Below, piece after piece: positions 1-54,919 of a stretch of 54,919 nucleotides of DNA. The notes under the pieces were generated by a model. The model worked only from the letters and a program-made list of their open reading frames with translations. It was not told where the DNA came from and did not search any database. A program made the position numbers and the translations under genes. Source of the DNA: a virus; IMG/VR virus record IMGVR_UViG_3300029915_000036, positions 1 to 54,919 of that record. One strand, 5' to 3'. Position 1 is the first letter of the stretch. The number at the start of each line of letters is the position of its first letter.

Positions 1-2
1 GC

Positions 3-164
3 AAGGAAGTTTTTGCAGTTACCTACACAGACAAGAGCGGTAAGCTGATGCAAACGATTTTCACCACCATCCGCGAAGAGGCATGCGCTTGGGGTCGGAT
101 TATTAGGGAGCACGGCTACTGCATGTCAGCCCGTCCGTTCCCCGCGCATTACCTCGACCGCTAA
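3..164 (+). CDS. Hypothetical protein, 5' end outside window
   Basis: An open frame enters from the left edge and stops at the TAA at 162-164, leaving 53 visible residues beginning KEVFAVTYTDKSGKL and ending PFPAHYLDR. No family is recognised. The stop overlaps the ATG of the next gene (TAATG), the same coupled spacing seen through this rightward cluster, which supports it as a real gene tail. Confidence 0.55.
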   Translation, partial: KEVFAVTYTDKSGKLMQTIFTTIREEACAWGRIIREHGYCMSARPFPAHYLDR

Positions 165-484
165 TGCCTCGCAAAACCGAGGGGCTTAGGCCCCTCACAG
201 ATGCCGAACGACAGGCTAGGCGGCGCCAGCGGAAGACCTCAGAAATGCAGCGGCTACTAGCCATTGAGGAACATGCTGGGATGCTTCGGGATGCCGTCGA
301 GAGCATCGCGGCTGGACATGCGCAGAAAGCAGAAACGATCCGCGCTCAATGCCGCCTGCTGGTACGCGCATACGATGAAGGAACTCAGGGCGGAATTCGA
401 ACGTCTTGGACTGGCCGACCTTCTGCACTGACGCAACCGGCGGCGCTTCGGCGCCGCCTGACACCAACGAGGGAAACACCATGA
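164..484 (+). CDS. Small basic hypothetical phage protein
   Basis: A 106-residue protein, basic and rich in Arg, Ala and Glu, with a likely helical segment over roughly residues 10-75 (DAERQARRRQRK onward). The last 35 residues are low in predicted structure and may be poorly conserved. Its start overlaps the previous stop (TAATG) and its stop overlaps the next ATG (ATGA), so translation is probably coupled. No family is recognised. Confidence 0.6.
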   Translation: MPRKTEGLRPLTDAERQARRRQRKTSEMQRLLAIEEHAGMLRDAVESIAAGHAQKAETIRAQCRLLVRAYDEGTQGGIRTSWTGRPSALTQPAALRRRLTPTRETP

Positions 485-552
485 TACCGTTCGTATTCTT
501 CATGCTGGCTTTACTTGCCGCTACTTCAATACACGAAGCAATGGGGAAATAA
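481..552 (+). CDS. Tiny membrane peptide (23 aa)
   Basis: ATG at 481 overlaps the preceding stop and follows the purine-rich stretch gagggaaacacc. The product is a single hydrophobic stretch (PFVFFMLALLAATSI) with a short polar tail, consistent with one membrane helix. Its TAA is immediately followed by the ATG of the next gene. Very short, so it rests on context and composition only. Confidence 0.4.
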   Translation: MIPFVFFMLALLAATSIHEAMGK

Positions 553-771
553 ATGACCAAATACAAAGTAACCATTACCAACGCGATCACCCGCTACGAG
601 CGGGCGAGCGTCGAGATTGACGCCGATGACGATGCCGACCCGGAGATCGTTGCCGAAATGGCGCTGGGCACCGACTTGGAATGGGAAGCCAGGTGCGGCG
701 ATTGGGAGGGACCGACGTATTTTGAGGTTGAGAGCGAAGATGCGCCAACGCTGAGTTGGCGCGTGGAATGA
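553..771 (+). CDS. Small acidic hypothetical protein
   Basis: A 72-residue acidic protein starting MTKYKVTITNAITRYERAS, with probable beta strands and an Asp-rich turn (DADDDADPE). The pattern resembles small phage early proteins but no family is assigned. It starts directly at the previous stop and its own TGA overlaps the next small ORF. Confidence 0.65.
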   Translation: MTKYKVTITNAITRYERASVEIDADDDADPEIVAEMALGTDLEWEARCGDWEGPTYFEVESEDAPTLSWRVE

Positions 772-839
772 CGCGCGATCACCTGGAATGGATGTTGATC
801 ATGCTGGCGCTGCTGGAGGTGCTCCACGCAGCATTCTGA
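768..839 (+). CDS. Tiny membrane peptide (23 aa)
   Basis: ATG at 768 overlaps the previous TGA (ATGA). The peptide has a short polar head (TRDHLEW) and one hydrophobic helix (MLIMLALLEVLHAAF). It is the second such mini-membrane ORF in this cluster. Support comes from coupling and amphipathic composition only. Confidence 0.35.
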   Translation: MTRDHLEWMLIMLALLEVLHAAF

Positions 840-866
840 GACTGAACAAAAAAGAGGGACAAAGCC

Positions 867-1766
867 ATGGGCTATACACATTACTGGGCGCAAACCCGCG
901 CCTTTACACAAGACGAATGGATGGAATTGTCAGAAGACATTGGCGCTATACTGTCATACGTCGAAAACGAACTAGGCATTCCGCTTGCTGATGGCAGGGG
1001 GGAGCGGCGCACCCGGCCTTCTTTCGGCGCCGATGAAATCGCTTTCAACGGCAGTGGGGACGATTCGCACGCGACGTTCACCATCACGCGCAAGCGTGTG
1101 AAGTCATGGGCGGGCGGAGAGGCCGGCTACGATTCCTGCAAAACAGCGTGCAAGCCGTACGATGTCGCGGCAACGGCATGCCTTTGCTACCTTGCCAGCG
1201 TGACCGAAACGCACAGTGTTTCGTCCGATGGTGACGGATCAGACTTCGTTGATGGATTGAATGCAGCCCGGCAAGCCGTTCCGCGCAAGGCGAACGTTTT
1301 GGATATCCCGATGGGGATCATGCAGCGTGACCGTTGGACCGGGCCGTGGGTGAATGTCGAGGGCGGGGCTTACGATGTCCATTTCGGCATTGATGGCTTT
1401 GGCTATGTTGAGCACATCAAATCGGATTCCTGGTATCGCTTTGATAGCCATGAATCGCTGGCTCGTTTTCTGGAAACCAATAAACGGGCGGTGTTTCGCA
1501 CCGCAGACAGAACAAGCTTCGGCAGCTACGGAAAGGTTGAGCCCGATATCTGGAACGCATCGGGCTGTTTCAATGCGGCGCGCAAGGCGCGGATTGCCCG
1601 TGCGCAGACCAAGGTTTTGGCTGGATTGTTCCCCGTTGACGCCGCGCACGCGCATAGGCCGCTGGCTTTCGTGCGGCCGGGCGAACTTCCGCGCCCAGAA
1701 GATAACGGCACGTTCTGCTGCTCGCTAAAGGAGCTGATTCAGCGCTGCGACACCGTTGCGGCCTGA
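867..1766 (+). CDS. Conserved phage protein with GYTHYW start
   Basis: A 299-residue protein beginning MGYTHYW, a start I associate with a recurrent uncharacterised phage and prophage family. The middle contains several Cys and aromatic residues (CKTACKPYDVAATACLCY at about 92-109), and the last 30 residues contain a Cys pair (FCCSLKEL). No catalytic motif is recognised and the role is unknown. It follows a purine-rich leader (aaaaaagagggacaaagcc) that serves as its ribosome-binding region, and it is the largest gene of the left rightward cluster. Confidence 0.75.
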   Translation: MGYTHYWAQTRAFTQDEWMELSEDIGAILSYVENELGIPLADGRGERRTRPSFGADEIAFNGSGDDSHATFTITRKRVKSWAGGEAGYDSCKTACKPYDVAATACLCYLASVTETHSVSSDGDGSDFVDGLNAARQAVPRKANVLDIPMGIMQRDRWTGPWVNVEGGAYDVHFGIDGFGYVEHIKSDSWYRFDSHESLARFLETNKRAVFRTADRTSFGSYGKVEPDIWNASGCFNAARKARIARAQTKVLAGLFPVDAAHAHRPLAFVRPGELPRPEDNGTFCCSLKELIQRCDTVAA

Positions 1767-1827
1767 TGCCGATGGAGTCCGGGTTAGCCCGGCTCTACCG
1801 ACACCAGTCGGGAAACAGGAGAGATAC

Positions 1828-2112
1828 ATGGAAAATCCACTTATCGGCCAACGCGTACTGATCCGCACCTACTCGGCCGGTGTCCACATTGGCACGCTCG
1901 TTAGCGCCGACGGCATGGAAGCGCACCTCACGGATGCACTGCGCCTGTGGCGCTGGGAAAATGGGGGGCTTTCGCTCTCGGCCGTGGCGACGAACGGCAT
2001 CAAGGGCGGGCGGTTGAACCGTACACCGCAGGTGTTTCTGACCAATTGCATAGAATTCATCCCGACAACGGCAGCGGCGGAGAAAACATATGTCAAATTT
2101 ATCGAGGACTGA
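1828..2112 (+). CDS. DUF6948-like protein
   Basis: Start chosen at ATG 1828, preceded by caggagagatac, rather than an upstream in-frame start that overlaps the previous gene. The 94-residue product has the pattern GQRVLIRTYSAGVHIGTL near the N-terminus, then an Ala/Asp stretch and a WRWENGG segment, which matches what I recall of the DUF6948 phage family. Function is unknown. Its last codons overlap the start of the Gly-rich gene that follows. Confidence 0.7.
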   Translation: MENPLIGQRVLIRTYSAGVHIGTLVSADGMEAHLTDALRLWRWENGGLSLSAVATNGIKGGRLNRTPQVFLTNCIEFIPTTAAAEKTYVKFIED

Positions 2113-2458
2113 TGTGGCGACCAGACACCACGGCCACGACGGTGACGGCTGGGATGGCGGCTCCGGCTACGTCTACGGCTCCGGCTCCAGCCCCGGCCTC
2201 GGCCTCGGCTGGGGCCCCAGCTACGGCTTGGGCTCCGGCTGGGGCTCCGGCGACGGCTGCGGCCTGGGGTACGGTGACGGCTACAGCGGCGGCGCCGGCG
2301 ACGGCTACGGCTGGGGTGGCGGCGAAGGTGACGGCTGCGGCTTCGGCGACGGCTACGGTGACGGCTGGGGCGGTGGCTACGGCGGTGGCTCTGGCGCCGG
2401 CGACGGCTACGGCTGGGGCGGCGGCGACGGCTACCGTGGCGGCTCCGGAGACGGCTAG
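2090..2458 (+). CDS. Gly/Asp/Tyr-rich repetitive protein
   Basis: ATG at 2090 lies inside the end of the DUF6948-like gene. After about 20 ordinary residues the 122-residue product becomes almost entirely Gly, Asp, Tyr, Ser and Trp in short units such as GDGYG, GSGWG and GDGCG. Composition suggests a disordered or stacked-aromatic chain. The frame stays open through about 300 bases of repeat while another frame gives an Ala/Thr/Pro-rich product, so the choice rests on the coupled start and on a remembered association of Gly-rich ORFs with DUF6948 genes. Role unknown. Confidence 0.5.
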   Translation: MSNLSRTDVATRHHGHDGDGWDGGSGYVYGSGSSPGLGLGWGPSYGLGSGWGSGDGCGLGYGDGYSGGAGDGYGWGGGEGDGCGFGDGYGDGWGGGYGGGSGAGDGYGWGGGDGYRGGSGDG

Positions 2459-2472
2459 GGGAGAAAACATAT

Positions 2473-2646
2473 ATGACAAGCTACCAGATGAAGTTGGTTG
2501 GCCAACTTGCTGATGCCTACCGCGCATTACGGCAAGCCGGACACCATGAACCGCCACCACCAACGGATTTGCAGCGACGCATTGATTTCGTGCTGATGCT
2601 GCTGACACCGGAAAATGCACCTGGCACAGGAGAACATGCCGCATGA
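2473..2646 (+). CDS. Small hypothetical protein (57 aa)
   Basis: ATG at 2473 is preceded by ggggagaaaacatat, a good ribosome-binding context. The 57-residue product (starts MTSYQMKLVGQLADAYRALR) has an N-terminal helix, a Pro-rich middle and a second hydrophobic helix (RIDFVLMLLTPEN). Its stop overlaps the next ATG. No family is recognised. Confidence 0.55.
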   Translation: MTSYQMKLVGQLADAYRALRQAGHHEPPPPTDLQRRIDFVLMLLTPENAPGTGEHAA

Positions 2647-2834
2647 CCACCTATCAGGTTATCAGCGCCACGCTATGCCGTGACTTTCTCACGCTCAAAG
2701 AGGCAGAGGAGATGTTTCACCGACTGCCCTTTGCCGAACTGATCCTTAGCACTTGGCGCCCTTGCAGCATGGGCCGCTCATCGATGGAGCTTATCGCCAC
2801 ATCGAAGTATCTTCCGGCGCTGCTACATGACTGA
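2643..2834 (+). CDS. Small hypothetical protein (63 aa)
   Basis: A 63-residue protein beginning MTTYQVISATLCRDFLTLKE, coupled to the upstream gene by an ATGA overlap and to the next ORF by an 8-base overlap. No recognised domain; function unknown. Confidence 0.5.
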   Translation: MTTYQVISATLCRDFLTLKEAEEMFHRLPFAELILSTWRPCSMGRSSMELIATSKYLPALLHD

Positions 2835-3009
2835 CGATCCGGAGCTAGGCGTGCGTCTGCTGCTGACGCGCGCCGCTCGACTAAGGCAGCGCTGCCACCA
2901 GAAAATCAGGGGAAACAAACTTGAACAAGCTAGATCTAAGGCTGCTGACCGTTCACGAGAAATCGCCAGATCCGTTGACGATACCGCCACGGCCGAAGCG
3001 GCTGACTGA
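2827..3009 (+). CDS. Small basic hypothetical protein
   Basis: A 60-residue Arg/Ala-rich ORF beginning MTDDPELGVRLLLTRAARL. It overlaps the previous stop in the way used throughout this cluster. Its second half overlaps a TTG-initiated ORF (2921-3094) in another frame with a better ribosome-binding site, so either or both may be translated. Confidence 0.4.
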   Translation: MTDDPELGVRLLLTRAARLRQRCHQKIRGNKLEQARSKAADRSREIARSVDDTATAEAAD

Positions 3010-3094
3010 CGATGCGCCATGGCAGCTATGGGTGTCATGGACAGCTTTCCGCTTCCCGCAGGGGAGCGACGTATCAGATTCCATCAAGGACTGA
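2921..3094 (+). CDS. Possible TTG-started small protein (57 aa)
   Basis: TTG at 2921 is preceded by caggggaaacaaac, a strong ribosome-binding context. The 57-residue product (starts with NKLDLRLLTVHEKSPD after the initiator) contains PWQLWVSWTAFRFPQGSD, which reads like a folded-protein segment. It is out of frame with the overlapping 2827-3009 ORF. No family is recognised. Confidence 0.4.
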   Translation: MNKLDLRLLTVHEKSPDPLTIPPRPKRLTDDAPWQLWVSWTAFRFPQGSDVSDSIKD

Positions 3095-3103
3095 GGGGAA
3101 CAA

Positions 3104-3178
3104 ATGTCAATTTATAGCATTCAACTCACGCCGAGCATGGTCGACCTTGCCCGCAACGCATCGGATTCCGGCCGGTGA
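3104..3178 (+). CDS. Tiny peptide (24 aa)
   Basis: ATG at 3104 follows gaggggaacaa, a clear ribosome-binding site. The 24-residue peptide starts MSIYSIQLTPSMVDL. Its TGA overlaps the GTG of the HTH gene that follows, so it may act mainly as a translational leader. Supported only by the site and the coupling. Confidence 0.35.
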   Translation: MSIYSIQLTPSMVDLARNASDSGR

Positions 3179-3378
3179 CGCCGATGGAATTCCGCGATGA
3201 ACTGCGCAGTCGCGGACTGTCAATTCTGGATTTCGCCGAGCTGACCGGATGCAACAAGAACACGGTCGGAGGCTGGGGCAAGACAAGGGGCGGAATTTTC
3301 CGCCCCTTTCCCAAATGGGTTACGCTGGTTCTAAACCAGATGGAGAGGACCGATGCCGTTCGACGGGAATCACGATAA
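3175..3378 (+). CDS. Small helix-turn-helix DNA-binding protein
   Basis: A 67-residue protein. Residues about 5-35 (EFRDELRSRGLSILDFAELT then GCNKNTVGGWGK) match the recognition pattern of Cro/C1-type HTH domains: a helix, a turn around GC, and a second helix ending in W. The tail has the PFPKWVTLVLNQM segment typical of short phage HTH proteins. GTG 3175 overlaps the preceding stop; ATG 3184 is an alternative start. Likely a transcriptional regulator of the early cluster, with target unknown. Confidence 0.65.
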   Translation: MTPMEFRDELRSRGLSILDFAELTGCNKNTVGGWGKTRGGIFRPFPKWVTLVLNQMERTDAVRRESR

Positions 3379-3517
3379 CTGGGGGCGCCCGCCACCGGAC
3401 GAACCGCCAGCGCCGCGTTACCACATGGCGGAAACCGCCTGGCCCGTCCTGATAGCCTGCATCATCGCCATTTCTGGCGTGGTGCTGCTCGCGATCGTCG
3501 TGGCCTCGGAAATGTAA
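3353..3517 (+). CDS. Small single-pass membrane protein (54 aa)
   Basis: ATG at 3353 is preceded by atggagaggaccg. The 54-residue product has a polar Pro-rich head (PFDGNHDNWGRPPPDEP) and a C-terminal hydrophobic helix (PVLIACIIAISGVVLLAIVV). It is the last gene before the rightward terminator. Probably a membrane-anchored accessory protein; no family is assigned. Confidence 0.55.
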   Translation: MPFDGNHDNWGRPPPDEPPAPRYHMAETAWPVLIACIIAISGVVLLAIVVASEM

Positions 3518-3521
3518 AAAG

Positions 3522-3542
3522 AAAGGCGCCTAGGGCGCCTTT
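3522..3542. terminator. Hairpin terminator between convergent genes
   Basis: A perfect 9-bp inverted repeat, aaaggcgcc / ggcgccttt, with a 3-base tag loop. It sits 4 bases after the stop of the rightward cluster and touches the stop of the leftward ORF at 3541. The A and T tracts on the two sides give a U-run in either direction, so it can serve both transcripts. Confidence 0.8.
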
Positions 3543-3684
3543 AGTTTGAAAGGGAGGAAACAACAGACCACGTCACGGTCATCAGCCGAACCGAATATAG
3601 GGCCAGCGCCGGAATCCTTAAAGGGGCATTTGGAAAATTCAGCGGATTCAGATTCTGGATCGCGGTCATCGGGTTATCGGGCAT
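3541..3684 (-). CDS. Small hypothetical protein (47 aa)
   Basis: Its ATG overlaps the end of the upstream leftward gene. The 47-residue product begins MPDNPMTAIQNLNPLN and ends with a mildly hydrophobic stretch (IPALALYSVRLMTVTWSVV). The stop lies in the base of the terminator stem, consistent with being the last leftward gene. A longer in-frame ORF extends upstream but would overlap the neighbouring gene heavily. Confidence 0.4.
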   Translation of the reverse strand: MPDNPMTAIQNLNPLNFPNAPLRIPALALYSVRLMTVTWSVVSSLSN

Positions 3685-3934
3685 CGTCGGTTGCCTTCGG
3701 GATATTGAACGCTCCACGCCAGACTGATAGGTCGGGAATGCCTTCAGCGCCGATCTTGACTTCCAGGCGCATGGCATCGAGCAACTGACGTAACGCCATT
3801 GTGGTGCGGGGGTTGTAGTCCATTGAGAACACCCGCTCGCCACCACTATCAATCTCTACACCCATTATTCCAGGGGAGTGTTCCCGAACTCGAAAGCCCC
3901 TTAGTTCGGCGGTCGTTGGGATTTCAGCGGGCAT
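3674..3934 (-). CDS. Hypothetical phage protein (86 aa)
   Basis: Start taken at the ATG at 3934, which follows ctggaggctg and overlaps the end of the upstream gene. The frame is open further upstream, but that part lies inside two neighbouring genes. The product (starts MPAEIPTTAELRGFRV) alternates short predicted strands and helices, with FSMDYNPRTTMALRQLLDAM in the middle. No family is recognised. Confidence 0.55.
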   Translation of the reverse strand: MPAEIPTTAELRGFRVREHSPGIMGVEIDSGGERVFSMDYNPRTTMALRQLLDAMRLEVKIGAEGIPDLSVWRGAFNIPKATDDAR

Positions 3935-4247
3935 TTGATTCAGCCTCCAGCCTGCCAGGGTCGGTGCGGCCATGTTCCATGCCGCTAAGTTCTGCTGCTC
4001 TAAGTCCAAGGCGCCTGGCACAATCACGAACGCCTTCGCCGCGAGCGACGCGCGCCTTGTAGTGTGTCCTGCCGCGCGCCACCCAATCAGCTTTTGTGGC
4101 CGATATACGCTTCTCACCGAGACACAGACCGCAGCGTATTGCTGGGTCAAAGTGGCCGCCTTCCGCTCCGTCAACGAAGGCCGCCATTGAACCCTTCCCG
4201 TGACAGGCGCAGCATTCGACTGTCGTTTCAGGTTGGTCACTTGCCAT
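3924..4247 (-). CDS. Small protein with Cys pairs (zinc-ribbon-like)
   Basis: A 107-residue protein starting MASDQPETTVECCACHGKG. CxxC at the start (CCAC) and a second Cys pair about 30 residues later (CGLC) give a four-Cys zinc-binding pattern like DnaJ-type or ribbon domains. The second half (RGEGVRDCARRLGLRAAELSG) looks like an HTH helix pair. The start overlaps the preceding DUF4326-like gene. Probably a small nucleic-acid-binding phage protein; this function is inference. Confidence 0.55.
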   Translation of the reverse strand: MASDQPETTVECCACHGKGSMAAFVDGAEGGHFDPAIRCGLCLGEKRISATKADWVARGRTHYKARVARGEGVRDCARRLGLRAAELSGMEHGRTDPGRLEAESNAR

Positions 4248-4560
4248 TTGCGATCTCCAACAAAACATCGGCGTGGCATGGCTGATCTAGCGGACAGAAG
4301 CATGCCAGTGATTTGCCTCCTAGTTCGGTCCTGACTTCGTTGACCCAATCCGGGCTATCGCTACGCCAATCACGATACATGTCCACCACTTCGGCCCGCA
4401 TTTCGCGCTCTGTATTGAACAAATTGCTCTGCGCTTGCCACGGGAACGGATTACCCCATTTCGTCGGGCGTCCGACATAAACAGCGCCTTCCGGCATCCT
4501 CCAGCCCCTTTCGCGTTTGCGCTGGATGCGCTGCGGCTTGGTTGGGTCAGGCTTGTTCAT
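4237..4560 (-). CDS. DUF4326-like protein
   Basis: Start at ATG 4560, with the ribosome-binding stretch gaaagg upstream inside the longer open frame. Two segments match the DUF4326 pattern: EGAVYVGRPTKWGNPFPW near the N-terminus and LACFCPLDQPCHADVLLEI near the C-terminus, the latter with Cys and His residues that could bind metal. The family is widespread in phages and has no established biochemical role. It lies in a chain of short overlaps with both neighbours. Confidence 0.8.
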   Translation of the reverse strand: MNKPDPTKPQRIQRKRERGWRMPEGAVYVGRPTKWGNPFPWQAQSNLFNTEREMRAEVVDMYRDWRSDSPDWVNEVRTELGGKSLACFCPLDQPCHADVLLEIANGK

Positions 4561-5212
4561 CTTGATAATCCTTTCCACGCTTCTTTCGTTTTCGGTTTGA
4601 TTCCGCGACCTTTAGCCCGGCTTCATGCTGTTTCTGCGCATCCTTACGCTTCCCGAGATACAAGAACGCTGTCGGTCGCGAGACACCGAACTCCTTGCAC
4701 AGTTTGGTGGTGGGGTAATCCGCACTCGGTAGCGCCCAATAGGGCCGCATCTTCTCCACGGAAGCCTGGGCAATCTCACTGCGCCTTTTGCCTGAAGCCT
4801 CTCCCCCTGGCACTCCAGCCGGACTAAAGCGGCGTAAGGCGCTACGGAAGGCTGTCTTAAGCCCATCCAGGTCTGCATTGGCCGGATTGATAAGCAAGTT
4901 TTCAGCAATGGCCTGAAGCTGCTCATGCCGAGCGGCAACCCGCATCAGAACAGCCATAAGGTCGGTCGTGTTCCATGCGAGGACCGTCAAGCTGGCGACC
5001 CAAATAATCTCATCAACATTCACTCGACCGTGAGCGCGCAGCAGGTTGGTATCGCGTTCTTTGAGCGACCTTCGAGACTTGAGACCAGCGCGAGGAAGGA
5101 TGTCTCGATAGACCGCGCCTGATCGCCATTCGGGAATTGCCCGATCAAGCAGTTCTTCCTGCCGGGCAGTCGGCCAGTCCGGCCTGATGTTGGATAGGTA
5201 AGTCCGCGTCAT
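4547..5212 (-). CDS. HTH DNA-binding phage protein
   Basis: A 221-residue protein and first gene of the leftward cluster. The N-terminal 100 residues are helical. Residues about 165-195 (PTTKLCKEFGVSRPTAFLYL) read as a helix-turn-helix with the G-V-S turn, followed by a Lys/Arg-rich tail (NRKRKKRGKDY). A promoter-like sequence ends 7 bases before its ATG. Probably a regulator of the cluster, perhaps autoregulatory; no named family is assigned. Confidence 0.6.
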   Translation of the reverse strand: MTRTYLSNIRPDWPTARQEELLDRAIPEWRSGAVYRDILPRAGLKSRRSLKERDTNLLRAHGRVNVDEIIWVASLTVLAWNTTDLMAVLMRVAARHEQLQAIAENLLINPANADLDGLKTAFRSALRRFSPAGVPGGEASGKRRSEIAQASVEKMRPYWALPSADYPTTKLCKEFGVSRPTAFLYLGKRKDAQKQHEAGLKVAESNRKRKKRGKDYQDEQA

Positions 5213-5219
5213 GAAATTC

Positions 5220-5248
5220 TATATAGGGGAAAGTTAACCAACGTGCAA
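5220..5248 (-). promoter_or_regulatory. Promoter for the leftward HTH gene
   Basis: Read on the minus strand, TTGCAC (5248-5243) and TATATA (5225-5220) are separated by 17 bases. The -10 element ends 7 bases before the ATG at 5212, leaving almost no room for a leader, so the message may be leaderless. Based on consensus match and spacing only. Confidence 0.5.
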
Positions 5249-5256
5249 GATAAAAC

Positions 5257-5285
5257 TTGACGAACTGGGTCGGGTGGTCCATATT
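5257..5285 (+). promoter_or_regulatory. Promoter for rightward small genes
   Basis: TTGACG (5257-5262) and CATATT (5280-5285) with a 17-base spacer, ahead of the gene starting at 5328. It lies back-to-back with the leftward promoter, forming a compact divergent control region where the flanking HTH protein could act. Confidence 0.5.
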
Positions 5286-5327
5286 CACGTCAGCAACAGA
5301 GACCACACACCAACCGGAGGCGACGTG

Positions 5328-5522
5328 ATGAAGGTTGAGATCGTCGGTGATCCAGGCCCAGAGTGGACGGATAACCCGCGCAAACTGGATATGTCCGAGG
5401 CTTATGAAGTCGTCCATCTTACCAGATTGGAGGGCATCAAGCGTCATAGGCAGCTAACCCGCTCGACACTTGCCGCCGCTGCGCGGGAAGTGGACGATCT
5501 GCGGCGCATCGCTGGGCGATAG
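5328..5522 (+). CDS. Small hypothetical protein (64 aa)
   Basis: ATG at 5328 is preceded by ccggaggcgacgtg, a strong ribosome-binding site, so it is preferred over an in-frame upstream start. The product begins MKVEIVGDPGPEWTDNPRKL and ends in a charged helix (TRSTLAAAAREVDDLRRIAG). Family unknown. Confidence 0.6.
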   Translation: MKVEIVGDPGPEWTDNPRKLDMSEAYEVVHLTRLEGIKRHRQLTRSTLAAAAREVDDLRRIAGR

Positions 5523-5543
5523 CCAAACGGGCAGGAAAGAAAC

Positions 5544-5741
5544 ATGACCTATCGATACTTCCTCAAGGCCGATCATCAACCTGACTGGCAAGAGGTTCTA
5601 AAGGAAGTCTGGATCAAGGCAGAGCGCCGTGCTGGGTTCCGTCCGCACTGCGCCAGCACAGATCCAGCGTACATGACGACATGCGCGACTGGTGGGTTCT
5701 GTGGTGGCGGCGTCAGTGGCCGCGTCGAGACAATATCCTAA
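5544..5741 (+). CDS. Small hypothetical protein (65 aa)
   Basis: ATG at 5544 follows gcaggaaagaaac. The product begins MTYRYFLKADHQPDWQEVLK and ends with a Cys/Gly-rich tail (TCATGGFCGGGVSG). It forms a two-gene unit with the gene before it and converges on the leftward SPRY-domain gene. Function unknown. Confidence 0.55.
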   Translation: MTYRYFLKADHQPDWQEVLKEVWIKAERRAGFRPHCASTDPAYMTTCATGGFCGGGVSGRVETIS

Positions 5742-5748
5742 ACGGAGA

Positions 5749-7515
5749 TTACTTCACGTTCCAGCCGGTGCCCGTGTAGGTGAACACGAACGACCCATAG
5801 TTGGTGCTGATGACCTTGTTAGACGCGCCACCGATCAACCCGGACGCCGGAACAACCGTGGTGTTGTATGTGCCCGCGTTGCCGAGACCATCGATGACCG
5901 TCAGCGTCTGTCCTGTCGGCGGCGATGTCATCAGCGTCAACGTCGTGGCGGCCCCCGCCGCATTCATGGAGCCGAAGCCCGATGGCGCCGTGTAAGTCCA
6001 TGATCCGCTGCTGAAGTGTGCCGCAAAGGTGTCGCCTGACTGCGCGAATTGAAGGCCAGGCACCAGCGGTGATGCGTAGACGCCGGCGGGAATGGCCAAG
6101 CCGCCGGCGTTTGTCGCCGGGTTGGCGGTGCCGCTGTTGTTCCAGTTGCCGTTGTTCACCCGCCCCCACATCATGTGGTGGGTGAGATCAATGGCCCAGC
6201 ACAGCACGTTGCCCGTGGTCCACGTCGCCCAGGTGCCGTACGAGAAGTTGCCGCCGTTGACCACGCCGCCACCGTATGCCCACTGCACGGTATCGCTCGT
6301 GCTGCCCAGGTAGGCGCCGTTGGCAGTGCTGGAGGATGTGTTGCCGAGGCCGGTGGCAGCTCCGTCTGTCGCGGAGTAGGGGGTGGGCACGACCTCATAA
6401 TAATAGAGGCCGCTCGATACGCCGTTGTTGGCGAACGCCTCGGTATTCGTCGCCGCCAGGGTGCTGGCGGCGCTGAGGCCCAGGTTGCCAAGCACGATGG
6501 CTGAGTTTTTCTGTGTCGGTGACCATTGCTGCGCGCCGGTCTTGGCGAGAATGATCGTGCTTTCGCTGCCCTGCTCGGTCACGGGTCCGGCCGTGGTGAT
6601 CAGCCGCGTGGACGGCGGGGCGCCAGTGACGTAGTTAACGTAAAAGTAGTTGGTCAGCGCCGATCCGGCATTCTGTTTCACCTCGTCGCCCTGGCCAAAC
6701 CCGTTCCACCATTCAGACCCGGTCAGAAAGCCGATGCCAACAAGATACTTGAGCATTTCGCCGATATCGACCGTGCCGATCAGCTCGTCCGTGTAGCCGG
6801 ACGGGTAAAACACCAGATCGGGAATGGCGCCGACACCCTCCGCGAAATTCCAGGTTATGCCCGTCGTCGCTGAGGTGAACGATCCGATCGGGACCAGAAG
6901 AACCAGGAAGCTGCTTTGCACGAACGAAGGCGTGTGCAGCAGTATTTCGACTTCGTAGATGTTGTTTGCGTTGTTGCCGGCCGTCGATGTCAGGAACTGA
7001 TCGTCAATCACATCGAAGTTGGCGGTATCGCCGCCGAGCGTGATCGAATGGGTTTCCTGTAGCGTGACGATGTTGTTGATCTGTGACGGCGTGACGGGGA
7101 TCGTCGGCACCGTGCCGTCATAATCCCCGTAGTCGATTGCCAGGAAGTTGCGAATGCCGCCCGACCAGGTGGGAAGGCTCCAGACAGTGTTGGCCGTGCC
7201 GGGAAACAGCGCGGGATTGACCGTCATGCTCTCGGTGTACGTGGCCCCGCTCAGCCCGAACGGTGCCAGATAGGCGGTGTATTTTCCTGAGTTGTAGTTT
7301 GTGCTGTCAGGGATAACCACGCCGGTCAGGGATGTGAGCCATGCCGCCGCGGTCTGTGTGGTGCCTGCGCTGGTGGTGATGTTGCCAAGGCTCAGGTTGA
7401 CGCCGGCCAGGATGCTTGCCGCCGGCCCCCCGCTCTGCGGCCCGCGCTGCGCCACTGCGGGCGATGCGGCGACAAGACACAGGGCGGCGGCTGCGACAGC
7501 GTGCTTCATGGGCAT
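5749..7515 (-). CDS. Secreted protein with C-terminal SPRY-like domain
   Basis: A start at 7515 (or ATG 7509, two codons on) gives a clear Sec signal peptide: Lys, a hydrophobic core (AVAAAALCLVAAS), then PAVAQ cleavage. The open frame extends upstream into the helicase gene, which is unlikely to be coding. The first 370 residues of the mature protein look like an all-beta domain with many aromatic and Asn/Gly turns (EWWNGFGQGDEVKQNAG), compatible with a glucanase or lectin fold but with no motif I can name. The last 220 residues resemble a SPRY-type beta sandwich (GLYYYEV, CWAIDLTHHMMWGRVNNGNW), similar to the C-terminus of the 30221-34405 protein. Likely an exported carbohydrate-binding protein. 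Confidence 0.65.
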   Translation of the reverse strand: MPMKHAVAAAALCLVAASPAVAQRGPQSGGPAASILAGVNLSLGNITTSAGTTQTAAAWLTSLTGVVIPDSTNYNSGKYTAYLAPFGLSGATYTESMTVNPALFPGTANTVWSLPTWSGGIRNFLAIDYGDYDGTVPTIPVTPSQINNIVTLQETHSITLGGDTANFDVIDDQFLTSTAGNNANNIYEVEILLHTPSFVQSSFLVLLVPIGSFTSATTGITWNFAEGVGAIPDLVFYPSGYTDELIGTVDIGEMLKYLVGIGFLTGSEWWNGFGQGDEVKQNAGSALTNYFYVNYVTGAPPSTRLITTAGPVTEQGSESTIILAKTGAQQWSPTQKNSAIVLGNLGLSAASTLAATNTEAFANNGVSSGLYYYEVVPTPYSATDGAATGLGNTSSSTANGAYLGSTSDTVQWAYGGGVVNGGNFSYGTWATWTTGNVLCWAIDLTHHMMWGRVNNGNWNNSGTANPATNAGGLAIPAGVYASPLVPGLQFAQSGDTFAAHFSSGSWTYTAPSGFGSMNAAGAATTLTLMTSPPTGQTLTVIDGLGNAGTYNTTVVPASGLIGGASNKVISTNYGSFVFTYTGTGWNVK

Positions 7516-7537
7516 TTCATTTAATGGCAGATCCAGG

Positions 7538-8803
7538 CTAAGTCCACGATCCGAATGTAGTGGACACTTCGGCGAAATGCAGCCGCACATTGCCCAGCGC
7601 GCCGAACCGGCGCTTGACGAATGACGCGGTGGCGACATCGCCCTCGCGGTGCATCAGAATGATGGTGTCGGCATCCGCTTCGCCGGAATACATCAGATCG
7701 CTCATTCTTGGCGTCTTGTTCTCGCGCCGCTCGATGTCTCGTGAAAGCTGAACGAGTAAGAGGATCGGGATATTCAGGGATTTTGCCGTAACCTTTAATA
7801 CCTGGGTGATGTTGCGATACCACCCGATGTCGTCGCGGTCTTTGGAATCGCGGCCAAACTGGTCCCGGTGATCCACGATCACGAGCTTGGCGCCAACGGT
7901 GCGCACCATCGCGCGCATCCTCGACACTGCCTGATCGATCGGCAGGCCGGGTGTGTCGACAATGTGGATCGGAAGCTGGGCGAGGTATTTCTCTGCGCGA
8001 AGTATCGCCTCTGCCTGGCGGTTATCGAACTCGCCCAAACGAATGGTATCCATCGACACGCCGCTGACGCTGGACAGATCAGCCGTCGCCAGATCGGCAT
8101 GCGGCATTTCCAGCGAGAAAAACGCAACCGCCGCGCCTTTGGCGGCGACATGGCGCGCGATCTGGCGCGCCAGCGCCGTCTTGCCCGATCCGGCCCGGCC
8201 GCCGAGAATTTCCAGCGCCCCGTTGTGCAAGCCGCGCCAGATGTTATCCAGCGGCTTGCAGCCGGTCATCAGGTAATGACCTGTCTTCTCCCCCCTCTGT
8301 CTCGCGCTGGCTTGCGCCACGGCGACGGCAACCGCTCCGCCTATCGAAGTGGTGCCCGCCACCGCATAACGGTTTGTAGCCTGCTCTATGGCGGCGACAG
8401 CCGCCGTTGATGTGACCAGGCCGGGCTCGGTGCCGTGCGCCTCGGCGATCATCGTCTCGGCTACCTCGATGATTCGCCGCCGCAGTGCGCAGTCCATGAT
8501 GGACTGCGCATACTCTTTGATCATCAGCGTGCCGATCACCATCGAGGCGAGCTTCATCAGATAGACAACGCCACTCTCTCCCTCAAACACCACATCCGCG
8601 AACGACTGCATCACGATCGGATCGACGGATCGCCCCTGCTCGATCCGTGAGCGCATGGCCTCGAACAGCAGGCCGTGCGCCGGCCAGTAAAAATCCTCGC
8701 CAGAAAGCCCGGCGCATCGATCCACGGTTTTGTTGTTAACCAGGATCGCGCCTAGTAGTCCGCGTTCGGCGAGTAAGTTTGCTGGCGGGCCTCGCTCAGC
8801 CAC
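7538..8803 (-). CDS. dnaB: Replicative DNA helicase, DnaB-like
   Basis: A 421-residue protein with DnaB organisation. An N-terminal domain (about 1-110) has the LLGAILVNN pattern typical of the family, then a linker and a RecA-type ATPase. Walker A is GGRAGSGKT at about 201-209, Walker B is LVIVDH at about 307-312, and a Gln/Arg motif follows (LLLVQLSRDIERR). It should unwind phage DNA at replication forks. The GTG start at 8803 overlaps the previous stop. It is followed by the secreted SPRY gene and sits in an operon with RusA- and GcrA-like genes. Confidence 0.9.
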   Translation of the reverse strand: MAERGPPANLLAERGLLGAILVNNKTVDRCAGLSGEDFYWPAHGLLFEAMRSRIEQGRSVDPIVMQSFADVVFEGESGVVYLMKLASMVIGTLMIKEYAQSIMDCALRRRIIEVAETMIAEAHGTEPGLVTSTAAVAAIEQATNRYAVAGTTSIGGAVAVAVAQASARQRGEKTGHYLMTGCKPLDNIWRGLHNGALEILGGRAGSGKTALARQIARHVAAKGAAVAFFSLEMPHADLATADLSSVSGVSMDTIRLGEFDNRQAEAILRAEKYLAQLPIHIVDTPGLPIDQAVSRMRAMVRTVGAKLVIVDHRDQFGRDSKDRDDIGWYRNITQVLKVTAKSLNIPILLLVQLSRDIERRENKTPRMSDLMYSGEADADTIILMHREGDVATASFVKRRFGALGNVRLHFAEVSTTFGSWT

Positions 8804-9113
8804 GCTCCCGCGATTTGCTGTCCGCCCCTACGGGCGGCGCGCTGCCGTGCAGGCGCCAGTCTGCATTGAACCCCGGTGGGGCTGCTCGCCCCTGTGTTGT
8901 TTTTCTCATTTTCCCCTCACTTGCGGCGACAGGTAAAACCGGGCTTGTGTTGGCAACCCAGCCTTCTGCCTGCATTTTTCGTTTGTAGGCGTCGGCTTCC
9001 TCTTTGGTCTTGAAGTCAACCGAATAATGGTCGGACTTGATATTCGATACCGTTTCGAGCGGCTGGATCAGGTGAACGCGCCAGCCGACAACATCATCTC
9101 CGTCAGCCATCAT
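8796..9113 (-). CDS. Hypothetical protein (105 aa)
   Basis: Start at ATG 9113, overlapping the GcrA-like gene's stop (ATGA); a longer in-frame version would lie within that gene. The product contains DHYSVDFKTKEEADAYKRKM and AEGWVANTSPV, a short strand-helix-strand unit of the kind found in small phage proteins carrying SPOR- or phage-Mu-like modules, but no family is assigned. The last 30 residues are low-complexity. It is placed directly before the helicase. Confidence 0.55.
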   Translation of the reverse strand: MMADGDDVVGWRVHLIQPLETVSNIKSDHYSVDFKTKEEADAYKRKMQAEGWVANTSPVLPVAASEGKMRKTTQGRAAPPGFNADWRLHGSAPPVGADSKSRERG

Positions 9114-9706
9114 GCCATCTCCAAAATCCGCTCGCCCACCGTCTCGTAGCATTTCTCCCAGTGGCACCTGCAATAGCTGCCGCGCCAGACTGGGGATTCG
9201 CAAACCCGCCGCTCAAAGCGTGGTGTTCCATCGCTCCACAACGGGAACTGACAGTCATGCGCCGGCGGCACAATCAGCACGCGGACGGGATGCGCCGGCT
9301 GGGCCTGGCAGACCGGCAACCTGATCACCTTCGGCACAATCCGCGGCGGCAACGGCGGCAGCGGCGGCTCGATAGGTTCTTCGCGGACAATCCCCAGATA
9401 ACAAGCGCGCTTGCGGCAGGAGTCCATCGAGCGGGGTGGAAGCACGCGGGCGATGTCAGCCCAGGATGAGCCGCGCTTCAACCCGCGTCTCAAGACAGCG
9501 TCTTCGTCCGCTGACCAGTACAGGCGATTCCCGTCCTTGACGATCTTGGGGCCAAGCCGCAGCCGTTCGGCCTTGCGCTTTATCGCCGCCCAGGTGACGC
9601 CCAGTTCGACGCTGACATCAGCGACGGTTTTATCCGGATCGCGCCACATGGCGGCCAGCCTGTCATCGCGTTCTTTCGGCCAGCGTGAGCCTGTTTTATT
9701 TCCCAT
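9110..9706 (-). CDS. GcrA-like transcriptional regulator with extra Myb/SANT-like domain
   Basis: A 198-residue protein. Residues 8-50 (WPKERDDRLAAMW ... VTWAAIKRKAERL) match the GcrA N-terminal DNA-binding domain, and residues 65-105 (WSADEDAVLRRGLKRGSSWA) resemble a Myb/SANT HTH. After a Pro-rich linker the C-terminus (CQFPLW then CESPVWRGSYCRCHWEKCY) has the Cys/His pattern of the GcrA sigma-70-interacting tail. In Caulobacter, GcrA works with sigma-70 at promoters carrying CcrM-methylated GANTC sites. A phage copy could redirect host transcription; that role is inference. GcrA is essentially restricted to Alphaproteobacteria, giving host information. Confidence 0.75.
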   Translation of the reverse strand: MGNKTGSRWPKERDDRLAAMWRDPDKTVADVSVELGVTWAAIKRKAERLRLGPKIVKDGNRLYWSADEDAVLRRGLKRGSSWADIARVLPPRSMDSCRKRACYLGIVREEPIEPPLPPLPPRIVPKVIRLPVCQAQPAHPVRVLIVPPAHDCQFPLWSDGTPRFERRVCESPVWRGSYCRCHWEKCYETVGERILEMA

Positions 9707-10179
9707 TATGCCCTCTCGATTATTATTTCCGTGCGTTGTTCCTTGCGTGTCGCGCAGCGCTCCCAGCGGATGATGCGCGTCAGTCGCGCCGGATCATCGT
9801 CCTCGATCAGCCCCAGTGAGGACGGGTGAACCGAGCTTTGTATCAGCAGCAAATCCACCAGCGGCTTTGTCGAGCTGACGTTGTTATCGTAATCGACGCC
9901 GCAGCCGGTCGAGACGCGGGTAATCGTGATCTGCGCTTTTTTCATCGGCGCATGACCAAGCCAGGGGCGAACGGCAGCCTCGACGTGAGGCCGCAGCCAC
10001 TTCCTGTAGCGGGCCGCCTCGCTCCAGTGCCGCCCCAGCGTTTGCCGAGGCAGCTTGAGCAGAAACGGCAGGCAGAACTGCACGCTGTCGGGAAGGGCTG
10101 GCAGGGATTTCAACCCGTCCATCCTGGCACGGTAATCGGCGAGCCAGGCCTCATCCCAAGGCAGTGCGGCCCCCATCAA
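9706..10179 (-). CDS. RusA-like Holliday junction resolvase
   Basis: A 157-residue protein. The diagnostic RusA region is visible: strands carrying ITRVSTGCGVDYDNNVSS, then KPLVDLLL, then GLIEDDDPARL, which supply the conserved Asp residues that bind Mg2+ and the Lys used for catalysis. The family cleaves four-way junctions formed during recombination and replication. Gene position beside the helicase fits a role in resolving phage replication intermediates. The N-terminal extension (about 35 residues) is longer than in short RusA proteins. Confidence 0.75.
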   Translation of the reverse strand: MMGAALPWDEAWLADYRARMDGLKSLPALPDSVQFCLPFLLKLPRQTLGRHWSEAARYRKWLRPHVEAAVRPWLGHAPMKKAQITITRVSTGCGVDYDNNVSSTKPLVDLLLIQSSVHPSSLGLIEDDDPARLTRIIRWERCATRKEQRTEIIIERA

Positions 10180-10360
10180 GTTTTTTGTTGATAACGAAAA
10201 TCAGTTTTTGGACTGTAACCGCTCGGGGTGAACATTTGAGACGGCGCCAGCGGTAGTAGACTGTTGGTGAGACGCCCGCTTCTAAGCAGATACGACGCAT
10301 GCTGATTCTGATGCTGTGCGCTGCATCTTCCAGCTCGGAGCATGTCGGAATGGTTAACAC
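10151..10360 (-). CDS. Small HTH regulator, first gene of the replication operon
   Basis: Start taken at GTG 10360; the frame is open upstream, but that part reads as noncoding promoter DNA. The 69-residue product contains RISMRRICLEAGVSPTVYYR, an HTH with the A-G-V-S turn, and a basic end (RRLKCSPRAVTVQKLIF). The 10-bp palindrome at 10360-10389 abuts the start codon and falls between candidate -35 (TTGCTT) and -10 (TTATGT) elements, so autorepression is likely. The 29-base overlap with the RusA gene suggests coupling. Confidence 0.6.
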   Translation of the reverse strand: MLTIPTCSELEDAAHSIRISMRRICLEAGVSPTVYYRWRRLKCSPRAVTVQKLIFVINKKLDGGRTALG

Positions 10361-10389
10361 GCCCAAGACATAACTTCGCGTCTTGGGCG
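10360..10389. promoter_or_regulatory. Palindromic operator at the divergent promoter region
   Basis: A perfect 10-bp inverted repeat, cgcccaagac / gtcttgggcg, separated by 10 bases, ends exactly at the GTG of the leftward HTH gene. On the minus strand it spans the interval between TTGCTT and TTATGT. One helical turn between half-sites fits a dimeric HTH repressor better than an RNA hairpin, although a hairpin is possible. Confidence 0.65.
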
Positions 10390-10427
10390 AAGCAAGTGCG
10401 ATTGTGTGCGTTTGCGTCTTTTTGTGC

Positions 10428-10456
10428 TTGTCGGAATTTTCCCGTCTTGGTAGAAA
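10428..10456 (+). promoter_or_regulatory. Promoter for the recombination genes
   Basis: TTGTCG (10428-10433) and TAGAAA (10451-10456) with a 17-base spacer, about 55 bases ahead of the ATG at 10513. Together with the leftward promoter 50-70 bases away it forms a divergent switch between the replication and recombination operons. Confidence 0.45.
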
Positions 10457-10512
10457 GTCTGCATGCGCCTGCATGTTCGCAGTGTGGCGCCAAAGCAACA
10501 AAGGGGGTTTCC

Positions 10513-11034
10513 ATGTCAGCCAAACCACCCAGCGCTTTTCAGATTGAGGCAGCGCTTTCGAGACTGAATCGTGTTCGTGAGGCATTCGCCCGCGAAGAAA
10601 TCCACGACGACGAAATGCTTGATCAGATCACCGGCGCCACCAGGGACGCCACAGAAATTCTTGGCGGTCTGCTGCGCGGTGCTGTCCATTATAGTGATCT
10701 GGCGATTGTCGCGGCCCAGCGCGCGGCGGCCATTGGTTTGCGCAAGGATCGTTTTCTGGCTCGCGAGCAGATCCTGCGCGATGAGGCCGCCCAGCTCGCC
10801 GCCGAGCTAGGCATCCGCAAACACGACTACGGCGACTTGGCTTTTTCGACGGCGCCCGGCAAAGAGAGCGTGGTCATCACGAACCTGGAAAAGCTGCCGG
10901 CAGCGCTCAAAAAGGTGGATTTAAAAGTGACGCCCGACAAGAAAGCGATCTTGGAAGAACTGAAAAACGGCGTTGTCGTCGAGGGTGCCGAGCTGCGCAA
11001 TCCGCAAAGCTACATCGTGATTCGAACCCGCTAG
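10513..11034 (+). CDS. Gp157-like protein
   Basis: ATG at 10513 follows aaagggggtttcc; the longer upstream frame runs through the promoter region. The 173-residue protein has a helical first half (LNRVREAFAREEIHDDEM, then a long Ala/Arg/Glu helix, KDRFLAREQILRDEAAQ) and a beta-rich end with VVITNLEKLPAALKKVD, KVTPDKKAILEELKNG and GAELRNPQSYIVIRT. This order matches the siphovirus Gp157 family, which is found next to single-strand annealing recombinases; resistance to a host nuclease has been proposed for some members. It is followed at once by ERF, as expected. Confidence 0.75.
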   Translation: MSAKPPSAFQIEAALSRLNRVREAFAREEIHDDEMLDQITGATRDATEILGGLLRGAVHYSDLAIVAAQRAAAIGLRKDRFLAREQILRDEAAQLAAELGIRKHDYGDLAFSTAPGKESVVITNLEKLPAALKKVDLKVTPDKKAILEELKNGVVVEGAELRNPQSYIVIRTR

Positions 11035-11042
11035 GATCTGAC

Positions 11043-12122
11043 ATGAACGAAATTGTACCACACACGCCATCACCCGGCGGCGTGCTGCTGGAAGTGATCG
11101 CCCGCGCCGCGACCGACGAGCGGGTGAACATAGAGAAGATGATGGCCCTGCTGGAAATGCAGAACCGCATCCTGGATCGGGATGCGCTGGAGCAGTTCAA
11201 CGCAGCGATGGCGGACTTCAATCACCGATGCGATCTGCGGGTTTCCAAGCTTGGTACAGCCAGCCTTGGCGGCAAGGGCTCATACAGCTTCGCCAAGTGG
11301 GAAGACATGGACGCCGTCATTCGGCCCGTCATGCGCGAGCTTGGCTTGTGGTTCTCTTTCGACGTGGTGAACGGCCCGTCTGGCTTGCACGTCAAGGGCA
11401 CACTGCACCACCGCGGCGGCCACACGCAAACGGCGAGCCTGCCCATGCCGATCGACAGCGGGCCGGGGCGCAACCCGCTCCAGCAGATCGGCAGTACGTT
11501 GAGCTACGGCAAGCGATACTGCGCGGAGATGCTACTGAACATCGTGCGCGAGGACGAGGATGACGACGGGCATGCTGCTGCCGCGGGGCGCCGGCCTGCC
11601 GCACAGACCCGCTACACACCCGATCCCGAGCCGCCCGCCAGGGCGGCCGAGCTGACGTTTGAGCAAAAAGTGAGTGCGGCACTGAATGATCAACCGGATG
11701 GCGGCAAGTGGATCAAGCTGTTCGTGGCGGCTTGCGAGCGTGCCGAGACCGCCGATCAGCTCAACTATATTACCGCCATGTCGGTGGTGAGGAAGACGAT
11801 GGATCAGGCGCCAAGCACCGTCAGGGCCATCTTGCAGGATGCGCTGACGAAAGCCGTCAACCGGCTGTCTCCGAAGATGCCGCCCGAGCCAGAGCCGGAA
11901 GCTGACGTTGTTACGTATGTGCCGGACCCTGAGATCGATGCTGTCCTGCTGGTCGACCACATCCGAGAGGAAGTCGCCGAGATTACCGAGCTGACGACAC
12001 TGAACAAGTGGAGCGAGGGCGCGGGAAGGGAGGTTTTGCGCGGGTTGCGCGAACGCAACCCGAAATGCTGGGGGCTGGCGGCAGCGGCTATTGACGCCCG
12101 CCGCATTGCGCTGGGAGGCTGA
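11043..12122 (+). CDS. erf: ERF family single-strand annealing recombinase
   Basis: A 359-residue protein. Residues about 40-170 form the ERF core: FNAAMADFNHRC, YSFAKWEDMDAVIRPVM, LSYGKRYCAEMLLNIV and the acidic EDEDDDG. ERF proteins, first known from phage P22, bind and anneal single-stranded DNA during recombination and genome circularisation. The middle and C-terminal regions are helical and acidic, as is usual. It is 8 bases downstream of the Gp157-like gene and probably in one transcript with it. Confidence 0.85.
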   Translation: MNEIVPHTPSPGGVLLEVIARAATDERVNIEKMMALLEMQNRILDRDALEQFNAAMADFNHRCDLRVSKLGTASLGGKGSYSFAKWEDMDAVIRPVMRELGLWFSFDVVNGPSGLHVKGTLHHRGGHTQTASLPMPIDSGPGRNPLQQIGSTLSYGKRYCAEMLLNIVREDEDDDGHAAAAGRRPAAQTRYTPDPEPPARAAELTFEQKVSAALNDQPDGGKWIKLFVAACERAETADQLNYITAMSVVRKTMDQAPSTVRAILQDALTKAVNRLSPKMPPEPEPEADVVTYVPDPEIDAVLLVDHIREEVAEITELTTLNKWSEGAGREVLRGLRERNPKCWGLAAAAIDARRIALGG

Positions 12123-12123
12123 C

Positions 12124-12225
12124 GTGAGCCCGGTCGGCATTCTGATCCTGGTTGCCGTCGCGGTCCTGATCGTCTGTCTGGTGGACGATTACCGCGACTG
12201 TGACGAAGATGCGCCCGACATTTAG
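12124..12225 (+). CDS. Small membrane peptide (33 aa)
   Basis: GTG at 12124 lies one base after the erf stop with ggaggc upstream inside the erf end. The product is one hydrophobic helix (PVGILILVAVAVLIVCLV) with an acidic tail (DDYRDCDEDAPDI). Single-pass membrane topology is likely. Function unknown. Confidence 0.5.
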   Translation: MSPVGILILVAVAVLIVCLVDDYRDCDEDAPDI

Positions 12226-12235
12226 CGGGGTTTCC

Positions 12236-13174
12236 ATGTGGAAGATTTCAATCGCCGTGATCGGCTTGCTCTGTGCCGGGGAGGGCGCGGCGCTGGCGCA
12301 GAGCTGCACGGCGCCGGCGGTGGCGCCGCCGATCGCTCAGGCGGTGGGGTATGTGGTTAACACGTTTTCCACCGGGCCATTCACGACCACGAACACCGAT
12401 ACCGGACTGACCTACGCCAAAGGCTACCAGTGGTATGGCTTCAACTTCTTCGGTGTGACCCCGACATTTGCCAACAACACCATCAATGCCTCGGACGGCT
12501 CGATCACCGCCGGCCAGGGCGGGGATGGTTACAACTCGAACGTGGCCACGGCCGGCTACATCGCGACCGCGCCGGGATACGTTGGCACGGCGTTTGGAGG
12601 CGGCGCCTATGTGCAGGCGATCGTCAAATTCAACGTGGCATCAGCCGACATATCAAACGGGTGGCCGTCCTTCTGGGCTAACGCCATGGAGGAGTACCTG
12701 GGGACAGCCCAGTGGCCGGGGCAGGCCACTGGCTACAACAACTTCATCGAGGCGGATCTGCTAGAGCATTTTCTGGGCGCCTACGGCACGATAAACCAGT
12801 ATCAGGCGACGCTGATCAACTGGTACGGCATTCCGGCCAACCCGACGCCGCATATCACACAGTTTGTAGACCCCAGCGTACCTGCAGCAAACTTCTCCAG
12901 CTATAATACTGTGGCTATGCTTTGGGTTCCGGCCACGGCGACTACAAGTGGATACGTGAATTACTACTGGAACGGAAGTGTTGTACAGTCCATCAGCTAC
13001 ACACAGTACCAGACATCCGACACGCCGCCGCTGACCAACAGCACGCCCTGGGCGTATGGCGTGATGGACGTTAATCACTTCGTCCTGCAATTCGGCTCGA
13101 ACAACCAATATCCGATCACCGTTTACTCGGTTCAGGTCTGGCAGGCTAACAGCCTGTCTAACATGCACAACTAG
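12236..13174 (+). CDS. Secreted GH16-like (concanavalin-fold) enzyme
   Basis: ATG at 12236 follows gcggggtttcc, nearly the same initiation context as the Gp157-like gene. The first 22 residues are a signal peptide (SIAVIGLLCAG ... ALAQ). The 290-residue mature part is beta-rich. Residues 142-151 (GWPSFWANAM) and 172-177 (EADLLE) match the substrate-cleft Trp region and the ExDxxE catalytic motif of GH16 beta-glucanases, in which the two Glu act as nucleophile and acid/base. It probably cuts a beta-linked polysaccharide outside the cytoplasm. Substrate cannot be deduced. It lies in the early rightward operon, not with the tail genes. Confidence 0.6.
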   Translation: MWKISIAVIGLLCAGEGAALAQSCTAPAVAPPIAQAVGYVVNTFSTGPFTTTNTDTGLTYAKGYQWYGFNFFGVTPTFANNTINASDGSITAGQGGDGYNSNVATAGYIATAPGYVGTAFGGGAYVQAIVKFNVASADISNGWPSFWANAMEEYLGTAQWPGQATGYNNFIEADLLEHFLGAYGTINQYQATLINWYGIPANPTPHITQFVDPSVPAANFSSYNTVAMLWVPATATTSGYVNYYWNGSVVQSISYTQYQTSDTPPLTNSTPWAYGVMDVNHFVLQFGSNNQYPITVYSVQVWQANSLSNMHN

Positions 13175-13181
13175 GGACACC

Positions 13182-13874
13182 ATGGGAAAATACACCTCGG
13201 CGGTGGCGATCTTCGCTGCCCTCTCCACACCCGCGTTCGCGTGGACGAACACCAACTACGGCCACGGCAACCAGATCGTTGACGGCGGCCCTGGAGCGCA
13301 GTCCAACAGCTATCAGCAGCAGCACCAGACCGCTACGGGCGGGGCTGGAGGAGCTGGGGGCAGTGCCAGCGGCGGCAGCGCTGCGGGCGGATCGGCGGCC
13401 TCCAGCGCCACGGGCGGCGCCGCCTCAGCCGGCAGTTCTCTGTCAGGCGTGGGTAACACCACCATCAACGCCAGAAGCGCCCCGAGCATGGGCCTGCCGT
13501 CGATCGGCGGGGGCGGGTTCGACTGTCCCGTTGTGGGGTTCGGCGCCGTTGGTGCCGGGTTAGGCGGGGGCGGCGGGATCGGCCCGACCTGGATCAGCAA
13601 GTCTTGCAACAACCGCAAGGTGACCGAAATGCTCTACGGGCTGTTTGGCCCCGGTGTGGCGCGTGAATTCGCCATCGCCAATATCGATGGTGTCGCCGCC
13701 GCCGTCGCTGCCGCCAGCCAAACGAATGTGGTGGTTGTCGAGGCAATGCCCGTGCCGCCGGCGCCGCCCGGCGGCTGGGTTGGGCACTGCGATCACGTGG
13801 GGGCTGACGGCTACTGCTCCGCCGCCCCGGTCGTGCATCACAAGCCGCAGCACAAGGTCAAGTGCGTTAAGTAA
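13182..13874 (+). CDS. Secreted Gly/Ala/Ser-rich protein
   Basis: A 230-residue protein with a clear signal peptide (SAVAIFAALSTPAFA). Residues 35-95 are low-complexity Gly/Ala/Ser. A conserved-looking region follows (GFDCPVVGFGAVGAG, then SKSCNNRKVTEMLYGLFGPG) and the end has Cys and His residues (GHCDHVGADGYC). The two early Cys may form a disulfide, which fits export. No family is recognised. It starts 7 bases after the GH16-like gene, so the two are likely co-translated; its stop overlaps the convergent endolysin stop. Confidence 0.6.
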   Translation: MGKYTSAVAIFAALSTPAFAWTNTNYGHGNQIVDGGPGAQSNSYQQQHQTATGGAGGAGGSASGGSAAGGSAASSATGGAASAGSSLSGVGNTTINARSAPSMGLPSIGGGGFDCPVVGFGAVGAGLGGGGGIGPTWISKSCNNRKVTEMLYGLFGPGVAREFAIANIDGVAAAVAAASQTNVVVVEAMPVPPAPPGGWVGHCDHVGADGYCSAAPVVHHKPQHKVKCVK

Positions 13875-14391
13875 CGCCGGCGTAGATGTTGGACAGCGCC
13901 TGACAATCCAAGGCCCGGCGGTAGAGGCCGGGATATTTCGCCTGATAGCCAAGGTCGTTGTAGTAGGCCGCGCGCAAGCCATAGACCTTGGCTATGAGCG
14001 TGGCCGGCGTGAACGTGTTGAGGGTGGCGATGGTTTGCTGATCCAGCACGCCGGTCAAGCCAGCGCCAATGGCGGACTGGATTTCCGCCGCGGCGCCACC
14101 GCTCGTCCATGTCCAGTCAATGATGGAGATGGCCACGCCCGGCAGCATCGAAGGCGCAAACTGACGATCCCAGAACCACACCAGCGCCAGCCTCATTGCC
14201 TGATCCTGGGTCAGCGCTGAGAAGGTTGCCACATCAGTTGCGACGCAGCCGCCGTAGAGTTGTGCCACGCGCCACGTCGGATAGGTCCAGCCCCAGTGCG
14301 TAGCGCCCGCGCCGTCGTTAGTGCTGTCGTTGGCGCTGCCGTCGTTGTTCGGCAGTTGCACGAACTGCCACCACACGTCGAAATTGTCCAT
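13867..14391 (-). CDS. GH108-like endolysin with atypical active site
   Basis: A 174-residue protein. Residues 14-40 align with the GH108 entry region (DSTNDGAGATHWGWTYPTW against the usual D..GG.T..GIT), and residues 60-130 match its C-terminal half (LTQDQAMRLALVWFWDRQF, then IIDWTWTSG, AIQ-type helix, GVLDQQTIATLN), including the peptidoglycan-binding-type end. GH108 enzymes are phage muramidases. The EGG motif that carries the catalytic Glu is not seen; QLPNNDG occupies that place. It may be catalytically altered or use another residue. Last gene of the long leftward unit, downstream of the spike and holin genes. Confidence 0.6.
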   Translation of the reverse strand: MDNFDVWWQFVQLPNNDGSANDSTNDGAGATHWGWTYPTWRVAQLYGGCVATDVATFSALTQDQAMRLALVWFWDRQFAPSMLPGVAISIIDWTWTSGGAAAEIQSAIGAGLTGVLDQQTIATLNTFTPATLIAKVYGLRAAYYNDLGYQAKYPGLYRRALDCQALSNIYAGVT

Positions 14392-14396
14392 AAAAC

Positions 14397-16250
14397 CTAC
14401 TGAACGAGGGTGTTGAGGATACCGACAAGCATGCTGGTGATGATGGCGTGCCCCAGATCATTGGGATGGATCTGGTCGGAATAGTAATACGTCAGATTGG
14501 TGTTGGCCCCTGCCGGCCCGATCTGGGGGTTGGCGGCGATATCGCAGATCGCGACAGCCCCCGCCGCCAGCGCGCCAGCGCGGATCAGGCTGTTGTAGAT
14601 GATGCGGAACGGCTCGACGCTGTTCCTGGGCAGCATCGTCATCACAATAACCTTCCATCCCGTCGCGGCTGCGGCGGCGATGTAAGCCTGACAGTATCCC
14701 CACGTCGTCACCGCCGCCGCCCCAGCGGCGGCATCGTTGGTGCCGCCCAGCAGCACCAGGAAGTTCTGCCCTGCGGCGGCGTTGTACAGCGGGGCAATGA
14801 TGGTCGGGTAGTTGGTTTGCAGGGTCTGCATGGTCTGCCCTGACACGCCGGTATTGTAGGCCCGCAACGGCATTGGCGCCTGCTCGGGAACCAGGGACGA
14901 GAAGCCGAACCAGCCGAGGCCGTTGACGCCCACCGTCATGCTGTCGCCGTCAAACAGGATGGTGCTGGCGATGTACTGCGGCGCCAGGCCGAACGTGTTG
15001 TAGCAGGAGCCGGCAACCGCTGTGCGCATCGCCGCGGTCAGGCCGTAGCCGTAGACCATGACCGCGAGCAGATCGCCGTTGAGCTGATTGCCGGTGGCTA
15101 CCGCACTGTTGCCGATCAGACCGCCGGTGATGGTCTGCGTGCTGGTGTTGGTGAAAGCAGTCCCGTTGCTTTCGTTGATCCACAGCGAGGCGCCGCCGGC
15201 GCCGCTAAGCGATGTGCCGATGAAGACGCTCGGCTCGTGATCGCCCGGCTGGAGGGCCGAGACGTTGGTATCGGTGGTGAAGTCGGCGCCGGCGGCGCCC
15301 GCCAGGATGTTGGCGGAGAAATACAGGCCCGCCTGATGCGATGTGCCAGCCTCAACCAGCGTGGCATTCAACGCCCGGCTTGAGGTGAGCCGGCCGACTG
15401 CCACCAGGGCCAGCGCCGGGTGCGTGAGCGACACGCCGATTGGCATAGTCAGAGACTTGACCACCGTGCTCTGCTGACCGTCAAAACAGAGGCTCATGTG
15501 GCCGTTTATGCTGTTGCGGTAGATCCACGGCATGTTGGCCACCGTCGCCTGTGTGGCGTCGTAGCCGTTGCCGCTTTGGTCGTACCAGGTGGTGACCTGG
15601 GCCGCGAGTCCGGCGCCCGTGGCGCTGGAGAGGTAGAGGCTCAGCGTGGCAACATCGAGCAGTCCCGCGCTGGTAAAACCAACGTTGAACTGAAAATTGT
15701 CGTACTGGCGGTTAACCTTGATGCAGTTGCCGCCATAGGATTTCCGCAGCAGCACCATGCCATAACAGGCCACCGGCGCGGTCGAGAGCATGTCGCCCGG
15801 CAGCGCCAGGAAGGGAAACTCGGTCACCGCCCACACCGCCTGCCCGGCAGTGTTTGAGGTGTTGGTGTAGGCAATGTTGGTGGCGGTGTTCAGCCAGAGC
15901 GCGCCAACCGGGTAGCCGTGCGCCACGTCATCGAGGGGGCCGGGGTTGCGGGTTGCCGCTCCGCGGAACCCGCCGCCGAGGTTGAGCGGCGCCATAACGG
16001 TGCGTATCCAGCGCCCGACCGAGACGCCGGTGACCTGAAAAACGCTGGCGCCGTTGTCAGCGAGCGTTGAGGTGGCATTCCAGTAATAAGCCCCCGCGCC
16101 AGCGTCACCGGGAGCATCGATGCCAACGCAGTAGACCAGCGAGTTGGCCGGCGCGTTACTTAGCGTGCGCAAGGTCGGCGCGAGGAAGCCGCCCTGGATG
16201 AAGCCGGACGGTGAGGCTGTGAACCCGGTGGAGTACGCGGGAAGCGCCAT
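14397..16250 (-). CDS. Tail spike: AbfB/LamG-like module plus SGNH hydrolase
   Basis: A 617-residue protein without signal peptide. The N-terminal 130 residues look like a spike head-binding and linker region (QGGFLAPTLRTLSNAPANSL, GRWIRTV). Residues about 165-420 resemble an AbfB-catalytic or LamG-like sandwich (VLLRKSYGGNCIKVNR, VTTWYDQSGNGYDATQA). Residues about 430-617 are an SGNH esterase: FDGDSMTVG with the nucleophile Ser near 437, GGTND near 502-506, and DQIHPND with Asp 592 and His 595. Such enzymes remove acetyl groups from surface polysaccharides during adsorption. Its start overlaps the holin stop, placing it between holin and endolysin. Confidence 0.75.
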   Translation of the reverse strand: MALPAYSTGFTASPSGFIQGGFLAPTLRTLSNAPANSLVYCVGIDAPGDAGAGAYYWNATSTLADNGASVFQVTGVSVGRWIRTVMAPLNLGGGFRGAATRNPGPLDDVAHGYPVGALWLNTATNIAYTNTSNTAGQAVWAVTEFPFLALPGDMLSTAPVACYGMVLLRKSYGGNCIKVNRQYDNFQFNVGFTSAGLLDVATLSLYLSSATGAGLAAQVTTWYDQSGNGYDATQATVANMPWIYRNSINGHMSLCFDGQQSTVVKSLTMPIGVSLTHPALALVAVGRLTSSRALNATLVEAGTSHQAGLYFSANILAGAAGADFTTDTNVSALQPGDHEPSVFIGTSLSGAGGASLWINESNGTAFTNTSTQTITGGLIGNSAVATGNQLNGDLLAVMVYGYGLTAAMRTAVAGSCYNTFGLAPQYIASTILFDGDSMTVGVNGLGWFGFSSLVPEQAPMPLRAYNTGVSGQTMQTLQTNYPTIIAPLYNAAAGQNFLVLLGGTNDAAAGAAAVTTWGYCQAYIAAAAATGWKVIVMTMLPRNSVEPFRIIYNSLIRAGALAAGAVAICDIAANPQIGPAGANTNLTYYYSDQIHPNDLGHAIITSMLVGILNTLVQ

Positions 16251-16465
16251 TACGCCGCCGGCGGCGTCGTAGACGGAATCCAGGCCGAGACGTAATGCAC
16301 GAAGGCCCCGAGCAGCACGGTCAGCGCCGCCGCCACCTCAGCCGGCATGGCGATGCCTTTGCTGGCCAGAAGCCAGGCAAAAACGACCACGGCTGCCGCC
16401 GCGCTGGAGTTGCTGGCGGCCGATGTAGAGAGCGTTGTGGTGTTTGTGTTCACGGAATCTGCCAT
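16250..16465 (-). CDS. Holin-like membrane protein
   Basis: Start at ATG 16465, which overlaps the last codons of the sedolisin gene. The 71-residue product has a polar Thr/Ser head, a first hydrophobic helix (AAAAVVVFAWLLASKGI), a short turn with Pro, a second helix (VAAALTVLLGAFVHYVSAWI) and a short tail, the layout of a class II phage holin. Holins form the inner-membrane lesion that times lysis. Its place beside the endolysin gene supports this. Confidence 0.65.
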   Translation of the reverse strand: MADSVNTNTTTLSTSAASNSSAAAAVVVFAWLLASKGIAMPAEVAAALTVLLGAFVHYVSAWIPSTTPPAA

Positions 16466-17472
16466 TTGTGCGCAATCGGCGTTCCAAGCCCGGTGCATGG
16501 ATCTGGACCGATGCGCGCAGCATAGACGCCGTTGCTGCCCGAAGTCACATCATTGAACCAGCTTTTGTTGCGGAAAAACTCAGCACCCAGCAGGCCCGGC
16601 TTGTCGCTCAGCGCGGCGACCAGGCCGGCATAGAGCGGGGCCACGGCGGAGGTGCCGCCAAAGACCTGCTCCTGGCCGTCGAGCACGATGATGTAGCCAG
16701 TGTCGGGATCGGCGTTCGCTGCAACGTCCGGCACCATCCGGCCCAGACCCTTGGGGCCGACAGGCGCCCCGAGCTGCCACGTCTGGCGCGGGAAGTAGAC
16801 AGAATAGCCGCCGCCGGTTCCTTCGCCATTGGCGCGGCCTGGGTTGTTGTTCCACACCGCCTCAGAGCCGCCAACCGGGATGCTGGTGCCGCCGCAGCCG
16901 ATGATGTGCGGGCAGCAGGCCGGGCAGTCCACTGAGGGCTGGGAATTGCCATCGTCCGCGTCGTTGTCGCCGGCCGCGGCGAACACCGCCATGCCGACAG
17001 TACCGGCAACCATCGCGGTATCGTTCATGTCCTGGCACGCCGGCTTGCCCCAGCTTTCTTCGGGCGCGCCCCAGGAAATCGAGCAGACCGAGCAGCCGTC
17101 GACGGACGCGCGATGCACCGCCTCGGCGATGTTCTGCGCCCAGTAGATGCGGATGTTGGCGGGGCGGCCCGTGGCGACAGCGAAAGCGCCGCCGGCTACC
17201 TGAATGTCGAGAGCAACTTCACCATCCGCGTCTCCGCCGGGGGTGTTCTTGGTGCCGTCCACCGAAACGTCCGTAATCGACGGCGCGGGCAGGCCCATGG
17301 CGGCGAAAGCCGCCGTGACATCGGCCCGGTTCCAGCCGCCGCCCAGCTCAACGATCGCGATGGCGCCAGTGCCCGGCGCATTGGCGGGCCAGCCATAGGC
17401 CGCGCAAAGCTTGGGTATGGACCAGGGGCTTGAAGGCGATGCGCGCTTTTTGATGTAGGTGTGGAATTTCAT
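16450..17472 (-). CDS. Sedolisin (S53) serine-carboxyl peptidase, prodomain-less
   Basis: A 340-residue protein equal to a bare sedolisin catalytic domain. It opens with PWSIPKLCAAYGWP, the usual first segment of mature kumamolisin-type enzymes, followed by IAIVELGGGW. Catalytic residues are all present: Glu85 and Asp89 (GEVALDIQ), the oxyanion Asp169 (AAAGDND) and the nucleophile Ser275 (FGGTSAVAPL). The calcium loop NDVTSGSNG ... DPCTGLG is at the end. Sedolisins are acid-active endopeptidases normally made with a long propeptide and secreted; neither propeptide nor signal peptide is seen here. Preceded by ggggaaccc as ribosome-binding site and overlapping the holin gene, so it may act at lysis or in the virion. 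Confidence 0.88.
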   Translation of the reverse strand: MKFHTYIKKRASPSSPWSIPKLCAAYGWPANAPGTGAIAIVELGGGWNRADVTAAFAAMGLPAPSITDVSVDGTKNTPGGDADGEVALDIQVAGGAFAVATGRPANIRIYWAQNIAEAVHRASVDGCSVCSISWGAPEESWGKPACQDMNDTAMVAGTVGMAVFAAAGDNDADDGNSQPSVDCPACCPHIIGCGGTSIPVGGSEAVWNNNPGRANGEGTGGGYSVYFPRQTWQLGAPVGPKGLGRMVPDVAANADPDTGYIIVLDGQEQVFGGTSAVAPLYAGLVAALSDKPGLLGAEFFRNKSWFNDVTSGSNGVYAARIGPDPCTGLGTPIAHKWQIP

Positions 17473-17484
17473 GGGTTCCCCGTC

Positions 17485-17562
17485 TTACCGAAAGATCGCC
17501 GCCGTGGCGGCCCCGAACAGAAACCAGACAAACAGGACAAGGCAGAGCTTGGTGCGATTCAC
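17485..17562 (-). CDS. Tiny membrane peptide (25 aa)
   Basis: GTG at 17562 overlaps the previous stop (GTGA). The peptide is a basic head (NRTK) plus one hydrophobic helix (LCLVLFVWFLFGAATAAIF). Its position between a membrane protein and the sedolisin/holin genes fits a lysis-cassette accessory peptide. A longer frame exists upstream but overlaps the neighbour. Confidence 0.45.
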   Translation of the reverse strand: MNRTKLCLVLFVWFLFGAATAAIFR

Positions 17563-17816
17563 TTTATCCCCAGGCCATGCCCCAGCAGCCAGCCGCCGAT
17601 GGTAGTGGCAATTGCGCCGAACAGGGCAGCAATCGCAGATAAACTTAGCGCCGAACGGAATGCCCGCTGTTTTTGTACGAATTCCCGGTGCTCCGTTATC
17701 CACGATTGGTTGTCTCTAAATTGCTTCAGTGATGTATCATTTTCTATATCAACGCCAAGGCGGAGGAGGGCTTCGCGTATTTCTGTTCGTGTCTCCTGGC
17801 GCCCTGGTATCGGCAA
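17559..17816 (-). CDS. Small membrane protein, possible second holin
   Basis: An 85-residue protein. A charged helical N-terminal half (TEIREALLRLGVDIEND, FRDNQSWITEHREFVQKQRA) is followed by one hydrophobic helix with small residues (IAALFGAIATTIGGWLLG). This is the layout of several phage holin or antiholin-like proteins with a cytoplasmic domain and a C-terminal membrane helix. Role inferred from neighbours only. Confidence 0.5.
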   Translation of the reverse strand: MPIPGRQETRTEIREALLRLGVDIENDTSLKQFRDNQSWITEHREFVQKQRAFRSALSLSAIAALFGAIATTIGGWLLGHGLGIK

Positions 17817-17829
17817 TTAGAACTCTGGG

Positions 17830-18132
17830 TTACGGTGATTTTGCGGGTGGCGGCGCAAAGCGGCTTGCGTGCGCTCCGTTGCCCTGCGGCTCGGTCGATG
17901 GCGCGGCATCTTCACTGCCCGCCGGCTTGCCCATTTGCGCCAGTTGCTCTTTCAGCTTCGTGTTCTCAGTTGTCAGTTCCGTGATCTTATCACGCTGCAT
18001 GTCGATCTGCCCCAGGGCAGAAGACAGGTTGGAAGCGAGAGAATTGGTAAACTGGAGCTGCGATGGGGTCTGGTCGGCGAAGGCTGGCGCCGAAAGCGCC
18101 AGCAGCGCGCCGAGGGCGATAACTTTCTTCAT
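17830..18132 (-). CDS. Periplasmic coiled-coil protein
   Basis: A 100-residue protein with a textbook signal peptide (MKKVIALGALLALSAPAFA), then a helix with heptad-like spacing (IDMQRDKITELTTENTKLKE) and a Pro-rich tail. It is preceded by aaggaccgaaccgt. A periplasmic coiled coil inside a lysis-gene cluster could act like a spanin component, but there is no lipobox Cys and no membrane anchor, so this is only a suggestion. Confidence 0.55.
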   Translation of the reverse strand: MKKVIALGALLALSAPAFADQTPSQLQFTNSLASNLSSALGQIDMQRDKITELTTENTKLKEQLAQMGKPAGSEDAAPSTEPQGNGAHASRFAPPPAKSP

Positions 18133-18230
18133 ACGGTTCGGTCCTTGTGGTGGGCGCCAGTAGCGCCCGGCGTTGGAGTTGATTTGCGGGCAGCCGGAAT
18201 CCGCCGATCGATATAGTGAAAATCCGTCAT
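18129..18230 (-). CDS. Possible small basic protein (33 aa)
   Basis: ATG at 18230 begins a 33-codon frame (MTDFHYIDRRIPAARKS and on) whose TGA overlaps the ATG of the coiled-coil gene (ATGA). It fills the interval between two genes and its DNA contains the small hairpin gggcgc-cagta-gcgccc (18152-18168). Supported by coupling only. Confidence 0.35.
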   Translation of the reverse strand: MTDFHYIDRRIPAARKSTPTPGATGAHHKDRTV

Positions 18231-18240
18231 GTCCACAACG

Positions 18241-18837
18241 TCACGGGTTCACGGCGGCGGTCGTCTGTGGGGCAAAAATCGTCGCTATATCCGTAGAGGT
18301 AAACAGGCCGGATGACACCATTTCGGCCGAGACGGGGGCCAGCAACGATCCTTCGAGGTCGATCGGCCCGGCTACAAGGGCATTGTAATTCGTGTTGAAC
18401 GTGGAATGCGTGCCCCTGTAGGTGTTGAGGGCGTTGGTTTGCGCAGTCGTGAGGCGGCTTCCCACAAGCGCCACGGGCAGGATGTCGGGTAGTTGCGTGC
18501 CAACCTGGGCGCGCGTTTGCAGCGCCGCAATTTGGTTCGCCGTCAGATTGAAGCTCTTGCCGTTTGGCAGGGACAGGTGCTCGCCCTGATATACATCGCC
18601 CGAGTGAATCACGATGGCGCTATTCCCATTGACCAGCGTGATGATCGGGTAGTTGAACTGGGTGATCTGCGCCGGGTCACAACTCGGCTGGGGCGTGCAT
18701 TGCACCGCTTGCCATGCGCTTGCACTGAGGGCCTGTGCCGTCGCGAGGCTGGGGAAGCTGGCATATCGCAGGCTGGCGTCCTGGGCAAGCCCCGGAACGG
18801 TCAGCAGGACCAGGATGATTAGGGCGCGAATTAGCAT
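18241..18837 (-). CDS. Secreted hypothetical protein (198 aa)
   Basis: Start at ATG 18837, overlapping the last codons of the upstream gene. The first 19 residues form a signal peptide (IRALIILVLLTVPGLAQ). The mature part contains YPIITLVNGNSAIVIHSGD and SFNLTANQIAALQTRAQVG, suggesting a mixed alpha/beta domain. Two Cys (QCTPQPSCD) may form a disulfide. No family is assigned. One of a series of exported proteins in this region. Confidence 0.6.
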   Translation of the reverse strand: MLIRALIILVLLTVPGLAQDASLRYASFPSLATAQALSASAWQAVQCTPQPSCDPAQITQFNYPIITLVNGNSAIVIHSGDVYQGEHLSLPNGKSFNLTANQIAALQTRAQVGTQLPDILPVALVGSRLTTAQTNALNTYRGTHSTFNTNYNALVAGPIDLEGSLLAPVSAEMVSSGLFTSTDIATIFAPQTTAAVNP

Positions 18838-19946
18838 GATGTCGCGGTGCCCCAGTAGGTGAATTGCTGATGGCACATGGAGGTCTGGTTGCCGGAAGTA
18901 AACCCGGTAGGCCACAACCCAGTTTCCGATAGGTATCCAACAAGAGCTTGACTATATGAGGCGGGATTGTCCCCAATGGCTATTTGAGTTCCAGTTGCTG
19001 CTGTATTAACGTTTATAGTAGTAACTGTCCCATCTACATTAAATGGGCTTGATGCACCATTCATAACACCAGAAACAGAATGTAATACTCCGTCTGATAC
19101 ACCTGTTATATTGGTTCTCGTTCCACAGAAGCCATATACAGCGTTTGCTGTAGAATCCCATCCGAGATCGCAGTTTGAACCTGCTAAAAATGTTGACATA
19201 GCGATATTGATAGCGGAAAAGTTCGCTTTTCTGTTCCCTACATACGAAAATGTAATAGGTTGGGCATGGGTTGATATTGTTCCCGATACAAGCTTTTGAG
19301 CGCCGTTGAAGTAGAAACAAGGCAAGGCAGAAGCGCACGACAATAATACCTGCGGCTGGCTGCCCGATGTGGCCTGTGTGATATGAATAGTATTCCCACT
19401 TTGATCATAAGCTTCAGTAGCAAATAGCGCCACCTGAAACGTCAGCGTCGTGGCCGTGCCGATAGTTCCGCAACTAGTTGTGGTGCCTGCTATGGAAATC
19501 GTCGCAGTTGTCGATCCGTTCGTCGCCGTCACTACGCAAGGTACAGTGATGCCAGTTCCCGTTACCGGATCATTCACGTGGATCGTAGCACTGGCACCCG
19601 AGCAAGTGGCGCTAGTGCCAGAAACGGTGCAACTTGCCGTGGCATCTGTCCCGGCGAAGCTCGAGGCCGTCGCAGTGTCCAGGTTGCCATTGCTCAGAAT
19701 GACAATGTTGCTGGTGCTGTTGTCGCTCGCCCGCCGGATGTTGATGGCGTTGTTACTGCCGGTGGCGTAAGCCGCGTTGTATCCTCTGAGGCCGTACCAG
19801 GCGGTAGCACCAGATACCACGTCGCCTGGACCCTGATACCCCCCACCTCCAGAACAAACAGCCGGTTGGCAGCCCGCCCCGGTAGTTAGGAGTTGCGCCG
19901 ACGCGGGGCACGTCAGCAGTAACAGCAGAGCGAGCCAGCGCAGCAT
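18831..19946 (-). CDS. Secreted AbfB-like protein with inserted Ig-like segment
   Basis: Start at ATG 19946, giving a signal peptide (LRWLALLLLLTCPASAQ). Residues about 45-100 match the AbfB-catalytic pattern (AWYGLRGYNAAYATGSNN, INIRRASDNSTSNIV, LDTATASSFAG). The pattern is interrupted by about 70 Thr/Ala/Ser-rich residues with paired Cys, and resumes with EAYDQSGNTIHITQATSG and PCFYFNGAQKL. The DNA over about 18960-19330, coding for the C-terminal third, is visibly AT-richer than its surroundings, which suggests a recently acquired block. Probably an exported carbohydrate-binding protein; catalytic activity is not shown. Confidence 0.6.
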   Translation of the reverse strand: MLRWLALLLLLTCPASAQLLTTGAGCQPAVCSGGGGYQGPGDVVSGATAWYGLRGYNAAYATGSNNAINIRRASDNSTSNIVILSNGNLDTATASSFAGTDATASCTVSGTSATCSGASATIHVNDPVTGTGITVPCVVTATNGSTTATISIAGTTTSCGTIGTATTLTFQVALFATEAYDQSGNTIHITQATSGSQPQVLLSCASALPCFYFNGAQKLVSGTISTHAQPITFSYVGNRKANFSAINIAMSTFLAGSNCDLGWDSTANAVYGFCGTRTNITGVSDGVLHSVSGVMNGASSPFNVDGTVTTINVNTAATGTQIAIGDNPASYSQALVGYLSETGLWPTGFTSGNQTSMCHQQFTYWGTATSC

Positions 19947-19947
19947 G

Positions 19948-20964
19948 TCACGAACCCTTGTAGCCTGACGCATTGCAATACAGCGTCGTGGTCGCGGAAC
20001 CAGCCTGGATATACAGCGCCGTGTTCGCCGTCATGTTGTTCACGCCGCCGATCGGCACGGGGAACGTGTGCGTAAAGCCGCCGCCCGTAGGCGCCGCAAC
20101 GCCTTCCCATATGGTCGTCCCGCCCGATCCATTCTGAAACAAAACCGTCGTTAGCGTGGACCCTGAGTTGAAGCACGAGACTGCGGTTATGTAGAGGTAG
20201 AGGTTCGCACCCGGCGCAGCCACGAGAGACGTTGACGATGTGCCGGTGACGGATACCGTGCCGCCGACAAAGTTCTCCTTGTTGGCATATGGGGAAACGA
20301 TCAGCCGCCCCACGAGGTCAGATGCCAGCCCAACAGCCTGCCCGTTCGTTACCGCTGTCTGTTCCGCGTTCTGCGCCCTGCCGCCGTTGAGGATCGGATT
20401 GCCCGATACGCTCGCTCCGGACGCCGCAAGACCGCCGACATTGGCGAGAAGGTTCGCCGCTGTGCTCTGAACCACAGTGGCGTTGAGGTTCCCCGCCGTT
20501 GCCTGCGACACCTGAACCGGCGTCATGGAGGCAATACCCTGAACCGTCAGCACCCCGCTTGCCGCCGTTCCGGCGCTGCCACTTCCGGTTGCCAGCACCT
20601 TTAGGTTCTTGGAGCCGTCAACCTGCAACTGATCCCATGTCGTGCCGTTGAAGCCATAGAGCCATGCGTTCGTCTTGCCGTTCGTGCTCGACGTGGCAAC
20701 GCCGGACGATGCGTTGCTAGCGGTTCCGCCAGCACATCCGACGACGCAGTTGACATCCAGATTACCGTTTACACCGTCAGTGCTCGCGCCCGTCAGGTTC
20801 CCGCCGAATACAAAGCCTGATGCCGTTCCCGCCGTTGGAAAACTCGCACCGAAATTCGATGATGTGCCGCCCGATGCGCCTGCTGGACTGCCCGGAACCG
20901 GCTGCGCATGAGCAACGCCACCCATGAACAGAAAGACCGTCAAAAGCCTGATAAGGCGGGTCAA
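19948..20964 (-). CDS. Secreted fibre-like protein with repeated module
   Basis: Start proposed at TTG 20964, which overlaps the previous stop (TTGA) and gives a signal peptide (LTRLIRLLTVFLFMGGVAHAQ-type, hydrophobic core then AHAQ); no ATG provides one. The mature part opens with FGASFPTAGTASGFVFGGN and continues VNGNLDVNCVVGCAGG and WLYGFNGTTWDQLQVDGS, closely like a unit repeated in the 36405-38141 protein. The C-terminal 110 residues look like a small beta domain. Probably a fibre-like or surface-binding product. Confidence 0.6.
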   Translation of the reverse strand: MTRLIRLLTVFLFMGGVAHAQPVPGSPAGASGGTSSNFGASFPTAGTASGFVFGGNLTGASTDGVNGNLDVNCVVGCAGGTASNASSGVATSSTNGKTNAWLYGFNGTTWDQLQVDGSKNLKVLATGSGSAGTAASGVLTVQGIASMTPVQVSQATAGNLNATVVQSTAANLLANVGGLAASGASVSGNPILNGGRAQNAEQTAVTNGQAVGLASDLVGRLIVSPYANKENFVGGTVSVTGTSSTSLVAAPGANLYLYITAVSCFNSGSTLTTVLFQNGSGGTTIWEGVAAPTGGGFTHTFPVPIGGVNNMTANTALYIQAGSATTTLYCNASGYKGS

Positions 20965-21623
20965 CCCATATACTCCACCGTGTAGGCGGACGTGGAAGAC
21001 GTGCAGAAAATCGCGATGGATTCCGTGTGGCAGGTTGTCCCGTTCAGGTAATACGAACCGCCGTTGTTCGCTAACAGAATACCCTGCGTTGCCGATGGCG
21101 CGGCACATCCGAATGGATCAAGGTTGTTGTTCTTGACGATAACTTCTGGCGGATTGACGTAACCGAAGCCAGGATCGTCAATGACAACGGATGAGACGGC
21201 GCCGCCGGAAAGAACGAAATGCGCCTTGGCGGGCCGGTTGTATTTGGTTGTTCCCGTCGTAAGTCCCTGCGTGGCTAATCCCGATGGTGAATTAGCATCA
21301 GCAATGCCGCGCCCATCCCAAACCGAATTGACCACATAAGGCGCAAAACCGCCCTCAAACTGAATTGTTGGCGCCATGGTGTAACCAAATCCGGCGTTTA
21401 GCACCGTCACGGCCGTCACTGCGCCGCCTGATATCGTGGCAACGGCACGAGGGGGGCCATGATCAAGAAACATGTTCGACGCGGAGATGTTCATCACCAG
21501 AAGCATCGCCCTGGTTCTCGCCACGGGCAGAACCAACTGCGGCGTGCTGCCCGTCGTGATCGTGCCGTCCGCGCGTCGGGATGGGTGATAATCCCCTTGG
21601 TGGCGAGTGTTCGGAAGATACAT
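20961..21623 (-). CDS. Virion-associated protein with GFGYxxxP repeats
   Basis: A 220-residue protein. The N-terminal part (TPQLVLPVARTRAMLLVMNI) resembles small phage structural proteins. Two copies of the loop seen in the hub protein are present: NAGFGYTMAPTIQFEGG and DPGFGYVNPPEVIVKN. The end carries Cys residues (CHTESIAIFCTSS). Role as a minor structural or fibre-associated protein is inferred from shared repeats and location. Confidence 0.55.
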   Translation of the reverse strand: MYLPNTRHQGDYHPSRRADGTITTGSTPQLVLPVARTRAMLLVMNISASNMFLDHGPPRAVATISGGAVTAVTVLNAGFGYTMAPTIQFEGGFAPYVVNSVWDGRGIADANSPSGLATQGLTTGTTKYNRPAKAHFVLSGGAVSSVVIDDPGFGYVNPPEVIVKNNNLDPFGCAAPSATQGILLANNGGSYYLNGTTCHTESIAIFCTSSTSAYTVEYMG

Positions 21624-21629
21624 GCGATC

Positions 21630-23258
21630 CTACTGCGTAATTGTGCCGACAGTGTTCGAGCCGACGTTGAGCACGGTGTTGGTGCTACCGGAATAATTGT
21701 TCAGCGCCACGATCCAGCCGCCCGTGCTGGCGCCGAGCAGGTTGATGCCGTTGCCCAGCCCGTAAAACACATTGCCGGTAACCACGCACGTATACCCGGT
21801 CGCATTGACGTTGATGCCGAAGCTGCCGGAGACCGACATGCCGGAAAAGTTGTTTCCGATGATGGACACTTGGCCATAGATCGCGTTCAGCGCCAGACCG
21901 ATCTGGTTTGCCGCCACGAAAATCAGGTTGCTGCTCATCAACAGACTGGCCAGCGCCCCGTTCAGGATGATGCGCTCTCCAGACCCGGCAAACTGGCTGC
22001 CGGTAATGGTGAGCTGCACGCAACCGACAGCGCCGGTCGGGATGAGGATGTCCGTCGTGCCGTTGGTGAAATTACACTGAGAGACCGTGACGCCCTGGAC
22101 GTAGGTTCCATAAATCAGGCCCTCCGCCAGATTGAACCATGAGCAGGAATTGAAATTGTGGATCAGGCTGTATTTGAAGCCGCCCGAAGCGACACCCTGT
22201 AGCGACACGCCGATGCCAGACAGCCCTGCGGTCGGGCCGTAAAAAACACAGGACGTATGGGTGAAATTGCCCCACCCGGTCACCGAAAGCGATGTGTTCC
22301 AGTAGTCAGTGAGCGCGCCGCCATCGGCGCCGCGGAAAGTCACGTTGATAACGTCGTTCTGGCCAAAGTCACCGCCCTGCACGCTGTTGGTGAGGGAAAT
22401 CCCGACAGTGCTGCCGCCGGCCGCGCTGGTCGAGCAGGTGAAGTTGCGCAAATGCACGGTATGCAAGGGGCTGCTGGCGGAAAATGACAACCCGCTTCCT
22501 GACGGGAAGCTGAGTGTCGTTACGTCCTGACTTTCGCCATTTATAGCAACGCTGAATGGTGTCGTTGCAGGGTAAGTATAGGACGGAGAAGAAAGGAAGG
22601 TGTAAACGCCCTTGGGGAAGAAAATAACCCCGCCATTTGTGGTGAGCGATGCCAGGGCCGCGACATAGGCTGAGGTGCAGTCCGCGACCGAGGGATTGCC
22701 GCCGAACCAGCGGATGTTTTTCTGAGCGCCCGACGCCTCGCGATACCAGCGGCGAGAGGACGCATCCACAATGATCGTGCCGCCGTTGTCAGCCGATGAT
22801 GTGTCGGCTGCATTGTTCCAGAAGATGCCCTCGCCGCCATCCGCTCCGACGAAGTAGCCGTCGACGAACACCACCGTTCCGGTCAGGGTGGTTGTCGTCT
22901 GCGCCCGCAGCGAGGCAATGTTGGTGACGGAGCTGATGACCCCGCTGAGCGAGCCGCCCGACAGCACATAGCCTGGGATCTGCCGCAGCCAGCAGCCAGC
23001 CACCACGCCGTAAGGGACGATTGTCGTGACCCCGCCATCGTCCGTCCCGGTGTTGGTCGACCAAACGAATGTGCCCTGCCCGCCATCGGACTGTGCGGTG
23101 AAGCCGATCATCTGCACGGTCTGGTTGGGCAGGCCAGTGAAAGTGCGGAGGTTGGCGAGATAGCACCCGCCCTGCATAAACGTGTTCAGGCTGGCGGCAG
23201 GGATTACGCCTTGGCCGGGCGAGAACGTTTGCAGGTACGGGATAGACGTGCCACTCAT
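21630..23258 (-). CDS. Tail spike with pectate-lyase-like beta helix
   Basis: Start at ATG 23258, just after the upstream stop; agaggggg within the upstream gene's end is the likely ribosome-binding site. The 542-residue protein has an N-terminal head with SLNTFMQGGCYLANLRTF and GGEGIFWNNAADTSSADNGG, both typical of spike head and neck regions. From about residue 190 it becomes a right-handed beta helix: FFPKGVYTF (the pectate-lyase-3 signature GG-xxFPxGxY), then many strands with N-x-F turns (ISNNFSG-like, VTGNVFYGLGNGI). Probably depolymerises or binds host surface glycan. Catalytic residues cannot be named from sequence. Confidence 0.75.
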   Translation of the reverse strand: MSGTSIPYLQTFSPGQGVIPAASLNTFMQGGCYLANLRTFTGLPNQTVQMIGFTAQSDGGQGTFVWSTNTGTDDGGVTTIVPYGVVAGCWLRQIPGYVLSGGSLSGVISSVTNIASLRAQTTTTLTGTVVFVDGYFVGADGGEGIFWNNAADTSSADNGGTIIVDASSRRWYREASGAQKNIRWFGGNPSVADCTSAYVAALASLTTNGGVIFFPKGVYTFLSSPSYTYPATTPFSVAINGESQDVTTLSFPSGSGLSFSASSPLHTVHLRNFTCSTSAAGGSTVGISLTNSVQGGDFGQNDVINVTFRGADGGALTDYWNTSLSVTGWGNFTHTSCVFYGPTAGLSGIGVSLQGVASGGFKYSLIHNFNSCSWFNLAEGLIYGTYVQGVTVSQCNFTNGTTDILIPTGAVGCVQLTITGSQFAGSGERIILNGALASLLMSSNLIFVAANQIGLALNAIYGQVSIIGNNFSGMSVSGSFGINVNATGYTCVVTGNVFYGLGNGINLLGASTGGWIVALNNYSGSTNTVLNVGSNTVGTITQ

Positions 23259-23265
23259 GGCAAAA

Positions 23266-23637
23266 CTACAAGCCCCCTCTTTGTCGCGTAATGACATCTA
23301 GCACGGTGAGGGGCAACACCGTGAGACATGTGTATGCCACGAGAACCCACCATCCGGGCGTTCCGTCCGCTTTCATTGCCAGCACGAAAGCGCCGATGAC
23401 GGCCAGCAGCAGGATCAGGCGGGATGCCAGTATTGCGCCGATCGCGGCCAGTGTGCCGACAAAGGCTCGGTCAGCTATCGGTTCACGGGCGGCCTGGGCC
23501 GGTGGCGTGGCAGTCTCTGGCGCGCGAGAGGGGGCGAACCCGGCAAACTCAGCCGGCGCCGTTGGCTGCTGACGAACCAGCGGCACCACGCCCTCCCTTT
23601 CCACTGATGGCGCGGCGGCGGGCTGCTGCAAAGGCAT
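23266..23637 (-). CDS. Membrane protein with Pro-rich head (123 aa)
   Basis: Start at ATG 23637, preceded by agaggaagaagaag. A 60-residue Pro/Ala-rich segment (PLQQPAAAPSVEREG onward) is followed by two hydrophobic helices (FVGTLAAIGAILASRLIL ... LAVIGAFVLAM and WWVLVAYTCLTVLPLTVL). Located between injection-protein genes and the spike, it may be a virion-associated or holin-like membrane protein. No family is assigned. Confidence 0.55.
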   Translation of the reverse strand: MPLQQPAAAPSVEREGVVPLVRQQPTAPAEFAGFAPSRAPETATPPAQAAREPIADRAFVGTLAAIGAILASRLILLLAVIGAFVLAMKADGTPGWWVLVAYTCLTVLPLTVLDVITRQRGGL

Positions 23638-23845
23638 CTTCTTCTTCCTCTGGATTGACACGGTGTTTGGTTGCCACCCACCGGACTCCGCTGTCAAACA
23701 GCCGCACCCGGTCGACAAACCCAACCCTGCCTGCGGCGTCGTCTTCCGGCGGCGCGCTGGCGGGATAGGCTTCTTCCATCAGCCGCAGAAAGAATGTGTC
23801 GAGATGACCGGCGAGACTTTCTTCCGGACTGGATTTTGACTTCAC
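23549..23845 (-). CDS. Hypothetical phage protein (98 aa)
   Basis: GTG at 23845 overlaps the upstream stop (GTGA). The product starts KSKSSPEESLAGHLDTFF after the initiator and contains GRVGFVDRVRLFDSGVRWVA and NPEEEEDAFAAARRRA, a helical, charged protein. Its last 30 codons overlap the membrane-protein gene in another frame. Conserved-looking but unassigned. Confidence 0.5.
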   Translation of the reverse strand: MKSKSSPEESLAGHLDTFFLRLMEEAYPASAPPEDDAAGRVGFVDRVRLFDSGVRWVATKHRVNPEEEEDAFAAARRRAISGKGGRGAAGSSAANGAG

Positions 23846-25944
23846 GGGGCGCTTTTCTGATCGGGGGTTGTCGCGGCGGCCACGCCGGGCACCGCATTGG
23901 GATAGATGCGAATGGTCGGCATGCCCTTGGTCGCAGCCTGGAGCTTGGCAATGGTATCAGCCGGCGGGGCCGTGTACAGCTTCGCCTTGGCCATGGACAG
24001 GCGCGGATCTTCCGGTTTCAGGTAGCGGCCAACGGCTTGCAGCCCGTGCCCGATCGCCGGCAGCCAACGCCCCTCGGTTGCCGCGTGGAGGCCCCTGACA
24101 CCGTGAGAGGCGGCGGTTGTGTCGGCCCGCATATCTTCGGCCAGCTTGTCAGCGGAATTGGAACCGGCATAGGTGGATGCCCACGCCTGCCACATCTTGT
24201 GTTCGGCGTTCAGCGAGGCGAAGAACCGCTCGAACGAAGCGTCGTCGGGGAACATCGCGCGCATCTGCCGCTTGGCGTACGGCAGCATGAGCTGCCTCAC
24301 CTCGTCGCCCTTCTCGCCGGTTTTCTGCACCATCTTGCGCATGGTGTTCGCCGCGCCGAGCTTGAAAAACTCCCGCTCGTTACCCGTCATCTTCCGAAAT
24401 GAATCTTCGATTTCCTCCGGTTCCATCTTGAAGATATTCTGCCCCTGCCGCATGGCGGCCATGCTGACGGTCGGGCCGCCCCACGCTTCGCGTGCGGCCC
24501 TGTAGTCGGGGCTAAGACGGTCAAGCTCCCGCAGAACGCCGTTCTTTAACTTGGATATGGCAACGCCCTCTTGCGTCAGCCGCCCAGTTAGCGGGTCTTT
24601 GGCGGCTTCGATCTGCGCATCCAGGCCCTTCTTCACCACATTCCACAATTTGAGATTGGGCACCTGGCCGAGATTGATCGTGCCATCCGGATCTATGCTG
24701 GTAATGCCATAGCTCGTTGCGTCGAGCGGGCGCCCCTCGCCCTGCGCTTCGTCACGCTCGATGGCCCAGCCCTTTTTCATGCCCTGCTGAATGCGCGGAT
24801 TGGTATCCAGCAGCTCCTCCAAATAGGTGCTGTCGAGCGGCTTGTGATTGGCGAATGCCTTTTCGTACAGCGGCTTGGCAGCCTTGGACCGGGCATCCTG
24901 TAGCGCCTGGTCGACGTAATACCTCGCCCCGCCGCCCAGTTCATTGCTAATGTCAGTGCTGACGCGCGTGCCGGTATCGATGTCGCGGTCACGGAAGAAT
25001 TTTGCGATGTGTGCTTTGGCATCGCCTGGCGCGCGGGCGATCTTGCCCAGCAGCCCCTTGGCGTTTTCATCGGCCACGTCGGCAAAGGCCATGGGCTTGC
25101 CCGGCGTGGCGTTGGCAAGATCGAGCATGTCCTGGAATGAGGCGCCGCCGCCCTTCTGGTCAGACTGCACGCGCGCCAGCACCTGCTGAACCGCCTTGTC
25201 GTTGACGGCATCCTGCCCATGCACACCCGTCACCCACCGGGCAAGATGCGCCACGGGCTCGGCGATTGCGCCCACGGCCCCGCCGGTGACGGTGCCCGCG
25301 ATAGCCTGCTCTGCCTTTTTCTCCGCGAAACTCCCCTGCGACGCAACCGGCTGCATCATCCCCGTTGTGGCGCCCTGGATGGCGGCTGAGCCGATGCGAC
25401 GGGCCATGTTCGCATCCCCCAGAACGCTTGCCGGGCCGGCGTAGTTGGCCGGGCTGGCGACATCACCAGCGATCCGCCACCAGTCAATGCCCTTGGGCGT
25501 CTGTGCCTGGATCGTCTTCTCGCGTTGCTCGGCTTCCTCATCCATGCCGCCCGGCGGGAGTTTTTCAACCAGCCCGGTCTTGTCCGCGAGCCAGTTGTTG
25601 AACTGATTGACCGGCTTGACGATGGCATCCGGCAGCACGTGCGTCAGCAGTTGCGCCCCGCCCTCTATCGGGTCTTTCAGCCCCGTGCCGAACCGATCCA
25701 GGGGAGACATCGTGGGGGCGTCAGAGGCTACGGGGGGCGCGGCCTTGGGCTCCTGCGGTCTGACGACGGTTGTTGGTATTGGCGTTGGGGCTGGCGTCTG
25801 CGCAACGGGCGCCTGCATCCATGCCGGCACGCGCGCCGGTGGCGCGCCGGGCTTGGGCGGGCGCAATCCGTTCGGGTCGAGACCGGGCCTGAGCAGGGGA
25901 TTATCCTGCTGCGAGACGACAACCTGGGCGTCCTGCCATCCCAT
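23842..25944 (-). CDS. Large putative internal virion / injection protein
   Basis: A 700-residue protein. A Pro-rich leader (about 1-80) precedes a mainly helical body with Ala/Gly segments that may cross membranes (AIAGTVTGGAVGAIAEPVA, about 215-235) and many charged helices (LYEKAFANHKP, RKMTGNEREFFKLGAANTMR). No enzyme motif is seen. Long helical proteins at this place, next to an Ala-rich protein and downstream of the hub, are usually ejected with DNA in podoviruses. Function is inferred from layout. Confidence 0.6.
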   Translation of the reverse strand: MGWQDAQVVVSQQDNPLLRPGLDPNGLRPPKPGAPPARVPAWMQAPVAQTPAPTPIPTTVVRPQEPKAAPPVASDAPTMSPLDRFGTGLKDPIEGGAQLLTHVLPDAIVKPVNQFNNWLADKTGLVEKLPPGGMDEEAEQREKTIQAQTPKGIDWWRIAGDVASPANYAGPASVLGDANMARRIGSAAIQGATTGMMQPVASQGSFAEKKAEQAIAGTVTGGAVGAIAEPVAHLARWVTGVHGQDAVNDKAVQQVLARVQSDQKGGGASFQDMLDLANATPGKPMAFADVADENAKGLLGKIARAPGDAKAHIAKFFRDRDIDTGTRVSTDISNELGGGARYYVDQALQDARSKAAKPLYEKAFANHKPLDSTYLEELLDTNPRIQQGMKKGWAIERDEAQGEGRPLDATSYGITSIDPDGTINLGQVPNLKLWNVVKKGLDAQIEAAKDPLTGRLTQEGVAISKLKNGVLRELDRLSPDYRAAREAWGGPTVSMAAMRQGQNIFKMEPEEIEDSFRKMTGNEREFFKLGAANTMRKMVQKTGEKGDEVRQLMLPYAKRQMRAMFPDDASFERFFASLNAEHKMWQAWASTYAGSNSADKLAEDMRADTTAASHGVRGLHAATEGRWLPAIGHGLQAVGRYLKPEDPRLSMAKAKLYTAPPADTIAKLQAATKGMPTIRIYPNAVPGVAAATTPDQKSAP

Positions 25945-27791
25945 TAGGGCTTCTTCCGCACGATGCCGTCCGGACCAACGAACAATGTGCCGGACGGCAG
26001 GGCGTCATAATCCCCATCCTCACGTCCCGGCGTGAGAACAACGGGATGGGAATCGCCCTTGATCAGCGGGACGTCATGCGCCGCCTGCCCCTGCTGGGTC
26101 AGGTCGGGCTTGAGGCCGGCGCGGAAATTCGCCTGACTGTCCTGCCTCGCTTTCGCGGTTCCGGTCAGCATCGCCTGTGCCTCTTTCTCCAGGCGGTCCA
26201 TCTGGCGCTGATAGACGGCGTCGGTTCGGGCGATCGACAACAGATCGTAGGCGTGTTGCCGCGCGCCTTCGGTTGAGGCGCCAGAGCGCGTTGCAACGCC
26301 GGCAAAGCCGTTGGCAACCGCCTGATTGGCCAGTGCGAAATCCGCCAGATCGGGATCGTCGGCCTGCCCTTGAAGGGCCTGGCGCAATTTGTCAGCACCG
26401 AAGAAGCCCCAGCGAACCACCTTCTGCGACGCTTCGCGCGCCTGGGGGATGGTCACGGACAACTCTTGCGCGCCGATATCGAGCTTTGATCCGACGCGAG
26501 CAATGTTGGTCTGCTCGGCCATCGCCGCATGGAACCTGATCGTCGCGTCAGCCAAGTCCGCGCCGCTGCCGCCGCGGGCGCGAATAATCTCGCCCAGTTC
26601 CTTGTCCACCAGACCGATGTTGGCCGGGGTGCGCGCCAGGCCGGCGAGAGGCTGGTAGTTTCCCGCATCCGCCGACTGGGCGAGGATATGCGCGTCCTCT
26701 GGCGAGATCGTCGCCGGCTGCGACGAGCCGATTTTGGAAATGCCCTTGGGCGCCTCGATCGCGTTGCCCTGTAGGTCGGTGTACTCGGGCTTGCCGCTGA
26801 CATTACGACGATAGCCCTGCGCCCCCGTCTCAGGATCGGTGAACGGCTGCCACGTCCCAGCCGCGGCTGACGCCGGTTTCAAGGCGCCCGCGCCGAGCTG
26901 GAGGATGCTTTCGGCCAGCCGCTGACCGCGCTCTACTAGAGCCGGATCGCCGCTCAAAATATCTTGCTTCGCGCTGTCGAGACGCACGTCATTGAGGTCT
27001 GTCGACTGCCGCGTGGCGACTGTAGACCCCTTGCCGGCGGAGTCTGCCCGCATCTGCTTGCGCAGAACGTCAATGGCCTCGGCCTGCTTTGTCGGGTCAT
27101 CTGACCCAAGCCCCTCGGCGACAGCGATGTGGCCCTGAAGAAATGTCTCCGCGCCCGCCTGAGCGGCCTGCGTTGCCGCAGTCTGCTTTTTTCGAGCGAA
27201 CAGCAGGTTCTTCACCTCATCAATGCCGCCATGCGCGTATGCCTGCTGCAACACCTCGTCTTTGTAGGCCAGAACGCTGGTCTGCAATTCAGCTCGGCCC
27301 GCCGCAGCGTCCGTGCTCATCTTTTTCAGCGCTGAATCGTAAACCTTTTCCTGATACTGCGACAGCTTGAGAGCGTTAGCGCTCTCGATTTTCCACTCGT
27401 CATATTTCTGCTTGGCAAGTGCTGCATCCTTGTCGGATGTGGCCTTGAGCACGCCGCCCATGGCCTGGATCGCATTTACGAACGGCCGGCGCGTGAACAG
27501 GCTGCCAAGTGCGGCGATCCACATAGCAGGCTGGCCGAAAGCCTGGAACGGATCGGTGTTGGCCTCTTGCTTGGGCGGCTTCTGGATGACCGGCATCACT
27601 GGTTTGCTGGCCTCCGCCTCGGCGCGGTCCTGCTCCAGTCGATCCGAAAGGGCGGCTGTCGGCGGCGGCATCCCGCGCGTGGCACCAGTCGCGGCCGGCG
27701 ACATCCGCGGCTTGGGCTGCTCCGGCGGCTTTTGCTCCTGGAGCGGCGGGGCTCCGCTGGTGTTTGGGTCGGCTGAGAATGACGCGCTCAC
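25944..27791 (-). CDS. Large helical internal virion protein
   Basis: GTG at 27791 overlaps the previous stop (GTGA) and its stop overlaps the next ATG (TAATG). The 615-residue product has a Pro-rich disordered head (to about 75), a helical region with ALAKQKYDEWKIESANALK and KKMSTDAAAGRAELQTS, a short beta insert (WQPFTDPETGAQGYRRNVSG), then more helices. It forms, with its two neighbours, a three-gene block like podovirus injection proteins. No catalytic motif is found. Confidence 0.6.
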   Translation of the reverse strand: MSASFSADPNTSGAPPLQEQKPPEQPKPRMSPAATGATRGMPPPTAALSDRLEQDRAEAEASKPVMPVIQKPPKQEANTDPFQAFGQPAMWIAALGSLFTRRPFVNAIQAMGGVLKATSDKDAALAKQKYDEWKIESANALKLSQYQEKVYDSALKKMSTDAAAGRAELQTSVLAYKDEVLQQAYAHGGIDEVKNLLFARKKQTAATQAAQAGAETFLQGHIAVAEGLGSDDPTKQAEAIDVLRKQMRADSAGKGSTVATRQSTDLNDVRLDSAKQDILSGDPALVERGQRLAESILQLGAGALKPASAAAGTWQPFTDPETGAQGYRRNVSGKPEYTDLQGNAIEAPKGISKIGSSQPATISPEDAHILAQSADAGNYQPLAGLARTPANIGLVDKELGEIIRARGGSGADLADATIRFHAAMAEQTNIARVGSKLDIGAQELSVTIPQAREASQKVVRWGFFGADKLRQALQGQADDPDLADFALANQAVANGFAGVATRSGASTEGARQHAYDLLSIARTDAVYQRQMDRLEKEAQAMLTGTAKARQDSQANFRAGLKPDLTQQGQAAHDVPLIKGDSHPVVLTPGREDGDYDALPSGTLFVGPDGIVRKKP

Positions 27792-29095
27792 GGGGATGCC
27801 TGATTGACCGTTACAGTCGGCCGGGCGGCGCCGGCCGCCAGCGTCGTCAGCGCATTCCCCAACTGCTGATCATTTTGCATATTGGCGCCCATGATTTTAC
27901 TATAGAGCTGCGCCGACAGATTGCTTTCCGAGATGCCCGTATCGAGCAACTGAGTTGCTATCTGCGCGCCCTGGCTGGCGAGCGTGTTTTGCACATTTGC
28001 GATGTCCTGCGCCTCGGCGGTACTTCCCGCATCCCCGCGCGCCGCGTACTGCGATTTGATCGAGGCCGTGGCGGCACTGCCGGCCTGCTGCAACGATGTC
28101 TGAACGCCGGGCGGCAAGGTGCCTGTCTGTAGATACGATTGTAGCTGACTGCCCTGCGAGGCGAGCTGCCCGGCCTGCGCATTTAGCTGGTTGTAACCCG
28201 GAATGTTGCCCAGGCCCTCGCTGGATTTCAGCCCTTGATAGCCAACCAGGGCAGCCGGCAGAAGCCAGTTGGCATTGTTGCCCAGGAAGTGTCCAACCCC
28301 GCCGAGGGCGGAACCCACCCCGCTAGACGGTGATCCGGCGCCGGCGGCGAGGCCGCCGTTGACCGTCGAGTTGCCAAACGACAGCCCGCCGTCAACGTTG
28401 CCAGCGCCAGCACCGCCAGCCGGCGGGACAGGCGGCACGGGCAGCCCATTGGTTGCGGCGCCCGCGGCGCTTGTCAGGCCGCTGCCCGGCGTGCCGGCGG
28501 CATCAAACGCCGCCGTATCCCCAACACTCCCGAGCGGCCCCGACGTGACGGCGCCGCCGCCCTGTGCGAACGCATCCGTCGCGGTGACACCGGGGGTGTA
28601 GCCGCCAGCGGCGGCAGCGGGCGCATCGGACGAGAACAGCGTCAAGGCATCACCGGCGCCGGGTGCAATGGAGGCTGGCGCGGCTGCGCCAGCAGCCGAG
28701 ACGCCCGCGCCTCCGCCCAGTGATCCGAGCGTGCCAGCACCCGCCCCGCCAGGGGCTGCGGCAAGGCCGGTTGTTGCGCCGACAGCGCCGGCAAGCCCGG
28801 CATTGGCTGAGGCGGCACCTGCGCCACCCGCAAGAGCGTCCGTTGCGGCGGCGCCACCGATGACGCTGCCAAGACCGCCGCCCAGCGCCGCATCAGCGCC
28901 CCCGGCAGCGAGAGCGTCCGTTGCGGCGGCGCCACCGATGACGCTGCCAAGACCCCCGGCAGCGAGAGCGTCCGTTGCGGCGGCGCCACCGATGACGCTG
29001 CCAAGGCCACCAATGGCAGCATCGGCGCCAACGTCAGCAACGGCGGCGCCGCCAAGAGCATCTGCAATGCCGCCAATTGCTGCCGTAATACCCAT
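27788..29095 (-). CDS. Ala/Gly-rich putative injection protein with internal repeats
   Basis: A 435-residue protein. The first 100 residues repeat GLGSVIGGAAATDALA three times with Ala/Gly spacers, then a Gly/Ala/Pro-rich stretch continues to about 260. The C-terminal 170 residues are a helical domain (LLPAALVGYQGLKSSEG, SLQQAGSAATASIKSQYAA, DIANVQNTLASQGAQ) resembling phage DNA-ejection proteins. Preceded by ggaaagg. The head could be a membrane-inserting segment. Role inferred. Confidence 0.6.
   Translation of the reverse strand: MGITAAIGGIADALGGAAVADVGADAAIGGLGSVIGGAAATDALAAGGLGSVIGGAAATDALAAGGADAALGGGLGSVIGGAAATDALAGGAGAASANAGLAGAVGATTGLAAAPGGAGAGTLGSLGGGAGVSAAGAAAPASIAPGAGDALTLFSSDAPAAAAGGYTPGVTATDAFAQGGGAVTSGPLGSVGDTAAFDAAGTPGSGLTSAAGAATNGLPVPPVPPAGGAGAGNVDGGLSFGNSTVNGGLAAGAGSPSSGVGSALGGVGHFLGNNANWLLPAALVGYQGLKSSEGLGNIPGYNQLNAQAGQLASQGSQLQSYLQTGTLPPGVQTSLQQAGSAATASIKSQYAARGDAGSTAEAQDIANVQNTLASQGAQIATQLLDTGISESNLSAQLYSKIMGANMQNDQQLGNALTTLAAGAARPTVTVNQASP
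28834..29007 (-). repeat. Three near-identical direct repeats inside the Ala/Gly-rich gene
   Basis: A unit of about 40 bases beginning gagcgtccgttgcggcgg and ending gacgctgccaag occurs at 28834, 28912 and 28966. Copies are spaced 78 and 54 bases apart, both multiples of three, so the reading frame is kept and each unit codes for GLGSVIGGAAATDAL. The near-perfect DNA identity points to recent duplication. Confidence 0.85.
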
Positions 29096-29554
29096 TTACA
29101 AAACCTTTCCAACGCCCCATTCGATATCAGAATGACCTAGAGCCAACAACAAACGATGCGCTGCCGGGTGCGCCGTTTTGCCGGTCGTGTGCATCACCTG
29201 GACGCCGATTTCCCGAAGCTCTGTTTCCATCACATTGAACAGCCGCGCGCCAAGCAACCGGCCGCGATGTTCGGGAGCAATCCAGTAAATATCACTGACC
29301 GCCCACTTCACGCCCTGGTAGTGGGGGTGCTGACGAATGAAATAAACGGCATAACCGATCAGCGCGCCCTCACGGCGCGCTGTCACGCAAACAATGCCAC
29401 CCATATCTTCCAGGCGCTTGTAGAACGCTCTGTCTATATCGACGCCAGACAACTCCTTCGTCCAGGCAATTTCATCCCAATGACGCTCCAGTAGCGGATG
29501 GGCTTCATCAATGGTGTCCTGGACGCGCTCGCGTTGAAGGGTGAATTCACTCAT
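29096..29554 (-). CDS. GNAT-family N-acetyltransferase
   Basis: A 152-residue protein with GNAT organisation. The N-terminal helices (AHPLLERHWDEIAW) are followed by strand GGIVCVTARREGALIGYAVY, then HYQGVKWAVSDIYWIAPEHR with the acetyl-CoA pyrophosphate loop HRGRLLGARLF, and a final strand-helix-strand (GVQVMHTTGK, RLLLALGHSD). This is a common phage subtype placed among structural genes. It transfers acetyl from acetyl-CoA to an unknown amine. The start overlaps the previous stop. Confidence 0.8.
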   Translation of the reverse strand: MSEFTLQRERVQDTIDEAHPLLERHWDEIAWTKELSGVDIDRAFYKRLEDMGGIVCVTARREGALIGYAVYFIRQHPHYQGVKWAVSDIYWIAPEHRGRLLGARLFNVMETELREIGVQVMHTTGKTAHPAAHRLLLALGHSDIEWGVGKVL

Positions 29555-29762
29555 CGCGCTTGCCCTTCGATACGGCGCGCAGAATATGATTCAGCCCCTC
29601 CTTCAACTGGCCGACGCCCTGATCGACAGCCCCCATATCCACGCCAGGAACCCTGCGGATATGTCCGATCATGGTTTCCACTTCCTGCGCCACGCGCCGG
29701 GCCTCATCCCCAAGGGTTTTCTGTGCAGCAATCCCCTTCGTTGCCCCTGCCAATGCGTCCAT
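29547..29762 (-). CDS. Small hypothetical protein (71 aa)
   Basis: Start at ATG 29762, overlapping the upstream stop (TAATG). The product begins MDALAGATKGIAAQKTLGD and is a two-helix, charged protein (ARRVAQEVETMIGHIRRVP, VGQLKEGLNHILRAV). An upstream in-frame start would lie inside the neighbour. Found here between GNAT and a conserved structural-region gene; function unknown. Confidence 0.5.
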   Translation of the reverse strand: MDALAGATKGIAAQKTLGDEARRVAQEVETMIGHIRRVPGVDMGAVDQGVGQLKEGLNHILRAVSKGKRDE

Positions 29763-30100
29763 TATGTCACCCCTAGCGCGGCCGAGGCCGTGTAGTGCTC
29801 CTGGTAGTGCAGATAGACCCACGCCTCCAGTTCGGAGCGGTTTTTGTAATCCACCTGCAAGAGATCACTCCCGCGCGTGCCGAGAACGCCGTTCATGTCG
29901 TCGTGCGCCTGCTGGTTGTAGTTGAGAAAGTTTTCAAATGCGGTCAGGTCGATCGGATCGATCGGGTAGAAATCCAGGTTCGTGCCGTACTTCGTCTGGA
30001 TCGCATTGCGGATCAACTGGTGCTGATCACGGTGGCTGAAACTCCAGATGCTCCAGTCCTCGCTGGATTGCGGCACAAACAGAAGATTGGCGAGCGGCAT
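29762..30100 (-). CDS. Conserved podovirus hypothetical protein
   Basis: A 112-residue protein with the sequence pattern LLFVPQSSEDWSIWSFSHRD ... HQLIRNAIQ ... LDFYPIDPIDLTAFENFL ... QQAHDDMNGVLG ... DLLQVDYKN, which I recognise as a recurrent unnamed phage protein near tail-end structural genes. His and Asp residues are regularly placed but no enzyme is implied. It starts at the stop of the preceding small gene. Confidence 0.65.
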   Translation of the reverse strand: MPLANLLFVPQSSEDWSIWSFSHRDQHQLIRNAIQTKYGTNLDFYPIDPIDLTAFENFLNYNQQAHDDMNGVLGTRGSDLLQVDYKNRSELEAWVYLHYQEHYTASAALGVT

Positions 30101-30309
30101 CAGCGCCGCCGGCGCTGATAGGCTGACACCTGGATGAAGCTCTGCTCGGCCTGAAGGGAGCGCGGATCAGTCTCCCCGCCGACCGCCGATTCCCCGCCCT
30201 GGTAGTTCACCAGGGTTTCGTCAGGAACCTGAGCAACCATTCCCTTGGGATTCTCGCCCCCAGCGAGAAATTTTACCCAGTTTTCCCGCAAGCCCGTGTG
30301 GTTCGCCAT
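30100..30309 (-). CDS. Small hypothetical protein (69 aa)
   Basis: ATG at 30309 is preceded by ggaggtgatg; an adjacent ATG at 30312 is possible. The product begins MANHTGLRENWVKFLAGGEN and ends in QRRRR. It overlaps the end of the large multi-enzyme gene by 89 bases and is coupled to the next gene by TGATG. No family is assigned. Confidence 0.55.
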   Translation of the reverse strand: MANHTGLRENWVKFLAGGENPKGMVAQVPDETLVNYQGGESAVGGETDPRSLQAEQSFIQVSAYQRRRR

Positions 30310-33300
30310 CATCACCTCCAAAACTCACGTTGTGAATATACCACGAGTTATCGTCTTCGGCAGATGGCTCGTCATCCTTCTCGCCAAGGATGAACAGTGC
30401 CGGATGGTATGAGCAGGCCGTGGGCGGCTGCCATGCGGCGAAGCCCGATGGCGTGGCAATGGCGAACGGCCCGGCCGCGTTGAGCGTGACCGTGGTGGTC
30501 AGATCCTGGGTGCCGAAATAGGGGAAGCAGGGGCAGGTGAGGCCGCTGAAGGACAGCCCGCCAGTGCCGGTGCCGGGGTTGGCGGTGCTGCTGTTGTTCC
30601 ACGTCCGCCCGGCTGCGCGCGTCTCGGGGGTGGTGATCCACAGGAGATCGGCGCCAAGGTCAGCACAAAGCGTGATGTAGTCGCCATTGGCAGCCGCCGC
30701 CACGGTGCCGCTGAGAAGCGTGACGCCGTTGAAAAACACACTCTGCGGCGTTCCGCCGGACGGGTAGAATGCGACGGCGTTGTTGTCGCGCCCTGGGGTG
30801 AAGCTGCCGGCCAGAACCTCGCTTGCATTGGCAAGGCCAAGAGATTCATCAACGGTCACGACCGATGCCATGACTTCGTAACAAACTTTGCCCGTGCTCT
30901 GCGAGAGCGTGGCCCGCGTGCCGCCGATGGCCGATCCGGTTCCGGTCGCCGTGAGGTTGTTGTTCGAGAGCGTGATGCTGGGCGAGGTATCGCCGGGGTT
31001 CCAGCTCACCACCGTTGATCCGCCGCCGCCACCGCCGCCACAGATCGAGCAGATGATCTGCCCGCGGTTGATGACGACGCTGTTGTTGATCGCCGTCTTC
31101 GTATCGGTGGTGTTGGTCAGAAGCTCCATGCCCCACCCAACGGCCGGGGGGTTGTTGCCGGACCACCACTGCTGCCAGCCCACCACATTAGGGGTGTATG
31201 TCTGGATTTGGCTGATCAGCGTGGATTCCAAAAAGGACACATCACCACCGCCGGTGTTGCCGCCAAGGTTGGAGCCGAATTCGGCGTACAACATCGGCTT
31301 CCCGTACGTCGACATGGTGTTGTAATCGCCCTGTGAATCGTTGCCGGGGTTGTCCGAATAGATATCCCACCCGACGATATCGGCGTAGGCCGCGCCGGGA
31401 TAAAGCGATGAATCACAGGTGCCGCCACGGCAAGCGTTCGGAGAAAAAATGAACGCCAGGTTGGTGAGCCCCTTCGTCTTGACCAGATAATCGTGCATAT
31501 ATTGAAATATCGCAATATTCTGCGCTGCCGTTATGCCGCTGCCGCCACCGCCGCAACAGCTCCCCGTGCCAAACCAAAACCAGTTTCCGTTGCTCTCGAT
31601 CAGGCTGCGGTACATCAGAATAATGCCGGCGTTCTGATAGTCCTGGAGCATCATCGCGAGTGCGTTCAGCTCTGCGTTGAAATTCGTGTTTGCCGTGGTG
31701 CCCGCTTGCACGACATCGCCCCAGCCGCCCGCCGGAACGCTTTGATCCGAGCCCCACAGGGCGCTGCCGTTGTCGGCTGGATTGTTCGGCCAGAAGTTCA
31801 TAATGAGCAATCCGCCGGCGTTCCAGTACGGAATGGCGTAGCTTTCGCAGTAATTGACAACGGTCGTGCCCTGCGCCGCATCGCAGCCGAGCATGGCTGG
31901 GTACTGGCCGGTGATGTTCTGAATAAGCGGAAAGGACGCATAGCCGTACGGGCTCGGCGGGCTGGAGCCGTTGTTTTCAGTGAACTGGCCAGAGAGGATG
32001 TGATTCCCCGCCAGGCTGTTCAGATATTTTATGAGGTTGGTGACCGAGTTTATCCCGCTCGGGCCGCTGGAGCTGGTGACCACGGCAAAGGAATTCGATG
32101 TTGTGGCAATGCCGGTGTTGTTGGCGTCCCTCACCGCAACGGTGTTGGCCGTGCTGGTGGCCTGCCCCGGCACGGTGAACATGAAGCTGCTTGTGGTGAC
32201 CGGCGATCCGTTCGGGAGCGCGGTCCAAGCGCCGCCGTTGACGCTGTATTGCAGCGTGGGGATCGTGGTAACGCCACTGATTGTCCCGCCCACGGTGAAG
32301 GACATGTTGGATTTCTGCTGTGCGATCGTGCCGACAGTGATTGTCTCGCCGCCGATTGTCGGCGCCGCGATGAGGGATGCCACCGATGTTCCGTAGGGCG
32401 ACATGACCGATGTCCCGTTGACGGTGAGGCTGTCGCAGCATGTGTAAGAGCTGTTCCAAACCCACGCGATAGAGCCGAAAGCGTTCGATCCGTTCGCGTA
32501 CGTCCCAACAGCGGTCACGACATTCTGCCCGTTCGCATCAATCGTCGTGCCATTGGTCGAATTGCCGTACTCGCCGATGAAAACCGGCATCACGCCGTCA
32601 GCGCTGGGGATGGTCTGTGCCGCCAGAATACCCGTCGCCTGATACTGGGTTGGCGACGAACAGCAGCTTGGGCTGTCGTAAGCGCTGCCCAGGAGGAAAT
32701 CGTTCACTGTCGCCTGCGTCGTGCTGTACCCGCTGGCAAATCCATAATAGTGCAGGTTCCAGACCACGCCTTTCATGGTCGAAAACACCGATGGCGTCAT
32801 TGGCAAGCCATAGGTCTGATAGGCGGTCTGGGTATAGGCGCCGACCGTGCCAGGATCGCCGCCGGACGGTTCCTCCAGCATAACGATCGTGTTGTTGCCG
32901 GTTCCGCGAATGGCGTTATAGGTCGCCTGCTCCCACGTCGCGAGGCCGGGCAAACTGATAGTGCCGCCCTGCGTCGAGCACGAGTCCGAAGTTGTGCCCG
33001 TCACGAATGACGGCTCGTTATTGGTGGTGAACCACACATAGGGGTTGTTGATGTAGTACGCCGCCATGCTGGCGTACCAGTTCGATTCCGTCGTCAGAAT
33101 CGAACCAGTGAATATGTCGCCGCAGCCGCCGCCGACGTTCCCGGCCGATGTGCCGTCTGTGAAAAAGTTCTGCCCGTTGCCGAAAAGGACCACGATGCCG
33201 GCCTGCGTCATCGTGTTGACGAATGCGGAATAGGTGCTGGGCGCGGCGTAAGAGAATGCGTAAACCTCGACAATCTTGGTTCCGGGAAAGAGGTTTGTTA

Positions 33301-34405
33301 CCTGCGACGCGCTCGTTATCGCGCCGATCTGGCCGTCACCAAAGCCAACGCCGTTCCCGACAAAGGTTGCTCCACCCGGCGTTTTGACGCTCCCGCTGCT
33401 GACGCTGAAATACCCCGCGGAGGACGCCTGCGAGAACAGGAAGCTGTTGATTGTGGTGTTCGTCCACACGGGGTTGCCGGACGAATCCGTGTCCTGATGC
33501 CCGCAGGTGGCACAAAGCGTGTAACGCATGGCGCTGGTGCCGGCCTGATTTGATGACGCGCTGGTGATTGCCGATGGGTACGACGAGTTGCCGGCCAGGG
33601 CCGTCCACATCGGATTATTCCACTCGGACGCGAGGCTGTTGGTGTCATTGGTGCCGGAAAACCACCACACCGGCACGGTCTTCATCTGTGTGGACTGCGC
33701 CGTGGTGACGGTGCTGCCGCCACAGCCGTTGATTTGCAGCACGCCAGCTTCCGATGCGCCGGCCGCGAACACGCGGCCGAGGTCGCCGGTGTAGGCGTTG
33801 TAGTGCTGCATGAAGTACTCGGCGCCGATGCCGCCGAGGCTGAACCCGTTGATGTAGATGCGCGTGGTGTCGATCGAGTATTGCGTTTCGAGGTAATTGA
33901 TCATCGCCAGCACGGCGAACGTGTTTGGCCCGGTGTCGCCCGAATAAACCGTCCCGCTGCCGGTGACGCCACTGTTGCACCACCCGCCCCAGTTCTCGAC
34001 CGCGCCCCCCGAAGTGTCGGTTGTCTGATCCGCGTATGGCACCGCGATAAAGGCCGGATAGGCTGTCAGGAAGGGAACGGCGTTGTAGTTCTGGGCCTCA
34101 TAGCCAGACCCCGTCGCATACAGCGCGTTGGTGTTCGATCCGTTGTACCAGGCGTTGCCCTCAGCTTGCGGGTGCAGCCAGATATAGAGCGGGTATTTGT
34201 ACGTCGTGCCGCTGTACTGGGCCGGCGGCAGAACGTTAAAATGAAACGGCTTGCCGGACGCGAGCGTGATCCCGGCAAAACTCTGATCGAAGGAGGTCCA
34301 CGTTTGCGTTGTGACGGTGCCGGTCAGCGGCGCCGGCACAGGCGGCAACGCAACGGCCTGAAACGATATGAAAATGAAGATGAGTGCGAGGAGGCGCCTG
34401 ATCAC
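30221..34405 (-). CDS. Secreted multi-enzyme: esterase + GH5-like + GH26-like + SPRY-like
   Basis: Start at GTG 34405, overlapping the previous stop and giving a signal sequence (RRLLALIFIFISFQAVA). The 1394 residues contain four modules. Residues 30-325: a CE1/PHB-depolymerase-like alpha/beta hydrolase with Ser189 (GFSLGG), Asp254 (GTND) and His303 (CGHQD). Residues 345-680: a GH5-type barrel with HYYGF at 552-556, acid/base Glu464 (NNEP) and nucleophile Glu612 (GEYG). Residues 690-780: an Ig-like linker. Residues 785-1115: a GH26-type barrel with SGQFT, acid/base Glu937 (ESNGNWFWFG) and nucleophile Glu1042 (AEFG); the His usually before the acid/base Glu is Ile. Residues 1130-1350: a SPRY-like sandwich. 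Likely degrades mixed cellulose/mannan-like matrix. The last 30 residues read into the next gene. Confidence 0.8.
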   Translation of the reverse strand: MIRRLLALIFIFISFQAVALPPVPAPLTGTVTTQTWTSFDQSFAGITLASGKPFHFNVLPPAQYSGTTYKYPLYIWLHPQAEGNAWYNGSNTNALYATGSGYEAQNYNAVPFLTAYPAFIAVPYADQTTDTSGGAVENWGGWCNSGVTGSGTVYSGDTGPNTFAVLAMINYLETQYSIDTTRIYINGFSLGGIGAEYFMQHYNAYTGDLGRVFAAGASEAGVLQINGCGGSTVTTAQSTQMKTVPVWWFSGTNDTNSLASEWNNPMWTALAGNSSYPSAITSASSNQAGTSAMRYTLCATCGHQDTDSSGNPVWTNTTINSFLFSQASSAGYFSVSSGSVKTPGGATFVGNGVGFGDGQIGAITSASQVTNLFPGTKIVEVYAFSYAAPSTYSAFVNTMTQAGIVVLFGNGQNFFTDGTSAGNVGGGCGDIFTGSILTTESNWYASMAAYYINNPYVWFTTNNEPSFVTGTTSDSCSTQGGTISLPGLATWEQATYNAIRGTGNNTIVMLEEPSGGDPGTVGAYTQTAYQTYGLPMTPSVFSTMKGVVWNLHYYGFASGYSTTQATVNDFLLGSAYDSPSCCSSPTQYQATGILAAQTIPSADGVMPVFIGEYGNSTNGTTIDANGQNVVTAVGTYANGSNAFGSIAWVWNSSYTCCDSLTVNGTSVMSPYGTSVASLIAAPTIGGETITVGTIAQQKSNMSFTVGGTISGVTTIPTLQYSVNGGAWTALPNGSPVTTSSFMFTVPGQATSTANTVAVRDANNTGIATTSNSFAVVTSSSGPSGINSVTNLIKYLNSLAGNHILSGQFTENNGSSPPSPYGYASFPLIQNITGQYPAMLGCDAAQGTTVVNYCESYAIPYWNAGGLLIMNFWPNNPADNGSALWGSDQSVPAGGWGDVVQAGTTANTNFNAELNALAMMLQDYQNAGIILMYRSLIESNGNWFWFGTGSCCGGGGSGITAAQNIAIFQYMHDYLVKTKGLTNLAFIFSPNACRGGTCDSSLYPGAAYADIVGWDIYSDNPGNDSQGDYNTMSTYGKPMLYAEFGSNLGGNTGGGDVSFLESTLISQIQTYTPNVVGWQQWWSGNNPPAVGWGMELLTNTTDTKTAINNSVVINRGQIICSICGGGGGGGSTVVSWNPGDTSPSITLSNNNLTATGTGSAIGGTRATLSQSTGKVCYEVMASVVTVDESLGLANASEVLAGSFTPGRDNNAVAFYPSGGTPQSVFFNGVTLLSGTVAAAANGDYITLCADLGADLLWITTPETRAAGRTWNNSSTANPGTGTGGLSFSGLTCPCFPYFGTQDLTTTVTLNAAGPFAIATPSGFAAWQPPTACSYHPALFILGEKDDEPSAEDDNSWYIHNVSFGGDDGEPHGLAGKLGKISRWGRESQGNGCSGS

Positions 34406-36405
34406 AGTGCGCTCCTGACGTAATTCACCTGCACCGCCGCCGAGCTGGGCGAGCCGGTAATCGCCGAGGTGACGACCGAAACCGGGTTGCCGCTGACGAT
34501 GGTGTTCGAGCCACATGTCGTCGTCATGGCGGTCCCGCTGCTGACAGTGATGCCGTTGCAGGTTGTGACATTCGCCCCGTTCACCTGGATTGCGATGTTG
34601 AACGCCGGTGAATTCGTCCCGCTTGTGAGGTAAGTCACACTCACGATCGAGCCCGTCCCCCAAGGCCAGGCCAGCGTCAGATAGTACGTGTTCGCCGAAA
34701 CCACGGTGTTGCTGTCCCAGTTCAGGGTGCCAACACCTTTCTCATTCCCGATCGATACCTGGCTGCCGACAAGAACCAGTGGAAGGCTGACGGTAAAGGC
34801 GCCACCGCCGGAAACCGTCAGGCAGTTCGCGCACGTGATCAGGCCGGCACCGCTGACGGCCACCGGCGCGGTCGCGGTCAGCGCGCCGCCGCCCGATGTC
34901 GTGACGCACGTAGCGCACGTGATGAGGCCCGCGGCACTGATCGCGGCGGGGGAGGTCGCAGTCAGCAACCCGCCGTTGGTCGTCAGCGCACATGTCGGGC
35001 AGGTGATCGTGCCCGTGGTGGTAATGGTGCCGCCGCTGATCGGGCTTGTCGTCGCAATGCTGCTGACCGAGCCCGTAGCCGTGCCAAACGGACCAACCGT
35101 GGTGCCGTTGATGCGCGCATACACGCCAACCGTCGTGGTCCACACATCACCATTGGTCGGGCTGGTTGGCGCGGCGCCCGCCGGCAGATTGAGGCCGGCT
35201 TGCGTCGTGGTGCTGGCGGCGGTGACCAGCTTGCCGGAACCTGTGAGGCCAACATAGGTGCCGGTGCCGGTGATCGCGGGGTTGCTGATCGTCTCGGTGG
35301 GCAGCGTCAGACCGGACGGCAACGTTGTTGCTTCCGAAGGGACGCCCGAGCCGCTGGTGACCAGCACGGCGTTGTTGACAACAGCCAGGCCGGTGACCGT
35401 GGTGCCGGACGCCGCATAGTAGGTAATGCTGTTGGCTGAGTTGGACGTGACCGTGCCGCTGCCGCCACCGCCGCTGCTGCACGCCGAGCCGCTGTCGACG
35501 AAGGCGCCGCCGCTGTTGATCTGCACACAGTCGCCGTTGGTGAACGCGCCGTTAGCAGTCGCCAGCTTCGAGCCGTTGCCCTGATTGGTCGTGGAGCCGC
35601 CGAGATAGATAGCCTGCCCGCCAATGGTGATCTGGGTCGTCGGGATCAGCGGCATGGCCTGCCACGATCCGGCGTTGTTCACGATGTAAAGGCAGCCCGT
35701 TCCCGTGCCGCTGCCCTGGCTGCCGTTCAGGCAGTTGCTGACAAAACCGAGCTGGCCTGAGTTTGAACTTGTAACGGTCGGCAAATTGCTCGACGCAGCG
35801 TAGTTGTTAACGGTGCCGATGAACGGCCCGATGGTCAGGCCGCCGGGAAGCGTGGTCGAGATCGAGGGCACCCCGGCGTTGCTGGTGACCAGCACGCCGC
35901 TGTTGGCCGTGGCGAGGCCGCTGACCACGTTGCCGTTAGCGGAATAGTAGGCGAGGTTATTGGCGGTGGACGTGTTGGCGCCGCCGCCGGTGCCGAACGG
36001 GCCGACCGTGGCGCCGTTGATGCGCGCGAACAGCCCCGTAGAGGTGGTCCAGAGGTCACCGTTCACCGGCGATGACGGCGCAACGCCCTGCGCCAGATTG
36101 ATATAAGCGCTGCCCGTGGTTGAGGCGGGGATCGAAAGCTTGCCGGCAAGGTTGACCACACCCAGCGACGATGCGCCGGTGACCGACAGCGTGGCAGCCG
36201 TCAGATTGTTGAACACGCCGACACCTTGGACTGTCGAGACGGGCGTCTGGACGGAATTGCCATTCTGCACGAGGTAAAGCGTTTCGGCGCCCGACAGCGG
36301 CAGATTGGCCGCCGGCAGTTGTGTTGCCTGCTGCGCCAGGGCGATGCGTGGCGCAAAGCCTGCCGCGAGCAGGGCGCAGAATAGCCAGGAAAGCCTGCGG
36401 TTCAT
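34402..36405 (-). CDS. Secreted tail-fibre-like protein
   Basis: ATG at 36405 (or GTG 36408) overlaps the previous stop. A signal peptide is present (RRLSWLFCALLAAGFAPRIA then LAQQ). The rest of the 667 residues is Gly/Ser/Thr/Asn-rich with repeated fibre-type phrases: NGDLWTTSTGLFARINGATV and its later copy NGDVWTTTVGVYARINGTTV, each followed by GPFGT, and repeated GLITCATC / GLITCANC units. These phrases are typical of phage fibre shafts and of fibre-attached G-rich regions. The C-terminal 110 residues look globular. Exported fibre-like protein; receptor unknown. Confidence 0.65.
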   Translation of the reverse strand: MNRRLSWLFCALLAAGFAPRIALAQQATQLPAANLPLSGAETLYLVQNGNSVQTPVSTVQGVGVFNNLTAATLSVTGASSLGVVNLAGKLSIPASTTGSAYINLAQGVAPSSPVNGDLWTTSTGLFARINGATVGPFGTGGGANTSTANNLAYYSANGNVVSGLATANSGVLVTSNAGVPSISTTLPGGLTIGPFIGTVNNYAASSNLPTVTSSNSGQLGFVSNCLNGSQGSGTGTGCLYIVNNAGSWQAMPLIPTTQITIGGQAIYLGGSTTNQGNGSKLATANGAFTNGDCVQINSGGAFVDSGSACSSGGGGSGTVTSNSANSITYYAASGTTVTGLAVVNNAVLVTSGSGVPSEATTLPSGLTLPTETISNPAITGTGTYVGLTGSGKLVTAASTTTQAGLNLPAGAAPTSPTNGDVWTTTVGVYARINGTTVGPFGTATGSVSSIATTSPISGGTITTTGTITCPTCALTTNGGLLTATSPAAISAAGLITCATCVTTSGGGALTATAPVAVSGAGLITCANCLTVSGGGAFTVSLPLVLVGSQVSIGNEKGVGTLNWDSNTVVSANTYYLTLAWPWGTGSIVSVTYLTSGTNSPAFNIAIQVNGANVTTCNGITVSSGTAMTTTCGSNTIVSGNPVSVVTSAITGSPSSAAVQVNYVRSAL

Positions 36406-38141
36406 CACTGGAAGCCCTCGCCGGAAAACGGGTGGGTAGAGTCCGACGAGATGACCGACACCGCGCCAGTGCTCGGCGCCAGCGCGTAAGTGACCCCCGG
36501 CGATATGCAGGTTGTGCTGCCGGATGAGGTTGTGCCAGTCGCGGTGCCGATTTCGTTAATGCAAAGATTGATCGTGGCCGTTGTCGGGTTACTGATCCAG
36601 CCGCCGGCCGTCCGGTGCCCGGCAGTCAGGGCGGTGACGGCAGTGCCGCCGGTGGTGACCGTCGCCACATCAAGCGCCACCAGGGTAACCGAGCCGTAAT
36701 TGGTGCGCAGATTGCCATGCACATCCACCTGCAAGGCGGTCTGCTGGCCCGTCGTCGGCGCCGGTTGTGTCGAGTTGTACACGCCGCCGGCCAGCAGGGA
36801 ATTGCTCGCCGCGGTGCCGGCGGCAACGGTGCCGGTGACTGCTGTCTGGTTCGCCGCGGTGGCCGCACCCGTGGGCAGGGAGATCGTGCCGCTGACGTTG
36901 GTTACATTCCACGTGCCGGACTGAGTGACCCCGCCGATGACGTTGCTGCCGGCCGGGACCGCGGTTTCGAGGTTGACCTTGAGGTACTTCGAGGCGTCCA
37001 CCTGTAGCTGGTCCCAGGTGGTGCCGTTGAAGCCGTAAGCCCAGACAACCGAGGCGCCGTTGCTCGATGATGTCGCCACGCCGGATGTGGCGTTCGAGGT
37101 CGTGCCGCCCGAGCAGCCAACGATGCAGTTGACATCCAGATTGTGCGAGCCGTCCGCCGCGATATAGACCAGGTTGCCGCCGTTCGAGCCGCCCATGGCA
37201 AAGCCCGACGTTGGGAACGTGGTAGCGAATGTTGAGGTAATCCCGGCAACCACGTTGGTCTTGAGATTGCCGCTGGCATCAACCTGCAACGCGGCCTGCT
37301 GGCCGTTGGTCAGAGTGGGCGCTGACGAATTGTAGGCGGCGCCGGCGAGCTGCGACATGAGCGCTACCGTGCCGCCCATCACCGATCCCTGAACGGCTGC
37401 CTGATTGGCCGAAGTCGCGGCCCCCACGGGCAGAGAGACAATCCAGGTTCCCGACTGCGTCACCGCGCCGATGACGTTTGCCCCGACAGGAAGCGCTGTC
37501 TGGAGATTGACATCGAGGTTATGCGAGGCGTCGGCGCCGATGTAGACCATGTTGCCGCCGTTGGAGCCGCCGATCGCGGTGCCGGTCAGCGGGAAAGTCG
37601 CGCCGAACGCGGACGATGATCCGCCACCGCCGCCACTGCCCCCGGCAATGATGTTCACCTTGAGGTTTCCGGACGAATCAAGCTGAAGGGCGGTTTGTTG
37701 CCCGTTGGTCAGGACGGGGGCCACGAGGTTGTAAATGCCGCCCTGATACATGGACACCGCGGCGCCATTGGGCAGCGGAACGGCCCCGCTGATGTTGACG
37801 GACCACGGCGCTCCGGACTGGGTGACGGAGCCGATGACGTTGCCCCCGGCAGGCAGGGCGGTTTTCAGCGTGACGTTGAGATCGTTGAACGCATCAGCAC
37901 CAATGGGCACCATGTTGCCCCCGGCCGTCGCGCCGATCGCCAGTCCCGTTGTCGGGAAGGTGGCATTGAAGTTGGAGCCCGAAACCCCGCCGCCGGTGCC
38001 GACATTGGTGTAAAGATAACCCAGGCAGGTGTTCCACATGGCCGCGGTCCACACCTGCCCCCCGGTCACCGGCAGAGCGCACTGAGCGTGCGCGGCGATC
38101 GGCGATAGCAACAGAATAACCGCACAGAGCGCGCCGCGCAT
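36405..38141 (-). CDS. Secreted modular repeat protein
   Basis: ATG at 38141 overlaps the previous stop. Signal peptide: RGALCAVILLLSPIAAHAQ. The 578-residue protein is built from three copies of a module with FGATFPLTGTAIGGSNGGNM, DASHNLDVNLQTALPVGANV, IGAVTQSGTW and YNSSAPTLTNGQQAALQVDA, plus a C-terminal beta domain with paired Cys (LCINEIG ... TTCISPG). One module contains VNCIVGCSGG and WAYGFNGTTWDQLQVDAS, nearly identical to the 19948-20964 protein. Typical of modular fibre or surface proteins; the role of export is unknown. Confidence 0.65.
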   Translation of the reverse strand: MRGALCAVILLLSPIAAHAQCALPVTGGQVWTAAMWNTCLGYLYTNVGTGGGVSGSNFNATFPTTGLAIGATAGGNMVPIGADAFNDLNVTLKTALPAGGNVIGSVTQSGAPWSVNISGAVPLPNGAAVSMYQGGIYNLVAPVLTNGQQTALQLDSSGNLKVNIIAGGSGGGGGSSSAFGATFPLTGTAIGGSNGGNMVYIGADASHNLDVNLQTALPVGANVIGAVTQSGTWIVSLPVGAATSANQAAVQGSVMGGTVALMSQLAGAAYNSSAPTLTNGQQAALQVDASGNLKTNVVAGITSTFATTFPTSGFAMGGSNGGNLVYIAADGSHNLDVNCIVGCSGGTTSNATSGVATSSSNGASVVWAYGFNGTTWDQLQVDASKYLKVNLETAVPAGSNVIGGVTQSGTWNVTNVSGTISLPTGAATAANQTAVTGTVAAGTAASNSLLAGGVYNSTQPAPTTGQQTALQVDVHGNLRTNYGSVTLVALDVATVTTGGTAVTALTAGHRTAGGWISNPTTATINLCINEIGTATGTTSSGSTTCISPGVTYALAPSTGAVSVISSDSTHPFSGEGFQ

Positions 38142-38287
38142 CAGAACCTCCCGCTTCCGAATGCACTGACGCCGAAGACAAACCCGGCGTAGACAAACGT
38201 GTTGTTCGTTAGAAGGGGGTAATAAATTACCGCCAGCGCCGGGGTTGCCGCCATGACGACGATCAGGAACACAACGACTTTGCGCAT
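38141..38287 (-). CDS. Small exported protein (48 aa)
   Basis: ATG at 38287 and TGA overlapping the next ATG (TGATG). The product begins with a signal-like segment (RKVVVFLIVVMAATPALA) and continues IYYPLLTNNTFVYAGFVFG, ending GSGRF. Only about 28 residues would remain after cleavage, or the leader may stay as an anchor. Supported by composition and perfect coupling to both neighbours. Confidence 0.55.
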   Translation of the reverse strand: MRKVVVFLIVVMAATPALAVIYYPLLTNNTFVYAGFVFGVSAFGSGRF

Positions 38288-38943
38288 CAGAAGACCCCCT
38301 GTAAAAGCACCGGGCAGCCGGTGTTTTCCGTCATCAGGGCTTCCTGATACGGCGCGAGATCATTCCACTGAATAGTCGCCGAGCTGCCCAGGAGCGAGAG
38401 CGGGACGCCAACGAACATCAGCGATGCGCCGTTGACGTACTGAACATCGAGAAACTGCGTCTCGGAATCATAAACCGCCTGATAGATGTTGAAGGCCGGA
38501 TTCATGATCCCCACCAGAATCGTGTGTTTCTGGTCAGAAATCAGCGCACAGGGGAACTTGACCATCGGCGCCACGGTGACCCGGACGTTGCCCGTCGTCA
38601 GCAGCGGCTTGCCATTCTGCAACAGAATTGGGCAGTTACTCTTTTCCTGAACAAGCGCTTCCGGATAGGCCCGCAGAGTAACCCACGGCATGTACTGATG
38701 GCCGACAACCAGCGCCCGCGGAACGCCAACAAAGTAGTGCGCGCGGTTGCCAGGTCCAACCGGCTGGAAAGTAAGCCCCCCGGTTGTCGGATCGTAAAAC
38801 CCCTGCCCCGCCGAGGGGGCGCCCGTAACCGACACAGACAGGTTCTCGATGTTGTTCGAGACGGTGGGGCATGCCGTGTCACCCCACGCCGCCTTGCAGG
38901 TGGCGATGGAAAGCAGGCAAATCAGGAGCCGGATTACGATCAT
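38287..38943 (-). CDS. Secreted protein with two KTSC-like units
   Basis: Start at ATG 38943, overlapping the hub stop (ATGA). Signal peptide: VIRLLICLLSIATCKAAWG. Two similar segments follow: RAHYFVGVPRALVVGHQYMP ... NCPILLQNG and ASLMFVGVPLSLLGSSATIQ ... GCPVLLQG. Each begins like the KTSC pattern (strand, then Y/F-x-G-V-P and a helix), though the Lys-Thr-Ser-Cys signature itself is absent. Duplication of one unit seems likely. The Cys residues and export suggest a disulfide-stabilised surface protein. Function unknown. Confidence 0.5.
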   Translation of the reverse strand: MIVIRLLICLLSIATCKAAWGDTACPTVSNNIENLSVSVTGAPSAGQGFYDPTTGGLTFQPVGPGNRAHYFVGVPRALVVGHQYMPWVTLRAYPEALVQEKSNCPILLQNGKPLLTTGNVRVTVAPMVKFPCALISDQKHTILVGIMNPAFNIYQAVYDSETQFLDVQYVNGASLMFVGVPLSLLGSSATIQWNDLAPYQEALMTENTGCPVLLQGVF

Positions 38944-41489
38944 CCCCACACGCTCGCTACATCCCGGTAAGACAAGGATATTTCACTTAGAACAAAATCC
39001 TTTGAATAGCTCTTTATCGTTACCCCAATAGCAGTTCCGGCCACGCCCGGCATCGGCCCGCCCCACAGCGGCGCGGTGTAGTTCGGCGCGGCATACGCAG
39101 GCTGAACGGGCAGCGGATAAGCCTGATGCGGAAGATTCTGCGGCTCCAGCCCGGCCTGCTGGGCAATGCCCTCGGCCTCGGCGGTGATGGCAAGCTCGAT
39201 GCCGGACTGATCGGCCGATTTGTCGGTTGACCGCACATAAACGGTCATCGGTTCCTTAACGATATAAGACCTGTCGGAACCTATCATTTTCGTGGCGATC
39301 GTGGCCGCAAGCGCCGCCGATGGCGTCTGGAACAGCGGATAAAGCCCGGTTCCGTCCGTGCCCCACGCCGTCATCACCGATGATATTTCCTGTGTGGCAA
39401 CAAACGTAAACTCGCTTGTCTGCGAACAGATCAGCCAGTTCGCCTCGTCCCATCCGATCAGCACCGTGCGCGGTGAGCCGCTAAGCGGGTCTATGATGGT
39501 GATGTTCAGCAGGTAGACCGGAATTGTGTAGAGACTGGCAACCGCGGCACTCGGCGTGACGCCGCCCGCCGCGGGAGCAACGAAATTGTCAAAGAGGTTG
39601 TCCATTTTCTTGGATACCTTTTTGACCGTCCCGGCGTAGAGGCCGCAGATGCCATTGCCGTTGGCGAACAGGACAGACTGCCCGTAGTCCTGCACGCTGT
39701 CGCGCCACGTGCAGCCTATTTGCGCATTGATGTTCTGATAGTTGAACGTCGTGGCTGTCGGCGTGCCGGCGGTCTGCACATTCGAGATCACGTCCGACGA
39801 TGAATCGGCCAGTGTGTAGAAGAACCCGTTGAGCTGATGCACCGCAACATATTGCTGACGCAGGAAACGGTCGCTGCTGGTGTAGAGCAGGCCACCGGCC
39901 GAGGTGGCGAAGTTGGTGAGCGACGAAGGCGCTGAGACGTTGAACACGCCGCCGTTGTAAATCGGGCCGAACCCGGCCGGGTTGCTGATCCAGACACGCG
40001 ACTGGAATGTTTCGATCGACGTGCCGCTGACACCGAACGGCATGATGCTGATCGACGCGACCGCCGCCATGTTCAGTCCGCCCGACACTTGAACGGTAGG
40101 CGGCGATGTGTAGCCGCTGCCGGCTTGCGTCATGGTGATGGACGAAATGGCGCCGCCAATGACAACCGCCGTGCCGGCGGCCCCCGTGCCGCCGCCGCCT
40201 GCAAAGGTGATGCCGGGCGTGCCGGTGAACCCAGAGCCGCCATTGATCACATTGACGCTGGTTACCGATGCGACGGTAAGCACCGCCACGGCCGAAGCGC
40301 CCGTGCCGCCGCCCCCCGACATGGAAACGCTCGGCGTCGAGCTGTAGCCGGCTCCGGGGGCGGTGACGGTAATCGTGGTTACCACCGTGCCAGTGAGCAC
40401 GGCAACCGCGTGAGCACCCGTGCCGCCGCCGCCTGATATCGTGACCGTCGGCGCACTGGTGTAGCCGGAACCGCCCGACACCACCTGAATGTCGCTGATG
40501 CCGCTGATCGCCAGCACCGCCGATGCGGCGGCCCCCGTGCCGCCGCCGCCTGTCAGCGTGATCGTCGGCGGGGATGTGTAGCCAGTGCCCGGCACATTGA
40601 CGGTGATCGAGGACACCGCATCCATGGTGAGGGCGGCGATGCCGCCCGCCGTCACGCCGCTGTCAGGGGCCGAGAAAACAACGGTCGGCGCGCTGGTGTA
40701 GCCGGAACCGCCGGCATCGATGACCGCAGCCTCAACGCCGGATGTGGTCAGAACCGCTTGCAGAACGGCGCCGTTGTCAGTGCCGCCACCGGAAAACGCG
40801 GCCTCCACGACATCGTCCGGGTTGTAGCCGGTGCCGGCGTTGGTGATCGTCAAAGCGACAACCGAACCGTCCTGAATCGTCGCGGTGGCCGTCGCACCCG
40901 TCCCGGCCCCGCCGTAGAACGTCACCGTCGGCGCGCTGGTGTAACCAGAACCGCCGGCGGTTATATCGCCGATCACGTAGGGGCCGAGAGAGCCGGCTGA
41001 ATACAGTAAAGTGCCGTCCCATATCCAGTAATTGTTCTGGCTTATATTGTTGGATATTAGAAGATACTGTGAACCGGACTGGCAGCACACCGGCAACTGC
41101 CCGCCGTCGTAGAATGTGCCGGCCGCGGCGCTGATGGTCGTGACCACCCCGCTCGGGAATGAGACATCGTAGGCCGTGCCGTCCGACAGGAAGACGGCGC
41201 AGTTCGTCATGTTGTTGATGTTGAAGAACGAGAAGTAGATGATGGTTTTCCCGCCCGTGGCGGAATACAGCGCCGGCCCCTTGTCGTAGAGGGTGCGCAG
41301 ACTTCCCTTGCCGGTGAGCAGGAAGTTTTCGAGCCAGTAGGCTTCGTTGTCTTCCAGCGCCGTCCGCGCGTCGGACTGGTTCATGCTGCCGAATGGTGCG
41401 GCTGACCAGAACTTCGTGTTGCCGGGAACGCCTAAGCGCTGCTCCTCAGCCTGGCTGAGCTTGGTGATGCCGTCGCGGTTGCCGGACAT
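38940..41489 (-). CDS. P22 gp10-like tail hub with repeat insertion
   Basis: An 849-residue protein. The N-terminal 170 residues (RTALEDNEAYWLENFLLTG, LRTLYDKGP, NNYWIWDGTLLYS) and the part after residue 480 (IETFQSRVWISNPAGFGPI, GFFYTLADSSSDVIS, YGQSVLFANGNGICGLYAG, KMDNLFDN) match the packaged-DNA-stabilisation/hub proteins of P22-like podoviruses, normally about 450-560 residues. Residues 176-470 are an insertion of eight units of about 42 residues. The protein closes the portal channel and connects to the needle or spikes. Located directly after the gp4-like gene, as in P22. Confidence 0.75.
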   Translation of the reverse strand: MSGNRDGITKLSQAEEQRLGVPGNTKFWSAAPFGSMNQSDARTALEDNEAYWLENFLLTGKGSLRTLYDKGPALYSATGGKTIIYFSFFNINNMTNCAVFLSDGTAYDVSFPSGVVTTISAAAGTFYDGGQLPVCCQSGSQYLLISNNISQNNYWIWDGTLLYSAGSLGPYVIGDITAGGSGYTSAPTVTFYGGAGTGATATATIQDGSVVALTITNAGTGYNPDDVVEAAFSGGGTDNGAVLQAVLTTSGVEAAVIDAGGSGYTSAPTVVFSAPDSGVTAGGIAALTMDAVSSITVNVPGTGYTSPPTITLTGGGGTGAAASAVLAISGISDIQVVSGGSGYTSAPTVTISGGGGTGAHAVAVLTGTVVTTITVTAPGAGYSSTPSVSMSGGGGTGASAVAVLTVASVTSVNVINGGSGFTGTPGITFAGGGGTGAAGTAVVIGGAISSITMTQAGSGYTSPPTVQVSGGLNMAAVASISIMPFGVSGTSIETFQSRVWISNPAGFGPIYNGGVFNVSAPSSLTNFATSAGGLLYTSSDRFLRQQYVAVHQLNGFFYTLADSSSDVISNVQTAGTPTATTFNYQNINAQIGCTWRDSVQDYGQSVLFANGNGICGLYAGTVKKVSKKMDNLFDNFVAPAAGGVTPSAAVASLYTIPVYLLNITIIDPLSGSPRTVLIGWDEANWLICSQTSEFTFVATQEISSVMTAWGTDGTGLYPLFQTPSAALAATIATKMIGSDRSYIVKEPMTVYVRSTDKSADQSGIELAITAEAEGIAQQAGLEPQNLPHQAYPLPVQPAYAAPNYTAPLWGGPMPGVAGTAIGVTIKSYSKDFVLSEISLSYRDVASVWG
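40080..40964 (-). repeat. Eight GSGYTSAPTV protein repeats inside the hub gene
   Basis: Eight units, each with the core GSGYTSAPTVTISGGGGTGA or a variant (GTGYTSPPTI, GAGYSSTPSV, GSGFTGTPGI, GTGYNPDDVV), are spaced about 35-45 residues apart. They form an insertion in an otherwise normal hub. Similar single loops occur in the 42259-43356 and 20961-21623 proteins. Confidence 0.8.
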
Positions 41490-41492
41490 TGG

Positions 41493-42248
41493 CTACCAAG
41501 AACCGTAACGAGTCGGTACTTTACCTCGGTCTACGGCGCCACGGCGCAACTGGTTGCTGTCCTCGAAGCGGCTGCGCATCAGCTCGGCCGATCCCAGGCG
41601 CCCCGATGATTCGTAAGCACGCATCGCCGCGTAGTACTTCACCCCGTTATGGAACGGAGATGGCAGGGCGTCGAAATCGCCATCCTTCCAGATCGGCCCG
41701 GCCGTGCAAAGACAGTCCCACTCCATCTCATTGGCGTTCTGCGGGACGGGGAACATCCAGACTTCGCCGGCCTCGCCGTCGTTGAATACCGTCCACACGA
41801 TCGGATAGTTCGTCACCAGGATCTGATTGGACCGGCAGTAAGCCTGGAAATCCTCAAACGGCATCCAATCCAGGCTGGGCCTCACGGCCCCGCCCCATGA
41901 AACCGTCACCGAAATCACGTCGCAGATGCCGCGAAGGCCCTGATACTGCTCGTTGAGGTATTCGTTGGCGAATCCGATGTAGGGATAACGCTCCTGCCCG
42001 GCCACAGACTGAAACTGACTGCCTGGATCGGAATTGGGCCGCGCACCACCGGGAACGGCCACGTCGGGCGTGGCCACGCCACCGAATTCGGGCTGGCCCA
42101 AAATGAGACGGCGGCAACACCCCGTCAGGAGAGATGTCGCCGCCCTGGCCTCATTGATGTACTGAACGAGAGAAGTTTCGGTAACGAAAATTCCCTGCGG
42201 GTCTCTGATTAAGTCCCTGACTTCAAAGATGTATTTCGATAGGAGCAC
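41493..42248 (-). CDS. P22 gp4-like head-tail adaptor
   Basis: Start proposed at GTG 42248, preceded by aggtgggctt; earlier in-frame codons lie within the upstream gene. The 251-residue protein has VRDLIRDPQGIFVTETSLVQ, QYINEARAATSLLTGCCRRL, PYIGFANEYLNEQYQGLRGI and WTVFNDGEAGEVWMFPVPQN. This order of segments is that of phage tail accessory factor gp4-type adaptors, which bind below the portal. Placement between capsid decoration and hub genes agrees. Confidence 0.7.
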   Translation of the reverse strand: MLLSKYIFEVRDLIRDPQGIFVTETSLVQYINEARAATSLLTGCCRRLILGQPEFGGVATPDVAVPGGARPNSDPGSQFQSVAGQERYPYIGFANEYLNEQYQGLRGICDVISVTVSWGGAVRPSLDWMPFEDFQAYCRSNQILVTNYPIVWTVFNDGEAGEVWMFPVPQNANEMEWDCLCTAGPIWKDGDFDALPSPFHNGVKYYAAMRAYESSGRLGSAELMRSRFEDSNQLRRGAVDRGKVPTRYGSW

Positions 42249-42258
42249 ACAAGCCCAC

Positions 42259-43356
42259 CTAGCCCGCCTGCATCCAGAGGAAATCGGACACGCCGCCAAC
42301 GCCGAGCGTCAGAGTGGCAACGGTCGAGGTCGAGCCGGTGAGAACGCCGCCATAAATCGCGATCTGCATGTTGTTCGTGGCGTTCGCCGCCGAAGCAATA
42401 TGCCCACCGTCCACCAGCGTCTGCCCCGTCGCCGTAATGGCGTTGGAACTGAGCGCCGCGTTGATCACCGGCGAGCGGCCACGGAAGAAGGACGCCTGCG
42501 AGTTCGGGTTGGTATAAGCCGGCGCGATTGTCGGCGCACCGAAACCGATCGTGCCAACCTGCGCCCAAACCGAGTAGCCAAGACCGCCGGCCGTGACGGC
42601 ATAGGATGTCACCGTCCAGTCCATGATGATCGTGGCCGCGGCTGACGAGCCGCCACCACCGGAGAACGTCAGCGCCGGAACGGTCTGCGAGGTGATCGGC
42701 AGGCCGTGATTGGTGCAAATGACGGCGTTCACCGTCTGGCTGCCCGTCAGCGACACCGTAACCATACCGCCGGAACCCGTGGTGTCGCGCGGATCGTTCA
42801 GCACCGACACGGTCGGCGCCGTCAGATAGCCCGCACCCTGGTTTAAGATGGTGGCGGAGGAAATCGAGCCCGACGTGAGCGTGGTATAGCCGGTCGCGGG
42901 AATGCCTGGCGAGCCAGGAGCGCCAATCACCAGCAGCGGCGGATAAACGTAGTTGGAGCCGCCAAGGACCACGGTTGCCGTCGTGCTGACGACTTGACCC
43001 ATGATCGCGACCCAGGAGCTTGACCCAGCCGCCGCCGTGATCGTCGGCGCCGAGGTGTAGCCCGTGCCGGCATTCGACAGCACCGCGGCAACCGGGCAAC
43101 CCGTCTGGTTGGCGATGCGGTAGTTTCCGCCGTCCGAGTCCACCTGAACAAAGTTGCCCTCGAAGCCGTCGTTGGCAATCGGGCGCCACACCGTCATCAC
43201 CGGATCGTAGACCTGAATGCTCGAGTACGGCCCGTGCGCGATGTTGAAGTAGCCGGGCGGGATGTACATCACCTCGCCGGCCTGAAGCGTGAAGTTGTTG
43301 GTGCCTAGCTGATTCAGCGGGAGCGTAATGCCTACGCCACCATAACGATTTGGCAT
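42259..43356 (-). CDS. Capsid decoration / minor head protein
   Basis: ATG at 43356 follows aagggaaccccgac. The 365-residue protein begins MPNRYGGVGITLPLNQLGTN and includes AGEVMYIPPGYFNIAHGPYS and VYDPVMTVWRPIAND, followed by repeat loops like the hub (AGTGYTSAPTITAAAG, QGAGYLTAPTVSVLN) and a final beta region. It lies immediately downstream of the major capsid gene, the usual place of decoration proteins. The identity is inferred from place and composition. Confidence 0.6.
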   Translation of the reverse strand: MPNRYGGVGITLPLNQLGTNNFTLQAGEVMYIPPGYFNIAHGPYSSIQVYDPVMTVWRPIANDGFEGNFVQVDSDGGNYRIANQTGCPVAAVLSNAGTGYTSAPTITAAAGSSSWVAIMGQVVSTTATVVLGGSNYVYPPLLVIGAPGSPGIPATGYTTLTSGSISSATILNQGAGYLTAPTVSVLNDPRDTTGSGGMVTVSLTGSQTVNAVICTNHGLPITSQTVPALTFSGGGGSSAAATIIMDWTVTSYAVTAGGLGYSVWAQVGTIGFGAPTIAPAYTNPNSQASFFRGRSPVINAALSSNAITATGQTLVDGGHIASAANATNNMQIAIYGGVLTGSTSTVATLTLGVGGVSDFLWMQAG

Positions 43357-43368
43357 GTCGGGGTTCCC

Positions 43369-44463
43369 TTAGACCAGTGGAGCGCCAGCGAAGGCGGTAG
43401 CAGAGGCGATTGCCGGCGGCGGCGGCGGTCCGCCCACCCAGCCAGGAGACTGGAGGCCGGTGAAGTGCGCACCCGAAGACGGCTTCATGCAGCACATGTT
43501 GAGCGCGGCAACGAGGACGCCGATCGAGGCCAACTGCCCTTGCGGAATCATAGATTCAAAGCCAGTAAAATACATCTGCAACGAAGGGTGCATGAACATC
43601 GCGAGATAGCGCGAGTTGATCATGTACATCTCACCGACCGGACAGAATGGGTCCGAGAAAATCGGCGTGTCGAGCACCCGGATCGCGCGGAAGCCGGCGT
43701 TCACCACATCACCCCGGCCATAGCGGCTGCGCGGATCGGTGTTGAAAATCTCGGCGCCCATGAAGTCGGCCATCAGCGTGGCCCAGTTCACCGGGTTCAT
43801 GATAATGAAGTCGGGTGACTCGCCGCCCGCGCCCGTCTGAACCTTCACCAGGGCCTGAGCGATGCCCAGGCGGTTCGATATCGTCGCCGAGTTCGGGTAA
43901 AACTGACCCTGCCAGTAGCCGTTGGTACGGGCGATGCCCCCATACGTCGCGGTGTTTGTGCCGTTATCGTATGCGCCAACTAGAGAATCTAGAGCTAGAG
44001 TATTCTGAGTATATGAATACAGAGAAGTAGCAAGCGACTGCTTCATAACGACTGCGGCGTCCGATGTCACCGCCCGAAGCTTGGGAATAACGACTTCAGA
44101 AGACTGGATTATACTCTCAAACCCGAAGAAGCCGATCGGAACCATGCCGGCCTTGAGGTTGAACTGAGCGTTGTTCAGTGCGACCTGATCCTGCGGGATC
44201 TGAAAGTCACCGCCGAAGCCGCCCCACTGGAACGACACGAAGCTCGATCCCTGAACCGGGAAGGTGATCTGCCCGACACCGCCCATGGCCGCTTGGGTAT
44301 TCGCCAGCAGCAGCGACAGCAGCGGATGCGCCTGGTAGACCTGCACGAACACGGTCGGGATGATCGCCCGGCGCGTGATGTAGGAAAGCTGCTGGCCGGT
44401 TAGACCGCCAGGAACCATGCCGCCACTGCTGGGGCCGGTAAATTGGGTTATTGAACCTGACAT
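43369..44463 (-). CDS. Major capsid protein
   Basis: ATG at 44463 follows taggagaacccggtag. The 364-residue protein contains LSYITRRAIIPTVFVQVYQA, ALNNAQFNLKAGMVPIGFFG, MKQSLATSLYSYTQNTLALD, ESPDFIIMNPVNWATLMADF and GFRAIRVLDTPIFSDPFCPV, a pattern typical of HK97-fold capsids (long spine helix, A-domain strands). Size and position after a scaffold-like protein and before a decoration gene support this. The last 25 residues are Pro/Ala-rich. Confidence 0.8.
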   Translation of the reverse strand: MSGSITQFTGPSSGGMVPGGLTGQQLSYITRRAIIPTVFVQVYQAHPLLSLLLANTQAAMGGVGQITFPVQGSSFVSFQWGGFGGDFQIPQDQVALNNAQFNLKAGMVPIGFFGFESIIQSSEVVIPKLRAVTSDAAVVMKQSLATSLYSYTQNTLALDSLVGAYDNGTNTATYGGIARTNGYWQGQFYPNSATISNRLGIAQALVKVQTGAGGESPDFIIMNPVNWATLMADFMGAEIFNTDPRSRYGRGDVVNAGFRAIRVLDTPIFSDPFCPVGEMYMINSRYLAMFMHPSLQMYFTGFESMIPQGQLASIGVLVAALNMCCMKPSSGAHFTGLQSPGWVGGPPPPPAIASATAFAGAPLV

Positions 44464-44476
44464 CTACCGGGTTCTC

Positions 44477-45067
44477 CTAAGCGCCACCGAGACGGGTGAA
44501 TTCTGGGTCACGGACGATCGAGCGCAGCTCGGCGGTGAGCCACTGATCGGGGCTTTTGTGCAAAGCCGCCCACGTCTCGTCCTTCGAGGCGGTGCCGAAC
44601 GGATCAACCGTGCTTGGCAGGTAGTCATATCCAGCGGCGGGTGCCGGCTTGGGCACGCTCTCGGCCACCCACGCGGCGGCAGCCTCGACATCCGGATTGT
44701 TGTTCGCGCGCATGCGGTCCATGACGCGCTGCATCGCGTCGTCCGACAGCCCGCGCTTGGATTTCACAGCCTCCATGCGAGCCAGCAGCTCATCTTCGTG
44801 CCGCTTGGTCTCCCGCTTGGCCTCGGCGGCCTCACGGGCGTTCCACTTTTCCTCCAGCGCAGCCACGCGGGCGCGCTCTTTCTCCAGCTCACCCATCACC
44901 GGGCCAAGAACGGCCTCGCGCTGCTGGCGATAGGGAAATTCAGCCTGCGGGTTGAGTGTCTGGATCAGCTTCTCAGCTTCCGGCGCCGTGCGCGGATCAC
45001 CGAGAAGCTGATTGAGCAACTGAACGCTCTGCTGGGCGATCTGTGCCGGGGTTCTGGCGTCACTCAC
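44477..45067 (-). CDS. Scaffold-like protein
   Basis: Start at GTG 45067, or TTG 45070 directly after the preceding stop. The 196-residue product is highly helical and charged (EKERARVAALEEKWNAREAA, RHEDELLARMEAVKSKRG), with little hydrophobic content. Its place just before the major capsid gene is the usual site for a scaffold protein. No protease motif is seen. Confidence 0.6.
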   Translation of the reverse strand: MSDARTPAQIAQQSVQLLNQLLGDPRTAPEAEKLIQTLNPQAEFPYRQQREAVLGPVMGELEKERARVAALEEKWNAREAAEAKRETKRHEDELLARMEAVKSKRGLSDDAMQRVMDRMRANNNPDVEAAAAWVAESVPKPAPAAGYDYLPSTVDPFGTASKDETWAALHKSPDQWLTAELRSIVRDPEFTRLGGA

Positions 45068-45070
45068 CAA

Positions 45071-45277
45071 TTAGGCTTTCGTCGGCGACTTGCCGGTGTG
45101 CTCGATCGAACCGACGCCAGACTTGAAGCCGGGCATGGACGCCGCGTTAGCGCCGATGTCCATCATCGTGAACGGAACGCGCTTCATCAGCGGATCGTCC
45201 ATGTTGATCGTCGTCACGTACGGAGCGAACGGGCTAGATCCGCCGCCTGGGGCGTTGCTGGTATTGGAACTCGCCAT
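45071..45277 (-). CDS. Small hypothetical protein (68 aa)
   Basis: ATG at 45277 follows taggagaacaccc, the same ribosome-binding sequence as the capsid gene. The product (MASSNTSNAPGGGSSPFAPY start) has a disordered Ser/Gly/Pro head and a central DDPLMKRVPFTMMDIGANA. It is located in the capsid operon. Function unknown. Confidence 0.6.
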   Translation of the reverse strand: MASSNTSNAPGGGSSPFAPYVTTINMDDPLMKRVPFTMMDIGANAASMPGFKSGVGSIEHTGKSPTKA

Positions 45278-45287
45278 GGGTGTTCTC

Positions 45288-45725
45288 CTACATTCCGGGT
45301 GGTGGAGCGCCGCCGGGCGGCGCCATCGCGGGGCCGGCGTTGGGTGGAGCTGGCATTGGGCCGCCGGGCTGGCCGCCCTGCTGACGCATCTGCATCAGGT
45401 GCTGAACAAGCATCTGGGCTTGTTCCTGCTTGGAGGCGACATCGCGGAATTCGCCGACCAGCTTCGTCAGATCGGTGGCGATCTTGAGCACCTTCTGGTG
45501 CATGTCAGACCCCATCGGCACGGACGGGATCGCCTTGCCGATCAGATCAGCGGCCTGCGTCAACTTGACCAGCGCCTCTTTGGAATTGCCGGGATTGTTC
45601 TGCGGGATGGTATGCGGGCCAACATTGGCCGGCGGAGCGCCTGGCATACCCTGACCACCGGGCGCGGGCATGCCGGGAGGTAACCCCCCGCCAGGTACGC
45701 CCATCGGCATCGGTGCCAAACCCAC
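45288..45725 (-). CDS. Pro/Gly-rich structural-region protein
   Basis: GTG at 45725 follows ctggaggtttga. The 145-residue protein has Pro/Gly/Met-rich ends (about 1-45 and 115-145) around a helical centre (EALVKLTQAADLIGKAIPS, KVLKIATDLTKLVGEFRDVA, KQEQAQMLVQHLMQMRQQG). It is between portal and scaffold-like genes. A capsid-assembly accessory role is plausible but unproven. Confidence 0.55.
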   Translation of the reverse strand: MGLAPMPMGVPGGGLPPGMPAPGGQGMPGAPPANVGPHTIPQNNPGNSKEALVKLTQAADLIGKAIPSVPMGSDMHQKVLKIATDLTKLVGEFRDVASKQEQAQMLVQHLMQMRQQGGQPGGPMPAPPNAGPAMAPPGGAPPPGM

Positions 45726-45742
45726 TCAAACCTCCAGAGAAG

Positions 45743-45765
45743 TGGCGCCGCTGCTGGCGGCGCCA
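45743..45765. other. Hairpin in the leader of the capsid operon
   Basis: Perfect 8-bp inverted repeat tggcgccg / cggcgcca with a 7-base loop. It lies between the mini-ORF at 45773-45811 and the ribosome-binding site of the 45725 gene. No U-run follows on the minus strand, so it is not a normal terminator; it could affect mRNA stability or partial termination. Confidence 0.5.
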
Positions 45766-45772
45766 GCTTCGA

Positions 45773-45811
45773 TCACCGCTTGTGTTTGCGGCCGCGCCGA
45801 AAACGAATCAT
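45773..45811 (-). CDS. Possible basic leader peptide (12 aa)
   Basis: ATG at 45811 is preceded by gaaggagaaaccct, one of the strongest ribosome-binding sites in the window. The peptide is MIRFRRGRKHKR: eight of twelve residues are Arg, Lys or His. A stop follows and then the hairpin at 45743-45765. It may be a leader ORF controlling the capsid operon. Length makes this tentative. Confidence 0.3.
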   Translation of the reverse strand: MIRFRRGRKHKR

Positions 45812-45877
45812 AGGGTTTCTCCTTCAAAGCACCCCCAGAGCTACCCACGGGGGATCTCAGGGCCTGAGACACGCGAC

Positions 45878-45906
45878 TCTTAACCTATGGAAACGATGAA
45901 GGTCAA
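45878..45906 (-). promoter_or_regulatory. Candidate promoter for the late leftward operon
   Basis: On the minus strand TTGACC (45906-45901) and TTAAGA (45883-45878) have a 17-base spacer, about 65 bases ahead of the mini-ORF. The -10 match is weak. The 246-base gap between 45811 and 46058 otherwise contains the short inverted repeat tctcag-ggc-ctgaga (45855-45869). Confidence 0.3.
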
Positions 45907-46057
45907 GGAACGTCAGCAGTACTGACCTAATTTGCGGAAAAGAACAAACAACGCACAACGAACGAGCTCGATTGTGTCTGGAAATTCCTTGACGTTGGGA
46001 TTGTGCAAGTCAATTCTGATCTGCCAGAACGGCGAACCAGAACAGGAAACAATTTCT

Positions 46058-46759
46058 ATGACAGCCAAACCGAGCGTGCCGACCCCAACGCCCACCAGCG
46101 GCGAGTTCTACGTCTTCAACTCCTTCGGCGGCGAGGCCGAGGACGCTGGAACGCCCTACTCGGGGCCGGTTGCGAGCATTCAGTCCGAGCTGGACCTGGG
46201 CGGGGCCGTCACAACGCAGGCCGGGGCGGCAGCCGAGCTGGCATCCGGACCGGGGCCTGGCTTTGCCGCCGGACAAAGCACGCTGGATGTGTCGTCAGCG
46301 GCGACAACGCCGGATGTGTTCATTCTGGCGGGCGGCGGCTTCGATTTGTGCTCGATCAACACCTCAGCGGGCGGCGGCAACAACATCCTGGACGCTGGGG
46401 CGGGGTCCGACTTCCTCACCGGCGGCTCGGGCGACAACCAGTTTTACCTCGACGCCCGCTCGCTGGTTCTGAACCAGTGGGACACCATTTCGGACGGGCA
46501 CGCCGGCGACGGCATCACCTGCTGGGGCGTCACACCGCAGGATTTCGCCCTGACATGGCTCAATGGCCAGGGCGCGTCCGGCTATACGGGCCTGACCGGG
46601 GTTTTCACCGCCTTCGGGAAGCCAGAAGTCGGGGTGACGCTGTCCGGATACACCACCGCCGACCTGTCGAATGGCCGGCTGTCTGTGTCATACGGAAGCA
46701 CGCCGACCACGAACGGGATTGCGGGGGCAGATTACTTCCACGTTAGCGTCGTCGCGTGA
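46058..46759 (+). CDS. RTX-repeat-like protein
   Basis: Start at ATG 46058, preceded by caggaaacaatttct; the upstream frame extension has unlike composition. The 233-residue protein has a Pro/Thr head, then a Gly/Asp-rich block at about 106-123 (GGGNNILDAGAGSDFLTGG) that matches the calcium-binding RTX nonapeptide GGxGxDxLx. The C-terminal 90 residues contain NQFYLDARSLVLNQWDTISD and GYTGLTGVFTAF, like the end of RTX-type adhesins or hydrolases. RTX proteins usually fold outside the cell when calcium is present. A lone rightward gene among leftward virion genes, so probably an independently acquired gene. Confidence 0.65.
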   Translation: MTAKPSVPTPTPTSGEFYVFNSFGGEAEDAGTPYSGPVASIQSELDLGGAVTTQAGAAAELASGPGPGFAAGQSTLDVSSAATTPDVFILAGGGFDLCSINTSAGGGNNILDAGAGSDFLTGGSGDNQFYLDARSLVLNQWDTISDGHAGDGITCWGVTPQDFALTWLNGQGASGYTGLTGVFTAFGKPEVGVTLSGYTTADLSNGRLSVSYGSTPTTNGIAGADYFHVSVVA

Positions 46760-46776
46760 TATAGGCGCCCCCGCTG

Positions 46777-46849
46777 GGCTGGTTATTCTCAAGTGGTTCA
46801 GAGAGCGGCGGAAGCGCCGTGCGTGTGGGTTCGAGTCCCACACCAGCCC
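46777..46849 (+). pseudogene. tRNA-like sequence with abnormal anticodon arm
   Basis: A 73-base stretch folds as a cloverleaf. The acceptor is ggctggt / accagcc (7 bp). The T arm is gtggg-ttcgagt-cccac with the canonical TTCGAGT loop. The D arm is ttctc / gagag around aagtggttca, with T8 and A9 in place. The anticodon arm is cggcg / cgccg closing on only gaag (or a 6-base loop with a wobble pair), so no 7-base loop with U33 exists. No CCA is encoded. Not a normal tRNA; probably a decayed tRNA, an attachment-type remnant or a structured RNA. It separates the convergent RTX-like and portal genes. Confidence 0.55.
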
Positions 46850-46868
46850 GGCGGCCCGGCCATGCCCG

Positions 46869-48647
46869 TTACTTCTTATGATGCTTTTCAAGCAGCTCCG
46901 GGTGCGCCTGCAACAACGCAGCGGTCTCGATTTCCTTCCGCTCAGCATCCTCGACCAGCTCATCCTGCATCGGTGCGCCGATGATCTGAGCAACCCGCTT
47001 CGGTGAAGCGGCGCCGATTTTAGCCAAGGCGAACGCCAGCTCCCTGATGTCGTGCGAGAACGCCGGGCTGGACGAATGGCTGTCCACGCTGACTTTCGTG
47101 TTGTCCAACATGTTTGAGTAAGTGAACGTTATCGGCTGCATGCCCTTGACCGGCGGCTCAAGGGACGGGTCCGGCTCGATGTCCGTTTGAATGGACTGCT
47201 CGTTCGGCATCACCCATGCCGTCAGCCGCTGACTGCTCTTGGCGCGCAAGAGGTCGAAAATCACCCCGCCCGCGCACTCAACAGAACGCTCTATTTTAAG
47301 GGCCGCATCTAAGTGCCGTGCCGCACCCTGCCGCACCAAGGTGTCTGACTGCCCCTGGCTGCGTACCGACCCCTCGCCTTCTCCCCGCATGATCGGGGGG
47401 AACCCACCGATGGTGTCGAACATTCCATTGATCTCGGCGAACGATTTCCAGATGTCGGGCGGCACCTGATCGGCAAGCTTCTCGACTTTCGCGCTGGGGT
47501 TGCCGTCTGTGAAATATCCGCCCGGCTTGTTCAGCTTGGCATAGGCGTTCTGGTTGATCGACGTGCTGCCGGTGAAGAACCGGGCCGGGTCTTCCTGCAT
47601 CCGCAGCATCCGGTTGATGCCGTCAATGCGGTTGTTCAGGGATCGCTGGAGCAGGGCCACGAGGCTAACGAAGCTCACCCCCCAGAAATAGCCGTCCAGC
47701 GGCAGGGCGCAGTATTCAACGAAGCCGTGCTGGCCCCTCAGCGGGTTGTCCTCGTTGTAAACCCCCCGCTGGGTGTCAGACCCCTGGGCGAAGGCGTTGA
47801 ACAGGACATCTTCGCCAAACACGATCTGCTCGCCGAGCATGGTGACCGTTGCCCAGTCATCCTGGGCGTTGTTCCACATCCAGACTTCCTCCAGCGGCAC
47901 GAGCTGGTCGACAACGGCGGACTGCATCGCCGGCTGGGGGGCGAACAGGTGGGTTACGGTGCCGCCGCCGGTGGCCGGCGAGCTGCCGCCCGCCTGGAAC
48001 GGGTAAAGGCCGCCAACGATAATCTGTTTGAGCGTGCCGTTGTTGTCCTCCCCGCCGCGGTTTTTCGTCTGGAGGTTGTCGGCTGCCTTCATCAGCGCCG
48101 CCTGCTTGGCCGGCGGCAGTCCGGAAATGATCTGGCGAAACCGGCTGCGCGTCGGGAACGTCGAGTGAATGAACGCTTCCTGGCGGGCCAGGCTGGAGAC
48201 GTTCTCATTGTAGACGCCAAATGATTCGGGCTGGATCAGCCAGCTCTCGAAGCCGCCCCGCGACCACAGAAGCTGCTGTATCGTCTTCCCCTTGACCAGG
48301 GACCAGAGGACGATGTCGCTGATATTGTCGTCGATGTTGTTGTTGATGACGTGTTGGAGCAGCCCGGCCGCCGCAGCCGAGCCCTTGGCGCGCTCGGCTG
48401 GGCTGACCTGCCCGAAATACTCACATTTGAAGCGCAGACCTATCGGGCTGTAGAGAATGGCCAGGACATCGCGGATGAAGTCCTGTGTTCGCAGAAATGT
48501 CTGCGGAACGCCGTTCTCGTCGCCGGTCAGGAACAGATTTCTGAACGCCAAGCCCCGCTGAATGCGCTCCGAACGCGACTGCGAGCACGCGCGGATGATC
48601 TCGGAGACGAATTCGGCCCGCTCATTCGGGTTCGATGGGATTCTCAT
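46869..48647 (-). CDS. Portal protein
   Basis: A 592-residue protein. ERAEFVSEIIRACSQSRSER opens the helical N-terminus; the middle has VLWSLVKGKTIQQLLWSRGG, LVPLEEVWMWNNAQDDWATV, and the stem-like region GVSFVSLVALLQRSLNNRID; then FDTIGGFPPIMRGEGEGSVR and AARHLDAALKIERSVECAGG, typical of phage portal proteins. The C-terminus is helical and acidic. It forms the dodecameric ring through which DNA enters. A TATGAT -10-like element (48661-48656) ends 8 bases before the ATG, so a leaderless message is possible. Its first 24 codons and upstream DNA are duplicated at 50108-50196. Confidence 0.8.
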   Translation of the reverse strand: MRIPSNPNERAEFVSEIIRACSQSRSERIQRGLAFRNLFLTGDENGVPQTFLRTQDFIRDVLAILYSPIGLRFKCEYFGQVSPAERAKGSAAAAGLLQHVINNNIDDNISDIVLWSLVKGKTIQQLLWSRGGFESWLIQPESFGVYNENVSSLARQEAFIHSTFPTRSRFRQIISGLPPAKQAALMKAADNLQTKNRGGEDNNGTLKQIIVGGLYPFQAGGSSPATGGGTVTHLFAPQPAMQSAVVDQLVPLEEVWMWNNAQDDWATVTMLGEQIVFGEDVLFNAFAQGSDTQRGVYNEDNPLRGQHGFVEYCALPLDGYFWGVSFVSLVALLQRSLNNRIDGINRMLRMQEDPARFFTGSTSINQNAYAKLNKPGGYFTDGNPSAKVEKLADQVPPDIWKSFAEINGMFDTIGGFPPIMRGEGEGSVRSQGQSDTLVRQGAARHLDAALKIERSVECAGGVIFDLLRAKSSQRLTAWVMPNEQSIQTDIEPDPSLEPPVKGMQPITFTYSNMLDNTKVSVDSHSSSPAFSHDIRELAFALAKIGAASPKRVAQIIGAPMQDELVEDAERKEIETAALLQAHPELLEKHHKK

Positions 48648-48665
48648 GGTGTGAAATCATACCAC
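48577..48665. repeat. 89-bp direct repeat, copy 1 (portal start)
   Basis: These 89 bases, covering the first 24 portal codons and 18 bases upstream, are identical to 50108-50196. The repeat bounds the rightward two-gene cassette and the GGC-pentamer tract, a distance of 1531 bases. Confidence 0.95.
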
Positions 48666-48697
48666 GCCAAAATGCAGCCGCCGCACGGGTAAATCAC

Positions 48698-48725
48698 TTT
48701 ACAAACTCTCCGGTATTCATAATAT
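48698..48725 (+). promoter_or_regulatory. Strong promoter of the two-gene cassette
   Basis: TTTACA (48698-48703) and TAATAT (48720-48725) with a 16-base spacer, in a notably AT-rich patch. It stands upstream of the rightward genes at 48784 and 49383, giving them a transcript independent of the virion genes. Confidence 0.6.
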
Positions 48726-48727
48726 AC

Positions 48728-48759
48728 GGTCATACGGAAGTTGGCGCTTCCGTATGACC
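48728..48759. promoter_or_regulatory. 13-bp perfect palindrome at the cassette transcription start
   Basis: ggtcatacggaag / cttccgtatgacc with a 6-base centre starts 3 bases after the -10 element, so it covers the expected transcription start. It is well placed as an operator for a dimeric repressor. It could also fold as a stable 5' hairpin in the mRNA. The ATG follows 24 bases later. Confidence 0.65.
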
Positions 48760-48783
48760 TAACCTCAACCAAGGGTCTGACCC

Positions 48784-49383
48784 ATGGCCAAGGCTGCGGC
48801 GGTTAATAAACCGCCTCTCGTAATGCCGCTATTCGATCTTCGTGATATGCAGATCACCCTTATCGGCGATGCCCCACTCATCTGTCATAGCTGGTCAGAG
48901 AAGGCCAAAAAGGAAATGCTTGACAAGCAGATGAAGCGGGCAAAGGCAGCAAAGGATGCAAAATCCCCGGAAACGGATTTCCTGGACAGTCTTTACCCCT
49001 ACCCCGGCGGTGGTTGGGGATTCCCCACAATCGCTTTCAAAGCGGCAGCGGTTGATGCGTGCTCTCATGTTGACGGAATCACCAAAGTCGAGGCACGCGG
49101 CGCCTTTCACATTGTCGGAGAGCTGGTCAAACTAGAAGGCGAACCTCGCCCGCGCGAAGACATGGTTCGGATCGGCATGGGAACCGCCGACATCAGATTT
49201 CGTGGCGAATTCAACCCATGGAGGACGACATTGCGCATACGGCACAACGCTGGCGTACTTTCTGCCGAACAAATCACCCACTTGTTTACCATTGCGGGAT
49301 TTGCAATCGGAGTTGGCGAATGGCGTCCCCAGAGAGACGGCATGTATGGGCTTTTCCACGTAAAAAGCACAGGAGACGTTTGA
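48784..49383 (+). CDS. Conserved phage protein, first gene of cassette
   Basis: A 199-residue protein with DMQITLIGDAPLICHSWSEK, then GWGFPTIAFKAAAVDACSHV, EGEPRPREDMVRIGMGTADI and GFAIGVGEWRPQRDGMYGLF. I recognise this as a recurrent unnamed phage family usually followed by the gene that follows here. The alternation of a first strand with a Gly loop, an FK-A helix and a C-terminal G-x-G-x-x-R ... G-x-Y-G-x-F loop recalls RAMP/Cas7-like folds, but this is a weak visual resemblance. Cassette context (own promoter, palindrome, flanking repeats) suggests an accessory gene. Confidence 0.6.
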   Translation: MAKAAAVNKPPLVMPLFDLRDMQITLIGDAPLICHSWSEKAKKEMLDKQMKRAKAAKDAKSPETDFLDSLYPYPGGGWGFPTIAFKAAAVDACSHVDGITKVEARGAFHIVGELVKLEGEPRPREDMVRIGMGTADIRFRGEFNPWRTTLRIRHNAGVLSAEQITHLFTIAGFAIGVGEWRPQRDGMYGLFHVKSTGDV

Positions 49384-49883
49384 TGGCACGCAAACCGACC
49401 TATTCCTTTAAGGAAGGATTTTATAAATCGATCCCCGCGCAGGTGGCGGGAGAAGAGATTGAGCGTATCCGCAAAGAGTGTGGAGAGTTCTTTCAACCAG
49501 AAACCATCGTGGACGCGGCGCGTCCAGAAGACGCGCCGCTGCATCCGGCATTTGAATGGAACGATGACGTTGCCGCCGAGGAATACCGCAAAGAACAAGC
49601 CAGAAAGCTCATCAACCATATCATTATAATTGAGCCAGGGAAGCCGTCAGACGAATGCTTCAGGGCGTTTGTATCTGTGCAAATAGATGCCGGGCATCGC
49701 TACACATCAGCAAAATACTCGGCCAACGTCCCGGAGTTGAGGCGATCCATCATCGATCAGTATTTAAATTCTATAGAAGCCCTCCGAGTTAACCTAGCCA
49801 GATACACCGAACTGGCCGAAGCAACCGAGGCCCTGCAAACCGCGTCGAAAAAGCTTCGGTCGAAGCGGCTTGAATTGGCCTGA
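49383..49883 (+). CDS. Conserved phage protein, second gene of cassette
   Basis: ATG at 49383 overlaps the previous TGA. The 166-residue product contains KSIPAQVAGEEIERIRKECG, then ARPEDAPLHPAFEWNDDVAA and EEYRKEQARKLINHIIIIEP, a phrase I associate with a conserved phage family found with the preceding gene. The end is a long charged helix (RYTELAEATEALQTASKKLR). The two products may act together. A low-complexity tract starts right after its stop. No function is assigned. Confidence 0.6.
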   Translation: MARKPTYSFKEGFYKSIPAQVAGEEIERIRKECGEFFQPETIVDAARPEDAPLHPAFEWNDDVAAEEYRKEQARKLINHIIIIEPGKPSDECFRAFVSVQIDAGHRYTSAKYSANVPELRRSIIDQYLNSIEALRVNLARYTELAEATEALQTASKKLRSKRLELA

Positions 49884-50052
49884 TCGGGGCGAGGCGGGGC
49901 AAGGCAAGGCAAGGCAAGGCGGGGCTAGGCATGGCAGGCAAGGCGCGGCGGGGCCAGGCATGGCTAGGCATGGCTAGGCATGGCAGGCAAGGCAGGCATG
50001 GCAGGCAAGGCGGGGCAGGCATGGCCAGGCAAGGCATGGCGGGGCAGGCTAA
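49884..50052. repeat. Low-complexity GGC-pentamer tract
   Basis: About 170 bases built almost only from the 5-mers aaggc, atggc, ggggc, taggc and their near variants, without a longer period. The 49884-50224 interval has no reliable gene: it holds this tract, a short unstructured stretch, the portal-start duplicate (50108-50196) and 28 further bases. A 52-codon ATG frame (49931-50089) through the tract is likely fortuitous. Confidence 0.85.
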
Positions 50053-50107
50053 CCCTTTCTGGAAAACGGTGCTGGATCATCGGCAATGACGCGATGATTC
50101 GGCACCG

Positions 50108-50196
50108 GACTGCGAGCACGCGCGGATGATCTCGGAGACGAATTCGGCCCGCTCATTCGGGTTCGATGGGATTCTCATGGTGTGAAATCATACCAC
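50108..50196 (-). pseudogene. 89-bp direct repeat, copy 2: orphan start of portal gene
   Basis: An exact copy of 48577-48665 containing the portal -10-like element, the start codon and the first 24 codons (from MRIPSNPNERAEFVSEII), after which the frame leaves portal sequence. It marks where the upstream leftward genes once joined the portal gene directly, before the cassette came in. Confidence 0.8.
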
Positions 50197-50224
50197 ACCA
50201 CGAGATTTCGGGCAGTAACGGGTA

Positions 50225-50788
50225 CTACTCCGCGATTACTGTGTGCGCGGGGATCGGCGACGAACCCGCCGGCCGGTGCCTCAAAATCGGCTCGATCAGT
50301 GAGCCGGCGTCGGCTTTGAACTGCGCGGCGGGCGCTCCGGCGTCCGTCGCGCGCTGCCCGTAAATCGGTGACAAATCCACCTTGGCGGATCGCGTCTTCG
50401 GCTTCTGTGCGCCGCCCCAGAAGCCATCGGCCTGGGCTTGGAGATGGGCCGGCAGCTTGGGCGCGGTGCTCTCACCGCCGCGATAGATCGCACCGGGACG
50501 CGAATGATCCTGGATGTCCGTCATCTGATGATCGGCCATCGCGATTTCCATGGACCGATCATAGGCAGAGACTTGCACATTGGCACCCGTGACAGCCGGC
50601 GCCTTGCCGCCGGCCACGTCCATCGGAATGTCCGGCACAAACGACGGCTTGGCCTTGCCGCCGCACGACTTCTTCGGGCAGCGCGGCGTCTTCACCTTGG
50701 CCGGGTCATCCGTGACACGCACCACATGGAACCGCGTGGCGCACGCCCTGCACCTGAACCAGTGCTGGTAGCGAGGGCGATCGGTCAA
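50225..50788 (-). CDS. Zinc-ribbon hypothetical protein
   Basis: TTG at 50788 overlaps the previous stop (TTGA). The 187-residue protein starts with HWFRCRACATRFHVVRV and TPRCPKKSCGGKA, giving two Cys pairs about 25 residues apart as in a zinc ribbon. The rest is low in predicted order, with IPMDVAGGKAPAVTG and FWGGAQKPKTRSAKVDLSPI. It was the gene directly upstream of portal before the cassette insertion. Function unknown; a DNA- or protein-binding role in packaging is possible. Confidence 0.6.
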   Translation of the reverse strand: MTDRPRYQHWFRCRACATRFHVVRVTDDPAKVKTPRCPKKSCGGKAKPSFVPDIPMDVAGGKAPAVTGANVQVSAYDRSMEIAMADHQMTDIQDHSRPGAIYRGGESTAPKLPAHLQAQADGFWGGAQKPKTRSAKVDLSPIYGQRATDAGAPAAQFKADAGSLIEPILRHRPAGSSPIPAHTVIAE

Positions 50789-51120
50789 AGCACCATGCCG
50801 GGATACAGATACCCTTCCGGCAGGCGCCAGCCGGTTGGCTCGCCGCCGATTTCCTCGCGCGACACCGGATCGGACCAGAACCCAACCGGCTTCCAGCCCC
50901 GGTCAATGCGCCGGCGGGTGACCCGGTAGCGTGCGTAAATCGGCTTGTCCGGAATGTGCGTGGTGTAGTGCAGCTCAACCAGCGTGCCGTCGCGCGGCGC
51001 CGTCGCTATATCCAGCCACGACACATCAGGCGCAGGCGGAGCCTTTGCCACTGGCGTTTCCACCATGGGAGCGGCCATCTCGCCCTCGATCGTAGCATGA
51101 TCATGTTTCCTCGGTGGCAT
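50785..51120 (-). CDS. DUF551-like hypothetical protein
   Basis: ATG at 51120. The 111-residue protein has a Pro/Ala-rich head and then SWLDIATAPRDGTLVELHYT and KPVGFWSDPVSREEIGGEPT, similar to small phage proteins of the W-x-x-I-x-x-x-P-x-x-G type (DUF551 and relatives). No function is established. It overlaps the gene before it by 20 bases and the one after by 4. Confidence 0.6.
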   Translation of the reverse strand: MPPRKHDHATIEGEMAAPMVETPVAKAPPAPDVSWLDIATAPRDGTLVELHYTTHIPDKPIYARYRVTRRRIDRGWKPVGFWSDPVSREEIGGEPTGWRLPEGYLYPGMVL

Positions 51121-51322
51121 TGGCTTCCCTCCAGCGGGCTACCATGTCCCGCGCGCTGACGATGCCTACCGGCAGGGTCTGATCCTGCACAACGTAAATC
51201 CCCTCGGGGTCATCCATCAACTGAATCAGCGCGAAGCTCAGGTCCGGATGCGATACGTAACGATCCCCCACCGGACTGGCCCAGGCCGGGCGCACGTGAT
51301 TGACCGGCATTCTCTTGATCAT
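51101..51322 (-). CDS. Small CBS-like hypothetical protein
   Basis: A 73-residue ORF (alternative starts at 51310 and 51217). HPDLSFALIQLMDDPEGIYV, followed by VQDQTLPVGIVSARDMVARW, matches half of a CBS domain: helix, strand, then the G-I-V-S-x-R-D turn. CBS domains bind adenosine nucleotides in pairs; a single half is unlikely to do so alone. It overlaps the neighbouring ORF by 113 bases in another frame, raising the possibility of a frameshift joining the two. Confidence 0.5.
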   Translation of the reverse strand: MIKRMPVNHVRPAWASPVGDRYVSHPDLSFALIQLMDDPEGIYVVQDQTLPVGIVSARDMVARWREANATEET

Positions 51323-51431
51323 AACCCAGCCACCCCTGAAATTCCCCCGCCCGCTCGCGAACCAGCAGGTCCGGACAGCGGTGCAACAGCAGCGAAAGCG
51401 CTGTCGTCGACAGATAGTTCATGCGGATCAT
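51210..51431 (-). CDS. Small hypothetical ORF, possibly frameshifted
   Basis: ATG at 51431 overlaps the glycosyltransferase stop (ATGA), so initiation here looks genuine. The first 43 residues (MNYLSTTALSLLLHRCPDLL, VRERAGEFQGW) read like protein; after them the chain turns into Gly/Ser/Arg-rich text while the overlapping frame (51101-51322) becomes protein-like. Either two overlapping genes exist or one gene has a frameshift near 51310-51330. Confidence 0.35.
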   Translation of the reverse strand: MIRMNYLSTTALSLLLHRCPDLLVRERAGEFQGWLGYDQENAGQSRAPGLGQSGGGSLRIASGPELRADSVDG

Positions 51432-52363
51432 CGCGCCTGGTTTGAATCCTCATCGCGAGAGGCGAAATACGCCTCGACATCCTTCTGAAACCCCGGCTTG
51501 TTGCCGCAAAGCTCAACAACGCCGTCAAGGTTGCGCCGGATATCGGTGACCGGATTGTATTTCCACTTTCGCAATATATCCCACCGCGACACGTAGCCCC
51601 GCTTCGCCTTGGCCCCATGGAAAGTGTGCTCTATGACCGAGGCGGGCAGATACCCAATGCGCTCCCCGATGAAATGCCGCCCCCTGGCCTGCCACGAAAG
51701 CTGCGAGGCGGTGAATTCGGGGCTGATATCCGCCGGGAATGTCTCTGTCACCCGGCCCAGAAGACCAAGGCTCATATTGTGATCCGCTGAACCGAGGATG
51801 GCGGCATCATACAGCCCGCCGACCCGCTCGACAATTTCCCTTCTGACGGCCCAGCAGTAGCCGGGGTGGCCAAAGGTGTAGCCCTTGCGCCAGGTGGGGA
51901 AGATCGGACGGCCCTGAACGAACAGGGCCGCGAAGCTGGTGTGAACATCCAGAATTTCACCACGCGGCCCAAGGTCGAGCGCTGTTTCCCACGGCTGAAT
52001 CACGCTGTACTGCTGGAGAGCGTGAATAATGTCCAGCGGCCACGTCGGACACCGGAACATGACATCAGCATCGATCCAGGCGATATATGCCGCGTGCCGC
52101 GGCAGCCGGGACAGGCCGATGTTAATCAGGCTCTCCTTGTGGAAGCAGATCGTGGTGTGCCTCACCCCGACAAAATTGATGCGCGGGTCAATGTGCTCAA
52201 AGTCAAATGCCCGATCGCCAAGGGCGCACTCAACCAGGGTGAGACTGACACCGGCCGCAAGCTGCTGCTCGCAGAACGCCTTGGTCAAACGGATGCGGGA
52301 GGCAAATCGCAGCGGGTTGGAGACGACAGCCACAACATGAAGCTGTGACGCCACAAATGACAT
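51428..52363 (-). CDS. GT-A-fold glycosyltransferase
   Basis: A 311-residue protein. The N-terminal half is a nucleotide-sugar-binding region (HVVAVVSNPLRFASRIRLTK), leading to AAYIAWIDADVMFRCPTWPL, whose DAD is the metal-binding DxD motif. Then FGHPGYCWAVRREIVERVGG and AAILGSADHNMSLGLLG supply the acceptor-side Gly-rich and Asp-His motif seen in GT2-like enzymes. It may modify phage DNA bases, capsid or host surface glycan. Read from a promoter at 52411-52439; first gene of the 52363-50225 leftward unit. Confidence 0.75.
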   Translation of the reverse strand: MSFVASQLHVVAVVSNPLRFASRIRLTKAFCEQQLAAGVSLTLVECALGDRAFDFEHIDPRINFVGVRHTTICFHKESLINIGLSRLPRHAAYIAWIDADVMFRCPTWPLDIIHALQQYSVIQPWETALDLGPRGEILDVHTSFAALFVQGRPIFPTWRKGYTFGHPGYCWAVRREIVERVGGLYDAAILGSADHNMSLGLLGRVTETFPADISPEFTASQLSWQARGRHFIGERIGYLPASVIEHTFHGAKAKRGYVSRWDILRKWKYNPVTDIRRNLDGVVELCGNKPGFQKDVEAYFASRDEDSNQAR

Positions 52364-52410
52364 CGCGGGCGATCCTTCGGCCGGATTTGACGGGAAGCAA
52401 CTCGCACAAT

Positions 52411-52439
52411 GTTATATTGCAAGCGCACAACCGCGGCAA
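52411..52439 (-). promoter_or_regulatory. Promoter for the glycosyltransferase unit
   Basis: On the minus strand TTGCCG (52439-52434) and TATAAC (52416-52411) with a 17-base spacer, about 48 bases before the ATG at 52363. On the plus strand the same TATA region lies 18-20 bases after TTGACG (52387-52392), so a divergent promoter for the 52470 gene may overlap it. Confidence 0.5.
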
Positions 52440-52469
52440 CGCCCATAAAGAGTTTCACCAGACCGGAGC

Positions 52470-52685
52470 ATGACATTGCCGATGATCCCCCTTCTCATCC
52501 ACCTGCTGATCGTTTTTCTCGTCCTCGGACTGGTCTACTGGATCGTTGTCACCATTACCAACGCGATCCCCGGCGTGCCGGCGGTTTTCCGCCAGGTAGC
52601 CCTGGTCGTGTTCCTGATCATCCTGTTGCTGGTGGTGCTACAGGAAATCCTGCCGCTGGCCGGGCTGCGGTGGGGCGGCTACTGA
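52470..52685 (+). CDS. Small two-helix membrane protein
   Basis: ATG at 52470 follows ccggagc. The 71-residue product has two hydrophobic helices (IPLLIHLLIVFLVLGLVYWI and QVALVVFLIILLLVVLQEIL) with a Pro-containing turn between them (NAIPGVPAVF). Similar small phage and prophage membrane proteins are common and uncharacterised. It is a lone rightward gene between two leftward units; a role in the membrane during infection, such as exclusion, is speculation. Confidence 0.6.
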   Translation: MTLPMIPLLIHLLIVFLVLGLVYWIVVTITNAIPGVPAVFRQVALVVFLIILLLVVLQEILPLAGLRWGGY

Positions 52686-52706
52686 CCGCCGACATGCCTG
52701 ACGGCT

Positions 52707-54919
52707 TCAGAGCAGGCCCCTCTTTTCCATGAAGGTGCGGGGCGGCGGGGCGTCCATTTCCTGATCCGCGGCGACCATGATGTTGTAGATCCGCCGGTTG
52801 AGCGCATCGGCGATCGGCGACAACTCGCCGCTTTCCTTCGCCCGCGCGGACTGGTACGTGATGCCCTGGGCTATCAGGCCGCCGCGGACGTTCTCGACCC
52901 ATGTCGAGTTGGCCAGCGCCAGGGCGAACGTGCGGTCATCGCGCAGCCTGCCCGGCGCTGACGCGCCGATGTCGATCTTGCTGTGATCGTCAACGACATC
53001 AGCCATTTCCTCCAGCAGCGGGATGGATCTGATCTCCAGCAGGCCGGTGACAAAGGCATCCCGCAGGATGTTCATCGTGTGGTACTTGATCCGCTGGCTG
53101 ACCACCGTGTTGTACTGATAGCCGGGGCCGGGGCTGTCTATCCGCCTGTACAGATACCAGCTTGCCGCGCCGAGAAAGTCATCAAAATCGAAGTTGCTGG
53201 GCGGGGCATTCTCGGAACGCTTGGGCCGCGAGGGATCGTCCTCCCTCTTGCGCTGGATTTCCCGCTCGGCCGCCTGGCGGATTTCGGTCTGGTAAAGTTC
53301 CGAACGCATGCGCGTGCGCAGATCATCGAAGCTTTGCATCACCGCAGTTCCGATGCCGCCCGTCAGATCGATGTTGATCCGACAGTTTTTGTATTGCCCG
53401 GCGAGGTAAGCCAAAATCCAGGCGCAATGGCGAGTCTCGGGGATGCCATCAGCCCACTCGGCAACCTGAACCATCTTGTCCGCGAAGACACGCCAGACCG
53501 ACACACAGTTGCCCGTGACGAAACCATAACCCCGCCGGCGCGCTACAAACGCCCCGGTCGGGACCGTCACGCACCAAACCGGTCCGGCATAGTGCTCAAG
53601 ACCCTGAAATTCTATCCGCCGATGATCTCTTTTTGATAAATGTATAATCCATTGTAAATTTCCGGACGACGGGTCAATCTGAGACCCCTTGGTGGCGCTC
53701 CAGCCACAACGTATTGCAAGTTCCTGGACATCATCAGCAAGACCTTCGCCCGCACCCGGACAAACCTTTGACCAAACCGCATCGCGCGTTGCCCAACTGC
53801 CGTCACCTTCCAAGATCCCAGTGAAAAGCGCATCCGCTTGCTGTTGAGACGTTTCAGTCAGAAGACTGCGAGGTATGCGACGATCTTTTTTTAAGCAAAC
53901 CTGGCCCGGCAGCCAGCGCATAAATTGCGCTGCCACCCTGCTGCCGATGCGAATGGTTATTTTCTCTGTTCCCGCTTCAGTCTCAGGGGTTTTGATTATC
54001 GAAGCGTCGGGCGCCAGCCTGGAAAACACCTCCTCCATCGCCGCAGAAATATTAATGCCTGCCTTGTTCGTCACTCTTGCTTGCGCAAGCACAATGTATG
54101 GTCGCACATGCTTTTGGCTTTCCCTTGGACCGCCAATTACCGGCTCAGACTGAGCAATGAAGCCATCACTCAGTATCCACCCCAGGGCTCTGCACATGTC
54201 CAACGTCAGGCCTTGAATGCCTTGGCCACAAGGCGCACGAGAAGACGGGACGTGAATGAACGCCCGCCCAGACTGCGCAAGCTCTTCAGCCGTGCAAACC
54301 GTCCAGCCTGTGATTTTTGTGTATCTGTAGCCATGCTTATAGCGATGAACCATGCGATGGTCAGCAGTGGCCAAAATATCCACGCCGCGGCCCGCAAAAC
54401 GATAAAGAGGTTCGTCTACATTCCGGCGGATTACGCGCTGGACCGGGCCGTACGCGTAGCTGCCGGTGTCGCAATCAAAGCAAACCGCCTCATCCCCAAC
54501 GACAACCTCATCGTGACGCTTCCAGCCTGCCTTGGTCAGAATTTCGGTCTCTTGGTCCAGACAGTGATGATTGGATAGCTCACTGCGTCCCCCCGCCGGA
54601 TCGCAGCCAATGACATAGACGCCTTCCGGGTTCGGGTATTCCCACACGCGCAGCTTGATCCGCTCTGTCCGGATATCCTGTGTCAGCGCCTCCACCCGGC
54701 AGAGGTGGTATTCGTCGGCAAGGTAGAATTCGTACGCCTTGTAGCCAAAGCCGCCGTCCTCGACGCCGCCAACGGGGGCGGAGCGGATTTCATCGATGCG
54801 GGCCTGGACGCGCCTGGGGCCGAAGAAGCTGACGCCGCTTTGCACGAACGCTTCATCAGCCGTGTAGGGCTGATTCTGCGCCATGTCCGTTTCGCCCGAA
54901 TTGGGGCGCGTCATCTCCA
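52707..54919 (-). CDS. Terminase large subunit (C-terminal part) with intein; 5' end outside window
   Basis: The frame is open to the right edge, so the N-terminal ATPase is missing; the ATG at 54914 is internal. Numbering from it, DEAFVQSGVSFF and the first nuclease motif YVIGCDPAGG (100-109) precede an intein at 118-469. After it the extein resumes with CVSVWRVFADKMVQVAEWAD, then CRINIDLTGGIGTAV, and ends with DVVDDHSKIDIGASAPGRLR DDR-type acidic residues that complete the RNase-H-like nuclease. The enzyme packages and cuts phage DNA. The spliced product would join SNHH to CVSVW. Confidence 0.85.
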   Translation of the reverse strand, partial: EMTRPNSGETDMAQNQPYTADEAFVQSGVSFFGPRRVQARIDEIRSAPVGGVEDGGFGYKAYEFYLADEYHLCRVEALTQDIRTERIKLRVWEYPNPEGVYVIGCDPAGGRSELSNHHCLDQETEILTKAGWKRHDEVVVGDEAVCFDCDTGSYAYGPVQRVIRRNVDEPLYRFAGRGVDILATADHRMVHRYKHGYRYTKITGWTVCTAEELAQSGRAFIHVPSSRAPCGQGIQGLTLDMCRALGWILSDGFIAQSEPVIGGPRESQKHVRPYIVLAQARVTNKAGINISAAMEEVFSRLAPDASIIKTPETEAGTEKITIRIGSRVAAQFMRWLPGQVCLKKDRRIPRSLLTETSQQQADALFTGILEGDGSWATRDAVWSKVCPGAGEGLADDVQELAIRCGWSATKGSQIDPSSGNLQWIIHLSKRDHRRIEFQGLEHYAGPVWCVTVPTGAFVARRRGYGFVTGNCVSVWRVFADKMVQVAEWADGIPETRHCAWILAYLAGQYKNCRINIDLTGGIGTAVMQSFDDLRTRMRSELYQTEIRQAAEREIQRKREDDPSRPKRSENAPPSNFDFDDFLGAASWYLYRRIDSPGPGYQYNTVVSQRIKYHTMNILRDAFVTGLLEIRSIPLLEEMADVVDDHSKIDIGASAPGRLRDDRTFALALANSTWVENVRGGLIAQGITYQSARAKESGELSPIADALNRRIYNIMVAADQEMDAPPPRTFMEKRGLL
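53508..54563 (-). other. Intein with LAGLIDADG-type homing endonuclease
   Basis: 352 codons in frame inside the terminase. Block A starts with Cys (CLDQETEILTKAGWKRHDEV). Block B is LATADHRMVH. The endonuclease motifs are CRALGWILSDGFI and DALFTGILEGDGSW, each with its catalytic Asp. Block F is PVWCVTVPTGAFVARRRG and the end is GFVTGN, followed by Cys as +1 residue. The penultimate residue is Gly rather than the usual His. The site is just after nuclease motif I of terminase, a highly conserved spot. Expected to self-splice and to spread by cleaving intein-free terminase genes. Confidence 0.9.

Follow-up and report, generated by a model that had tools for sequence, protein, structure and literature searches.

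An uncultivated phage encodes a set of tail-fibre-like and glycan-active proteins with predicted Sec leaders

The usual view places the action of phage structural genes in the cytoplasm and the virion. Why, then, would a phage equip a dozen proteins, several of them fibre-like or enzyme-like, with N-terminal leaders of the kind that Gram-negative hosts route through Sec and process with signal peptidase I? The question is raised by a linear IMG/VR virus record of 54,919 bp, the whole of which was analysed here and is referred to as the window. Matches to a major capsid protein (MCP; PHROG, 8.8e-22), DnaB, an ERF annealing protein and an SU10-type adaptor identify the window as a phage and rule out its being a plasmid or an integrative element (ICE) with T4SS genes; an endolysin and a GNAT protein were matched as well. 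The gene at 46869-48647 is read as the portal, with 26% identity to annotated portals of spring-water phages, and that at 52707-54914 (minus strand) was judged by eye to be a probable large terminase with an apparent intein (CLDQETEILTKAGWKRHDEVVVGDEA ... VTGNC), its PHROG matches being confined to the intein-like part or to intein-bearing families. Cultured relatives are remote, with MCP identities of 24-37% to two spring-water phages, Myxococcus phage Mx9 and Stenotrophomonas phage BUCT555. The features on which the argument turns are the following.

5749..7509, minus strand: 586-aa protein, predicted leader MKHAVAAAALCLVAASPAVA/Q, alternative start 7515
12236..13174, plus strand: 312-aa protein, predicted leader MWKISIAVIGLLCAGEGAALA/Q
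13182..13874, plus strand: 230-aa Gly/Ser-rich protein, predicted leader MGKYTSAVAIFAALSTPAFA/W
14397..16250, minus strand: SGNH-lipase tail protein, leaderless, internal control (Pfam Lipase_GDSL_2, PHROG tail fiber)
17830..18132, minus strand: 100-aa coiled-coil-like protein, predicted leader MKKVIALGALLALSAPAFA/D
18241..18837, minus strand: 198-aa protein, predicted leader MLIRALIILVLLTVPGLA/Q, no family match
18831..19946, minus strand: 371-aa protein, predicted leader MLRWLALLLLLTCPASA/Q, mature part with 12 Cys
19948..20964, minus strand: 338-aa FNGTTWDQLQ-domain protein, predicted leader (M)TRLIRLLTVFLFMGGVAHA/Q, TTG start overlapping the preceding stop
21630..23297, minus strand: tail spike, leaderless, internal control (PHROG EPS depolymerase and tail fiber matches)
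29762..30100, minus strand: small conserved gene, directly or closely behind the tail protein in relatives without the leader block
30221..34405, minus strand: 1394-aa enzyme, predicted leader MIRRLLALIFIFISFQAVA followed by PHB-depolymerase-like esterase, GH5 and GH26 domains
34402..36405, minus strand: 667-aa tail-fibre-like protein, predicted leader MNRRLSWLFCALLAAGFAPRIALA/QQ, N-terminal domain and NGDxWTT fibre modules
36405..38141, minus strand: 578-aa FNGTTWDQLQ-family repeat protein, predicted leader MRGALCAVILLLSPIAAHA/QC
38141..38287, minus strand: 48-aa protein, predicted leader MRKVVVFLIVVMAATPALA/V
38287..38943, minus strand: 218-aa protein with two KTSC-like repeats, predicted leader MIVIRLLICLLSIATCKAAWG/DTACP, supported by start overlap and homologues
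38940..41489, minus strand: tail/virion structural protein (PHROG virion structural and head closure matches)

A preliminary description had proposed that all twelve genes begin with a Sec/signal-peptidase-I-type leader, and this was borne out. A rule-based scorer (n-region charge, hydrophobic core and AxA-type site), which recovered 11 of 13 textbook Escherichia coli leaders while missing those of PhoA and BtuB, called a leader in 11 of the 12; the gene starting at 38943 escaped detection on account of a c-region Lys near the cleavage site, and its homologues in loci L008, L010 and L019 score well. A basic n-region, a hydrophobic core, an AxA-type site and a supported start are found throughout, in the twelfth gene by way of these homologues. 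All 12 starts are present in the sequence, ten on the minus strand (7515 or 7509, 18132, 18837, 19946, 20964, 34405, 36405, 38141, 38287 and 38943) and two on the plus strand (12236 and 13182), and most either overlap the preceding stop codon or sit behind a ribosome-binding site: the start at 38943 forms an ATGA overlap with the stop of the tail-protein gene, those at 38287 and 38141 lie in TGATG and that at 36405 in TGATGA, whereas the starts at 34405 (GTGA) and 20964 (TTGA) are preceded by CAGGAG and GGTGGAG, respectively. These stop-start overlaps, together with the retention of leaders in homologues, make starts downstream of the hydrophobic segments, one of the outcomes named beforehand as fatal to the proposal, unlikely. 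Two details had to be amended: the leader assigned to the start at 7515 stands, with 7509 (MKHAV...) as the likelier start, and the placement of the whole set in the tail region fails for the genes at 12236 and 13182, which follow the ERF recombinase gene on the opposite strand, outside the tail operon. The suspicion that the 38287 gene was a double count was rejected, this being a true 48-aa ORF conserved in relatives.

The enrichment of leaders in the window is real and beyond chance. Among window genes of at least 100 aa, 9 of 44 are leader-positive by the rule-based scorer, compared with 11 of 311 in ten stretches of named phages (p=2e-4) and 2 of 213 in relatives that lack the leader block described below (p=2.5e-6). 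As a false-positive yardstick, 5 of 361 genes were called in the block-less relatives when summed over the per-locus list, and 0-5% in lambda, P22, Mx9, BUCT555, Paso and ctz7E20, where the calls are mostly known lom, Rz and holin genes, including the known Lom and Rz leaders of lambda.

Five consecutive leader genes (38943 to 30221) form a block between the tail protein and the small conserved gene, and the tail protein gene is translationally coupled to the first of them (38287..38943). For these five genes, compared across three to four phages, the mature parts are 42-93% identical and the leaders 17-72%, with the switch in identity falling at the predicted cleavage site (A/DTxC, A/QC.LP and A/QQ.T.LP). 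Because the mature part is conserved, the leader is not, and the boundary coincides with the cleavage site, the comparison shows the predicted leaders to be under selection and probably functional. Random mutation of the leaders, up to the divergence observed and under a simple neutral model, left a leader in just 1-28% of runs per comparison, yet real homologues of all five genes retain one; taking one homologue (from L043) per gene, the product over the five genes is about 1.5e-6.

What the leaders are attached to is clearest for the 30221..34405 enzyme. Its Pfam matches are GH26 (2e-36) and GH5 (3e-12), the GH26 domain scoring 126 bits against a curated cutoff of 20.2 and matching the mannanase 7eet in the PDB at 2.4e-30, and its esterase domain matches an NCBIfam PHB-depolymerase-like family (2.8e-8). 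Both catalytic Glu motifs of GH26 are kept, RSLIESNGNWFWFG and MLYAEFG aligning with RPLHEMNGEWFWWG and GLVEVG of solved beta-mannanases. The likeness to GH26 beta-1,4-mannanases such as 7eet is limited to this catalytic domain with its two Glu motifs, since in the window it shares one leader-bearing polypeptide with GH5 and esterase modules, encoded within a phage tail operon. The L043 homologue comprises GH5, SGNH and GH26, the SGNH domain replacing the esterase; thus, an esterase domain separates leader and GH5 in the window but not in L043, and the N-terminal leader is kept in both. Of the roles that had been suggested for the exported proteins (coating the infected cell, degrading matrix or blocking superinfection), matrix or glycan degradation appears the best backed, because of the esterase-like, GH5 and GH26 domains with conserved catalytic motifs and the SGNH esterase in the homologue.

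Fibre-type modules were recognised in three of the leader-bearing proteins, namely that at 34402 (N-terminal domain and NGDxWTT) and those at 36405 and 19948 (FNGTTWDQ), the others giving no match. Leaderless phage proteins that begin MAD-QKISAMPAATTPLTGAELVPLVQGG (L163-L169) carry, at their very start, a homologue of the mature N-terminus of the 34402 protein (QQATQLPAANLPLSGAETLYLVQNG); hence, the leader occupies the place of Met-Ala-Asp in other phages. This domain resembles the tail fiber of ctpbd312, a collagen-like protein of Aeromonas phage ZPAH14 and a RefSeq virion structural protein of Bacteroides phage DAC15 (weak matches, E 0.08-1), and the NGDxWTT modules also occur in annotated tail fibres. 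Whereas these QKISAMP-type proteins, which share the N-terminal domain and NGDxWTT modules, have a Met a few residues ahead of the domain and no leader, the window's protein has one. None of the 12 is made as the leaderless precursor expected of a virion fibre, a form found in the tail spikes at 21630 and 14397, which share an N-terminal domain (33% over 86 aa). An S8/subtilase-type protease at 16450-17472 (minus strand), amid the tail genes, is leaderless as well.

The FNGTTWDQ domain was found in 23 distinct proteins in viral contigs, 21 of them with a leader (for L047 and L057 taken from a wider start window); the leaderless two (L104 and L114) lie in loci without leader genes and lack the C-x3-C pair. 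In the genus to which Bradyrhizobium sp. Tv2a-2 belongs, one genome of 249 has the domain, inside a phage region with a leader block, which, set beside its occurrence in many phages, indicates that the domain is phage-specific. This region (L079 7725-12451; NZ_AXAI01000008) is part of an isolate genome and carries a four-gene block.

The remaining leader-bearing proteins are less readily interpreted, and most yielded no function in Pfam, PHROG, PDB and NCBIfam searches. In the family of the 38287..38943 protein, four mature Cys are invariant in four homologues and the leader has diverged; its KTSC Pfam match is weak (E 0.0011) and below the cutoff. In L019, FGVSAFG.G.F, which in the window is the C-terminal motif of the 48-aa protein, is part of a fusion with the homologue of the 38287 gene. 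Tiny leader-bearing proteins like the 48-aa one (41-65 aa, with mature parts of ~20-45 residues) recur across blocks of unrelated phages (window 38141-38287; L066 9667-9792; L053 9192-9374; L055 11946-12113; L079 8650-8847). The EADLLE motif of the 12236..13174 protein recalls GH16 glucanases by eye, and no PDB match backs this assignment. AlphaFold models were too poor to use (pLDDT 58 for the 38287 family and 39 for the FNGTTWDQ protein). The overall Cys content of the predicted mature parts is weakly raised (1.43% versus 1.04%), and it is the conserved pairs alone that are informative.

Both the presence and the make-up of the block vary between relatives. Among relatives recruited by the MCP, it or its start stands behind the tail protein in L003, L005, L008, L010 and L019 and is absent in L011, L014, L015, L020, L026 and L033, where the tail protein is followed by small conserved genes and leader genes are few or none. 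A homologue of the window's 18831 gene lies within the five-gene block in L043/L044. In L009, a second cargo set precedes the portal gene (1025-5179), with two leader-bearing proteins, one glycosyl-hydrolase-like, and a leaderless SGNH protein on the opposite strand; the structural operon therefore has more than one insertion spot.

Leaders were also counted among neighbours of the module genes, in loci fetched for one of the two fibre modules and with the wider start window. Where the module gene has a leader, 57 of 259 neighbour genes are leader-positive, versus 7 of 163 where it does not (odds ratio 6.3, p = 2e-7); the count is conservative in that L127 (MFKFLAFVFAFFASFNADA/Q) was still scored as leaderless. 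These numbers show leader use to be a phage-wide state, shared by many unrelated uncultivated phages. Blocks occur in phages of differing types, including the podovirus-like G251 and the HK97-type siphophage G250, in which the block separates the head genes from those for tail tube, tape measure and tip protein, none of which has a leader (identities by eye), and includes two Tat-type leaders. The Tat-type leaders belong to two large leader-block proteins (L066 12307-13830 and 14840-18799), which start with canonical twin-arginine motifs, SRRxFL followed by a hydrophobic stretch (MKFSRRNFLLAGAA and MSVSRRNLLIGATA), which suggests that one phage may use Tat besides Sec targeting. A weaker twin-arginine motif is present in the SGNH protein of L010 (2489-3817), and a leader-bearing protein near the exported block of L055 (18503-19171) resembles, by eye, rhizobial Omp25-type outer-membrane proteins. 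The leader block is absent from five annotated fibre-module phages (Bradyrhizobium ppBjS10J-1, EBPR siphovirus 2, RHph_N65, ctKR88 and RHph_N3_19), the searches for relatives returned no cultured phage with a block, and the named fibre-module carriers examined were without one.

Taken as sequence evidence, these comparisons lend good support to the predicted export of a set of tail-fibre-like and glycan-active proteins, and it appears that the phage has the infected cell move this set out of the cytoplasm. The initial proposal of phage-directed export of many fibre-like and enzyme-like proteins thus gains from the comparative evidence, which extends it to many unrelated uncultivated phages, with export itself, its late timing, the site of action and the glycan role being what we infer. 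We lean towards a reading in which the Sec leaders work and the proteins form an accessory, non-virion set that acts on envelope and glycan before and at lysis. Late in infection, the extra proteins, built from tail-fibre and virion modules and polysaccharide-active enzymes, would be made together with the tail protein; host Sec would export them and signal peptidase I would remove the leaders; several may then be disulfide-stabilised in the periplasm; and, up to and during lysis, the set would act on the envelope and the glycan around it by binding and cutting polysaccharide, freeing progeny. That the set is most likely accessory follows from the window's own leaderless spike-like proteins and the leaderless adhesion candidates in G250. 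A counterpoint is that lysis would free cytoplasmic enzymes anyway, and the reason for export ahead of lysis can only be surmised. More tentatively, and with somewhat less than an even chance in our estimation, soil-type phages of different capsid types may re-target tail-fibre-family proteins, a Sec or Tat leader taking the place of the original N-terminus and yielding either an exported adhesin/hydrolase layer or virion fibres assembled outside the cytoplasm, a practice that would be widespread and previously unrecognised.

Assembly of virions outside the cytoplasm, with exported tail fibres or decorations folding through disulfides in the periplasm and binding particles during or after lysis, would account for several observations: in the 34402 protein, a domain that starts virion proteins in leaderless phages is kept right behind the leader, so that the protein could still join the virion; the block opens with a gene translationally coupled to that of the tail protein; and leaders are present on nearly all the large fibre-like genes of G251. 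We nevertheless regard it as unlikely, given that the window has leaderless spike-like proteins of its own, the block is missing in relatives sharing capsid, adaptor and tail genes, the HK97-type block phage encodes a tail tube, tape measure and tip of its own without leaders, and the esterase-GH5-GH26 protein is unlike a virion part.

The insertion-site behaviour of the block could instead point to ordinary cargo (morons or auxiliary metabolic genes, AMGs), that is, secreted host-type genes acquired singly for lysogenic conversion or carbon acquisition and clustered in an insertion-tolerant spot. The shuffling of genes between sites fits such an origin, as do the block in the phage region of a Bradyrhizobium isolate and the standing of GH5 as a classic AMG family of soil viruses (PMC6786970), but single pick-ups would not be expected to produce a phage-wide leader status or to involve a phage-specific domain such as FNGTTWDQ, and the overlaps of the block genes with one another and with the tail gene speak against promoters of their own, although such promoters may lie within coding sequence; we consider this origin distinctly improbable. 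It is very improbable indeed that the N-termini are membrane anchors, trimerisation helices or mis-called starts rather than cleaved leaders. The leaders are predicted ones and those of the 38943 and 12236 genes are imperfect, but the starts are fixed by stop-start overlaps and ribosome-binding sites, conservation begins right behind the AxA sites, and homologous domains occur without the hydrophobic segment.

The statement in the preliminary description that no phage system of this kind had been described agrees with our search of open-access full text, in which no earlier report of an exported set of phage tail parts was found, save single exported morons, e.g., lambda Lom. Lambda lom adjoins the tail gene J, directly behind it, and Lom, Bor and similar morons are likewise phage-encoded proteins with cleavable leaders; however, Lom and Bor are single host-derived envelope genes for lysogenic conversion, whereas the window has a dozen proteins of fibre-like and glycan-active type, some of them coupled to the late structural operon. 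Auxiliary glycoside hydrolases of soil viruses, a GH5 endomannanase (PMC6786970) and a chitosanase (PMC9485262), resemble the window's GH5/GH26 protein as glycan-active enzymes on uncultivated soil phages, but that protein is one member of an exported set; a text search of both papers returned no mention of signal peptides or secretion.

If our preferred reading of an accessory exported set is correct, infection would gain an extracellular phase, in which Sec, and in one phage apparently also Tat, exports a phage-wide set of fibre-like and glycan-active proteins, and soil-virome annotations such as "tail fibre" and "AMG" would read differently. It raises the testable question of whether these proteins are destined for the cell, the matrix or the virion, and the block in the phage region of the Bradyrhizobium isolate means that this question could be addressed in a culturable host.
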